In this document: piece by piece, positions 1 through 64,000 of the stretch
How positions within the stretch are numbered: the stretch's first letter is position 1
Layout of the letters: the number at the start of each line of letters is the position of its first letter
Assembly (NCBI RefSeq): GCF_036669915.1
Contig: NC_089324.1
Location: 10,130,835-10,194,834, forward strand
DNA length: 64,000 bases
DNA from: Pocillopora verrucosa
Lineage: Eukaryota > Cnidaria > Anthozoa > Scleractinia > Pocilloporidae
Direction of reading: 5' to 3'
Notes under the pieces: generated by a model
What the model was told of the DNA's origin: nothing
What the model saw: only the letters and a program-made list of their open reading frames with translations
The model's database searches: none
Program-made: the position numbers and the translations under genes

Positions 1-2130
1 TCTCTACAACTCCTTTTGTCGCGTTCCGATCTTCGTACCCCTAGGGATAGTTTTGAGGAACAGCAGCTGAGGACGTTTTGTGTTTTGGAAAAACTAACAC
101 GCTTAGTTCCCTCCTTTGGTGTTTACCTTTCGCCACAAGAAATCCTCTGCAACAAAGCTTCGGGGGGGGGGGAAGTCCCACTTTGTGGCCTGGTATGTGA
201 TCCCACTCGCCAAACGACTTTCCACTTTTCGGTCACGATGGATGATTTTTTTATTTATCATCCACTTCTGGTTTAGACGACCAGAAAACCCTCAGAGTTA
301 AAATGAAGCCTTTTGCATCTAAAACTGGTAGATATATTTTTGCTTTAATCTATTTATCTGCAAATTGATTTATTTAAGGTTTTTGTAGTGTACGCAATCA
401 GCTTTGATATCCAAAACTTCAATATCAGACGGTCCCCAATAATTCTTAAGTGTCATCTGACAAAATATCTGTTGCTGTTCTGCTTTATATGACTGCCTTT
501 CCTTTCCTTTTATATTACTCCCTATAGGGGGAACTCAAGTTAGTTACTGAAACTATATTTTTGTGGACTTTCGCTGAAATATCCTCTGTACGAAGAAAAA
601 CACCCCCTTACAAAAGATGGAAGCCTGAGTCATCCTCAATTCGCTGGCTTTGCACCTTGTCCAGAGGCAATGATTCAATTTCCCATAGTAACGCGACCGA
701 CGAATGATCCTGTTTTCCACTGGGTGGAATACTGATCTATGGCAGGTTACCTCATCTTTTTGCCCTAAGCTGTCATCGCTTCTGCAATTTTCATTTCACC
801 TAACTTAGCATCACGCAATGTTTGCGTTTTGAAAATAAATATTTTTAGGTGCGTTGTGCGATTTTTAATTACACACAAGTTTTCTTTCAACTCAACGGAA
901 TTGCACTTCGCATCGAAATTTTATGTGATACCTTCGAATTACAAGGAACTGGTGACCAGTATAAAGTTGCTTTAGTGTTGGTATTGTAATAGAATCGGAA
1001 AAGAAAAGTGTCCAGTTAGAGTAGTGGTAAAAGCCAAAAACAGTTATTCCAGACCTAGAAAACATTAACATACGGAAATGAATTGGTACCCTACAATTTC
1101 TTTGTCCTTTCTTAGGACAAAAACAATGCTATCATTTTTGTAACACTTATGTAACCTTTCCATTGAAAACTAATCATGACTTAAGATGAAGAAGTTTCCA
1201 TATTGTTAACTTTACGTGAAACAAAGACTCCTCGCAGTCCTTTCAGTGCTGATCTTTAGAGTGTCCTTGGAGAGCAAAAGCGTAAGACTCATTACGACCA
1301 TTAAGTCCCATCTATGATGCTCTGTGTCCTGTTTAAATCATGATACTTAGGCGTGTGTCGTTTTGCCCCCCCCCCCCCCCCCCCTAGCGAAATTTTGTCC
1401 TAAAGAATTCTGTTCAACCCTTTCAACTCCTTCACCTGTACTAGTATACGTGGCATATGCAAGACAGAAAATTGTCACCCATTGACTGGTTGTGCACTGA
1501 ATACGAATGACTAATTTCACTAGGGGACTGCACTTTCAATCAGTCTACTTTCGAAATAACCCACGTGGGTGTCAGTAAGACACGAAACGCTCGTATAGAT
1601 AATGAGAAACAAATTCAGGCATGGTTTGGATGTATCTCTGAAATTCTTCCGAGGGAAACGTTGGCGGTGAAATTACCAACGAGTGGCAATTATACGTCCG
1701 TAATAATTTTATGTTCCACAATATTTCTGAATGCGAGGTTCATGACTAAGTTAAAAATCTGAACGTGGAAAAATCGACGAGGGCATTTCCCAGAAGTATG
1801 TCAAACTTGCTTCTAACCATATTTATGACGCTTTGACAATAGACATCAATCAATAAATTGGTCAATAAATACTTCAGGTTCTTTTCAAAACTTTTGACAA
1901 GAAAGGAAACAAATTTGATTATTCCAATCATCGCCAGATTTACACACTTTCAGCTCTAACACAAATCTTTCAAGAAATAATTTGTGAGCAACCATCACAT
2001 TATTTGAAGAAGCATTATCTCCCTTATCAACTTCATCCGTATTAAGCGAGCGGAATATTTCCACAGCATAAGTTATGGCATGAATGTTGATACTCCCTAG
2101 GAAATATGTATAAAATAATATAGGGTATGA
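1..2130. other. Intergenic, no gene recognised
   Basis: No exon, signal peptide or known repeat can be supported here. The only open frames are short and lack homology or splice-site support. Homopolymers stand out: a run of 11 G at 162-172 and a run of 19 C at 1366-1384. Both are likely to be unstable or poorly called positions. Confidence 0.5.
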
Positions 2131-2139
2131 GGGTTTTTC

Positions 2140-2250
2140 TTAGACTTTGGTACAGCCTTCGATACTTTAAACCATAATATTTTTCTAAAAAGAAATGGAA
2201 GATTATTTGCGAATTTGAAGTGCCTTCAACTATTTACTCAAAAGGTGACA
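2140..2250 (+). pseudogene. LINE reverse transcriptase relic
   Basis: One frame reads LDFGTAFDTLNHNIFLKRNG and ends at a stop codon near 2250. This resembles the reverse-transcriptase block DFxxAFDTxxHxxLLxKL of non-LTR retrotransposons. Only this block is recognisable, and the expected continuation is lost. I see no 3' tail or target-site duplication. It is a short decayed remnant, identified by motif only. Confidence 0.5.
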
Positions 2251-2919
2251 TGATACTGTGATAGGGAAGTGAAGAGAGGCCCTGTTGTGGTTGCCACCCA
2301 TAATATCACTTCGTTGTTCTACCGTATCAGGAATTTTTTTCGAAGGTACATGCTAGACAATCTTTTCACTCGATATTCAGTTACCGGATGTGATGTGATG
2401 ATCTCTCTCAGTCGTGTTTATGACCGTCATCTGCAACATTGCAGAATAATTCTTGATCACTCTGAGAGGGGCCATCTTCTCGAGCAAGCTTCCTTAAACT
2501 CGAATGCAATTTGGAAAATACTTAATTGTTGTCTCCCAAGGCAAAACACTCCTTCAAAAAGAGGGTCAGTTTCAACGAAAGATTTGTTGTAGCTGTATGT
2601 TTTAAAGTAAACTCTGTTAAATCAATCGTTTCTGAGGCTAACATTCAGTTACAGAATTCGGAAGGAAGGCTTTCTTTGGCTGTATCGAAAGGAATAAATA
2701 ATCCCAAGATTTAAATTCCCTCGAGCTTATAAGGAGCACAGAAGCAGGGAACAGCAGAAAGGCTGGATGACATTTGCTTGAGCCACAGACCAACCAAATT
2801 ACACTTTATACAACATGTAGGCTGTGAATCAAAGTAGGATACAACCATTAAAACTGCCCTCTCTGAAACATAAACTGTGACCTGTTGAGCTGTTGAGTAG
2901 GAGATGACAAAAAAAGCCA

Positions 2920-2930
2920 TTTATTTTATT
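2920..2930 (-). terminator. Two overlapping poly(A) signals for the leftmost NNCYNYA-family copy
   Basis: On the minus strand two AATAAA hexamers overlap about 110 bp downstream of the stop codon at 3039-3041. They fit the 3' end of the first secreted-family copy. Confidence 0.5.
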
Positions 2931-4571
2931 TCTACAAATAATCCTTTTATTTCAACCTGTTAGAACTATTTGTTTGTACATTTCTGGACTACGTTAGATT
3001 CATTGAATGACTAAACGGATCAGGATCATGGCAGAAATTTACTCGATTTGAATAGTTGTTCTGTCGATGGTCATGAAGCAAACAAATTTATAGGGTATGA
3101 AACCATTGGCAGCTTTTCTCGGATCACGGATCTTGTTTCCATTTCCATCAAGGTCAGTGGCAGGGGTGCCGCCAGCTTTGTGAGACCAGTATCCATTATT
3201 GTCCAATCGGTACCAATGGTAATCTTCAAGACCTATTTCTAAAGGAAATAAAAAGCGATAAATTTCATAATAACTTTAACAATTTGTGTAATAGGAGTTA
3301 GGGTGTTTAGTCTCCCTCGCAGCCGTTCTTTAGTCACGCCACGCCCATGGGGGAGCGCTGCGTGAGAGTCCAAAGAAAGGCTGCGATGGAACTAAGAGTG
3401 TTTGGGAAGCGTCCTTAAATCTGGAAAAGTTAGGGTTTGTATCCTGCATGGCCGGAGTCATTATCCTGTTATGTTAAATGCGCCATAAAAAAAAATCACA
3501 GTCCTCCTCTCCACTTAGAATATCAGCTATAGACGATTGTCGTTCCTCTGGCCGCTTCATTTTCGCTACAAAGGTTTCGCGAAATGTCCTACTATGAAGG
3601 GTCGCTGAAACCCTCACCTCCGTCTCCTTCGCCAGTAGCCCTCACCACCAAAGTTATCGAGAAACCCCATAAGCTGCCTACACTTACGTTTCCTAGCCAT
3701 GTGGGTGGTAATCACATTTTTCATCTTCCAGTGCTATTGTCAATACAATATTAGGACTGCTTTAAAGTACCTACCAGTGGAAACAAAAAGTGCCACCAAG
3801 TGTTCATCACCGGAAGGAGCGCACATGTGTTTTTTAGCTTCCTTGAAAACACAACATCGGCCTCTGCTAATCTTTTTACGTCTTCTCCATTAAATGGAAA
3901 TGGAAACGTTAACTTTGACTTTCTCCCGGTTGTGCAAAGGTGTCTGTCCTGATTGTGCTTGCATAGTTGTAACAGTTGTTAGAAAACACATGAATGCCGT
4001 CGTTCCATTTTTTGGGCTGATACCATGGCGCGTAACGTTTCATTCGATTTCTTTTCGCTGGTCTGACATTTTTACTCTGAATTTCTTTCATAACGACTCT
4101 GTTCAGCGCTGTCGAAACCTTATCAGGAGGGCCAGTCCCTAACAAGAGTTTCTGTAGCTCCTCTGTTTCAGGACCTACAATCAATACCGATGGCTCATAT
4201 TGCCCCTTCTTCACCTCCTGCACGAAAAATCCCTCATATCCAAGCTTTGGTGGTGCTCCTCAAGTTGGTATTTGTTCGCAGCTCTGAAAAGCCTTTGTGC
4301 TTCACTGAAGTTTGGGTCGTTCTGTCCAATCGTCCATTGTGGGTTTGGAAGCGCCGGAAAATACCGCGAGAGTTACGATGAAGCCATCTTCACCTAAAAT
4401 AAAGATAAATTATCATAGCAATGCATCCTCCCTTTATGTGATTATTTACCTGAATCTCAGTAGAGTAGAGAAGTACCTGGAGGGATGTTACTTGTAGGAC
4501 CATTTCCATTTACGGTGCGCTCAAATGCCCTTTCACCTGATAGAAATGAATATGTTAATTGAACCATTTGA

Positions 4572-4642
4572 GGCCGATATAATGTTTGTGAATGATCAAA
4601 TTAGTTAGGCCGATATAATGTTGTGAATGATCAAATTAGTTA
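4572..4642. repeat. Two-copy tandem repeat, about 36 bp unit
   Basis: The unit beginning GGCCGATATAATG occurs twice back to back, at 4572-4607 and 4608-4642. The second copy lacks one T. It lies in intron 1 of the first secreted-family copy, just downstream (in gene sense) of the solo LTR. Confidence 0.85.
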
Positions 4643-4746
4643 GGTATAATTTAGTCATCATCGTTATATTTCGCGTTACTTCGTCCGAAGTTGTTTTGGT
4701 GAGTTTTCTAATAGCTACTATTTTATCTAACTTCCTTCAGTGGACG

Positions 4747-5178
4747 TGTTAAGTTTGTTAGTCTTCTTACCTTGCCTTGGATCACACTAAAGTTCTGTTT
4801 TGGTTTGGCAGGCAAAGATTAATTGTGTGATTGGAATCATTAAGCGCGTTGTTATCATTCATGAGACTCTTTTGAAATTGTTTGGGTTATTGTTGGCCAA
4901 CATGTCCGCGCATGCCTACTTATGGTCGATATAAGATATTTTATGGTATAGAGAGTTCGCGGTCAGGCGATCAGAGTTACTCTGAGTAAGTACGAGTAAA
5001 TCAGAGATAGAAAATCGGAGTTGATCAGTCAGTCAGAGTCAGACTGGGGAAGAGAAGTGCGAGAAGTAAATTTTACGAAAGTAGAATTATAATAAACATC
5101 GATGATTAAAGAAGACTGAACTATTCCTTTACAGCCTTTCGTGCGTAGTGCGCTCTGTAGCTAGTTTCCTCATTAACA
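4747..5178 (+). mobile_element. Solo LTR, 432 bp
   Basis: The segment starts TGTTAAG and ends CATTAACA, giving the TG...CA ends and short inverted termini of an LTR. The flanking four bases are GACG on the left and CACG on the right, a target-site duplication matching at 3 of 4 positions. An AATAAA at 5091-5096 fits an R-region poly(A) signal. No internal retroelement genes lie next to it, so it is best read as a solo LTR left by recombination. The retroelement family is not determined. Confidence 0.6.
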
Positions 5179-6350
5179 CACGCCAAAACAAATTATTCTA
5201 AAGTTTTTTGAAGTTTGAACCCTGCGTTAGACGAACTCAATCTTTATGACTGACTTCAAATGTACTCTTACTTCCATCCAGCTAAAATATAACGAGGAAA
5301 TTGCATGAACTACAAGAACAGTTTGCAAGTATTAAACCAAACAGCCTAATAAACACGTAATAACTCGGTTATCTTATAGGAATGATCAACCGTGTCCTTT
5401 TATGATGATAGTAGTAACACCATCATAACCATTCATTCTAAAACTGACGGTCCCACTGAGCAGGATGCATCGAGTCATGTTCTGATTGGCTACTTGAGCG
5501 GGCAATCTTGCCCGTTTTGATCACGTGCAGAAAAAAAAAGCGTAAAACGGACTTACAAACCTCGTAATCTTTGGACAATGTCGGTAACGGAGTCGCAAAA
5601 AAAAAAAAAAAAAAAAAATGGCAGAAGACATTCAACTAATCCGACTTCTCCAAATTCGCAACCCCACTCAATTTTATTTTGAAAAATTTCTATGGAGAGC
5701 TTAGTTAATGAAATTAATGAACGCAATATTGATTAATTAGAACTGAAATGTATACGGCTTTGCGCTAAACAAAGTTTTTCTTATATGTTTTTAAAATCGT
5801 TAAATAGAAGAAAAAAGCATTCGATTGTGTTTTCGTGATGCATTTGTGAATTAAAAACTAATATTCTTAATATGATGATAGTTCAAAAGGCTGATCAAGA
5901 ACCAGAAGAGTATTTAAGAGTAGCTTGAGTTTCCGAGGCCGAGATTGGTAGAAATGCTTCTGTGCCGAGAAGTAATTTAAAGCAATTTTAAACAACTTAG
6001 ACTTGGACTTGCTTGAATTCCAAAACACTGTGATTCATGGCATCTCATGAACTGTATATGCATATGTATTAGCACCTCAAAACAGCTTGTCTGAGTTCGC
6101 AATTATTTCTTTACATTTAAATGGTTTAGTATTCATTCAATTAAAAAAAACCCCACAGAATCCAACTAAGAGTGTTCTTAAATGACACCAATGTTTCAGT
6201 TATGAACAAAGTAATACGTTAGGTACACAGTTTAACTAGTCTACGAACCACAGTCGCCTTTGAAATTTTTCACCTTTTCATACCTTTGGTAATTCCTAGG
6301 AAACAAAGGGATATGAAAACCGCCCAAACTGTCTGGAAGTATCGTCCCAT

Positions 6351-7935
6351 CGTCTTCTTGTTTCACACTTGCTTCCAACGTGAACCCAGAAGTTTGGTCT
6401 TAAAGGAATTCCCTGATTATCTATATATTTCAATATACCAAGCATTTTTCTGCTCACAAGTGACATAATGAATATTTCGAATAAGCCGCATAAAGAATCT
6501 GTCAACCTGTTTCTCAGTTTGTTACTTCATGGTCAATTTGCTTCTAAGCAGATTATGTTAATGAGTCAGCAACCGGGTATCGCTTGTTTGTTAACGGGTT
6601 TTGAAGAAAATTTGTACAATTCTATGTTAAGTTTTATAGTTTGTTTCAAAGATATTTTATCTTGTCATGAGAACTTTGATCTTTATTTAAGTGGTGAGAA
6701 CAATTCATTTTAAATCTTCATTTTCATTTTCGGAAACCACAAATTAGCTCAAACTAGTTAAAAAGCAGTGTAAAGTGTACGAGTTCCACAAATCGTGATA
6801 CTGCTTTTCAACTCAACAAAGGCATGAAAAATTCCCCCTGAAATTACCCAAATTTCATGTCTTAGATAGAGCTCTGTCATATAGAATTGTAGCTATGCAA
6901 CTTAACGTCTTGTCTTAATTTCCCGAGGGATCAAATCTTGAACAATGAAGGGTGACCCACTGTTTGATTCTATTATAGTTTGGTCGGTTTGATATGGGTT
7001 TGTTCCATTTGTAGCTATCCTTAGTTCATTTTTTCACCCAGGTCAGGGCCAAATGGAATGATGCATTTTAGCATTTAGTATCATTCTTAATCTTGTTCCT
7101 GAAAATTTCTGTTAAATAAGTGACATATAGGTTGTGATAAATTCTAAACACGACTCAGGCTATTTCAGCTGTCCACTTAGACTTAAGTGAAACACTGATA
7201 GAGTTTGGGGTTGTGTATCTATTCACGTCAAATAACTTTCGTGGTCTCTAAAACTTTTCTGTACCCTAATGAAAGTAACGGTACAATTGGAACATTTGTA
7301 GTCAGTTTTGAAGTAAATTTTGTCCTTGAATGACCAACAGATTTATATGTTCGTGGACAGAAACGACCATCCGAGAGTTATTCCGAGCGGATGCAAAGTT
7401 AACCACAAGTCGAAGTCAAGGCCGAAATACATTTACTGCCTTCCGATGTATTGTATATCTTGTTTTGTTTGACCTTCTTGATTCGGTACATCGCTCGTGC
7501 TTATTTTTTCCCGGAAACCATCAATTCCTAGATAATCTAACAATCATCTACGAGCCCAACCGCCTTTTATCGTTAGTCTGGTTAATGTTCAATTGTCTTT
7601 ACTGCTACGAGAAGCGCACCGCCAATTCCTCACGGACGAGCTTAAAAAACAACTGAAAATTGTTATGCTTATAAAACTTTCTCTTGAGTTGGGAGTGTTT
7701 TTTTGTTGTTGCTTAGAAAACAGAAATAATCGTTTCGAAGAAATTAGAAAACATTAAGAAAATCGTGTGTACGTCATATTGTCCTGACTGCGTGGCTGAG
7801 ACCTTGCGTGCAGTTTATTTCATTTGTAGAAGAATTTTGGTCGACTGAACAATCCAAGATAGTCCATTATGAATAAAGGGGTAAGTTTCTCAGAAACTGT
7901 GGTGCTGCGTTGGTGTGGGGTGGGAGAGTATAGCA
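6351..7935. other. Upstream region of copy 1, then gene-free DNA
   Basis: From 6351 to about 6620 the sequence matches 11394-11640, upstream of copy 2. It includes the shared block GCTCACAAGTGACATAATGA, so the promoter was duplicated with the gene. Beyond that I see nothing I can name. The 108-residue open frame at 7330-7656 has no recognisable motif. Confidence 0.5.
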
Positions 7936-8123
7936 GGTAATTTAGTGTATAACAACTGGGTTGAAACACGTAAATTGAGCACCCCCCCCCGTAAAGAGTA
8001 CAAAAGCTGGACAGAGCCGAATCGCCTCTGACGAAGGGCTAACGCTCGAAACGTCAGCTTTTTTTTACTCTTTACGGTGGTTAATTTACGTTTTCAACCC
8101 AGTTGTATAAACACTAAATTACC
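7936..8123. mobile_element. Foldback element with hammerhead-like core
   Basis: The left arm begins GGTAATTTAGTGTATAACAA at 7936. It is the near-complement of the right arm, which ends AACACTAAATTACC at 8123. The arms are about 60 bp each and carry small differences, including a C-run in the left arm. The loop region holds CTGACGA at 8028-8034, a GGGC/GCTC stem with a TAAC loop, and GAAAC-GTC at 8048-8055. This matches the conserved core order of a hammerhead ribozyme (CUGANGA, stem II, GAAA, cleavage triplet). Stem I looks weak. Sequences like this are known from retroelements of the Penelope type; placing it there is inference. Confidence 0.55.
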
Positions 8124-9043
8124 AGATAGCAATTACTTCGAGATAGTAATTTTAGAATGAAACCAGAGGCGGTCGGTGGTTTTTTAACATTAGTTTGCTT
8201 TCTTTCGTTTCCAATCAAGAGAGAATGAACTCATTTAGGCTTTCAAACTAGTTTTCTTCAGAGGGGATTTTATATCAGCGCAACATACCATTTGACGAAG
8301 GGATTGGACTGAGTTTTCAGCGGGGGGGGGCAGGATGAGGAAGACCTAGACTTTTCGATTTATTAGGGTTCATCACTCCTCTCTGGTTATACTCATACAA
8401 AAGGCATCAGATGGAACCCCTCCCTTGTGCTTTCAGTGCAATTGTTATTTTTACAAAGCTTAGTCCGATTAATAAGTCCGTCACTAAATAACTTAAAATA
8501 AGGAGTGAGATTGCCTGACCCACTCAAAAAGCTACACCACAAAAATGAAAAGCAGCGAGAGTTAGGATTAACGGGGGGTCGCACAGAGTTCATAACCAAT
8601 AAAGCCAGTCATACAGTGTTTGAGCCAATGGTATTCTTGTCACAAATGGTATAACGGTGCGGGATAATGAATCAAAGTAACTTAATTTAATCATGTAGCG
8701 AGCCTAGTTAAAGATGATAATTATCTAAGGAAGGAAAAAAAAGGAAAGGAAAAGAAAAAAACGTAAATCTAAAACTACAAAAAAATTAGTGATGAAGGCT
8801 GACGAGGACCAAAACAATGAGAAGCGGCCAAAAGACAACATATAAAATGAACTGACAAAGATGGTCCTGTTCTCAAACAGCTAAATAATGGAACAAGAAA
8901 AAAAACATTTTATTTACTTCTTTTCAGGGCTAATTGTTGAAGGTTTTAAGGCGGATTAAGTTTGAGTTACACTTATGTAATCTTGATCAGATTTCTTAAC
9001 AGATACTTTTTGTAAACTCAATGCGATTTTAGAGTGAAACCTA
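8124..9043. other. Gene-free interval
   Basis: No gene or known repeat is recognised. A purine-rich stretch lies at about 8730-8765. Confidence 0.5.
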
Positions 9044-11393
9044 TGTGATTTTCATGAAAACAAACAAATTCAGAGGGGGGGGTTATGTGAAAACCATTGG
9101 CAAGCTTTTCCTTGGATCACGTATCCTGGTCTCCAAATTCCCGCTCACGATCAGTGGCAGGGCAGTGGTTCGGCCAGGTTTGTGAGACCAGTAATCCATT
9201 ATTGTCCCAGTCGGTACCAGTTGGTAATCGTTGGACAATCACACTGTTGGAAAGTAAATATGAACTGCATCATAACTCACGACAATAAAAAGGGTCTTTT
9301 TGAAACAAATCTCATGCATTAGGCTTCCTGTACTAGGTTTTTGGAGAAACATTCCCTTTGAAATCCCCTTGCAGCATGGAACAACTGATTTTGCGGGAGT
9401 TTCATTTTATTTTAGTTCGTTTATGCTTACGTTCTTTTTTCCCATAAGCCTTTTCACTCCGAGTTGCATTAATATCGTTCGAGCAAAGTCTGAAAGTTAC
9501 TACAAGACTAATGTCCATTCTCGAGTAAAATCTTTAATGCTTCCTGTAAGTTTGCAAGGTATGCAAGCTTTATAACTAAGATGGAACCCCGAGGTTAGTT
9601 CCATCTGCGACTGGTTTATAAGGCTAACCGATAATTAAGTCAGTAATGTTTTGTAGGTACTTACTATGGCAACAACTAAAGCCACAAGGTGGTCATTACC
9701 AGAAGGAGCAGACATAGTTTTTTTTCTTGGCCTTCACAAAAACACACCCATCCGACGTTGCTGATTTCTTCACGTCATCTACCGTAAAAGTCCACGGAAG
9801 CGGTTTCCCTACTCGTCGCTTTTCCCCGGGCGCTGTAGCCAAGGTGTCAGATCCTGTTTTTGTGCTTGACGTAGTTTGTAGCAGTTGTTTAACAGCACGT
9901 GGACATTGTCGTTCCATCTTCCGGGCTGATAAGGGGGTGCGTAACGTTTCGCTCTACTTCTTTTTACGGCATTGACATTTCCACTCCGAATTTCTCCTTC
10001 GACGATATTGTTGAGACTCGTCGAAATCTTATTAGGAGGGCTGGTCCGGAGTAAGAGTAGCTGCAGCTCCTCTGTTTCAGGACCCACAATCAATACCAAT
10101 GGCTGGTAATGTCCCTTCCTCACCTCCTGTACTACAAATCCCTCGTATCCGAGCTTTGCTGGTGCCTCCTCCGGTTTATGTTTTTCCGCATTTTTGTAAA
10201 GGTTTTGTACCTCACTGAACTTTTCGTCATCCTGTCGAATCGTCCATTGTGGGTCAGGAACACCGGAAAGTACTTCCAAAGTTATGATGAAACCGTCTTC
10301 ACCTAAAACAAAGAGAAATTATATAGGCAATATGTCTCCTATAAATGTTTCTACTGAAGTCTTTGCTGATTTAAGAGGATACCTGGAGGTATGCTACTTT
10401 CAGGACCATTTTCCACTGGCAGTGCCCTCAGGTGTCCTCTTGACCTGATGAAAATCAAACAAACGAGCATTATTTACTGGGGTGACCACTGAATACTGCG
10501 GTGGAGTATCCCCTTCTTGGTCATGCAAATTTTTGTAGGGGAATAATTACTTTTACCGGAAGGTCATTTTCTTAACCGACCTCACTGATCCATATCACTT
10601 CTATTAAGTTGAGGTATGTAGCATGAATGTGTGCTTTTGATGACGGGTTGGCATAATAAACTGAGGTCAAAAGCAATTGTTTTTAACCAGCTGGTTATAT
10701 CAACAGGGTGGTACTAAACTGACCTACAGGTGTAGTTCTTAAAGTAAATTAAACTAGAAGACAACTAATTCGTTGCGGATTTGATCCCCTCAAATCTATT
10801 TGCGAGTTGAAATTAAGTGTTGGTTCCCTACAGTAAAGTCACCTGCTGATATGCTGCTGCAATTTATCAATTTATTGTGACATAATTCTTCAGTTCCCGA
10901 GTATCTTTCTTGATTCGTAAACGAAGAAGCCTACAGTTCTATACATTTTACCGTGTGCTCATAAAGGATTTGGAATTGGCCGTTTTGGAATTTGGCCGTT
11001 TTCCCCCTGTGCAACTGAACAATTTTTTAGAATACTAGGAGTTGGACCGATCTGCTATTTTAAGATCTTCCGATCCACACACTCAAATATGCTGTAAATA
11101 ACCTTGTAAAATAGCTTGCTAAAGTTTGAAGTTCCTTTTTTGCTTTTAAAGACTTAAACAGAAATATTCTATTTCATATCATGAAACACAACCTACTTCA
11201 GCTTTTAAGGTTTTTTTCTTGAAACCACTGCCTAAATTTAGTATTATGTAAAATTATCTTTTTTATGAACACAATTTAGCAACCCTGCCAATTTCCATAG
11301 TTTTGAAAAGTTTCCCCTCTGCATACCTTTACCAATTCCTAGAAAACAGAGGGATATGAAAACCGCCCAAACTGTTGGGATGTATCGCCCCAT
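9044..11393 (-). pseudogene. Secreted NNCYNYA-family protein, copy 2, heavily frameshifted
   Basis: This copy has the same four-exon layout as copy 1. Exon 1 (11327-11393) is an intact 22-residue signal peptide beginning MGRYIPTVWAVF. Exon 2 (10383-10444) has gained two bases relative to copy 1 and meets a stop. Exon 3 (9665-10302) keeps the prodomain and the basic site RAKR before YAPPY. It shifts frame at the NNCY motif, and its donor looks one G short. Exon 4 (about 9044-9243) carries several extra single bases relative to copy 1, so the YWSHK segment is broken. No stop codon can be assigned with confidence. The density of lesions is higher than in copy 1, which points to a true pseudogene. 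Confidence 0.75.
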
Positions 11394-13580
11394 GGTCTTC
11401 TTTTTCACTTTTACCCAACGTGAGTCGTGAAGTTTTTAATTAAATACCCTGGTTAGCTATTTATGCCAACATACCAGAAAGTGTTCTGCTCACAAGTGAC
11501 ATAATGAATATTTCGCATAAGCCGAATAAAGAGTCTTCATAAAGTCAACCTGTTACTCAGTATGTCACTTCATGGTTGGTTTACCCCCGAGCAGATTATG
11601 TAAATGAATCGCCATACTGGTATCATTATCTTTTCAGACAGGTTTAAAGAAAAGATCTTAAGTTTGACGCTATTTTGTCTACTTATTATTCTTCCTACTC
11701 ACATATTGGTTAGACTATCCTGTTAGAGTCGATTAAGAATGCTCTACTCGTAATGAGATTAGTAAAAAAAACTAGGAACTATTTTCCAGATCTTGTAATT
11801 TGAAATAATTTTGTTAAATTATCAAGAACTGGTAGTTACGGTAGTTAGTTGTACGCTTTTTCGACAGACTCGAGAAAGGAAAACATTGTTCATGTGTAAA
11901 ATTCCTCAGATTCATATGTCTGCTGAAGCTTCATCATATATCGCACCCGTGGACCTTGAAAATTGACCCGACTACTTTGGTGATTTCTAAGGGATATTAT
12001 TCAAACTGTACTTCAAATTCATTCCCCATCAGTAACTTGCTTTTCTTTGCTTACCTACTTGCTTTTGATCCTTAACGTTCATGTTAAATAAATTATGTTT
12101 TAAAATAGAATTGATGTCTCTCTTAATCCTCTTTAATCTTGTCTCTGTAAACGGACATCCTCTCGTGATCAATTTTTAGCACTTTTTTATAGCTCTCTAA
12201 TCTGTCCAGCAGTAAAGTGGGGCACACATCGAAAACAAATGTTTTCATCGGTTAACGTCAAAAATGTGCACCCAGCGCAGCGTTCAAGAAAGCGTAGAAC
12301 ATCCAAAAATCATGCAGTGGGGGTGGTACTCAAGAAATTTACAGATCAGAGTGAATCAAAATTGACTTTCTCGAATGAATACGATCCTTGATGCACCCGA
12401 GCATGGAAAACTGGCTAAAAGCGACAGTCAAAGCAGAAATTTTTATGCTCTGATACAGCGCATTTCTGCTTCGCTTAGGCTTTTTCGTTACGGTCCCTTG
12501 AACTAAAGATATTTTGGAAATACTTAATCCATTTTAAAATACAACCGCAAATTAATCCAAATATTAAGCCATATTATTTTTCATGTGTAAAATGTGATAC
12601 CTTGACATTCGCCGCTAGGAGATCATAACGGGACAGAGAGGGAGGCTTATGGTCCAGGCCTTGGGATATGTCAATTTCGCTAAGGTTTTTTATAGATAGT
12701 CCACCATTGACAAAAATCCATGCGTGTGTTTTACATGTAAAACTAACTATTGAAATCGATGACGGTTATATAGATAAAACACAGGATAACCAAATTTTCA
12801 GACAACCCAAACATTACGAATACTTTTTTCCTTGTACAAACCCTCATAAAATAAAACTTGTTGTAACAAATCCCCTCCATGCTGCGAGGCGAGAGTCACA
12901 TTTCGCTAAATCCGAAACGAATGTTGTATAATTGTTTATTCGTAGGTGTCACCTACCGCCTTTCGTTTCGTATATGGCCTTTGCCAATTTCCGTCCTCCT
13001 TTAGTGATCCTTGTACGCCTGTGAGTTAGATTGATGTATCGACGAACAGCATGAGATTGGTTCTTTTTTATATCAAACTGACCTCGGCAATAAAAATCTA
13101 CATTAGGAAACCACAATGCTTTCCACCCCAAGCTAAAAATACGTGACCTTAGTGCATTCGTTAAGTGCGAAATTTGTGCGTGATATTTATAGGGCGTCTT
13201 AAGCGCATAAAAGGACAGAACTTCCCGTAAGGCTCGAACTTTGGGTTACAGTGTAATGGTATGTTTTGGGTGAAAACGTTTCTGCAAATGTCCAACAAAA
13301 GAAGTCTGGATTTAGTGAAGATCCTCTCAAAGATTCTAGTCATACTTTATGAATTCAATTTTCATCGAAAAGGGGCTGTAGCTAACTTATATTACAACAA
13401 TAGAGCTATAAAAACAATAAATTTCGCAAGTATATTGTATAACCTTGTGGATATCAGTGAAATAGTTTTTGCTACTTTTTTTTAGATTGATTTCATAAAT
13501 AGAAATCGAAAAACCATACTTTAAAAATTTCCTCTACACAATTTCGGAATCTGGAAAGAAATGAAGGGACAGCTAGAAAA
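11394..13580. other. Upstream region of copy 2, then gene-free DNA
   Basis: The first 250 bp duplicate the promoter side of copy 1. A stretch at about 12600-12690 resembles 27030-27130, suggesting an old shared repeat or duplication. No gene is supported. The open frame at 12668-12931 has no recognisable domain. Confidence 0.45.
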
Positions 13581-13594
13581 CACGCCAAAGTATG

Positions 13595-13690
13595 GGAGAT
13601 GACTTGTTCTACATAGAAACCGAAGAGAAACGGCAGTTCATCCATGATGAGATTCAAGAGTGTTACATACGGCAGCCAAACGAGTGACTG
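13595..13690 (+). pseudogene. C-type lectin exon relic
   Basis: The frame reads GDDLFYIETEEKRQFIHDEI and then QECYIRQPNE before a TGA at 13685-13687. It aligns with the intact lectin at 21917-23647, whose matching part reads GGDLVSIETEAEWSFLNDEI and then QKRCIGQPNEW. The TGA falls exactly where the intact gene has the tryptophan of its WHIGL motif. Downstream similarity fades within about 40 bp. No signal-peptide exon or second half of the domain is seen nearby. It is a decayed copy of part of the lectin domain. Confidence 0.65.
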
Positions 13691-14559
13691 TGATGACTTG
13701 GGAATAGGTAAGTGGATTTGGGCGCCATCTGGCGCGCAGCATCCAGATGGGTGTCCACGTTGGAGGGGCTATCTATCTGGTGTTCAATAGGGCGATCGAC
13801 ACGGAGCAAATTAGCCCCTCAGATTTCAAATCGTCCAAAGCTGTTTTGTGACGGTCTTCAAGAAAGCTTATCTTGATCTGAAGTCGGATATAAAATCTGG
13901 TGCACTCTCTCTGTCTGATTCTCGTTTTTTTTCGCGCAATAGTATTTTGCATATTTAGACCACCTTGAGCTTACCACAGGCTACTACACAAATCTAGAGG
14001 TCTGAACGTGCAACTGACATTTTTTCTAGGTCATTGATCGTCCAACTCAACCGGATATCGTCACTTGAATGGTAATTATCTACCTGTTTGGCCCTGAGGG
14101 AGACTTTGCAAGCTTGTGACTCTTAAAACGATGGAGTTTTCTATTTATAGAAATGATTAGCATCAATATAAGCGTGATCAAGTCTATATCAGATCAGGGC
14201 TAGTCATATGATCGAGGCTTTTGAGCTCAAGTGTTAAAACAACATCTGCATCGTCAGAAAATATTTTTAATAAGCTTACAAATGGGTCATTGCTTTGTTT
14301 GTATTTTTGGTTTATACTATACTTACTATTTACAATGGTAACTTAAGTTACATCATTTATGATAACAACCTTACACGCGTAATACGGTTTACTTGCTGGC
14401 CTAAAATGATTAGCTTCAAACATTGATACCTTAAAAGGATGAAATGATTGCACCACTGACTCTTAAAATATATGAATCTCTTATAAATAAGTAAAAGATG
14501 AAAATAATAAACTATCTTTAACATATGTATAATTTGTGGAGGAAGTGTGGCAGTGTTAA

Positions 14560-14810
14560 GGGGACTGGACGTATGAATCTGGTGGTCCAAGGTTCAAGCC
14601 CTCTACTCTTCTACTCACGGAATTAATTTTGTTCTTGGTTGCCCCGAGTTCAACTCCTAGGTTGCACTTTGTATTTAGCCATGAATAACTGGCTCTATGT
14701 CTATTTATAATGTTTATTTACAATTTGTTTGTAGTGGCCCCGAAAGACACGTTGTGGAATTGTATTAGGTATTAGCCATCGTAGTGTAAACTAGGATGTG
14801 GTGCGAAGTG
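14560..14810 (+). repeat. Probable tRNA-derived SINE-like repeat
   Basis: Two box-B-like strings are present, GGTTCAAGCCC and GAGTTCAACTCC. They are followed by an AT-rich body with a GTAGTGGCCCCGAAAGACAC block. The pattern fits a degenerate SINE of the kind common in coral genomes, judged from memory. Borders are approximate. Confidence 0.35.
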
Positions 14811-16219
14811 TCGACTTCGACTTAATTAAAGATATATAAGGGAGAGTGTGTACCCTGTTACTCTAGTTGTTTTGTTATAAATAGCATCAAGCCTAACACA
14901 AGTAGCACGTCTAAATTTTCCGAGGCAGGTGAGTCCTTGCTACCTCAGGATACACGTCTACCGTCCTAGGGACCAACGTCTTCGGCTTTTCTACGGATTC
15001 ATATCTTCCACCCTGGAAGAGTCTGTCAACTTCACGCCTCAGGCTCGTGGGTCACAAACATCTCTCGCGTTTTCCCACCATCCCTCTTTGTTTATAAAAG
15101 AAAAGTCGTTCACCTTGTCATTTAAACTAATAACTTTATAATTATAGTTAGCGGAAATTGTAAATCAGTTACAGCGATTGAAGGTAAATTGCCATAATTT
15201 TATTTTCCTCACAACGTTTGCAAAGAGATCTATAGTAGGGAAGTTTTTTTAAAGTTGGATGAATTTTTCAGGATCACCAACGAATGATGAAATGCGGAGT
15301 TTGGAGTGTTTGTGACTTGAATACTAGTGTTTTTTGCTCCCTTGAAATGGGGCGCACTTTTGAGTACTTTTGAAAATCAGACCGCATTAAAGATAATCAT
15401 CAAATAACCATAACAAAACCAAACATATTCTTTACAATAATTTAGTCTAGAAATAGGCATCTGAATATCGATTAGTTGATGAATATCTTAACAAATTGGC
15501 AAATGATAAAATTTTGGGTTTTTGCGGGTAACATATGAAATAAAAAAGATTAAAGGCTTCGCAAGATTAAGTTTTGAAAAAAAGGAAAAATATCAGTACA
15601 GTGCAGCTCAGGGCAGCAAATAATCCTCAAACAAAACTGCAAATTATCCAAACGGAAGACAGCAAATGATCCCGTTAAAAAATCAGGAATAACATGCATG
15701 AATGAATGGATAAGGAAGTGAACCGGTTCCGTGTGACATCAAATGTCGATTTCATACCTTTAGTTGCACTTATTTAAAACACAGCTATCACGACGAATTA
15801 AAAGTGATAAAAGACTCGGCTCACTACAAGTGAAAGCTGAAAAAAAGCATCTCTCCTCAATAATAACTGGAAAAATTGAGATGTCAATACAGACATATGG
15901 TAACAGTATTTTAAAGGCCGTAATCATAAAAAATTGTACTGAAAATGAATCCCCTCTTAACCGAAAACTTTTTCTCCCTATCGTTAAAACCCAAAAAACT
16001 AAGAGTTGAGTGTGGCTTTCAGATAAATTAATCCTTGAACGAAAACTGTTCAAATCAATCTCAGTGATCAAACCGCTCGCATACTCGTCATATTTTGTTT
16101 GTTGCCTTGAACTTTTCTTACAGAACTTCATTGTCATGGACGGTGTTCGCGTTTTCTTCCTGTTTTTGGTTGAATTCAATTAATTCAAATAGTTTACCCT
16201 TCAATTGCACCTTTAATCA

Positions 16220-16440
16220 TAACCATTACAATCTCCTCAAATGTGATTGGTGCATCAGCTGCTTTATATTCCACTTATCACTCTGTATAGTTGTAATCGG
16301 ACAGTATAGTCGGACCGTTGGCTGTAATCGGACACCTGTAATCGGACAGATTACAACCAATCATACTAAGTTCACTCAGCTAAATCCACCAATCACAGAA
16401 TTGATCACAATAACCATAGCAACAACCACTTACCCTGAAA
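16220..16440. repeat. Repeat with GTAATCGGACA motifs
   Basis: GTAATCGGACA occurs three times between about 16291 and 16350, and a TTGTAATC...GATTACAA inverted pairing surrounds it. A CCATAGCAACAACCACTTACC segment follows, then a long A-run. It reads as a dispersed repeat and accounts for the 180-residue open frame over it. I do not call a gene. Confidence 0.4.
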
Positions 16441-17851
16441 AAAAAAAAAGAAAAAACAAAAAAAACTGGGAAATTTCCAGATTTTTTGCTTCAGACATTG
16501 TCCCCACTAGAGATGTTTGTCTCAAATGTATTTTCTTTTTCGGAAATTATAATGGTTATGATTTACTCACTCCTCTGGGAAGGCCATCATCTGAGACACT
16601 TCGGCCTCTTAGCCGAAAACTTTCAAATGCATTTTAAATTCATTCCCAGTGTTGTTAAAATTGTGACAAGTATTACAAAGTGCGACAGAACAGGTGCAAT
16701 GAGGAGTCTCACCATGGAAAAAACTCTTTGCAGCTCTTCCTTTAATTAATTGTACAACTCTATGGACTGCCTAAAATGCGTCAATCTTCGTGTTTGGCCG
16801 CAATTTATTTTAATGAGTATTCATCTGTTAGCGTAAAATTCATTTCTCGCATCTCTACGAGTAAATTTGATAACAATCTTTAAGGGCGTCTGAACTGAAG
16901 GGGTTATTCTCAATCTTGCTTTACTTCGCGCCGAAGGGGAACTTGGAGTCGGCGGACGTGGAATTACTAACAAACTGGATAAGGGGCCCATAATGCTAGT
17001 TTTGTTTTTTTTCGAGCTTGGCGAATATTTCATCTTTTATATTTTTTTTCCAATCTAGTATCTTTTTCGGCCCATGTGGTATTTTCCTTTTACAGTTTTA
17101 ATGTTTCATTTGCCTTTTTTTCTATTATCAACCTGTGGACAACTTGTGAAATTTTTAGACAGAACAGCAGTTGCCTGACAATTTATTTTACAGCGGTATT
17201 AAATCATCTCCTGGTAATGGAGCCCACGAAAATTGAAGCAGGAGTTTCCATCAAAATAAAGCTAAAATTTTGACGACCAAGAAGGCGAAAATCAATAAAG
17301 TAAAAGGCTATAGTTTGTAAAATACCCAAGAGAAAGCGGGATCAATAGTCTTATAAGAATGTCTTAGGTCTAATAGTGTAAATCATAATTTGTTCATTAA
17401 CTTCGTAAATCGTAATTTTTTTTATGTATGCGAGGTTCCAGTTACTTCAAATTTCCGGGTCGATTATTTTGTATTGGCTGCTTTTTTGTGTCTGTTCAAT
17501 GTCTTTCCTTGTTTAAAATATAAGCACTGTAACTCAAGATATCTTAGGAAAGCGCAAAGTTGCATAGTCTAAACTAAAGGAAATATTTCTTAGACGACGG
17601 CGTGAGCAACATTCAAACCAAAGTTTTAAACGACCAAAAGCGGTACATTCCCACGGTAAGTACGCCCCTTTACGTACGCGTTCCCTTTAGTTTACAACAT
17701 TTAGGACATTTCCAATTCGAAAGTCCGTGATGCTGTAGGAAGGGACTGATTTCTCTTGTACGTGCTGTATGATTAATTTGGGCCCCTGAAATAAGGTTTC
17801 GTTATGAAAGAACAACGAAAAAATGTAAATCGTTTTTGGAAATGTGATCAA

Positions 17852-17857
17852 TTTATT
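17852..17857 (-). terminator. Poly(A) signal for the intact NNCYNYA gene
   Basis: AATAAA on the minus strand lies about 100 bp downstream of the stop codon at 17956-17958. Confidence 0.5.
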
Positions 17858-17955
17858 ATCAGCTGGGCAAGCCAGGTTGTAACATCACTTGAAAGCATAC
17901 TTTGCAACTTACAAAGGACAACGGGTAACGAGACAATTATTCTGCCAGATATTAT

Positions 17956-19642
17956 TCAGTATCCCTGTATGGTTACATTGTTTCTATTAATGGTCATAAA
18001 GGAGACAAATTTATAATCGAAGTAGCCATTTACAGCTTTTCTTGGGTCACGAATACGGTTTCCTGCTCCATCCACATTTGTAGCAGGAGTTTGTCCAGCT
18101 TTGTGAGACCAGTATCCATTATTGTCCAATCGGTAAAAGTGAAAATCACGATCAAAATAATCATTTGGATCGCCTGTGGAAAGAGAGAGAAGAACACTGA
18201 GCTGGTATTTTTAAATAACTTATAACCGTGGTATAAGTACGATATAAAGGCGAACGATACATAGATATAGTTTGTGATCTCTGTTTAAAAAAAGTGTGAT
18301 GTTCGAAACCCATACACTCCTTGTTTCTTGTTGCAAATGTTTTTGTTCTTGTGGGATACAGATTAGAGTACTTGTACACCAGGTAATTACGAAAGTGATT
18401 TTCGATTTCAGTTGAATTCTAGAATAAAATAGGAAAAGTAGAATGGTACAAATAGTAATGTATTAATATGGTAGGTTGCCTACCTTTATAAGAGTATGAG
18501 CTTTCAACCAAAAAATAAATGCTGCACATGATTTAATTATTGAGAGTTCGATACAATTGCCAAATTTGGTAATCCAACGATGCACCTTTACTTACCAATG
18601 TAGACAAACAGTGCAATCAGATGTTCTGGTCCCTTTGGGGCGCACATGTGTTTTTTTGCTACCAGGGAAACACATCCATCAGCTTCTGTAGCTCGTTTCA
18701 TGTCTTCGGCGGTAAATAGAAAAGGGTATGGCTGTCCCGCTCCAAAGCCAGGCTGTGCAAAAGTGTTGTTCCGGATCGTGCTTGCGTAGTTATAGCAGTT
18801 GTTTCTCCGCACATACGCTGGTCCGTTCCAATGACTCGGGTCGTACCATGGAGCATATCGTTTTCTTCTCCTACTCATCGCAGACACGTTTCCATTTCGG
18901 ATTTCCATCTCCACGATGTTTCTCACATTGGACGATATTTTACCCTCTGGGCTGCTGCGAAGTAACATCAGTTGTAAGCTCTCTGTTTCAGAACCAACCA
19001 CCAGCTTTTGCGATTGCTTCTGTCCTTGTTTCACCTCTTGTACCACAAATCCTTGGTATCCGAGCTTTGGAGGCGCCTCATCTGGTTCGTACAAGGTGGC
19101 ACTGTTTAAGGAGGCTATGATTTCTTGGTAATTTGAGTTCCCTTGTTGGATCGTCCAACTTGGGTCACGTACGCCAGAAAACACTTCCAATACGACGTTA
19201 AGGCTGTCTGCACGAAACAAATGATTCAAGAATTAATGAAAGCAGTTGAATCACATGAACACATCTCTGAATCTAGATCTACCTTACCTTCAGGGTTGTC
19301 ATTTTTGTTTTTGCGTCCTTTAGGTTTCTTTCCTGTTGAATAAGGAATGATATCAATGATGACACGCTTTGGGAAGACAAGAGCTTTGCTTTTCTCACGC
19401 GACCGGGCGCTTGGCCAGGTTTTTTTTTTTAGCTTTTCCAGCAATGTTTGAAATTATAACACACAACACAAATAAGATCATTTGTTAAGAGTCGGGGAGA
19501 CCAACAGATCAACCTATTCCGGAGAGCAACCTATTCAAAAATAGGAAAATATAAGTAAAACAGGGTAACAAAATCTTTAACCTAGTGCAGTGCCCTGAAC
19601 AAAGACAATGATAATCATCAACGAAACGATCCAACGCCACAT
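17956..19642 (-). CDS. Secreted NNCYNYA-family protein, intact copy
   Basis: Four exons form a frame of about 328 residues. Exon 1 (19582-19642) encodes a signal peptide of about 20 residues starting MWRWIVSLMIIIVF. Exon 2 ends at 19288, and its start is either 19383 (in phase) or 19432 (needs one A fewer in an A-run). Exon 3 is 18596-19207 and exon 4 is 17956-18173. Exon 3 ends with a GTAAGT donor. A basic stretch RRRKR near residue 169 precedes YAPWYDP and matches a furin-type site. Beyond it lie NNCYNYASTIR (Cys near residue 190), TFAQPG, DGC and, in exon 4, DFHFYRLDNNGYWSHKAG. The layout suggests a secreted proprotein with an N-terminal prodomain. I cannot name the function. From weak memory, similar C-terminal domains occur in bacteria and in mollusc shell-matrix lists. 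A Cys-His hydrolase is one possibility. Confidence 0.85.
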
Positions 19643-19730
19643 TGTGTGCTCGACTATTTACGTGATTTGAAGTGCTTCTTCTTGATCCCGTTAAAATTAG
19701 GATATGAGTACCGGACGAAGAAGCTAACTC

Positions 19731-19740
19731 CTTATTTATA
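19731..19740 (-). promoter_or_regulatory. TATA box of the intact NNCYNYA gene
   Basis: The minus strand reads TATAAATAAG about 90 bp upstream of the ATG at 19642. A start site some 30 bp downstream would give a short 5' leader of about 65 nt. Confidence 0.55.
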
Positions 19741-19742
19741 GT

Positions 19743-21916
19743 TAAGTTAGATTCTAAAGTGGGCGTTCGAGTACTCTGAGAAATGAATGCGTGGGTTTGA
19801 GATTTATTCGCAGAGCAAAGATACATGCCATAAAATGACTTATTATCTATGAGGTCTTCCGATGTCTAAAAGCTTTTAGATGCACTATTTAATGTTTTTT
19901 CTCACGGCAGCAACATATAGTCCCCAAAAGAAGTCGCTCAATTCTAATGTAGACCTCAAGTAAAATGTGAGGTTGACGTTGAAATGTTCTAACTTATGAG
20001 CCAGTCGGTTAACAAGCGAGGATCAGGGCAGAAATATCCCATGAATTACGTTATTGTTCAGGGGGCATATCAGTTTTTCGCTTAAAATATGGCGTGGGAT
20101 TCCCTCGTAACAGGCGAAGTTTTTCCCATTATTGTTCATTGACAAGCTTTTTGATTAGAGTTTGAGCAGTGACGCAGCAAGAGCTACAGAAATGTATAGC
20201 TCCACCGCCTTCTTTTTGATGAACAACACGATAAAAACGCTAGTTACACTCGTTGTGATCCTTCTGGCCTTGGACTTATCGTGATGCAATTCGATCGCAA
20301 AGTTGGCCTGAGTCTGAGTAGTTCGTTAGTATTGTATTAGTATCACTAGTATCAGTCAGCAAAAAGACTCTGGCTTAACCAATATAAGCATTCTTCTTAA
20401 TTTCTTCTTGCCATTAGTTTTGTTCTTCATTATCGAAGAGTCCCACATGACTATCCCATGAGGTAAATATAAGGCATGTAGGTATCTACATGCCTTATAT
20501 TTTTAGTGAAGATAAGTCTCCCACTTAAAGATATATCTAAAAGTATGGTGAAATTACTCTGTTGAACTGGGATTTTCGGGGACTTCAGCAGAGTATCCTA
20601 TAATTTCTTAGCTAACTAGTATCATTTCAAGCACCGTTTTATTACCTTGTCAGATATCTATCGATAAGAGGCTCGAGTCCTTAGAAAGTCCTCTAGCACT
20701 ACATTAATTTCAGTTTCTGTTATACCAGTTATTAAGTTTCAATAGTTAAACTGTTCAAAATATGATTTTTACTACATAAAAAAAGTTTAGACAGTATTAA
20801 TTTCACGAGAACTCTTTTTTCAGCTTAGCTCTTACTGACAATCCCCTACATACATTTCCCTTCGAAACATTAGATAGTGGAGCTCTTAAAAGATTTCACC
20901 AAATGGTCAGTCGATTAATTGTCAAATATCATATTCTGTGTTTGATGAAGAGAATTCAAGCAAAGGTCAACAACACGGTGCTCTTTTTCCATTTTCTAAG
21001 TATTTATCAATACAACAGATGATAGTAAGTTAAATGTGATGCCATTTCAACCTGTTCCGAGCGGCTGGTGGTTCTCGTCCAACTGAAAGCATGGCACAAG
21101 CTAGCTGCTTCTAAACACACTTAGCATGTGGAGAGCATAGTAAAAAACTGACCAAGCATTCTGTGCTACCGTTTGCATCTTATGAAACCGCTGAGAATGA
21201 AGAGGACATGTAAATATATTGACGTTCACTCGGACTTGATTAAGAAAATTGAACACGGCTGAGTTACGTTTTACCAGTCAAAACTTTCGACAGAGCAGAA
21301 TATCAGAAATGATCCTTTTTTTAATGGATACCATAAGTAGGAGCACTATGTTAGTGTCCGCAGAAATAAATGCTATCGCAAATTAAGAGCAAAAAAATGC
21401 AAGTTGGGATTACTGGATCTCTTTTGGATTTGGGGTTTTCAGCGCGTTGGGTTTTAGTTTGACTCCAATTGTGCCCGGTCGGTTTGGATGGCCGATAAAA
21501 AATACATCAACCAAATTATTTTAACTTTTTTATCTCGCACCATCTACTCAAATGTGAAATTGTCTTTAGGGACAATGTGGGATTCGAGGCTTAAAATCCT
21601 CAACTGGTCTGTATTTTTTACGGCACAACAGTTTAGCACAGCTGACTAAGTTGATTATGCATATCTATGCCCTGAATATGATTTCTAGGTTCTTTGCGAC
21701 AGGTTGATCTAGTGAACCCTTTCATAAGACCCACGCTTAATTTTAAGAACTAAAAGTTAGTTAAATTATGCATGTTTGGACACATGCATATATCGTTAGA
21801 CGCAGAGGGATATTTTCAAGTCTACAACATAAGCTTTGAAGACCACATACATATACGTCGTTAGAAGGAGAAACATTTCCAAGAGACTTTTTACAGCACA
21901 AAATCTGATAGAAGAC
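19743..21916. other. Intergenic between the NNCYNYA gene and the lectin
   Basis: No coding feature is supported apart from the hairpin listed separately. The two flanking genes diverge from this interval, so both promoters lie in it. Confidence 0.5.
20465..20502. repeat. Perfect 17-bp inverted repeat
   Basis: AAATATAAGGCATGTAG at 20465-20481 is the exact complement of the sequence at 20486-20502, with a GTAT loop. It would form a compact hairpin. It could be the remnant of a small transposon end or a regulatory stem. There is no evidence of expression. Confidence 0.85.
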
Positions 21917-23647
21917 ATGACGAACGTTTTCTTCACGGTTAACTTGGGAATGGTACTTCTTTCCTTTCAAGGCATTGCTAATGGTAAGCAGACAATGACT
22001 AGAAAAAAGAATATTGTAGTCGCAAGAAACTTTACGATCTTTTCTGATTTGTACTTCGCTTCCTCTCGCTGAGCAGTAATTATATATATAAGGTATAACT
22101 TAGCCCTGGTGCTCAAATTCATACTAAAACATTCAAAGTGTTAAATAAAACTAAACATTGTTAAGCTATTCCAGGGCATCCATGAAGAAAAAAAATCAAG
22201 TTATAATTGATTCCGGATAACTAAAAGTAATGCGACGTTCGTTGTGCATGCTTACATTGAATCAAAATTGATTTACCATCAGATTACTTATTTTGCTGAT
22301 TCATCAACCAAAATCCAGTACCCCGGACAATTCAATGTGATTCTTGCCTATTGGTCCTTGCTTATAAGAATTGATACTCGGAGACATTTCACACTTTGAA
22401 TCTACCAAGTTGGAATAAAATCACTGATTTTCAAGGACCTTACGATTTTTCACCCCAAATCTATCGTGGACCCGCTTAATTATGACAATATTTTCTCGTT
22501 TACTTCAGTAAATCGTTTCCGCAATCAACTTGTTTAAACGCTCACCGTTTGGCTAAGAAAGAAGCTGTCAGTAACACACCATTTCCTTCCCATTTTGATT
22601 TCACTTAATAAATTGACTATTGTTTTGTTCTATTGAGGGGTCAGTGGAGTTAAGTGTGTTAATTGTACACTAAAAATGCAACTACACGATGTGAACAATG
22701 AGTTTAATATCTGTTTCCTGTTGTGCCTTGTATGTGATATAAACAACCCATCCATTCCAATTCGATGTTTATTTTTTCAAATATTTTCCATTTATAGCGG
22801 TGGGAACCAATCCTTGCTTCCAAAATTCTTGTTACCTTATCTCTGATGCGGAATCACCCGCAACATGGACCGACAACCGAGAAACCTGCAAACGAAAGGG
22901 TGGTGACCTTGTTTCCATCGAGACCGAAGCAGAATGGAGCTTCCTCAATGATGAAATTCAAAAGCGTTGCATTGGGCAACCTAACGAATGGCACATTGGC
23001 CTGAATAAAGTGGGCGAAGTCTGGAAGTGGGTGAACAATAGCCCCCTGACCATAGACAAGTGGCAAACAACCCATGGCGAGCCTTCTGGTGATGGAAATA
23101 AAGCGGTAATGTCAAAGGATTACCCACCGACAAAAAAAGGGCTGTTTAATGATCTTCCAAATTGGATCAAAAGAGCTTACATCTGTGAACTACCCAAAGG
23201 TAAGGAAATTTAAGTGACTCAGCACTGAACTTTGGTCTCTGCCAAAGGGATCAAGCCTTATTAGCTGTTTAAAGTAACCTACGAGAAAGAAACTTTAGCA
23301 TCATAGTATCCAACTTGTGAATCGGTCAAAACTTCAATTGTACAAATGGAAAAGATAGGTCACAATCTTCTCTGCTATTGAATGTAGTATAGTTAAAAAT
23401 GAAACTTAAATTCACATCCTGATAACTCTTATGCAATTTGTTCTTTTTTTTTTGCTTTCCAAAGTCATTATATACGTGCAAGAATTCCTCCATAGTGGTT
23501 GTTCAGTATGATCAACAATTTGTGTAGAAATCAAATGGCTCTTCAGTCACCTGTTCAGCGAGACGGAATCTTAATTTTTTATGATTTAATTTCTCATTGT
23601 AAAGAGACCAATTAATATTGCCTTTTCTTTCCTCATCAGATTCCTAA
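21917..23647 (+). CDS. Secreted single-domain C-type lectin
   Basis: Three exons give a 158-residue protein. Exon 1 (21917-21983) is a signal peptide starting MTNVFFTVNLGMVLL. Exon 2 (22798-23199) is the whole lectin domain. Exon 3 (23640-23647) adds only a last residue pair and the stop. All junctions are phase 1. Domain landmarks include paired cysteines CFQNSCY, CKRKGGDLVSIE, WHIGL, KWQTTHGEPSGDGNK, LFNDLP and a final YICE. In calcium-dependent lectins the sugar loop usually reads EPN or QPD and is followed by WND. Here it is EPS and FND, and the usual third cysteine before WND is absent. Sugar binding is therefore uncertain. The protein should be secreted. A truncated duplicate lies 3 kb downstream and a relic exon 8 kb upstream. 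Confidence 0.9.
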
Positions 23648-23740
23648 TGAAGTCGGCAAAGAAATGATAGCACAGAGTATGATGGAAATATGTTTTGATT
23701 CTCTCTACTTACTTCAAATTTGTCTCATTTTCGAAAGAAC

Positions 23741-23746
23741 AATAAA
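23741..23746 (+). terminator. Poly(A) signal of the lectin
   Basis: AATAAA lies about 95 bp after the lectin stop codon. In the downstream copy the same site reads AATGAA. Confidence 0.6.
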
Positions 23747-23759
23747 AGTGGAATTGTAA

Positions 23760-24717
23760 GGCAAATGAGTAACCATATCTTTTCGGAATTTAATTTGGTT
23801 AGTTCTGTATGAGGTCTTATTAATGGTTGATGGTTTTTGAAGGTTACAAAAGCTCCTAGTCAAAGTTAGAGTTTTCTTTGGTTGAGTCTCAAATCAATAG
23901 CTTCGGTCGAAAGCCAGCAAGAGTCAATGGTCTAAAATCATAATTGCAGCGATTATCTTTCGATATGATAGGAAATTTTCCACATTGGTCGGCTAAAAGA
24001 AGCAACCGGGAAGTTTCAAATTCTAAAAAATTGGTGTTCTATGCCCCGGTCACTGTCTAAAACCAAATTTAGAGTGTAGCCCATGACACGGCTGAATGGC
24101 CAACTGTATTTCCTTCCAGCAGTATCTCCAGCTAAGCCGGCACATTATCTTATTTGACGTTTTGACGTGCAGTATCGCTGAGTTGTGCCGTATTTTAACT
24201 GGCTCTTAGAGAGAGTAAAAATAAAAAACAACGCCTTAAAAATACGTAGAGGTCATCACACGGTGGCGAGAGGATACGAATTTTACGTTCGAGTAGCGAG
24301 AACAACATCTTAGATGTTATTCGTGCTTAGAGAACAGAAAATTCGTGTCTTCGAGCTAAAGTGTATTATTCTTTTTATTGTATGGGCCATTGATATATAT
24401 ATGGTAGGGGCTTAAATTCTATTTCTGGGTATCAATAGAAAAAAAAACAAAAATTTACCTTTGTCTCGTCGCAAGTTTAGAGAAATTTCTTTTCGGCGCT
24501 CTCGTTCTATAGCTGTTCAGGAAAATACATTTACATCTTTGTCGCTTACCACAAAAAAAAACTCTTGCTGCCGTGTAGTATTCCAACAAGAAACGAACTA
24601 GGTTCACTCAGTAAAGTTTGAAAAGGCGGGAGTTGTGACGTCGCTGCTCAATATCTGCACTCTCGTCGCATATGAAAAATACGCCACTCGGCTTCCGGAT
24701 GTATTAGTATAGGAAAT
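23760..24717. other. Intergenic, no gene recognised
   Basis: The first 220 bp are duplicated downstream of the truncated lectin copy (to about 27035). The rest holds no supportable feature, although its composition is repeat-like. Confidence 0.4.
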
Positions 24718-24870
24718 CGTATGAACGCGAGTGCATTTCGTGATTTATGGGCACGAGTGATGTTTTGAAAGTTCTCAAAATTGCACGAGCCGTAGGCGAG
24801 TACAATTTGAGAACTTTCAAAACATCACGAGTGACCATAAATCACGAAATGCACGAGCAGGTTCACACGA
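24718..24870. mobile_element. Long foldback repeat
   Basis: Two arms of about 75 bp, at 24718-24792 and 24795-24870, are near-perfect inverted copies. Both include TGCATTTCGTGATTTATGG and GATGTTTTGAAAGTTCTCAA. The spacer is almost nil, so the DNA or RNA would form a long hairpin. It resembles a foldback or MITE-type repeat. The outer flanks toward 25080 are probably part of the same repeat. Confidence 0.65.
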
Positions 24871-26064
24871 TTTTTTATTTATTATATTCTTGACAAAATT
24901 ACTCCATCGCGCTACTCTGCACGCGCTTCCCCGGTGTTTCCATGGCAACTTCTCCGTATTGCACTCTATAACCTCTATTGCACTCTATAACCTATTTATG
25001 CATTCATCATTGACCAATCAGAAACGCGATATTTTGTTGAGTATATAATAAGTCGTATTAATTCTACGAGTGTTTTAGTTTTCGGTAGAACACTCACGTC
25101 CATTTGGTAATTAGCCATACTACACAACAAAAGGTCTAACATGTTATTTATCATCTAACTGCTTTTTTTCTGCCGATCGTTTCTACTCATATCTCATAAG
25201 GCGGGAAAAGAAAAGCGGATAGAGAAGCGTAGCGCGCAGCCGACAGGTTAAACAGGTTCACTATTGCGGGATATTTGAAATCTATTCGCGTGTTATTTGT
25301 ACTCTACTTTGTGCTGTTGGATAATAACATACTTGACTGGTTCATCTTCCGTATTGGCTGGGTTGTTCAAAGCCGGGATAAGATAACCCAGGGTAAGTAT
25401 ATAATCTGATCTTAGAGCTGAAAGCTTTGGCAGAAAATTCAGTAAAATTATTTTTTTTCCTCGATTGGACGCGTGGATGCTCTAAAAAGAATATAGAAAA
25501 TTATCCTAAAAAGGCTTTTGAACAAAGGAATAAAGAAACAAATTAAAATTCCAAGACAAACGGCCTTCGAACAACTAGGCCTATCAGCTGGAGAGTACTA
25601 ACACCCCGGAAACTCCGAGAAATATCCATGTTTGCGTCAGGTTTTGTCCTCGGCACTTTTGTAAAATTGGGAGTACTACCTCGAGTAAAACACTCATATG
25701 GACAGCGTTCTTCGGCTTTTAGAACGGCTAGAATTTGGAACAATTTTCCCTAATGAAATAAAGGACTGTTCTTCCATGAGCTCATTCATTAACGAACTCA
25801 CAAGGCGCCTGGTTGTTTTTGTATCCATTGCAGTCATTTATATGTGTAGAACATTTTGTAATTTACGGGTCACTTTCTACTCTTTTTGGATGTTTTCTTA
25901 TTGTTTTTTCACGAGGGCCTCATGTAGACTATCTTGTGACATTTCGTGCTGCCCTTTTTCAATGTACATAAGAAACTCCCGCACGATTTGTTTTTTAGGA
26001 ACTGTAAGTGTATTATACACTATTATTACGGTGGGTTTGTATGAATATGAATAAAGTTTTAACG
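24871..26064. other. Repeat-like DNA upstream of truncated lectin copy
   Basis: No gene is recognised. Open frames here are short and without motifs. The segment occupies the place where the 5' half of the duplicated lectin should be. Confidence 0.35.
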
Positions 26065-26712
26065 GGGATTGGAAGTTGGTGAGTGGAAGCAAGCTGAGCT
26101 TTAAAAAATGGCAGACGACCGCTGGCGCTCCATCTAGTGATGGAGATAAAGTGGTGATATCAAGGGATTTCCCAGCAAAAACGCAAGGCCTGTTTAATGA
26201 TCTTCAGTCAAACAATCAAAATAGGGCTTACATTTGTGAAATGCCTAAAGGTAATACCATCTCCAAAACGCACATGGTATATTTTAGAACTTTAACTCGC
26301 AGATTACTGAATACTTGATCAGTCTAAGTTTTTGTTTCGGAGCTGATTCTTCTTACATCATGTGTTAACAGGGGTACTCTTGAGGGAAATTTTTATTGTG
26401 AAAAAAGGGAAAGATAAACTACAATCTCCTCTATATTATCGAATGAATCATAACTGAAATCGAAGCTGAAATCCATAATCTTATAATTCCAATGCAATCT
26501 TTTTCTCCTCCCTTGCCATGTTATCAGTTGTCTGCCAAATTGTAATGTATGTTGTGTTTGCGTATTACAGTCAAGCAAACAATGTGCGTACATAGAAAAC
26601 GGTTCTTAAATCACCTGCTCTTCGGAACGGAATCCTGTTTTATTGTTTTTTTTTTTAATTTCTAATAATAGAGACCAATTTTCTTTTTTTTCCTCTTTCA
26701 GATTCTTCATGA
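26065..26712 (+). pseudogene. C-type lectin, 5'-truncated duplicate
   Basis: Similarity to the intact lectin begins abruptly at about 26065, inside the domain exon. It reads WKLVSGSKLSFKKWQTT, then LFNDLQ and NRAYICEMPK, to a donor after 26250. The short last exon (26702-26712) encodes DSS and a TGA. The signal-peptide exon, the first two cysteines and the WIGL strand are missing. The poly(A) hexamer has changed to AATGAA. The remaining half-exon is still open, but no start codon belongs to it. It looks like a pseudogene, unless an upstream exon outside the family is used. Confidence 0.7.
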
Positions 26713-26734
26713 AGTCAGCTTAAAAAAAACAATA

Positions 26735-26765
26735 AAAACAAACAAACAAACAAACAAAAAACAGA
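26735..26765 (+). repeat. Microsatellite (CAAA)n
   Basis: An A-rich stretch contains at least four consecutive AAAC units, just after the truncated lectin. Confidence 0.7.
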
Positions 26766-26899
26766 AAATATAGTAAGGCTTTAATTCTGACGATGGAGAT
26801 CTGTTTTGTTTGTTTGTGCTCAGTTTAAATTTGTCTCATTTTGAAAGAACAATGAAAGTGCACTTCCATGACAATGAGTTACTAACGAAATTTTTTGCA

Positions 26900-28090
26900 T
26901 TTTTTGGGTATTGAGGTTTCATTAATGCTAGATTGTTGTTTCCTTTGGTTGATTTCCAGTCAATAGCCGCGGTCGAAAACCAACAAAATTCAAACATCTA
27001 ATGTTTTAAGTGCAGCAATTATCTTTCGATACGGTCACAGAAAAAATGGGACTGAGAAGGAGGCACCTGGTCTAGGCATTGGATAAGTCAATCTTACCTA
27101 AGCTTTTTTGTTATTGGTCTCACGAACGGAGGCAGGTTTTCCAAGAAATCTGATATTTTTTGGCTGTGCGAGATGGAAACGCATAGCGGAACATGACTCT
27201 TGCAGTCCCTATGGCAACTTTTTCAATAAGGGAAACGTGAGTCAGTCTTCCTATAGTGGTTTTTGATACAACAGTTTTGTCGTGGCCAGATCACTCTATG
27301 AGTGCGTTGACATGCAAGGCAATTTGATGACGGTTAGATTGTTAAAGTTCAGGATAATACAATAATCAGACTGACCAAACATTGTGTATCCGTTTTTCAT
27401 TATAAAAAACCTTATAAAGTAAAAACCATTTTAACACAACACCTCCATATGTTACTTTTCGTTTATTCAATCAGTTGTTCTGTAAATGTGCACTTGCGTT
27501 CCAAGGGTACGAGTAAACGAGTTTGAGTCAGCTGATAGTAAATGACTGGAAAAATGGGATGGAATCAAGGGAAAATCTGATTTTGTCCTAAGGAGAGGGA
27601 TTCTATCGAAGTGTAAGGAAGAAGTGTACTTGTAAGCTGATCCTAAAAAAAACTTTCAGCTTGCGAGAGCCAGATCTTGCATGGTCATCACCACTTTTTT
27701 GTTACGGCAAACGTATTATCTGGGTATTTGCTTAGTTTAAGCCTTAGATTACGACAAGCGTCCTGGATATTACCAGAACAGGCGTTGTCGGAAGTAGCGG
27801 GCTGAAAACAGAATAAATAGGTGTAAATTCTGAGTCAGCTTTTCGAACTAAAAAGAATCTAATAAGTGGTCAGAAGAGTTGGGGCTGCCCATCAAGAATG
27901 CCTGCATACTGAAAAACTTACTACCAGTAGTTTGAAATTGACGGTTTAAAATTGAATTTTTCCGAGAAGGGCTGGACTTGATATTAACGAAATTTGTGAA
28001 CGATGTTTCCAACATATCACAAAAATTTCAGAAACATTTAAAATCTTTCACAAAAATATAATACAAAAACTATAGTCCTTTAAGAAAACT
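26900..28090. other. Intergenic, no gene recognised
   Basis: The first part continues the lectin duplication to about 27035. The stretch at 27030-27130 resembles 12600-12690. Nothing else is supported. Confidence 0.4.
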
Positions 28091-31000
28091 TCACTCTGCC
28101 ATTTCTTGTGCAACAAAACTTTGAACTTGTTTCAAAAACTTCAAGAACTCCGGAAGTTTTGCAACAATGGCATCTGGCTCCCAGTCCTTGGTGCAAAGTG
28201 TCTCATCCCACTCTTTATAGTGCAAATGAAGATCAGTCTACAAACGAATACAAACAATGACGTGTAAATAAATAATTTTCTATGAGTAGAAAAATAGTCG
28301 TTATCTAATTCAAGCTTTTCTATTGCTTTTTTTGGCTGTTTTCGTCCTACGCTTCCAGCAAATCATACACAGTTTCCTTCGGTTTCGCTCTCGCAGAGTT
28401 TTTCGTTATATCATTTCCTCATCTATAATGTACATCAAAAAAACGTGTCGATGAGAATTCCGATGCAGAAATAATAAAATTTAGTGGAGAGAAAGGGTTA
28501 TTCCGTGCCAAAAAAGTGAAAAACAGAGAATTTTGATGGTTGATAAACAAAGGCACTCATAAAGAGCCAAACGAACACGACCTCTAAACGGCGTCACAGG
28601 CTCATGCAATTATGCTAGACTTTGAAAACATTTGTTCGCGCTCATCCATCCCAAATTACATTTGAAACCATGTGTTTACTCTAAGTATCTAAGTATAGCC
28701 CTGTGAAATAAGAATAAAAAATTTGCTGGTGGCATATGGAGAACTGTTTTAAAATACGTACATGAATAACTTTGTATGACATGATAAATGGAAGCTTAGA
28801 CGGAACAACACTCGGTGATCAAATCATAGCTGGAGTTCCACGAGGAAAAATGTTGTTAAATCCAAAAGAAACGCAGAAAGAAAATTTGAGTGACGTTTAC
28901 ATGATATGCAGTACCTACTCTACTTTAAACAAGGTAAGCCCGCCTATTTGTATAGTGTCCACGAGTAATCATAAAAAATTTGAGGCCATGTTGTAGAATA
29001 TTAATATTAACGAACACATCATTTTGACCGGCTTGGCCCGATGGAACTGTCCCTACCGATTCTCTGGAGTCTTCGTTTAGGATGTCACTTCGCCACGAGC
29101 TTTCCTTGGAAAGAATGATCGCGTATCCCTCATTGGCGGTGTACAAAGTTCGTTTGGAGGAGCGTTTATGGATCAAGTGAAATCCCTCGGGTATGGTTTC
29201 TTCTGGAAGGCGGAGTCCGAAATCATCTTCATCATCGAAGGTGAGTCCAGAGAGATACTTTGACATGATAAGTCTTGTTTCTTCATCTGGTGCATAGTCT
29301 GCGTTGACCGCACGATCTACAGAATTATTGAGAAATGTTACATTTTTGTTCGATTAGTGGACATTATAATTTAGATATTTAAAACAAGCTCCCATTTTGT
29401 AAGGACATAAATATAAATTATAACTTGAGGAAAAATGGCACACCGGACCTCGCCCGAGTTTTAGTGGAACTAATGGTTTTAAATATAGCTTTTTCAACCA
29501 AATCATTGATAATGGAAGAGTTCACCAAGTAATATTCGAGACGCAAACAGTATTACAGCCTTAAAAAGGAGCGTTTTAAATTTTATTAAGGATAATTGGA
29601 ACTTTTATCTTTATATTTGTATATACTTTTCTTACATCTTAATAAGTGGGAGATCCCTAACATGGTGCGCCAGTGCTTTAAATTTAAATCAATTTAAGCC
29701 TATTTTTCATCTGGTGGAGTGAATCTGTAATTTGTTCCGTTGACGTGAGTTTGTGCCGGTATGTTTCAGATTTTCAAACTGACGTATTACTCAGTAACAA
29801 TGACCTTTTCTTTCCAAGCTTACAGCAGTATGTTTATCGTATATTACAGCAATGAGAAGACTAGCCTCACGATGTGTCATATTTTCTCGTTACATAGTAC
29901 AGCGTGGAGCATGATGGTACAAAATAGCCAAACGACTAATATTCAGACAATTTTTTTAATTCTCGTAACAAACCTGCTTTAGATCTTAACTACCCCCTTT
30001 TTACGTTGGCCATAAGAAACTTGCAGCGCTCGCGAATATATAACACAGGGAGGAATGGGGTGTTTCAAGAAAACCTGAGGAGGATTGTAACGCATATTCT
30101 CTTGACAAGTTTTCTTATTATCAAATCTTTTATCGAATTCTTCGTTTCCTAGTTCCCTTTGCTGGCACCAAACTCGCACAGAGTTTTGATAGTGTATGTT
30201 CTTAGAATAGCAATTAAATAAAATCAATAATATTTCAAAGGTCAGTGCGATACCAAATTATAAGCGTTTCACACCCACCTGTTCGCCCTCGAATGGTTAA
30301 CCTGCAATCAAATTCACAACTGGGAAACAAAATATCGGCTTGTAAATATCTTCGAGATGGAAGAACCAGCCATCCTTGGCATCTCGACCGTGTTACCTCG
30401 TCCTCAAAGTGAATTGTCTCGAGGATATTCTTCACGTCGCTGAAAGGGATTGGAATATCCTCCAACTTCTTATTTATATCCGCCTTTGCCACCCACACCT
30501 ATATATCAAAGATTATACAAGACACGATCGTTTGTTGAATATGATCCCCTTAGAAACACTTATTTTAATGCAATGCAAGAATCTGTTTTTGCGTGAGATT
30601 CGTTATTTTCCTGTTAATTAGCTTGTTAGAAAAACTTAAGAGCTGTTTAACTATATATCTTAATGTAGGGGACTGGATATCATTGTATATCGCTCTATAT
30701 ATCATTCTTGGAGGTTTTTTAACCGAGTCTTTTTTCCCAAAGCTTTGCCAACTCCCAGTTTTAAGCTACCAAGAAGCTCTTAAAAAGTGCAATATTGCCA
30801 CCCTCTACCAACGGCGCCAATTGCTGACGGAGCGCCTATTCAGTGAGATCAAAGACAACACCTGCCACAAATTACATGGCCTTTTGCCGTCATGTAATCT
30901 TAGTACCGTAACCTTAAGGAGAAAGCGCGCTTTTTAACGTACCTTTTTGCAGAAAAAATAGACTGAAGAATAGTTTTATCATGTACAACGCGGCTTTTTC

Positions 31001-34000
31001 CTAACGGCTTTAACATATATAATGCGGCTATTTCTTAAATTTCACTATGTACAATACATATAATGATATATATCAATAGTATATTTTCTCCTCCGTTCAT
31101 GAGTTTTAATGTACATATGTAGTATTTTTAGCCCTTTTTTATTTAGTTTTTTATTCTTTTTTGTATTTAGTATTAATTAAAGATTTGTACAGTCCATAAT
31201 CCATCCTTGTGGTTGCAATGGATTTTTAATAAAGCTATGCTGCTATCTGTTAGGTTTATCAGCTGGTGTATTGATCTATTTTATATTGTGTGGATCACCA
31301 TTTCTAACCACGATGTCGCCGTACCTTGCATCGCACTTGGTGCCCACATGGCGTCGAATATGTTAAATCATATCTCACTTTAAAATCCTCAGGCGTCGTT
31401 TCGCACAAATTACCCTCCAGGATTTTCTCATCGAGATTCACACCTTCTTTGAAGGCCACTTTCCAATAGTTTTCTGCTTCTGAAGATTGAAGCTTTGCTG
31501 TAACCTCATCAATACTCCATTCCCCTTCAGTCACTTCCTCTACCAGAAAAAAAAAATAGGAAGAATACATTTTTGTTCTCATCACTTTTTTTTGTTACTG
31601 ATGCATCGGATATTTATGGTCAACTCCTCTTCATATAACAAGATTCAGTGATAAAAGTCAGGCCTGATGCACTATATCTAATTAATCCTTAATTCATTTG
31701 CAAACAATCGTCGTATAAGTTCTTTTCCTGTTCTTTATCAGCAAGAGCTCGTCCTTAACAAAGAACAAAACGAGTGTAAATCAAGTTTTTCTAACTTTTT
31801 GTATTAAAGTCGTTTACGCAGATGAAAACTATTTTGGAATTTCACAGTTTCTCGTCTGTCCCTGAAAATAAGAGTTTTTGCAATAAGCTAACAGAAGAAG
31901 TAGAACGGTTATGGGTGAAATTACCTTCATCGGCTCCCCGGATGATAGCCTTTCCCAAGTGACACCACATGTCAGCCTTCGGTTGCTGTTCGGTTTCATA
32001 CTTTATTTGACGTAGTGCCTTTAATGCGGCATCCATAATTTGCGAGTGATAACCATCGGTAGAACTATTTGGTTCCTAAATTAGATCAATCTTCAATTTC
32101 AAATTCTGTTTGACGTTGCAAAATGCATTAAATATGCGTTAACAACCAGTTTTTCACTAAAAAGGGTATGCGATAATTTCGAAACATTTTCATCGTTAAT
32201 GAAACTAGACGTACATGTAGTTTTAGCCTGGAAAAATTATTTTCTTGTGCTGCACTTGTGTATCTGCAGAGTACAGTTAAAAAATCTGCGGCATCGACGG
32301 GCAAATGAAAGTCTAAGTTGGTCGTAAAAATGTTTTTGATAGTCTTAGACTCCGGTGAATAAAAAGTTTCATTTATCACATAACAAAAATCCCCTTATGA
32401 TTGGCCGTTTGTGATAGCGTGAGCAGGGCCAAAGAGTGAAAGCCGTACAGCCCTCGAGAAGTGGGCTAAAAGAAGAAAGGAGGAAGAAGGAATTGCTCGG
32501 CCATATGAAACACTATCTGAGTTTATTACGGAAAATTTTTTGATAATATATTCATAGCTAACTGTCTTAGCGCGTTCCTAAACTACATCGCTTTTAATAT
32601 TAACTGTTATGAACAAACCTGATGTTCATAGTCCTCAGTAGGTTTCAGTCGACACTGACTTTGCAGTCCTGGAAGAACCATACGATCTCCCTCAGAAACT
32701 TGCTCCAGCTTCAGCTTACAATCAACTGGCAGATTACAGCCATCAATGAAACGACATACTTTGTTGAATTCGTTTTCCACTCCCCTTAGTCTTGCTCCAG
32801 CCTTGAAAAACAACGAATTTTATTATTGCATAAGCTGTTTTAAAATCAGCAAATTAAAAGTAGTAGAGCATTATTCGCAGTGTTCAAAGCTATACCAGAC
32901 ACCTTGTGATTTTCTAAAACAGGCGTCTTTTTATTTTCTCAAGTATTCTCCATATTGTGCATTCTTTTATCAGTCGAACTTGAATGTGCGGTACGTTCCT
33001 TGATCATCTTGCTCCTAGAGGTGAAATATTTCTACGTGCATGCAAATTATTTGCACATCAATAAAAAAAAGAAAAACATAACAAAAAACCGAATAATATA
33101 TAATGCCTGTTTTAAAGGTGTTTACTCAAGCAGACCTGCCCTGTGTGAACAACTAATTATTTTCAAGAGTTTCAGAAGTGAAAGACTACAATAATACTTT
33201 GATCAATTTGATGCATGAAGATGAAGGAAGACTCCAGTTGAGACTAAAGGAAAGAACTGACCAGTTGGCTGATTCTCCGAAAACATGAAAAATCGCCTCC
33301 CGATTCGGGAACTCTACATTTCTAATTTTCATTCCCTCAATTCCTTTACGGAAGGTCGACTTTCCGAAAAGCTAATTTCATTGTGAAAAAAAAAAAAATT
33401 GGCACAAGCGTGCAAACGACTACCGTGGTTGTCTTTACAAAGTTTTCTCTTATCAAGTTCAAGAATTTGAACTCTGTGCGACGTGTCTCGGAGGACAAAT
33501 TTCTAGGAGACAATTCCTAGGAACTTGTCCTTTAAAACTCCCCCTCCCCCACTACAATTTTTTTTGCAGCATTCGTGCTCTGTGATTGTGCCCCCGCCCT
33601 TATGTCTTTTTCATTTGTTCCCAAAACCTGTTTTCCTGGTGTGTTTTTCACGCATCATTTTTCTCTGCTATGTGTTTCAACAAAATGCACTTGAAACATA
33701 TCCCCATTATTGAGCCCACCTTGATGAACAGCGATACCCATCATAACGCTGACCATAATCAAAACGATTGCAATGGAAATGGGAATGCCCATCATGATAA
33801 TGATAATGTTCACGAAAGCACAAGATCGACCCTTATCATCATTTCAGTTCTCAAAAGAGATTTACAAAGGAATATTTTTGCTTTTAATTAATATTCTGTG
33901 AAGGAATGAACTTACGATGATAGTGCTAATGTGCAGTTTGGCCTGTTGTCGTTGCTGCTCAGTCCCACCAGCTATATATACTTCACCGTCTTTCCTTATG

Positions 34001-35865
34001 ACTTTTGCACCAGTTTGAGTGCTGATGTCACGGAGATTATCGCCTCCTTTACCCATTACCAAGCCTTTGTAAACTTGAGGAATCTCCACATGTTCACCAA
34101 GGGAACGTGCGTCGTTTCTCTTACGCTGTATTTCTTGCTATTATAATGAACGAAACTGATTTAACTTAGAATACGAATCTCAATCAGTTTTGGACAAGAT
34201 CAGCAAAAATAAGCCTGAAGGAAATAAAGCTCTTAAAATTTGGTAAACTTGGCTCGAAATTTTTAACCCCAGTGTTAGCGCCTTCTCATTCAATGAAAGT
34301 GAGTTTGTCTTTTTATCAGTAGAAACTTACCACCTTCTCTAAAATAAGATTCTTTGCAAGTGCTCGTTGCTCAGTATCGCCCCTTATTAAGAAGCTGTCC
34401 TCATCTCTCCTCGAGGTGATCTTTGCTCCAGATTTCGCCATGATCTCTCTAATGTTACAGCCTCCCTTACCAATTACATGGCCTTTCAAATCGCTTTGCA
34501 CCTCAACTAATTCACTCTCCACTGCCTCTTTATTTTGTTTCTTGAGGCGGTTGTAAGCTGATCTGTCAAACATAAGAATAGTTTTACCACAATTGGCATT
34601 AATGTCCCAATCTGATTGCCAATTGCCGTTGGCATTAAGAGTACAGACCACGCCGCTCGAGTCAACGTGTCACGCAATGGTCACGCAAGGAGAGAACCTT
34701 TTTCTTTGACGTCGATATTGAGATAAAAAATCGACAGTGGCTTAGAGCGGTCTGTTTAACAAATAGCTTCCAAGTTGCCATGCGTCTGTTCAGTAATAGA
34801 TCACAGAGGACGTCACAACGTGGTAAGAACAAAAAAGTGACACACGAGGCGCAGCATTTGTTTTATATAATAAAGAATTAAAAAACGTTTTAATGATGAC
34901 GTCATCTATACGTCTGTCCTCCAATAGATCATAAGTGAGAACCAATCAGAATGCGTGCATAACTGAGCTTATTATGTAAACTTCTATCGACAACGAAATT
35001 CGTCATCACAGTTTTTAACTGTCGAATTGTTAATAAGCCCCCTTTTCGATTGTGTGACACGACAAGCTCTGCAATGGAACATTAGGTTTGAATGACTGTG
35101 TCTCGTAGCATCAACCAAACACCCGTTTTAAAAATAACAAACCAGGTTAATTAAAAAAAGTTTAAAAAAATTCATACTAAGCTAGTTTGTTCAGTAAGGA
35201 ATAATATTTATCCAAGATGATATTTCATTAAGAAAATTTATATATAATGAAGGCAATAAGACTCAGAAATTCGCCACGATTATAATAAATTGCCCTTGTT
35301 TGATAATTTATACGTGTTATGATTAAAACTGTTTAAATTTATACATTATACAGTGTCGTGACTAGAAAAAAATTTGCATTTGTCACTTTGGTGTTTTGCC
35401 GGCGCGGTATCACAATACTTGAGTATGGTTGATTATAAACACTCTAACCGATACTTGCAGTTACAAACCTCCTAGTTTTCAAATTGACCTGGTTTATGAT
35501 AAAGAAAAAATAAAACTTTCCGGTTGTCATTGTAACATCGGGACTGTATACAGAATCTGTTTGAATAAGTGATATTGGAAACCGAAGTAAGACGAGATCT
35601 GATGAGTACATATGAATTCGAAAAAATTTTAGACACCAGCCGAGGACGAATCGAAAATTAATTTGAAAAAAGAACGCACCCACTTTTCTTTAAGCAAATA
35701 AGGTAAGGAAAGAAAGTAAAAGGGTTCCCTACTTTTGCACCTAAATAGGAAAGTTGAAGACATTTCAAGCAAGAATTTAAAAGTTGATTCGATTACTTTA
35801 CTTATAACTTCTTACCCTCCTTTCGAGTCATTCGATCGTCTCCTATCAAAACCACGACTTCCCAT
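28091..35865 (-). CDS. Two-KH-domain protein, gene A
   Basis: Nine exons assemble in phase into 559 residues: 35816-35865, 34331-34562, 33916-34137, 32619-32801, 31925-32075, 31325-31539, 30279-30498, 29057-29316 and 28091-28237 (TGA stop). The borders are GT-AG and the exon lengths add to exactly 560 codons. Exon 1 encodes MGSRGFDRRRSNDSKGG. KH1 has LKGHVIGKGG (loop GKGG at residues 48-51). KH2 has YKGLVMGKGG (loop near 123-126). KH domains bind single-stranded RNA or DNA through this loop. The remaining 390 residues include KADMWCHLGK, an acidic RYDLTY...GHQVRCK block, PFSDVKNIL...RCQGWLVLPSRR and a C-terminal LHLHYKEWDE...LPEFLKF. I do not recognise this part. A LINE remnant lies in intron 6. 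The start is supported by phase match and an ETS-type palindrome 113 bp upstream. Confidence 0.85.
30717..31250 (+). mobile_element. LINE 3' fragment in intron of gene A
   Basis: The plus strand reads LSYQEALKKCNIATLYQRRQ, then HKLHGLLP and LRRKRAF. This is the typical C-terminal end of the polyprotein of non-LTR elements that run past the reverse transcriptase. An AT-rich tail follows, closing with AATAAAGCTATGCTGC at about 31230. The element is 5'-truncated, as usual for LINEs, and lies opposite to gene A. Confidence 0.7.
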
Positions 35866-36770
35866 CGGTATCAAGCAGTGCTCGCTCTCTGTTAAGTAAG
35901 TTGCAGCTCTTGATTTCAACCTAAATATCGAACGATTCGCCAAGGATTATCATTCGTGAGAACTGAAAACAACCTAACCGGAAGCACTTCCGGAAAGTCC
36001 TTTGTCACCAGTTTCCCCCGGAAAACTTGAATTAATCTCGTGCCAGTCTTAATAAAGTGGCTTGGATACTCGCTCAGGCCAGGCAAGCAAGCATGTGTAC
36101 AGTAGCTAGCGGGCCGCTGTGTGGCATCACATAGCTTGTGTATTCCAGAGTGTAGCCTGACCACGCACCCCATTGCAGTACTACCGGATGTTTCTTCGCA
36201 CGAAAAGCGGATAAAATGTAATGACAATGGGCTCAGTCAAACGATCCATAAATGACCACTTAGGAAATGGCCACTTGGGAACGACAGCAATAACGACTTC
36301 AAAGATACGCGATAATCTAACCGACGCCTAATCAGACGCCGACGCCTAATCAGACGCCTAGTCAGATTATGTAGTCAGTGGGTGGATGATGAGGGCGATG
36401 GTTGTTTTCATAAAGCAAAGCTATTGCTCACAAGTTTTACATGGCCAATTTTGCCGTTAATTGCTTTAAACCGGTGAGAATTATATTCCACGAGAGGTTC
36501 ACTTTGTGGTGCAGTGGTGACGAGACCATACCTTTGGCCCAGAAATAATGTTTCGAAGCGCTCTGAGTCTCGCGCCAATCATTCGTATAGAGGAAAGATC
36601 AATAAACATGAACACAAGAACGAAAAATACTCGACAAAGTATCATATTAATCACTACTCACTCACAACCAGATTTTTATGCCAACTTTGCGAGTATTTAC
36701 ATTTCGCGCTAGGTAGATCGGATTTTGTTCCTTTTGCGCCTTAAAAGCTGAATAATCTCCTACAATTTGC
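35085..36770. repeat. Segmental duplication, copy at gene A upstream side
   Basis: This stretch matches 57770-58830 in the same orientation. Landmarks include the ETS-type palindrome, GTGTGGCATCACAT-like and TTTACATGGCAAATTTTGCC-like blocks, and GGTTCACTTTGTGGTGCAGT. About 650 bp (35230-35885), which contain exon 1 of gene A, are missing from the other copy. Confidence 0.75.
35978..35993. promoter_or_regulatory. ETS-type palindrome upstream of gene A
   Basis: CCGGAAGCACTTCCGG contains two inverted CCGGAAG half-sites, the consensus of class I ETS factors. It lies 113 bp upstream of the proposed ATG at 35865. The same motif, with one base different, lies 75 bp upstream of the candidate ATG of gene C. 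Confidence 0.55.
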
Positions 36771-36892
36771 CTTTACGTTAGCTGCTGTATTGTAGATACG
36801 AATTAATTCTTTTGTGTAGTTATTTGGTGAATATACTTGAAATATAGTTAACAAACCTTGCGCTAAATAATTCAGATTTTGTTGTTTGTTTT

Positions 36893-36975
36893 CTCTGTGG
36901 CTTGGTGGTAGAGTATTGGAGCGCAGAATTATATAGGGTGTGCGGTTCGATTCCTTATTGGGACTCAAAATTTTT
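36893..36975 (+). mobile_element. tRNA-derived SINE head
   Basis: A box A (GTGGCTTGGTGGTAGAGTA) and a box B (GGTTCGATTCC) are separated by about 35 bp, then TTATTGGGACTC follows. It shares the layout of the 53.2 kb element. There is no cloverleaf with proper acceptor pairing, so it is not a tRNA gene. Confidence 0.6.
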
Positions 36976-37263
36976 CAATATTTGTGAAAGGCGCGCAACT
37001 TTGCCTCAATGAAGAGTTCATTTTTTAAATTAACGCTGTAAAGGGTAGTTTGGAAGCAGGAAAACGGTCAAAACTGAAAGCTACCGAAGCTTAAATTTTT
37101 TCCAAAAAATAGCCTATGCAAGGAAAAAAGTAATGAAAATTAAACAGACCCTGCGATAAGTTGTAAACAATGATTGACATGACTTAAATTGAGGACTTTT
37201 CTTATTTTTTCTCAGTTGATTTTTGTTGAAAGACCCACAAATACATGAAAGAGTTAAAAAAGA

Positions 37264-37269
37264 TTTATT
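37264..37269 (-). terminator. Poly(A) signal of the Roc-COR-Death gene
   Basis: AATAAA on the minus strand lies about 105 bp downstream of the stop at 37375-37377. Confidence 0.5.
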
Positions 37270-37374
37270 TACGTAGTTTTTTTTGTGTGTGAAAAGGTAC
37301 TATTCACATAATTTAAAAAATCAATTTTCTCTTAGTTTAAGAAACAAATATTCCATGAAGGAAAATATCTACTC

Positions 37375-40300
37375 TTAGAGCTTATCAGCTATGACAGGTA
37401 GCTCACAGTCGTTTAATAGGTCGTAAAGATCTCCTACAGTTAGTGGACGTCTTTTTGCAATGTAATTCAAGGCAGCATCAACTGGATTCAAGGTGCGCTG
37501 GTCAAGGAAACGAATTTCGTCTGGGGTCAGCCCTAGTTTTTCGGCAAAAAGCTTCCACTTGTCTGAAACTACAGAAATAAATACGCTTTATCAACACAAC
37601 TGGTTTTTGAGATAGTACAAGTACATTCGTCATCTTTTACTTTACATATTTTGCGAGTTTTGTCGAACGCTACCATAAAAGCTTAAAATAAAACTGGCTT
37701 ATACTTCCAACCTATAAAACCTATTTTACTAATAAAATGTGAAAAGTTCATATGCTTTGTTTTATAGCCTTACCACTTAGGGCAACGGTGAGCTTGCTCA
37801 GCTGGCTGATAGGTATTTGTTGAATGGGAAGTCTCTCAGACAACAGAGGAGCTAGCAAAAAGAAATAAGATATGTATATAAAAAAATAATGAAATCCAAA
37901 AGCACAACACCTAACAACCCAAAAAGGTCGGGTTCAAGAATAAAATGTTCAAAATGAACAAAGACGCAACTGCGGGACAGTATATCTACAGTGACAGGAA
38001 AGCGCTCACTTTGTCTCCAGGCAGTTCACGCTTAAATGGGAGTTTATAGTCTTGAGTAAATTGACTGCAAAATCCGTTCACATTGAAAATTGTTGTAGAC
38101 TCTAAAGAAAAAGTCACGCTTATTAGGAACACATGAATTTCAACACGCTGAAACAGTGGCAAATAACCCTCTTCCAATTAAGTCACCTTATGATATGACG
38201 TTAAGTTCGAGAAACTTACTCTTTGCGTCACCGCAATTATGTTAGTTTTCGTCTCTCCATTTAGTTGTTATCTTGTAGTGTCGTAAGTTTGAAAATCTGA
38301 ATGTCGCGAAAGTCTTATGCTGTAAGATTTGAAAACCTGACAGAAGGGCGAATCCGTAATGTACATGAAAAACATTTGGTTTACAAACAGAGCCAATACG
38401 ACTTTAAATGTTCTGATATATTATATAGGATAACCCATGACCATCGAGGAATAAGTCTGTACTGTACTCGGAATGGATATATATTTCTTTTTCTCAGAGC
38501 AATATTTCGACTGCATAAAAATGACCTCTTGGTAAATTTGAGTTTTTACACCGTAGGGAAAGTTTTGAAAGCGAACCTACCTGTGATCCCTGCTGGCACA
38601 AGACTTCTCAGCTCTTTAATCACATCATAGCGGCCCTCGATGTTAGCCTTTTTGGCCAAGTAACGAGTCAGCTTCATTTTATCAGGGTCGGGATCTCGCA
38701 AAACAACTTGGTCCAGATTGAATTTGTCCTTCAGTTGTTGTACAACATCTTTGCAATCATTCGACGGTGACAAAAGGGAGTCTAGAATCTCAACAGGAAC
38801 AGAAAGGGTTCCATCTTTATATCCTAAGGATACAAGTTTATGAAAACTTGAAGAATGTGTGACATCATAACTATCTAGCCAGGTCCTCAGCGCCTTGGAA
38901 TAGACTAATTTGAGAACCGCGCAATTGCGTACGCAAACACGACCATTTGAGAGTGACAAAGTGGATTCACTTTGAGTGAATATAAAAGGATACTTCAAGC
39001 ATCATGAGAACCTGCACTTACTCTTAACCAGTATGAAAAATGGCTTTGAAATATTGTTCATAAACAACTAGGCAGAGTGATTTGAGATTTTGGTGCATTG
39101 TAGACGATAAACTGCGTCGATTGTCTTAAACATGCAATTCTAGGAAGGAAGCTCACCTGTATCCAAAGACAAAATGTTCTCACAGTAGTTACTGCATGAC
39201 ACCTATGATATATAAAAAAGGGAGAGGACTGAAAAATTTTCTCACATTTCACGATCTGAGAATTATAAAATTGTGGTTCAAAAATGGCCAGAATATATAA
39301 TGATATCATGCTTTGTTGTTACCACACTGCGTTTTGATAATTTGTTGACCTTTACATAAAATATATTCTGGCAATGATGTGATCACATCTCTTACACTCC
39401 CAAAACTCTTCGGAAATTCTGCAAGAATCAGACATATTCCAAAGAGCCTTTTCAATTTCTTTGTCTTTAAAGATTGAAAACTATGTTAATACACTCCCTG
39501 ATTTACGATGTATATGCCTTAGCTAAATTATATTATTTGACCTGCAATAGTAGAGTTACTTGTTTTTTCTGCAGCTTCGTAATGATAATTACCTGATCAT
39601 CCTGAGGTGGAAACCAAGGAGCCCAGCGCTCAGGGCTGAATCTACTATTATGCGCACACACCGATTTGTCGCAAAAGACTTCCCCCTTAGAAGCAAACAA
39701 ATCAGACTGGGACCAAAAGTGAAGGCAGTCCTCTTCTTTGCAATCTAGACTCTGATGCTTATCGCAGTAGTCATTGGCACTTTGTTCACGGCAAACCGGG
39801 CAGATGATACCCATTGTGTATCTCATACTGTTCAACCAGCAGAACTGATTGCGCATGCACTCCAGAATCAAACCAAACTGTCTACAGATGACACGGGCAC
39901 ACGTTAATTCATGTTCTTTATAACAGATATCCATCGACCTCTGGTACCGTAAAGCATTTCCTAATCCGTCGTCTACACTCCCACGATGATAGACAACCTC
40001 AATGTAACACGAGTGACAAAGAAGAATCACAGAGTCTCCAGCATCTTTTGACAGAAAAAACCTGACAAAGCTGTGGTACATCTTTGGTTTTGCTGAGCTC
40101 CAAAACATTTCTTTTCCCCAAAGAAAAAACTGCAGCACTAGTCGAGGAAATAAGCCAGAAGGCACTTTACCAGATTCAAATTTGAGAACAAGAGAAGGCA
40201 TATGTGCAGTTGACACCAAGTTCATGACAGCTTCTGGTGGATGTGACTTCAGCATTGATGGTACCAGGTATTGTTTATTGCCGGAAACATCAGGTAAGGG

Positions 40301-41910
40301 CCATGAACATAGCAGACTAAATCTCTCCATTATTGCAATTAAGCTTTCAGATGGTTCTTTGTGGAGAATCAAAGGTTTCCAGACATGTTCCAAAAGCTTT
40401 TCCTCCAAGATTCCTTCCTTTTCGAGCCTACACCATAGGTCTACAAATGGCTTTTCTTTCCAGTGGTAGGGTTTTACAGTTATCACCTTTTTGAAAACGT
40501 CTATCAACCACTGAGTATCTAGGACCACCATATCTTTCAGCTCTGCTGTGTCATCAAAATGGATCAAGATTCTTAGGTCATGCAGAAAGTTGAGCAGCGT
40601 CTTAAACTCATCTTTACTCTCGATTTCGCATTGATCAGATGCAACGCACTTTGCTTTAGCAAGTGAAATCCACTTCTGCCCTTCTTTCTTCATGCATTCA
40701 AGTGTCTTTTCGTACTTTAACCACTTAACAGGAATTACTTCTTTAACATGTGGCAATTCCTTGGAAACAGAAAGAACATCCTGTCTTAAGCGCTTGACTT
40801 CTTGACACTCAGACTCACTGCCTGACTTTGTATTATCCACACAATACACGTCAAACAAATGGGTACCAAAGGGTCTCTCTTTCAATGTCCCATAAACTTC
40901 ATTCGCAATTTCAAATGGGTCTCTGCCATGATAAGGTTTATCAGCGTGGGTGCAGACTAAAAAAACGACTGGAAGTTGCTGGGGAAGAACATCAGAACCA
41001 GGTTCTAGATCCTGCCCATGGCTTGGGTGTTGAAAGGCTAAGGACGCCAATGAATTCATCCAGAAATCTAGATAATCCAAGTTAGTTTTCAGGTTGAAAC
41101 TGTCTTGGGATTTTTTGTACACTCCCTGCTTCACGAGAGGCTTAGCCTTTTCGTCTGGATTTTGGCTGAGGTCATAAACAAGAAAGTAAATTGCTCTTGC
41201 AGTGAGAAAGAGGGGATGTGTCACATAATAAACGGACTGTCCGGCAAAATCCCACAGAATTGAGTAGATATCTTCATCTTCTTTTTCCTCGAGTTTAAGT
41301 TTGCGTTCAATTCTTGAAGCAATTTCTTGAAATTCTGATTCTTGTTCTGGAGTGAGATAAAGTAAATTTTCTTCTGGTTTCTGGTCAGGAGCCTCTCCTA
41401 TCGCTTTGAGAATTTCACCCGTGCTATGTTCAGTGGATAAACGAGCCTCTGTTGACTCGATTTCCTCTGGGCCAACTGTTTTGTCACTGGGGATTGCCTC
41501 CAAGAGATCATCAGTTTCTTCAAGATCATAGTCTCCTTCATCAGCAATGTGTTCTCGTCTAAACTCAGAGACAGTTTGTATCTTCTTCAACGTATTAGCA
41601 GCCAACTGTGCTACGTTTTCTTCAAATGAAATAGCTTCTTCATCAACGTCTCCTTCTTCATTCTTTTTCCCTGTCGTCCACATTTCTGTTGTCACTTGAA
41701 AATGGTAACGATCTAAGTCGATGCCCACTGTGCTCTCCTCTTCTGGGTCGAAACACATTCCCTTTAGCGATTTCTTCAAGCTAGTCTTTCCAGATCGGTC
41801 TTGTCCAACCAACATCAATGGTACTCTTCTGTCACAGATTTTTCCTTCGTCCAATGCGTCATAGTAGGCTTTTAAGGCTGAAGGGCCCCTTGCAAGGATC
41901 TCCGGAGGAA
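37375..41910 (-). CDS. Roc-COR GTPase with C-terminal Death domain (partial 5' end)
   Basis: The main exon (39593-41910) is open for about 770 codons. It begins PPEILARGPSALKAYYDAL, then the P-loop GQDRSGKTS, switch II DFAGQ, and THAD as the G4 motif. This is the Roc GTPase of ROCO proteins. COR-type sequence follows, then a Cys-rich CPVCRE...CDKHQ segment. Further exons are 39157-39202, 38581-38904 (or a start at 38823), 38010-38101, 37774-37851 and 37375-37562. The last two form a Death domain with KLTVAL, DKWKLFAEKLGL and DEIRFLDQ. Exon 38010-38101 leaves a phase mismatch with the next exon. Skipping it restores phase, so it may be a cassette or carry a one-base loss at its donor. No LRR or ankyrin exons are visible upstream before gene B. 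The protein is cytoplasmic, probably a signalling or death adaptor. Confidence 0.85.
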
Positions 41911-42587
41911 CTGCATTTTCGAAGGCAACAGAACATCATCATGTAGATTAGATCCAATGAAAAAATTTCGTAATAACAACCATAATATATAAATAAATAA
42001 ATAATGAATGTATGATGAAAAAGCTAGAATTAATAGAAAGAACACTTCTTTATGAGAGGTCAAGAGAAATGGTGTCACGCTCAGAGTCAAAGCAGAATAT
42101 TAAGTCCGATGGTTCTAACTAAAGTTTTTCGTGAGGAAAAAGAAGTTGATTGCCATTTTATGCTATGTATGTTGATATACGATACTTCTTAATACAAAAA
42201 TCAGAATATTCGCTAAGAGAACAATGGCTACCCAGAATAAGGTCCTATTTGAAAGAAAAGGTACTGCAATCTCCCAAATTATTTGTGGGCTTCTTCTAGG
42301 TCTCATTGGCACTATTTTCGCTGTGATGCCTTTAATAACTAAGGTAGATGGTTGATACCTCATCATGAGACATAAAGACGAGTTTAAACCAATTCTCTGA
42401 CCCAGCTCCTTTGAGATTATGCACTGATTGCAATGCAGGCTTGGGACTTTTCTCTATTAATATTTGTGATGTTTTTGTATGAAGACATAGCTCAATTTAG
42501 GAATCCGGCGTTAAAATGGATAAAATTGGTATGGAATCCGATGCTTTTTCATGTCGACGAGATACACGAAAAGGCAGCATGTGTTTT
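41911..42587. other. Short interval between gene B and the ROCO gene
   Basis: Both neighbours read leftward. The interval holds no LRR or ankyrin exon. An open frame at 42163-42366 (minus) has a hydrophobic stretch but no splice or homology support. It should contain the promoter or 5' exon of the ROCO gene, if that gene is complete. Confidence 0.4.
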
Positions 42588-45500
42588 CTAACCTGTTCTT
42601 GTTGATCCAGTTTCTTTCATTTCCCGCACGACATAGCCTTGAATTTCCTTTACAAATTCAAGAAATGCAGGCAACTTTTGAACTATGATTTCCGGTTGCC
42701 AATCTGAGCTACTAAGGAGTTTGTCGCACTCTTCGCTGTGTAGATGGAGGTCGGTCTACCCATTGGAAACAGAGAAAGATAGAGTTAGGACTCGACAGTG
42801 TGTTCTTCAGAAAATATGCCATTATTTGTAAAATTCATGAGATTCAAAGTAGTAAAAAATTAAATGTTACCGATTCTCTGTTTGTTTCATTTCCTGAAGG
42901 GTCAGTCCACCATGAGTTCTCCTGCGAAATTATGGCAGAGAATCCTGGACGCGTACTGTACATTTTTCGCTTACAGCAACGCTTATGGAGTAAGTGAAAT
43001 CCCTCAGGAAAATTGTGATCTGGAAGACGTAATCCGAAGGCATCTTCATCTGTCCAAGTTAATCGAGAAAGGTATGTGGACAAAGTGCGTCTCACTTCGA
43101 TTTTCGGAACGTCTCCTCTTTCAACAGCATAATCTATGGGAAGATAAATGTTTCACAGTATTTACTTTTGTGCAATATTTTTAGAGGTAGAAAATAAACA
43201 ATTTATCATGCAAAAATCATAGAGCTGTATCATCGTGAGATGGGAAGGATTCAGAGCGAACTTCATTCCAAAGCAATTCGTTATAAATTAAACACACACG
43301 TGGCCCTTTTCGGTTTTTTTCTGTTTTGAGTTATTGCTGAGCAGCGTTGTTGCGCATCGACATCTGACCAGGACGTGGTGCGTGATGGAATAAGTGATAC
43401 GAGATTCGGATTGTTGAGACGCTGAAAATAAAAAATTGTCATTTTCACATATTAGATATAACCACTGGTCTTTATGAAGGTGCGACGTTTAATCGCGTCA
43501 AAAGTCTACTTGGTAACGATGACAGTAAAATGGGAAGGACGAATACATGGTTAAAAGATTGATGGATGAATGTTGTATCGATGAATGAAGGACGTCATTG
43601 GTTAAAAGAAGAATGAAAGCCTCTGGGAAACAGAAGTGCTTGCCTATCAAGGATATAGGAATGTGAATATAGGATGCTTAAGTTTGATTGTGGTGTAAAT
43701 GAAGATAGTAAGTCTTAGATCAGGTGATTTAAGTGGAGGAAGATGTTATGCAGTAAATGACGCAAGCTTACTCAGAGAAGAAAATTTACTTGGCCTTCTT
43801 TCAGCGTGTAAATCTCAATATGTTTAAAATATATTGAGTTTTCTTGGCTGATTTTGTGTCACCAGCCGGTCTCTATTGCGTGGATGGAAGTTTAAGAGAT
43901 CTATCACCAGAGGAATAGAAAATTCACGTAATGATAGACAATGATTCAGAACCGGAGAAAAAAAAATCATTAATTCTGTCTTGCTTCCGGTTTGGAAACC
44001 ACGTCCCACAACCCTATCGAAGTTGCATAAATTCAGTTGTTCTTTTCTGTATAAAACAATGTCATTGTGCCGCAGGAAAGAGCCTTCAAAAGCTAATCAG
44101 GGCAAGGATGAATGAAAAAGGGTGAATGAGTGGTTGTTGGGATGAATGGAAGGACAAACAGGCGGATCGAAGGATGGATAGAGGAATTAATGAATGAATG
44201 AACAAATAAATGATTGATGATTACATATGACTATAACGATCACAACTAAACACAAATTGTTAGTCTTGCCTCTTCGCTCACGCATAGTGAACCTGCAGTC
44301 TAGCTCGCAGCCAGGAAACAGAATGTCGCTCTGCAAATGCCTTCGAGATTTAAGTACGAGCCATCCACGACAGCGTGCTCGTGTCAAATTATCTTCGAAA
44401 TAAATCTCCTCCAGTACATTTTTAACGTCACTGAAAGGGATTGGTATATCTTCCAGCCTTTTCTTTACGCTACTCTTTGCCACCCACACCTGTCACATTA
44501 ATAAAGAGGAAAAAGCACAGTATGTAATGGGGTGTAAATTTATGATTCAATTTTTGGCCCACCTATTGTTTGGGAGAGAGAAAACCGACGTGGAAACAGA
44601 GAGAAACTGGGTTTTGTCTGTCCTTCTATCAACTCAGTTGATAATACTAAATTACCCTATTGACTCTATTGATTGTGAAGTTTGGACGGCTATCACATAC
44701 TTTTGGATATTGAGTATTAATCTACGCTTTCCCACCGTAAACTATACCAGATATTAAAAAACAAAAAAAAAAAACAAGAAAGAATGCAGTGCCTCTGAGA
44801 AATTCAGTTAACGTGCTGGTGACCTTGAAAAATCCGTCAATTACTTCGTGTTCAAATGAATTTCTCCCTTCGCACAAGCATGATCAGTGTGGAAAGTCTT
44901 CATGCGCTTAGTCAATAAATGGGCCATCTAGGGACAAGCCGTCAAAGGGCAAAGCAAATTAATTAAGTTTGGTGTAAAAATATAACACAAGAACTTAGGA
45001 GTTCTGTTACGCATTACACACTTTCGTTGTCTGCATAGGAAGAAAAGAGTCAAAAGATCTCTTTAACTTACCTTACACCTAAGTTTATGAAAGCAGGGTG
45101 TCAGATATGTCAGGTCATATCTGGAGATATATTCGTCGTCTTCAGTGATCTCTATGTAGCCATTTCTTTTAAAGATATCCTCTGGAATATCATCTCGCTG
45201 AGTAAAAGAAACTTTCCAAAAACTTTCCCCTTCATCGGGCTTTTGAAACTTTTCTGTTATCTCCTCGATTCCCCACGTTTGTTGGAGAACGTCTTCTACG
45301 ATATCAAAAAGGACATTTACATCATGAATATGTTGGTAAATAAACCACTTTGTAAGTCTCGCGAGGTGTGACAAGTCAGCCAGGTCTGTGTTATCAGTAA
45401 GGAAATGCAAAGTGCATACGGGAAACAAAAAAAGAGAGAACATCACAGAGAACGCGAAGGAGAAACGGCGAGAAGTACGACAAAGAAGAGACAACGTAAG

Positions 45501-48021
45501 AGAAAAAAACAACCTTTAAACAGGATGGACTTTTGATACTAGGACCTATATTCATCAATGAAAGAGAAAAATGAACACTACCTTCACCAGGTGCTCGAAT
45601 AAAGGAGGTTCCTAAATGGCACCACATGTCGACCTTTGGACTCTCAGCTGTCTCCACGTTATTTTTAATCTTCCTTAGAGACATCAAAACTTCATCCCGA
45701 AGATTTGATTGATACACGATGTCGTTCCCGTTATTGTAGGAATCCTGTCCAGATATGAATTTGCGTTTGGAGTAAAGAGTGTAAATTCGCGACAAAATCA
45801 TGAAATTGATTTAGCGTACGATTTTTGAAATTTGTCAAAGGGGCGGAAAAAGAAACCTGGGATGACGATTGAGTGTTGATAGCACGGATCTCATGGTTTG
45901 AAATTCGCAGTCTGTATAAGCATGGAATGAAAAACGCCGAGCATAAATCACAGAAAAGGTCAGCTATCACAGTATTCCTCCGTCCATTTCTAGTTATAGA
46001 ATAAAATATGTTCAATACGGGTTGACCAATACGTGCACAGGTCCCTGCGGAATTTTGACATGAAACATACCTCCCTTTTAAAGTGCTCAGCTGGCTTCAG
46101 TCGATAATAGGTGTAATCCTCTTCTGGTGTCTCCTCAAGCTTGAGTTTACAGTTCACAGGCAGATGACTGCCATCGACATAGGAGCAAACTTTGTAAAAT
46201 TCGTTTTCAAAATCCTTTATTCTTGCTCCAGCCTGAAGGTTTAAAGGCATCGTTACCAGTGCTCAGAAAAAGGTAAAATGCAATGATAAAGTAGTTTTCT
46301 AACCATCATATCGCAAGCACAGTTATTGAAACCCGACACGAGTGTTCAGCTTGTGATAACTTAATTAGTTTACAATTAAAATGAAGAAATCTCAGTCACT
46401 TTTCGCTGAGGATTAACTAAAACCAGAATTGGTCAACGAAAAATTTTTCACCATGCTCTGCGTGTATTCTCTCCTTCTGATAAAGGGCAGAGATTAACGG
46501 CGATAAAGGCTTTTGATGGAAATTTAATACCTTGATAATTGGGCTTTTTTTACAGACTTTTACAATTTTACAGAAAGCTGAAAGTCTAAGTTTTCTCCCA
46601 AAATTTTAACTTTATTTTAATTAATATTATTTTCTCGATAATTCACCTTTCTTTTATGTTTTATTTAAAATTTGAATTCCAAGAGGTCTGTCTTCATAAA
46701 GAGGGAAAGGAAAATACAGTTTAAAACTTTTCGGCGGCCTATTGTTTGTTGCTAATAACCTATCTTCTTGTTCTCTGCCTATGTCAGGCCTAAATGTTCC
46801 TTTCGTTAGTAGCTTGTAGCACGGGCTAGGAGTTTCATATGTATTGGCAGCTTCACGGAATCAACTTAGCAACAGTTACTGGCCCATAAAACAAACAAAA
46901 GGCCGAAGAGACCGTTACAAGGGCACATTAAGACGACGCAAGGAAAAGAAAACACGATATATTTAACTAGAAGCATGGTTTTAAACATCACACATCTTGG
47001 TGAGTTATCGAGTTAGTTTTAAGTGGTTACAGTCCAGAAAACACATTTTTTTTTCTTCGAAAAAAGGGCACGAGTGCTAGAGTTTACTCCTCAGTTTGCA
47101 ATAAGCAGTTCCTGTTTACCACACTTGATAAATACCATCGTTTTTTCTCCTTTAATTTTTAGTCTGCTACACTCTGGAGTTCAGCAAGAATATCCTAAAT
47201 CACGCCCGTACTGCGGTCTCGCTTTGTGGATGATTATCAAATAATAAATTAGTTCATACCACAATTAATCCAATGCTAATTTTTACTTGTCGCCGTTGTT
47301 GTTCTGTTCCACGGACTATATATACTTCTCGTTCCTTTACAATAAGTTTTACTCCTGTCTGGGTTTCTAGCTCGCGTAACTTAGCTCTCCATTTGCCAAT
47401 CACCCTGCCTTTGTGTTTATCTGGAATTTCAACCAGCTCGTCCCAGTTATCTTTCAGCTCCTCCTGAAAAAAGGAAATTTATGGAGCTAGTTTTGCTGGG
47501 GTCAGCTGCCTTTAAAAGAACTGTCAATATCAAAATTCTGAGATATGTCCAGAAATGCATGCAGTAACGAAGAATCGTGAAAATTCGTCAAGCTGATTTC
47601 GCTTAGACAAATTTGACTGAAATTCGCCAAAATTGTCAAATCAATAAACATTCACTCGATTTGACGAAATTTCCTTAAATTTGATATTTTCCTCACTATG
47701 TATATTTCTGAACATTAGTGAAAATTATTCACGAAGGACTCAACATGAAGTAATGTTGATCTTAACACGATAACGTATCTTGAACTGACCAGTTTTTCAG
47801 ATATCAGCTGTTTGGCCATCTCTATTCCCTCTTCGTTTCCAATGATAGTAAATCCTGGTTGATCTCTGCTCCCGGGATCAATTGTGGTGCTAGAAATCTC
47901 AATCATTTCATTAAGCACGACTCGCTGCTTACCAATTACATGGCCTTTCAACGCTACTGGAACAGGCACGAAGGTAACCAGCGATGCATCCATAGTTTTC
48001 TCTCCTTGGTACCAGATAAAT
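42588..48021 (-). CDS. Two-KH-domain protein, gene B, with altered KH loops
   Basis: Eight exons match exons 2-9 of gene A in order and phase: 47790-48021, 47260-47463, 46071-46232, 45582-45744, 45072-45295, 44270-44489, 42871-43133 and 42588-42755 (TAG stop). Exon 2 is 232 nt, as in gene A. The frame is open throughout, about 545 residues without exon 1. Both KH loops are changed: KH1 reads VIGKQR and KH2 reads VIGKWR, so the second glycine of GxxG is arginine in both. The intron after 44270 starts with GC, a known minority donor (AG-GCAAGA). The C-terminal blocks VDMWCHLG, RYDLTYLTP, PFSDVKNVLEEIYFED and LHLHSEE are kept. A phase-2 first exon was not found. A candidate ATG exon at 50359-50391 is out of phase. 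Confidence 0.85.
44100..44215 (+). repeat. Degenerate GAAT/GGAT microsatellite
   Basis: Imperfect GAATGAAT and GGATGGAT units run through this stretch, within the intron between the two last-but-one exons of gene B. Similar units occur at 43550-43600. Confidence 0.6.
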
Positions 48022-50358
48022 CTGAAAAACATATAATTTATTATCAAATTTATCTCTAAAATTTTGTCTCTTAATTCTTTTGCGTTTTGTATAAGTCTGT
48101 CTTGGTCTCTATCATGACGTGCTCGATAATCTATACCTCTCAAATATTTTCCTTTGAAATCAAAGAGTAATCGTTTTTCATTTTAATGACACTGTTGGTT
48201 ATTTGAGATTGTAACAAAAAAAAAAAGAAAAAAAAGAAGAGAAAACAGAAGAAAAACAAACCAACCCACTTAAACAACATCCAAGACTGAGGAGAGTCGA
48301 GCACTATATCAGACTAAATCCCTGTTTACAGCTGTTTAAAATTGAAAAGAAAAACCAAATGAAAAAACCAAAAACAAAAACAAATCAAAACAAACCGAAA
48401 AAAGATAAATAAATCATTAAACAGACAGACAATTCATTCCACAAACAAACAAACTGAACTGATCACAGAAAAATACAGAGGCAGCTTCATTCCCAGCGCT
48501 CAGGTGCATGAATAATTATGCAATACGTCGATATATCATTCAGTATGAATCACGTAACTTATTAATTAACTTCTGAAAATATAATAGTCAGGTGCTGCCC
48601 TTCGGTTGAACTGTTCAGTGATCTTGTGTACTCTCACAGGTAATCGTATATCTCAACTCAACGGACCGAGTGGGAATCTGTATAGATTTCACTGTTTACT
48701 CTTTCGTCTAGGAATATAGTTGTATTCTCAATGACCGTGAATGAAATTACTTTGCAATTATTCTATATTCTCCGTCACGCAATCGGTGAAACTGTTCGCG
48801 CGTACTAAAGTTACAACATTTCGAATGTATAGGTTAATGCCAGGTTAAACATTTGTATTATTTTCATTTTGCTTTAATGGCTCGTTTATAACGTTTCTAC
48901 CGGACACTAATTCGATACATAGAATAAATTCGACACGCGAGATTTTTTGAAACCCTAAGCAATTTTAAAACATTGTCCCGAAGTTACTATTTCTGAGCTA
49001 TCCTAATTTCAGTCACGACTTTGAGTATGATGGATGACGGAGAACGTTATGCGATTTGCTTATACTTAAAATTAAAATAAATTAAATCAAATTAAACTGG
49101 ACACGATTAAACATAACACAGACAGATTTTAACAATAAAATTTAACTCACTAAAATGTCCACCAATATGTTCAGATGAAGCGTTTCATAGCATTAGATAA
49201 ATGCACTTTTCGCAAACATAAACAGTGACGACTCGATCATCATAGAATTTTACTTCAGAAGCGAAACTCAACAAGGGATATCGCTCCTTGGTTGACCGAA
49301 ATTACGTGTACTAACAATGAATACACAAGCAGCTCGCTGCATATTCGATTATAAATCGATCATAGCTACCATTATTCTTGGTCATAACGAACCCAAATAC
49401 ACTTTATGCTCACCACATTACTTCCTTAATGCAATCTTCTTTACCAAAAAGTGGCTATGCTTAAAAATCTTCAAATCGATCCACTCGGATTCAACTCGGG
49501 ATACTTCCGGGATAGAAGTCTAACAACTGACCACAGTGCTAACCACGACCGCAGTGCATCCTAGGAAGAAAATGTAACGTAATACCGCTTTCACGTTGGT
49601 CTGGTCCACCGTCTTTGTATCCGCTTAGCTTACTGTTCTCTGTCCATTTCTGGATGTTAATTGGAAAGAAAATCCTCGTTACCTGACCAACGCTCAGTTC
49701 CGTCTTTGAGAGTTTTTTTTAAATCTTATTTTATGTTGTCAGCCTGAGTAGGATGTCATTGTAAGTATTTGTAATCCATACCCTAAATTCATCTATAAAA
49801 AAAAGTAGAGCGACTTCATCTCTTTTTTTCTTATCAGGATCCTTTTCTCAGAGTATCATTTAATTAACGTTCTCAAAAAATATTAGTTTCAAACGCCAGC
49901 CTTCTTACATTATAGGCAAAATAGGTTATTTCTGAGGAATCTGTTTTATTTTAACATTTGTAATTTTATAAGACTCCTTTCTATTCATTTATTCATTATT
50001 TACTTTTCTTATTAACCAATTAACGCTTTTAGACGAACACGTCTTCCTCCGTAAGAATTTTATCTTTTATTAAGGGACTGTGTAAAGAAATGTGCGATGA
50101 CCGTTTCTATTGTCCTTTCGTAGACACTACGAATTCCCAAAGAAAGCATTTGAAGATTGCTTGGATTAAAAGTGATTTGACGGAGAATGATTAAAAAAAT
50201 AACAATTTTGGAGAAATCTGATGTATGGTACACGAGGCAGTTAATCTATTTCGCGGCTGTACCGCGGGCTCTGAAGACGATATGCAGCCGACAGAACGCA
50301 ACAAATGTTAGTGAGAAGAGAGGGCTTTAGCTAACGAGTATTCCTTTTGAACGTTTAC
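48022..50358. other. Upstream of gene B KH1, partly duplicated
   Basis: From about 47735 to 48860 the sequence is repeated at 59005-60380. It includes an A/C-rich tract at 48213-48430 and a block beginning TATCATTCAGTATGAATCAC. The rest to 50358 has no gene I can support. Intron 1 of gene B probably lies here. Confidence 0.5.
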
Positions 50359-50391
50359 CTTTGGCAGAAGTGAGCCGAAAAAAGATTCCAT
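50359..50391 (-). other. Candidate first exon of gene B
   Basis: The minus strand reads ATGGAATCTTTTTTCGGC and continues 33 nt to a GTAAAC donor. It starts 69 bp from the ETS-type palindrome and opens away from gene C. Its phase (0) does not fit the KH1 exon of gene B (phase 2), so an extra exon or a different start would be needed. Confidence 0.25.
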
Positions 50392-50459
50392 TATGTCCAG
50401 CTACTGAGATAGCCGAAGAGAGCCTTTAACTTTGAGATTCGACCAAGATTTTGGCGACA

Positions 50460-50475
50460 CCGGAAGTACTTCCGG
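50460..50475. promoter_or_regulatory. ETS-type palindrome between genes B and C
   Basis: CCGGAAGTACTTCCGG is a perfect 16-bp palindrome of two ETS half-sites. It lies 75 bp upstream of the candidate ATG of gene C at 50550, and on the other side 69 bp from a possible ATG on the minus strand. It may drive a divergent pair. Confidence 0.55.
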
Positions 50476-50549
50476 CAGTATCTCGATCACTTCTCGTGCT
50501 GAATCGATCTTAAGCTGGATAAATTAATTTTACGAGCATCCCCGGTCAT

Positions 50550-53500
50550 ATGGAATCAAAAAGAAAACGGTAAGGCAATTATATCAAATATTCATTCAAG
50601 ACGAGGCTCTTCGTTTCGAATACATTTGACGACAATCTTGTCAAAAAAGTGTATCGTAGCTTCGTTATTGTTTGTCAAAGAATGGTTCGACACTGTCTTG
50701 ATTTAAAAGTAACATTTACACTCATGTTTAAGGCAAATTTGATGATGAAGTCATCAATTGCGTGATCAGTACGTTTAAAAACTAATGATCATCGGTGAAA
50801 TGAAAGTATATTTTTACAGCCGTTTTGTCAAATTTGTTTAAATTTCCTCCACTCGGATACTAAAATACTGAAAATCTTCTATATGCTGTACGCCACATTT
50901 GCAATAAGATATAAGAAACGATGCAGTACATATGCAAGTATTACTCTTGCAAGCTATTCGGGAGCAAAATTGTAAATTACCGTGGTCAAAAAAGATTTTT
51001 CACTTGAAAAACATAAAGACAGAACACTTCCTCTTACAATTCTGACAAAGATGATTGCTTCCCAACGTTGACTTTAGATTGGAAAACTGCCCATGGAGCA
51101 AAACCATTTTTCAGGGTTTTCAGATGATAGTTCCAGACTGTAGTAACAAATCCTGAAAGAACAATGGAGAGCGAATATCTGCATGTCCCCAAGGAACTCA
51201 AAGGTCATGTTATTGGAAAAGGAGGACTAGTGATAAAGGAGATCAGAAAGAGTTCCTCGGCAAATATCACTTCAAGGAGCAGAGATGAGGAAGGATTTAC
51301 TATCACCGGTACCAGGGAACAAATAACAAATGCGAAGAGATTAATCTCAGAAATAGTGGTAAGTTTAAAACATGGAACAATTCTGTAAATGTTTTGTAAA
51401 TTTAAGCAACTTTGAGGAGGGCCTGCAATTGCAGGCCATCTTGTAATTTGGAATTAGTTGATAAAATTCCGTTCAAAAACGGAAATGAATCTGTAAATGC
51501 TCACCGTGCTATAAAGGTAACATCTCTGGGGAGAACCTGGAAATGCATCCGGCCATCCTTTTACTTTTACTAAATCACACGACTGTTAGATAAATAGAAT
51601 ATTGCCTGAATGAAACTTTCGGCTCTTTACATTGTCCTTGACAACCACGAGTGGAAGCACAAGGATGCTGACCTTAAGTCGTTAATAGTTGTGCAATTTT
51701 CGACAAGTTCATGGTATCTCTGTATGATGAGTTTGTTTTCTGTGTGATATTAACAGGAAGAAGTTAAGGGAAGGAAAACTGAAGGATCTCCGGGTGAACT
51801 GGTAAAAATTCCAGATAAGTACAAAGGAATCGTCTTTGGTGTGGGAGGCGATACCCTCAAAGAAATAAGCACACAGACTGGGGCAAGGATGATTCGTATA
51901 CAAGGAGAATGTTATATAACGAGTGGTACCAAGTCTCAGAGAGATATGACAAAATTACGTATTTGGAGTATAGTGGTGAGTATCACCTTATATACTGAGG
52001 TCTACAGTTCAGTTGTCATGATAAATTCGAACTCAGATCTTAACGTAAGAGTTTTCTGGAACAACGGTTTGGTACAATTTTTGCTCGTTGCCGACTCATA
52101 AACAAATATCATACCAATTTGTGGGTAAAATTCCAGTGAAGGAAATATTTTCGTCTTGTCTTTGCCAGGAAATAAATTTACGTGAGGAAGTCAAGGGTAT
52201 CGATCTGTTCATCAGCATGGAAATGTGCAATCCAATTGGTTCTTCAAGTGGTCTGTTACGGGATAATCTTACCGACAGTAGAACACTACAATCCTACAAA
52301 CTCAACTACTTTATTAAACAACGAGTGATATTCTTAAAAAGTAGCGACTCCTAAAGGCAGTACAGTATTTATACTCAATAAACCTACTCAAGCCTACTAC
52401 AGTCTATATCTTAGCTCACCACCGAGGCAAACTCACATTTTCTCCAACGTTTCTTGAAATTAGCAATTTTCCATTGCAGCTCTCTCTCACGGTATAGCAC
52501 TCCCAAAAACGACAACTACAAGTACTACATAATTGAGTCCTTATATACTTTTACAAAGTGTTCAGGAACATTCCAGAAGCTTACGAAAGAACTATTTCAC
52601 TAGAAAGTTCTATAGTAAGCATGTCAGCATGACTAAGCAGTCTGGAGATTTCTAGAAGCTTATATTTAGAACAGAAATTGCCCATAACAGGTCCTAGATG
52701 TATATCTGTAATACAGGCCACTGAGAGGACCGATTCATCGATAAACATTGTCTGTGTAGAAAATGAATGAAAAGCCTCTCAGGCAATTTTCCGCAGAATT
52801 TAGCTACATTTTTCAGTGCGGACGCTTTCATTTTTCATAATTGGTAAAACTGATGTATAGGTCAGTGCAATGTTTAACCATATTCGCTATGATATATTTA
52901 TTTCGGGAAAAGTACTAAACTTGTAGACCTTGCACTGTTACAATATCCCGCTGCTGGTTGTAATGGCAATCCAAAATTAAAATATAAATTTGGAGAATGA
53001 TGTTTTTGTCTTGTCACAAGCGTGAGACAATGCTCCACCACTGAGAGACTCCATGGTGAGCGAGGCCCATTACGAAGTTCAAGTAAGACACGCTGCCTGC
53101 GTACTGTTAGGATCAGCGATGTCGCTACCGTCACGTTTGTAAATGGAATAAGAGAGACGGTTATGTAGACACGCAGGACGCGTGTCATGTATGAACTTCC
53201 TGATAGCCTCACTCGCTGTAGAGTTTCTGTGGCTCAGTGGTGGAATACCGAAGGTCTGAGGTTCGATTCCTCGCCGGGACTCTTTTTTCCTTTGTTTCAC
53301 ACTCGTGAAAAGACGAAAAAACATCTTTCTCTATTTCTTTACCAGGCTCAAAACGCACCTTCTCTCTCACTCAATATAAATTTGTTTTAACTCCTTTACT
53401 ATATTATTTGAAGGCAGGGGCAAGACTAAGGGGAGCTGAAAAGCCTTGTAATAAGGTTTGTTGCTACATCGATGGCTGGAATCTTTCGGAAAACTCTGAG

Positions 53501-56500
53501 TTAATGCTGAAGCCCCTGAATAGTTGGTTGGGTCTTCTGGAAAAATATGAACATTATCGACTGCTACCGACTGAGGGATATGAACCTCTGCAGGTTTGTT
53601 GATTCTGAAGACCACAATTCAACGGTTAAGACGAGTTTTTTTAGGTTTTATTTTTGATTTTGTTTTTGTCTTTGTTCTCAGCGGTTTTTGTTATTTTATT
53701 TTTACTGTTTTGATGATGATGTCTCTGTTTTGTTTTGTGATATAGTTGTTTAGTTCTTTTCCTCGGTTATGGTGAATAGTTGTAAATTATTAGGTACAAT
53801 CAGTAAAAAGTTTTCCTCTGTTTTCTCTGATCAAGGAATCAAGTTGCAGTGATAGCACGGCATACGAGTTGAAACTAAAAGAAGATGCTTTGGAATCTCT
53901 GCGCAGAATAAAAAGGGAAAAGGGATCGAAGGCCGACATGTGGTGTCATTTTGGAAAAGTATTGATCCGCGGACCTGATGAAGGTAAACTTATTGAGTAT
54001 AATTTGTTACAGAAGACTATTACAGTTCTCTCTTTTTATGAGTATTGACTCCTCAGTTTGAAAATATCCACATAACAGGAATAAATATGTAATAGACCTT
54101 ATGTAATAGAAGAAATTGTCATAAAGTCAAATCTATTGCACTTATCTCCTAACTTTTCTGATCACTTATCTAAATAATGATAAGAATAATGATCAAAATG
54201 TACTCAAGACTCACTGGTGGCGTTCTAATCATGAAGATCTGAAATCGACTCCGGCTAAACCTGCAGTAGTGATAATATGAAACACTTGATTGATTACAGC
54301 GGAGGTTTCAGGTGAAGAACAATGGAGTATTGAAGAGGCAACGAAAAAATTTAAACCTCAGGAAGGACAAGATTACTGGAAAATCGCATTTAAAGAAGGT
54401 GTCAATGTTGATCAGCAAATCTTAGAGAAAATCTTTGGTCAGAAATACCCCAGAGAATATCATGCAAGATATGACTTGACCTTCGTCATATCCAGCGGAC
54501 ACGAATTGAGGGGCAAGGTACGTAGAAGGGGTGCAGGGAGGAAAATTTAACTGGCTCAAAACTTGATTTTATACCCCAATTCTTAAGATTCTGGACCTAC
54601 TGGTTGATTTCTCAAAACTTCGTACGTTTGGCTAAATTCATAGTTCACGGAAAACTAGTCCACTTTTTAGTAGCCTATATAAAATTCAGTTTGGTTACGC
54701 TCGTTTCAAAATTTACGAAGGTATTTCAAACCCTTGGATGTAAGCACCAACATTTTTTTGACGGCATGATTGCGGAATGACACTCTGTTTGAGATGGTAA
54801 CCCAAAGCATGAATTAGGGAATTTAAGATGAATCTAATGATAACCTTGTATTTAATGATTTAAAAAATGTTTCACTAGAAGTTATTGGGCCGTTAGTTTA
54901 TTAGTTTTTATCTCACCTCCATTAAATAAAGACATCACTTACTTATTTACTATTGCTTCCTAAAAAAGTCGTAACATGATTTTTGTTGTGTACAACAGAT
55001 ATGGGTACTGAACAAGGACTCTGACAAAGCAGTGAAAGAGAAGGCAGTCCCCTTTAGTGACGTCAAAAATATATTGGAAGAAATTTATTTCGAAGATGAA
55101 AAAACACGCTCGCGGTGTCGAGGATGGCTGGCCCTTCCATCTCGCAGATTTCTACAGGCTGACATTTTGTTTCCCGGAAGCGAACTTGATTGCAGAATAA
55201 CTTTACGGAAACGAAATGGTAAATGTTATTTAAGTATCTTTCTGTATTTAAGTCGTTCACTATTTTTTTAAGTGATCAATCCTAATTTAAGCTGCCAAAA
55301 TATAGGGAATAAAAAGTAAGATGCGGTTTAAAAAGCTATGTCTGCCATGAAACATGAAGTACCCGTTAGGAGTACTTACTCATTTCACGCTGTATAAGCG
55401 TCATCAAGAACACGTCCTATACTGAATTTCAGTTTGCCGGTCCGTGTAACTTTGAACTCTCAAGGAGTCAAGTTTGCTAGTTGGCCATTTGACCAATAAA
55501 TCTATCAATAAGTAAATAGATAAAGGAACCCGGGGAGGACTGGATGAATGTAAAGAATTATAAATGTTATTCAAACTTCCGATTGAATTAATGCAACGAC
55601 GTTTGATTCTTAAAATACCATTAAAAAAATGCAGATCATCTCAGAGTAAGAGCTTGTTTACATGGAGGTGGAGGACCCCAGGTAGGTGGGAAACCTAGGT
55701 GGGGTAACCCGCCTGTCCATATAATTTCTTATATTATCTTGATCACGTTTACATGATATGTGGGTGACCCGTCCAGGCGGGTTTCCTGGTCTGCCAGGTA
55801 GGGTAACCCTGTCAGCTGGGGTGACAATTTGCCATGTAAGCGTCTCAAGGTGGGGTAACCCGCTTAGCCGGGGTCGCGTTCATGGCAAAAAGCTCAAAAG
55901 CGAAACGTGTGTTTTAAAGCTTTGTACATTTCCTAGCCGTCTCACAGCAGAAATCACCAGAAACCGTAACGGACACTCAAGGCGTGTAAAATGTTCACAT
56001 TTCAGAATATTTAGCGTTGTAAATTGACCATATTTCGTTTCCCAAACTATTCCGTATAACATATTAAGTCAACGGTTCCTCGCGTAACCTAACACCGCGT
56101 AACACAACGCGTGACGCTCTCATGAATAAATACATTTGTGTCCGGGAATTAATCTTTCGTCTTTCTCGAGATGTGAGCATGAGCCTTTGCTAAATATCCT
56201 TAATTGTAAGCGCAACAACAACCTCAAGAAACCTCACCCCAGCACCCCGGGGTTGTAAGATTGTATGTAAACGCGTTTTATTTTTCGACTACGGCTAGGC
56301 GGGTTACCTCACCTACTTGGGGTCCCCCACCTCCACGTAAACAGGCCCTTAGATAAAACGTTGATTTTTCATTACATGATGCATGGCTTTAAGTGTTGTT
56401 TGTTTAACTTGGCTAGAGATATTACAATCATGTTTTTCTTATAGATGATGCTGTCTCTGCCGATTATGCTGTAGATCTTGACGAAAATGAAAGACAAACT

Positions 56501-57112
56501 CTGTTGTCATATCTGTCTAAGCTAACTTTTACGTTCACGGAAGACGATGAAGTAAATGGACCAAATCTCCCTACCGATGAAACTTTGTCGAAGGAAATAT
56601 TTCTACGTCACAGACGATGTTCTCATCGAACTGTATTCGAACCACAAGCTGGATTTTTCGTTATCCTTTCAAAGGAGATGTCATTATCCTGCGATATTGA
56701 GAAAAAAGAGGAAAGAGAAACGGTATAAATATTATGATCGTCATCATTATTGTGACTAACATCCTCGCATATTGAATCAGACACACACAATTTTATAAAT
56801 TTGTAATAAAATAAATAATTGCCTTCACGAGTAACCTGTAATCGCAGTATCTATTTCGGCCAATCAACAAAAGTTTCGATTTCAACGTTTTTTGACACAT
56901 TTTATTTTCAGCATGTAAACCTACTGATAAAACCATCTTTTTTTTTGCAGATCGATCTGCATCTACACTGCAAAGACTGGGACGAACAATTAAAGAATGA
57001 AAATTGGAAACCTGAAGACATCGTTGCGAAGTTACCTGAGTTTCTACAATTTGTTAAACGAGTTCAGAGTGTTATTTGCAGTGAACTGCGCCACAGCAAC
57101 ATTGACACTTGA
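50550..57112 (+). CDS. Two-KH-domain protein, gene C
   Basis: The secure exons are 51160-51358, 51757-51975, 53414-53593, 53836-53983, 54300-54517, 54999-55218, 56445-56722 and 56951-57112 (TGA stop). Their phases equal those of genes A and B. A first exon at 50550-50569 (MESKRK, phase 2, GTAAGG donor) fits an acceptor before 51160. That acceptor has a poor pyrimidine tract, so translation might instead start at the ATG at 51164. KH1 has LKGHVIGKGG and KH2 has YKGIVFGVGG, both with a normal GxxG. Conserved blocks KADMWCHFGK, RYDLTF, PFSDVKNILEEIYFED, RCRGWLALPSRR and LHLHCKDWDE follow. Introns contain a solo LTR, SINEs and a MITE. The gene is inverted relative to genes A and B. Confidence 0.85.
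52169..52354 (+). CDS. Possible alternative last exon of gene C, ending in an LTR
   Basis: After a TTTGCCAG acceptor, a frame in phase with the KH2 exon reads EINLREEVKGIDLFISMEMC. It runs across the left border of the solo LTR and stops at 52354. AATAAA follows at 52377-52382. Splicing KH2 to this exon would give a protein with only the two KH domains. There is no expression evidence, and no matching exon was seen in genes A and B. Confidence 0.35.
   Translation, partial: EINLREEVKGIDLFISMEMCNPIGSSSGLLRDNLTDSRTLQSYKLNYFIKQRVIFLKSSDS
52254..52689 (+). mobile_element. Solo LTR, 436 bp, in intron of gene C
   Basis: It starts TGTTACGGG and ends CCCATAACA, with matching inverted termini. A perfect 4-bp target-site duplication GGTC lies at 52250-52253 and 52690-52693. 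AATAAA at 52377-52382 fits the LTR poly(A) signal. No internal retroelement sequence is adjacent. Its length is close to that of the LTR at 4747-5178, but the sequences do not look alike. Confidence 0.75.
52985..53075 (-). mobile_element. SINE fragment, inverted
   Basis: Read on the minus strand it has CTCTCAGTGGTGGAGCATT, a box-A-like head. A tail GTGACAAGACAAAAACATCA follows, similar to the tail of the element at 53221. The middle with box B is missing. Confidence 0.5.
53221..53345 (+). mobile_element. tRNA-derived SINE
   Basis: Box A (GTGGCTCAGTGGTGGA) and box B (GGTTCGATTCC) are followed by CTCGCCGGGACTC. A tail follows with ACTCGTGAAAAGACGAAAAA and ACATCTTTCTCTATTTC. From memory, this head-tail pair is a common repeat in stony corals. 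It lies in the intron before exon 53414-53593 of gene C. Confidence 0.65.
55647..56351. mobile_element. MITE with TA target site
   Basis: The left end AGAGCTTGTTTACATGGAGG matches the complement of the right end (AGGGCCTGTTTACGTGGAGG) over about 55 bp with a few differences. The element is bounded by TA on both sides. Inside, GGGTAACCC-type motifs recur. It carries no transposase. The TA duplication fits Tc1/mariner-related or similar MITEs. It lies in the intron before exon 56445-56722 of gene C. Confidence 0.65.
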
Positions 57113-57769
57113 AAATTTAATTAGCTTGATATAGGCGATAAGATGCATCAAAGCACGGGATCATCAACAACTGTAAGCTGTTCTTCCATGAGATGTTTTT
57201 TTCTCAAGAGGATAACATGTGGGAGAAAGTAATTGTACCATAATTAATACTTCATCAATCAATTATTTGATCAAATGTGTATTTGTATATTTCATGACTT
57301 GTACTGTCGCGATAAAGGGTAATATATTCACTGCTGATAATATTATCTTCACGCCGTACATGTATATTTATTGAATTCTAAGTGTCCTACGTTTATGGTA
57401 TGGTCTTTGGCACGTAGATATGCGCAGTCCAATAGACTTTATCAGCGAGTATCATCAAGAGCGAGTCACGCAGGGCAACTTGACAGCTTCCGTATTTTTT
57501 TAAATGTAATATCAAAGTAAAATGTTTATCTGTTGTTGTGTGATCACTGTTAAGATACAATCAAAGTGCGTCACCACATAAATTCCTGGTACACTCGGTG
57601 TTCATACCTTTCTCAAGCCAAGACTCGCCAAACATGTAAACAATGTAACAATGAAAACGTATCTGCGTGGGATAAGCTCGAGAAATTATTGAGTGTTTTA
57701 AACCAATATTTACGGAAAACTAACTCTCCATTTCCTGGGATAGAATATACTAATACGTCACAATGGAAC
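57113..57769. other. 3' flank of gene C
   Basis: No further exon or clear AATAAA is seen in the first few hundred bases. An open frame at 57566-57784 has no recognisable motif. Confidence 0.4.
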
Positions 57770-58830
57770 ACGAGGTCTCAGTGACTGTGTGTCTTGTAGC
57801 ATTGACTATACATCTGATGTAAAATTGACAAACCAGGTTAATTTGGAAAAGTTTTAAAACTTCACCTAAAGCTAGTTTCAAGTTCAGTAAGGAAAGATTA
57901 TTTATCCAAGTGGTAGCTCTTGATTTTAACATGATCGTCGCACGATTCATCAAGAATTATCCTTCTAAAGAACTTAAAACAACCTAACCGGAAGTACTTC
58001 CGGAGAGTCGTTTGTCACCAGTTTCCCCTAGAAAACTTAAAACAATCTCGTGCCAATCGTGTAAGCAAGGATGTGTTAGCAAGCATGTGTGCAGTGGCTG
58101 GCGGGTCGCTGCGTGGCATCACATGGCTTATGCTGTCTAGAGTGTAGCCAGGACCACACACGCCATTACAGGACTACCGGATGTTTCCTTGCTCACAATT
58201 CGTGACGAGAATAGCGGATGAAATGTGATGACAATGAGCTCAGTTAAACGATCCATAAATGACCCTTCATGGCCACTAAGGAACGACAGCAATAACTACT
58301 TCAAAGATATGCGACAATCTAATTGACACCTAATAGTCAGATTATGTAGTTAGTGGGTGGATGATGAGGGCGATAGTTGTTTTCATAAAGCAAAGCTATT
58401 GCTCACAAATTTTACATGGCAAATTTTGCCGTTAATTGCTTTAAACCGGTAAGAAGTGTATTCCACGAGAGGTTCACTTTGTGGTGCAGTGGTAGGGAGA
58501 CCACACTTTTGTCACAGGAATAATGTTTCGAAGCGCTCCGAGTCTCGCGCCGATCATTCGTATACTACAGGTAGTCTCCCTTCTCTTATTCTAACCATTC
58601 TTTGCACGGATAGCGAGTAGAATAAGAGATCAAAGAACATAAACACAAAAACAAACATTGGCTGGCGGAAAATGCTCGACAGAGTATTATATAAATCTCT
58701 TTTCATTCACAATCAGATTTCTATGCTAAATTTACGAATATATAAATTTCGCAAAATTTGTTAAATCAGATTTTGTTCCTTTTCTGCCTTAAAAGCTGAA
58801 TAATCTCCCACAATTTGCCTCTACGTTTGC
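57770..58830. repeat. Segmental duplication, second copy of gene A upstream region
   Basis: It matches 35085-36770 in direct orientation but lacks the 650 bp that contain gene A exon 1. It keeps a perfect ETS-type palindrome at 57988-58003. No coding exon follows it in either direction within the copy. Confidence 0.75.
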
Positions 58831-59004
58831 ACCACAGAAAACGAAGTAAGCGATTCTCTTGCTCGGTATAAATTGGCAGTTTGCAATCATCTGGTTTTTA
58901 AAAGCCTTTGGTACGAGTGTTTTCTGCAAGCATATGAACAAGCTAGAGCAGTATAGGTTATTGGAGATAGTTTGGCTGGGGCAGCTGCCTCTGAAAGGAC
59001 ACAG

Positions 59005-60380
59005 ATATGAAGTAATGATTATCTTAACACCACAACGTATCCTGAACTGACCAGTTTTCTAGATATAAGCTGTTCGGCCATATCTATTCCCTCCTTAATA
59101 GTGAACCCTGGTTGATGTTTGCTCACGGGATCAATTGTGGTTCCATGAAGCTCGATCATTTCATTTAGCATGGCTCGATGGCAACCAATGGTATCGCCTT
59201 TCAACTCTACTCTAGCCGGCACGAAGTCAACCAGCAATGTCGCATTTTTTTCTCCTTGATACCAGATAAATCTGAAAAAAACATCAACTTTCAACCTTGT
59301 TGCTTGTAGTGCATATTAGTGTCTGTCTTGTTCTGTATGATGACAAACTCGATAATCTACACCTATCAATATTTTTCTTTTGAAATCCGGAAACAATTAT
59401 TTTTCATCTTAATGACACTTGATTATTTTACTTTGCCCAAAAATCCAGAAAGAAAAATTAAACAACCCACCAGTACAACCTCCGAAACTGAGGAGAATCG
59501 AGCTCAGTTGCGGACGAAATTCCCTAATTACAGCTGTTTACAATTAAAAAGAAAAACCAAATGACAAAACCAAGAACAAAAACAAATCAAAACAAACCAA
59601 AAAGGGCAAAATAAAAAACGAAGGCATTTAACAAACATAACATTTATTAGACGAACAAAAAAGCAAGGCAGCATTTTGTACAGATGTAATTTTCGTTCTT
59701 ACATCAAATCCTACGAGTACCAAGAGATCTTCCATTGAGAACAACCACCGGACGGTGACACAAAGTATAATACATGAGTAAAAATTATTGATGCTAAGAG
59801 GTTCCATAGAAATTACGTATACGAGGTTCCATGGAAAGAACGGTAGAAACACAAAGTAAAATCTAGGAAGACAAATAAACCTACTAATTTTGGATAATTC
59901 ATCCAGGGATGATATCAAGACCAATGATTGATTGTCTGAACACAGAAAAAAAAGTCTGGTTTCGAGGTACCTTCATTCCAAGAACCACATGCTTGTATAA
60001 GCAATACATCTATTATCATTCAGTATAAATCTCGAAACTTATTAATAATTTTTTTGAAATAGTTGCTGTCCTTGATGTCCTTCCTTTGAACTGTTCAGAG
60101 ATCTCATCTACTCTCACAGGGTACTCAGATCGTTTGAATTGTGATTTTTTAAAAATATCGCTGCTTAACGGAACGAATAGGGATCTAAAAAGATTTCGCT
60201 GCAAACATGTCTAGGAATAAAACTATATTCATAGAGAATGTGGATAAAATTTATTTGCAATCTCTTTGTATTCGGAGTCACGCAATCACAAAACCGGTCG
60301 CAGATGGCAACGCTACAACATTTTTCATGTGCATCTAGAGCTTTTTTTGCTAAGTTATACATGCATATTACTACAACTAA
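59005..60380. repeat. Segmental duplication of gene B 5' region
   Basis: This segment matches 47735-48860, including the KH1 exon, the A/C-rich tract and the TATCATTCAGTATAAATCTC block. It stands directly next to the copy of the gene A upstream region, so two source regions 12 kb apart have been joined. Confidence 0.7.
59052..59271 (-). pseudogene. Isolated KH1 exon, copy of gene B
   Basis: The exon keeps the splice borders and phase of the gene B KH1 exon but is 12 nt shorter (220 versus 232 nt), in frame. It begins FIWYQGEKNATLLVDFVP. The KH loop reads TIGCHR, so the GxxG motif is lost. No KH2 or later exons of the family follow on the minus strand. The sequence there is the duplicated non-coding block and then gene C on the other strand. 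The exon is open, but the gene is truncated. Confidence 0.7.
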
Positions 60381-63190
60381 ACGCTAATTTTTTTTAAGTA
60401 TCTCACCATAGGAAAATCGACTATTCCGATGGAAAAGACTTGTTCTATTCGTGTCCATCGTAATCCATCGAACACCTTTGGAAGAAACCATATCATTAAT
60501 TCATTGACCTCCGGTATATTTGATCATTACCGCTTCCGGTAGTATATTTCAATTTTAACCGGTAGACTTCCGGTTTTCCGATGGAAAACCTATATTTTTT
60601 GATGGAATCTATTTGTGTGTATTGGAAAACCCTCCACAAAGGGGTAAATCTCATTTGAAAATAAGATATTGCAAAATCTATGATTGCCTTGATAGCTTTG
60701 AATGACAGACGCAAGTGTGCCAGCTGATCACATCTTAATAACTCAGTTCGATCAAACAATGATAATTGCCACAGAGTACGTAGTAGCAGTTCTCTCTTTC
60801 CCTTCGAATGTATAAGGAAACTGGACTGTGATAAGACTTGCTCTTGGGTTTACCTTAATCAATGCTGTGAGCCTGAGTAAGATGCTGTTGTACGTAAAGT
60901 AGTTTGTCGCTAGGCCCTTAAAATAGCTTGATGCAATCGCGTGACTCGGCTAGGCTAAGTCAACAAGCTCGTGTGAAGCAGCCAACGGACTGTTGTTAAC
61001 AACAACAACATAGCATGCGTAAAGGCACTCGATCTATTAGGTGTTAGTGATCCAGTTTATGAGCTCTATCGCGCGAGAGTTCGTCGCGTTCTTGCCGAAT
61101 ACTTGTTACATTAGGCATGATACACTCGTTTGTTTTCTTCATAACGTAATAATTAGGCCATTATAAATATGTGGGGGTATCATCAACTGATTGGCTTAGC
61201 CTTGAATTATTTCCTAGCATGCACTGTGGTTGGAGTATGCAACAGAAATAAAGTTTAGTTGGATATCCCGGAAGTGTTTTGCGTCGACATCACTTGATAG
61301 ATTTTAAGATTTCAACGCGCAATTGGTCATTTGCTGTACAGCCAAACACATCGCATGTTATGTTAAAAGCATGAGATTCATTTGGGGTCATTTTAGGGAA
61401 AAAAATGGTTGCTTTGGACGATCAGAGACCGGGAAGTTGATACAATTTCAGTCAGCTCGACAATAAGTCAGATTAACTTTCCTACGTCTGGACGGAATAA
61501 CGCTTCTACGGCAAGAGAAAACTCTCAGGTACGTCTTTGTTAATCATTGATAATGATTGAAGTGTTGTTTAGTGTTTGGCACTGCTCATTACAGTGATGA
61601 ATCTAAAGCTGCTATTGCATCAATAATACTTTATTGTCGCGGTTCCCATCTCCTCAAGCTTGTTTGAAAGATGATTTCGATCACTTAGTTTTAACATATC
61701 ACGAGTCCTTCGCATTAAATTAAATGCAAACTCACCGCCTTGTGGTAAAAATTATTTAGAGTAAATATCCGCGAAACAATGGCTGACAATTTATCACATA
61801 TAATTTGTGACCTCAACATCAATACATCCTTTTTTAGAATTTATTCAAAATAAACAAATATTCAGAAAGGTTTGATGAATATATTCAAAAGGCATAGTCC
61901 GGACACTCAGCTCAGTTTGTAAGGATTTTCAGCGTAGCTCTATTTTGTAGATATTTGGCTTTAGACCGATAATTCACTGACAAGGCTCTTGTAACACTGC
62001 TTATTGTTTTGGTCAACGTTTAATAAATTATAGATAGATTTAGCCAAGCCTAAGAGCGGAGCGTTATTTGACTTATTTTCCAGCTCTTCACTTTTTCTGC
62101 ATTGGCTGTCGAAGAGATTATTTAAGGGGACCTAGGACCAGTGTGGCGGGGAGGGGGGGATTGACCGGGTGTGGAAACGAAGAAATGACATGTGGAAACG
62201 AAGAAATGACATTCTATCGAGCGTGACGGATAGTTTAGGTTTGGGAAAATGAGCCAAAATTGAAAGAAATGACGGGTACACACCCGTGAGACCAGTGAGT
62301 TAGTGAAACAGCACGCCAGAATCGTATGGGCTTCTCTATTACATCTTCTCTTGAAGTCGCCAGGTATGGCTACTTACTCCACCGATTTTTCGCTGAGCGT
62401 AAAAAAATTCGAAGAAAAGTAATTTTCAATTTCGTGTTTAAACCTGTAATTTTTTTAACTTCTCTTTCGACTATTCTTGTTTCATGATTGTCCTCTGGCA
62501 AACACACGGCTTTTTTAAGGATTTTTCTTTTATTTAATTCGGTAACTTCTGCTGTAACTACATATAGTGTCAGCGTCTTTAAACCGACTGTCCATGATCT
62601 TTGCAACTCTAGCTACTGAAATATAAAATTTGCCCAGCATCTGTTTCATGCGCTGCGAAGATTTAAACGAGGACAAACTGGAACAAGAATACCATTATTA
62701 AAACTTGAAGATGAAGACAGACTTAGGATCCGGCAGTGGAAATATTTGTAGAACCCAGAAAAAATAACTGGATTCCATTCGTACATTGCAGAAATAAATT
62801 CACTTTAGTTTTTAAGTTGAGGTGATGTTGTTATGGGCCACATTAAAGAGGTTGAAAAGTTTTAGATGATATTCTCTCTTGTTGGCAAATAAATGAATTT
62901 CTTGGAAGATGGAATTGTGTCAGCATGTTAACATGAAATACAACAACAAATTTTTCTTGATCTGAAAAATCGAAAAAGGGAGTTCATTTGACCATCTACC
63001 AAGACTTTCCACGGTTCACTAAGACAAAATGTAAACATCAAATTTTTATAAAGCTTGGGTATTTGTTAACGTTGGCCAACTCATACAACAACTCAGGTTG
63101 TGCATTGAATGCACAGGTCTGTCTTCCTTTTTTGTTAGTACTAAATATTTTATGAAATGAACTTTGTTCATTTGTCTTATGATAGTGTCA
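60381..63190. other. Gene-free interval
   Basis: I find no supportable exon in these 2.8 kb. ETS-like half-sites CTTCCGG occur at about 60530-60575. Open frames at 60496-60759 and 62370-62606 have no recognisable domains. Confidence 0.45.
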
Positions 63191-63209
63191 CTTTCTTGAA
63201 GTAGATCAC

Positions 63210-63244
63210 GACGTTTCGACTGCAATACTGCTAGTCCTCATCAG
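63210..63244 (-). ncRNA. Hammerhead ribozyme motif
   Basis: On the minus strand CTGATGA (63244-63238) is followed by a stem II with GACT/AGTC arms and an 11-nt loop, then GAAAC and the GTC cleavage triplet (63210). The bases after GTC (GTGAT) pair with those before CTGATGA (ATCGC), forming stem I. All conserved core nucleotides are present. It lies 3' of the Penelope-like coding remnant, as expected for ribozymes in those elements. Stem III is minimal, also as known for that class. Confidence 0.75.
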
Positions 63245-63296
63245 GCGATAAGGTCGATTGTTTACGTTTCCCCATTTGTAGCACGTTGGTATGCTG

Positions 63297-63730
63297 TTAT
63301 TGGTGCATTTCCTCATTATTATTCCGGTTATTAAATGGTGTTCCCTCATAGGTCTTCATAAATCGGCTGTTGTGTTGTTTGATCGTGGGTATCCAAGCTT
63401 CTGGAGAGTCAATTCTGCTATTCCTATTGATGTTGTTGGGATGAAGTCTTATATGGATAGCCTCTTTGACCTTACGTGTGTACCAGTGGGGGTCACGATC
63501 AATAAACTTAATCTTGATCCAAATAGGAATATGCCCCGTTTCGTTAGCGTGCTCCGGAACTGGCGAGCAATCGTATGTCCCTGTCATGTTTTTTTATCCT
63601 TTTTCACATTGATCTCCCAGTTTCACTGATTTTCTTATTTTATAGTTGCTTATTTGTCTGTTGATGAACACTTTGCCGCATTCGCATGGGATCTTGTAAA
63701 CGACACCTACTGTTGCTGACTTTTTAATGA
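63297..63730 (-). pseudogene. Penelope-like element, GIY-YIG endonuclease remnant
   Basis: On the minus strand, the upstream part reads TVGVVYKIPCECGKVFI, the start of a GIY-YIG nuclease as found at the C-terminus of Penelope-like polyproteins. A second frame (63297-63587) reads EHANETGH, FIDRDPHWYTRKVKEAIHI and RLHPNNINR, the conserved end of that domain. A frame change and a degraded middle separate the two parts. The reverse-transcriptase region is not in the window to the right, so the element is 5'-truncated. Confidence 0.75.
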
Positions 63731-64000
63731 GATTAGGCTGCCAGGGCAAGGTACTGAGGATTAAAGCAGGCTTTTTTATGCCTTGAAACTATCACTGTGA
63801 AAAGCCATACTTGTGCTAAGTAACTCATTCTTATTTTGATAAACTAGTTTCAAGAAGTATACAATATTAACATAAATTTGATGTATAGGCTGTGCAAAAA
63901 AGTTTAATTGACTATACATTTATAGCAAATACCAATCCCTACACATAATAAAATGTTAATATAATAGGGTCAGACGAAAAATTAATTTGCCATAGATCTG
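63731..64000. other. Window end, nothing recognised
   Basis: These bases are AT-rich without a recognisable motif. No clear continuation of the Penelope-like element is seen. Confidence 0.4.

Follow-up and report, generated by a model that had tools for sequence, protein, structure and literature searches.

Introduction

Fungal Sls1 has two KH domains followed by a barrel, and SLS1_C is the name of its beta-barrel domain. In fission yeast mitochondria, Sls1 belongs to a complex required for cox1 mRNA translation (PMC11015131), and the literature searched on SLS1 and DUF7905 yielded nothing relevant beyond that study. A second relevant class is the Roco proteins, for which excerpts of a review list the groups LRR-RocCOR, LRR-RocCOR-kinase and DAPK1 and name no KH form (PMC6337361). 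In brown algal ROCO genes, ligand-binding exons are shuffled onto the ROC-COR core, and the products are proposed immune receptors (PMC11378527). None of the literature matches listed describes a KH plus ROC-COR architecture, in a search that lay outside most subscription journals; PMC7159879 and PMC9375908 contain both “ROC-COR” and “KH domain” in their retrieved text, in unrelated contexts.

A KH gene family with a common exon plan

Here we analysed a window of 64,000 nucleotides from the coral Pocillopora verrucosa (contig NC_089324.1). It carries one fragment and three genes, and each gene has eight coding exons, two of which encode KH domains.

28091 to 34573, minus strand: gene A, standalone KH-KH-C-terminal module, start codon tentative; exons 34331-34573, 33916-34137, 32619-32801, 31925-32075, 31325-31539, 30279-30498 (220 nt), 29057-29316, 28091-28237
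42593 to 47993, minus strand: N-terminal part of gene B, KH-KH-C-terminal module; exons 47790-47993, 47260-47463, 46071-46232, 45582-45744, 45072-45295, 44270-44489 (220 nt), 42871-43133, 42593-42755
51164 to 57112, plus strand: gene C, standalone KH-KH-C-terminal module; exons 51164-51358, 51757-51975, 53414-53593, 53836-53983, 54300-54517, 54999-55218 (220 nt), 56445-56722, 56951-57112
59052 to 59234, minus strand: fragment D, a copy of the first KH exon, nearest to B

The exon phases of A, B and C had been predicted to be shared along the genes, and intron phases are indeed identical (0,0,0,1,0,1,0) over the eight coding exons. Splice sites are GT-AG, apart from a GC-AG pair at intron 6 of B. 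Exon-level matches among the three genes are beyond chance (tblastn E about 5e-5 to 1e-31), and the wide divergence noted originally is borne out by pairwise identities of 45-55% in the KH part and 42-54% in the remainder. A 220-nt exon, described as the seventh, does occur in all three genes. Our models place it sixth among the coding exons; acceptor-like sites ahead of exon 1 hint at an untranslated 5' exon, and counting this, if present, the 220-nt exon is the seventh.

The family is larger than the three members first proposed. A genome search with exon 8 returned 17 full matches over three contigs, and gene models, complete or partial, were built for twelve more members. Copies are arranged in tandem clusters, in line with the predicted lineage expansion, at least within this genome. 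A ROC domain lies immediately downstream at five of the 17 full exon-8 places; these are gene B and four paralogs (F1-F4), together the C13 cluster. Nine of the 14 members with exon 8 modelled look standalone. Fragment D matches B at 71% of nucleotides over 683 aligned columns that extend upstream of the exon, and has no in-frame ATG where B starts; between D and gene C, no more family exons were found. The original prediction is partly confirmed as to the genes, in that three related genes are real and the end given for B is very probably wrong, and its interpretation as a whole is partly supported.

Gene B probably continues into a ROC-COR exon

The end first assigned to gene B probably falls short, as a matched phase-1 donor and acceptor in all five ROC-linked genes would carry B on through a further large exon.

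39593 to 41910, minus strand: gene B exon 9, ROC GTPase and COR, 2318 nt, with P-loop GQDRSGKT and a phase-1 acceptor
37375 to 38893, minus strand: putative last exons of gene B, Death domain and stop; exon 10 from 38581 to 38823 or 38893, exon 11 37774-37851, exon 12 37375-37568

Exon 8 of B closes with a phase-1 donor, and the gap to the ROC-COR exon is 682 nt (intron 8 measures 436-1134 nt over the five genes). The donor AG/GT sits at exon-8 nt 163 in phase 1, with scores of 3.8-4.5, and the acceptor reads CAG/TTCCTCC, also in phase 1; both occur in B and F1-F4 alike, and the junction codon is Val each time. Genome-wide, the ROC exon has 81 matches; in 61 of them the alignment begins at query residue 1 or 2, so this exon edge is widely shared.

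By Pfam, exon 9 alone matches Roc at 56.6 bits (cut-off 27) and COR-A at 72.2 (cut-off 35.3), a tandem ROC and COR. The joined B protein of 1307 residues passes the cut-offs for KH_1 (53.6), Roc (55.1) and COR-A (71.7), with no kinase, ankyrin or LRR match at E up to 1. The P-loop GQDR[SA]GKT is intact in all five ROC-linked genes. Exons 10-12 of B, joined to one another in phase 1, match Death at 33.1 bits (cut-off 22.6). Their join from exon 9 is putative: exon 9 ends in phase 0, whereas the acceptor at the conserved start of exon 10 is in phase 1. Close to exon 10, both B and F1 also have a phase-0 acceptor, and the stretch between exons 9 and 10 of B yielded no conserved bridging exon. Death exons follow ROC in both copies with sequence reaching far enough (B and F1), and a Death domain probably lies C-terminal to ROC-COR in the ROC-linked genes.

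Given the shared phase-1 junction and the Death exons downstream, B is most likely a KH-KH-(Sls1-like)-ROC-COR-Death gene by its predicted exon joins, and A and C are standalone. Gene B is therefore probably not equivalent to A and C, being the front of a signalling protein where they are not.

A candidate receptor, or a protein scaffold

Because five members are linked to ROC-COR, with Death exons in both copies followed far enough, our reading shifts from a regulator towards a signalling receptor. On balance, we favour a portable KH-KH-C-terminal module that, in B and F1-F4, is spliced at the phase-1 intron to ROC-COR(-Death), forming a candidate Roco receptor that senses nucleic acid or RNP. 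The portable unit would comprise about 530 residues, joined in the C13 cluster to a ROC-COR exon used widely in the genome. If a B-type gene yields a single transcript, the KH-KH-barrel part of its product may bind nucleic acid or RNP, or instead another protein where GxxG has been lost; on binding, ROC-COR would change its nucleotide or oligomer state, after which the Death domain could recruit an adaptor in the style of innate immune receptors. Standalone A and C might act as partners, decoys or regulators.

The KH domains themselves are clear, with KH_1 scores of 89.4 bits for A and 74.6 for C (cut-off 21.5). An intact GxxG loop is present in 12 of 14 KH1 domains but in only 6 of 14 KH2 domains. 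Gene B (GKQR and GKWR) and F1 lack it in both, which argues against RNA binding by these two and makes RNA binding by B doubtful. It is possible, if rather unlikely, that these proteins are scaffolds instead of RNA sensors, the tandem KH domains binding protein while ROC-COR-Death signals, much as hypothesised for the extended di-KH of KHNYN. There, KH1 lacks GxxG, RNA binding was undetected and a protein-interaction role was hypothesised, according to excerpts of that study (PMC11997328). The B-F1 pair fits such a role, since it remains under purifying selection despite the loss of both loops (KH dN/dS 0.28), but the intact GxxG in most KH1 domains does not. As dS among A, B and C is close to or past saturation, selection is better judged from closer paralog pairs. 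Of 16 measurable dN/dS values, B-F1 included, 15 fall at 0.20-0.64; the K1-K2 KH value of 0.89 rests on very few changes.

One gene or two

Alternatively, the KH module could stop in exon 8 and ROC-COR could be an adjacent gene, with its own 5' exon or an ATG before the P-loop, the two having been copied as a pair. Several observations suit this arrangement: an in-frame stop follows the exon-8 donor by 5 to 116 nt in all five ROC-linked genes (in B, directly), standalone copies such as A, C and others exist, and the ROC copy at C13:10358655 retains its acceptor, though the 3 kb upstream of it contain no exon of the KH module. The first in-frame ATG of the B exon directly precedes the P-loop. 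Against two genes, exact conservation of the donor, in base position and in phase, is confined to genes with ROC behind them. In the nine modelled genes that lack a downstream ROC (A, C, G1, H1-H4, K2 and K3), exon 8 has no phase-1 GT scoring above 2.6, and none at nt 163, in a scan of GT from nt 100 onwards. The tails past the donor differ among the ROC-linked genes, except in the close pair F2/F3, and in none of the five does the ROC frame contain an ATG in the stretch from the last stop up to the acceptor. We regard two genes as improbable.

F1 is a mosaic whose breakpoint lies within intron 8 or close to it. Exons 6-8 of F1 are 84-88% identical to B, whereas exon 9 is 61-62% identical to B vs 86-93% to F2. 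At exact lengths, exon 8 of F1 matches B at 140 of 163 positions and F2 at 108 of 163.

The C-terminal module

The original prediction held that the ~390 residues after the KH domains carry no recognised domain, and this stands for A, B and C, where Pfam (maximum E 10) gave nothing past cut-off. Similarity to SLS1_C appeared in all six scanned members of a distant subfamily (E 4e-4 to 0.026, matches that are not independent given C-terminal identities of 80-84% among H2-H4 and 95% for K1-K2) and in their consensus (E 1.1e-4). One reversed and one shuffled consensus gave no SLS1_C match. The best scores, 22.1 bits for the consensus and 20.2 for a real member (H4), both lie under the cut-off of 23.4; SLS1_C was absent from all eight scanned members of the A-B-C subfamily, and a genome search with the model gave zero candidates, with control genomes also lacking a match. 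Because the sub-threshold similarity is consistent in distant paralogs, the module may be a divergent relative of this named domain rather than wholly new. No clear match to a characterised family of equal architecture, the result set beforehand as a refutation, was obtained.

Other searches added little. With A and one consensus, NCBIfam gave no match and PHROGs gave two families of unknown function (E 0.033 and 0.085, consensus only). A PDB search with the full profile (27 sequences) returned KH proteins alone, the C-terminal consensus matched nothing in PDB, and scans of IMG/VR and GTDB did not find relatives. C-terminal PDB matches to a tau fragment (E 0.0003, 28 positions, no stretch passing alone) and to myosin-binding protein C (E 0.015), plus weaker ones, were judged to be chance, and Ribosomal_L6 and lid-domain matches in C (E 0.09-0.18) are single, weak and unshared. 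Structure predictions for two single exons had mean pLDDT of 47 and 49, too low for use.

The SLS1_C similarity after two KH domains, together with the role of Sls1 in cox1 mRNA translation (PMC11015131), could point to a housekeeping Sls1-type RNA regulator, in which standalone proteins serve mRNA delivery or translation and the ROC-COR fusion is incidental. This, too, seems improbable to us: tandem duplication, damaged copies and swapping of modules are not what one usually sees in a housekeeping gene, and several predicted N-termini (MESE.., MEWE.., MDAS..) are, by eye, unlike mitochondrial presequences.

Gene A has GTG at the site of the start ATG in C, F2, F3 and F4, so its start is tentative. 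Broken family copies occur in the same cluster. That A, and perhaps others, are decaying, functionless copies, as this GTG and these neighbours might imply, is very unlikely considering the eight open exons and all splice sites retained in A and its KH dN/dS of 0.20 to both B and C, at a dS of 2.0-2.5 that is near saturation (C-terminal dS is not measurable).

Comparison with known systems

Extending the favoured receptor reading, we tentatively raise a cytosolic receptor class in which a KH-KH-Sls1-like head sits on a Roco-Death switch, heads and bodies being exchanged through the fixed phase-1 intron in a tandem cluster. This would be a modular nucleic-acid or RNP sensor unlike RIG-I-like, Toll-like and NLR receptors, and we hold it less probable than the receptor reading of the B-type genes. 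Were this so, an invertebrate animal would have placed a head of RNA-binding type on a GTPase-and-Death platform known best from DAPK1, and the B-type protein would be a candidate immune sensor with a layout not found in the literature searched. A head swappable at one intron would offer a testable case of how new intracellular receptors originate, and a possible animal relative would be added to a domain associated with mRNA handling in the mitochondria of fungi.

Like the DAPK1 group of Roco proteins, B has a tandem ROC GTPase and COR, an intact P-loop and a probable C-terminal Death domain; unlike them, it has no kinase, ankyrin or LRR match and bears two KH domains and an unnamed module in front. 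The resemblance to Sls1 lies in distant paralogs, with two KH domains then sub-threshold SLS1_C similarity. The differences are the lack of an SLS1_C match in A, B and C, scores under cut-off elsewhere, no mitochondrial signal apparent by eye in the predicted N-termini, and ROC-COR linkage in five copies. With the extended di-KH of KHNYN/N4BP1, the family shares tandem KH domains, some without GxxG (PMC11997328); in contrast, the NYN nuclease domain was not found in the proteins scanned, and N4BP1 KH gave only weak matches under cut-off, in C (E 0.021) and K1 (E 0.15). Set beside the brown algal ROCO genes, the shuffled exons are LRR motifs there (PMC11378527) and a KH-KH module here.

Gene models and family size

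Three genes in the window, A, B and C, share a head of two KH domains followed by a C-terminal module of ~390 residues, and further exons lie behind B:

28091..34573 (-), gene A
42593..47993 (-), gene B
51164..57112 (+), gene C
39593..41910 (-), ROC-COR GTPase exon, very likely exon 9 of B
37375..38893 (-), probable exons 10-12 of B, with a Death domain

Models of A, B and C, built from paired homology and splice sites, each contain eight coding exons with the same intron phase series, in agreement with the original prediction of shared phases along the whole length. The predicted 220-nt exon is likewise common to all three, but it is coding exon 6 rather than the seventh. Introns are GT-AG throughout, except for the GC-AG intron 6 of B. 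The modelled start of A is provisional, because GTG stands at window position 34573 (-), where C and the paralogs F2, F3 and F4 have their start ATG; the ATG used in the model (34522, -) overlaps a possible splice acceptor. In several copies, acceptor-like sites immediately precede exon 1; they suggest that a noncoding exon lies 5' of it, which would make the 220-nt exon the seventh.

The family had been described as three-membered, and it proved larger. Exon searches of the genome (353 Mb, 52 contigs) recovered F1-F4 in the same cluster on contig C13, G1 and the K group on C12, and H1-H4 on C11. Matches to a consensus of exon 8 number 21, of which 17 are full and 4 are fragments. The size and gene content of this genome give the impression of a stony coral. 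Eight exons were modelled in 13 genes (A, B, C, F1-F4, G1, H1-H4 and K2), seven in K1 and six in K3. For K2 the modelling script placed no start codon, and an in-frame ATG lies just upstream. Intron phases are alike in all models but were imposed by the script on the paralogs, so the phase evidence consists of A, B and C together with good splice-site scores. Exon lengths were left free, and nine of the 15 models have a 220-nt exon 6, five one of 238 nt and one an exon of 229 nt. A 15-member tree separates A, B, C, F1-F4, G1 and H1 from a distant group of H2-H4 and K1-K3.

Broken copies most similar to C lie in the same cluster (C13:10240386-10241771, 10266579-10270057 and 10287969-10289011), with a ROC fragment among them (C13:10287394-10287625). 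Dead copies of the exon-6 region occur at several dispersed sites on C4 and C12. The four fetched (C4:14338300-14338900, C4:4468800-4469300, C12:7147100-7147600 and C12:7023300-7023800) are closely similar in alignment, also in their flanks, and all contain the same in-frame TAG, as though a repeat had carried them.

Elsewhere in the window an unnamed protein family is present in three copies (3912-4259, 9812-10318 and 18591-19232, all -). Over the main alignment segments, identity to the third copy is ~45-48%, and the family has no Pfam match at E up to 0.01. A C-type lectin exon (22743-23210, +; Lectin_C E 1e-12) has a partial relative at 26055-26315 (+).

A probable GTPase body behind the KH head

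The ROC-COR exon (Roc 56.6 bits, COR-A 72.2 bits) immediately follows B and has the same orientation, and such an exon follows F1, F2, F3 and F4 in the same way. In all five genes there is a phase-1 AG|GT donor at nt 163 of exon 8, the ROC exon begins at a phase-1 CAG|TTCCTCC acceptor, and the codon joined across them is Val; the intervening intron 8 measures 682, 436, 838, 892 and 1134 nt. Upstream of the acceptor, the ROC frame contains no ATG as far back as the preceding stop; its first in-frame ATG falls directly before the P-loop. Joined, exons 1-9 of B read open for 1307 residues. On these grounds the KH module of B is very likely spliced to the ROC exon. None of the nine modelled genes without a ROC exon behind has a phase-1 donor at nt 163, and in exon 8 from nt 100 on no phase-1 donor of theirs scores >2.6. 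The sequence covered behind exon 8 is short for some of them (0.6 kb for K3), but of 81 genome-wide matches to the start of the ROC exon (61 beginning at residue 1 or 2), none is near these nine genes; comparison of the match tables places ROC sites just behind an exon 8 only in B and F1-F4.

The exons that follow end in a Death domain in B (33.1 bits) and F1 (25.9 bits; cut-off 22.6), and exons 10-12 of B have phase-1 joins and read open. Exon 9 ends in phase 0 whereas the conserved stretch of exon 10 starts at a phase-1 acceptor, and a search for a bridging exon between them found none, so the Death-domain exons are taken as probably joined to the ROC-COR part. A phase-0 acceptor does lie upstream of exon 10 in both genes.

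F1 is, by its sequence, a mosaic. Its exons 6, 7 and 8 are 88%, 84% and 86% identical to those of B, but exon 9 is 61-62% identical to B and 86-93% to F2. Intron 8 of F1 resembles F4 at its end (73% across 230 columns), whereas a search for similarity between this intron and B gave no match. Head and GTPase body have therefore been exchanged at or near intron 8. A further ROC-COR exon at C13:10358655-10361003, 70% identical to that of B, keeps the acceptor and has no KH-module exon within 3 kb upstream.

The KH loops and the C-terminal module

dN/dS is 0.20-0.64 in 15 of 16 measurable values; the K1-K2 KH value of 0.89 rests on very few changes, and C-terminal dS of A-B, A-C, A-F4 and G1-H1 is outside the measurable range. 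The GxxG loop is intact in KH1 of 12 of 14 members and in KH2 of six of 14. B and F1 have lost it from both domains and are still constrained (KH 0.28, C-terminal 0.20). A precedent is KHNYN, an antiviral tandem-KH protein described, in the available part of its report, as having no detectable RNA binding (PMC11997328).

As predicted, the C-terminal part of A, B and C has no recognised Pfam domain, with nothing in Pfam passing the cut-off. SLS1_C, the C-terminal beta-barrel domain of fungal Sls1, gives sub-threshold matches at overlapping profile positions in all six scanned members of the distant group (E: H2 0.0071, H3 0.026, H4 4e-4, K1 0.015, K2 0.0046, K3 0.023), although these are not six independent tests, as the C-terminal parts are 80-84% identical among H2-H4 and 95% between K1 and K2. 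The E value was 1.1e-4 for the consensus of the distant group and 0.023 for a mixed one; two control sequences, a reversed and a shuffled consensus, gave no match. No member or consensus reaches the 23.4-bit cut-off, the match is absent from all eight members scanned in the other group (A, B, C, F1, F3, F4, G1 and H1), and DUF7905 matches H2 more weakly (E 0.048). SLS1_C is taken as a lead, backed by its position after two KH domains, and not as family membership.

Comparison with known Roco proteins

From the domain content and junctions observed, we infer a ligand, a switch and an output for B-type proteins. In copies that retain GxxG the head would bind nucleic acid or RNP, and in B and F1 perhaps protein. 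Binding would be converted into a change of state by ROC-COR, which has a proposed nucleotide-linked monomer-dimer cycle (PMC6337361), and the Death domain would relay the signal onward. The standalone A and C have the head alone. None of the three Roco layouts in the available part of a review includes KH (PMC6337361), and no KH-ROC-COR protein was found in the open-access literature searched (longer result lists in part). By the features tested, the predicted B-type protein is a Roco, with a head for which this search gave no record.
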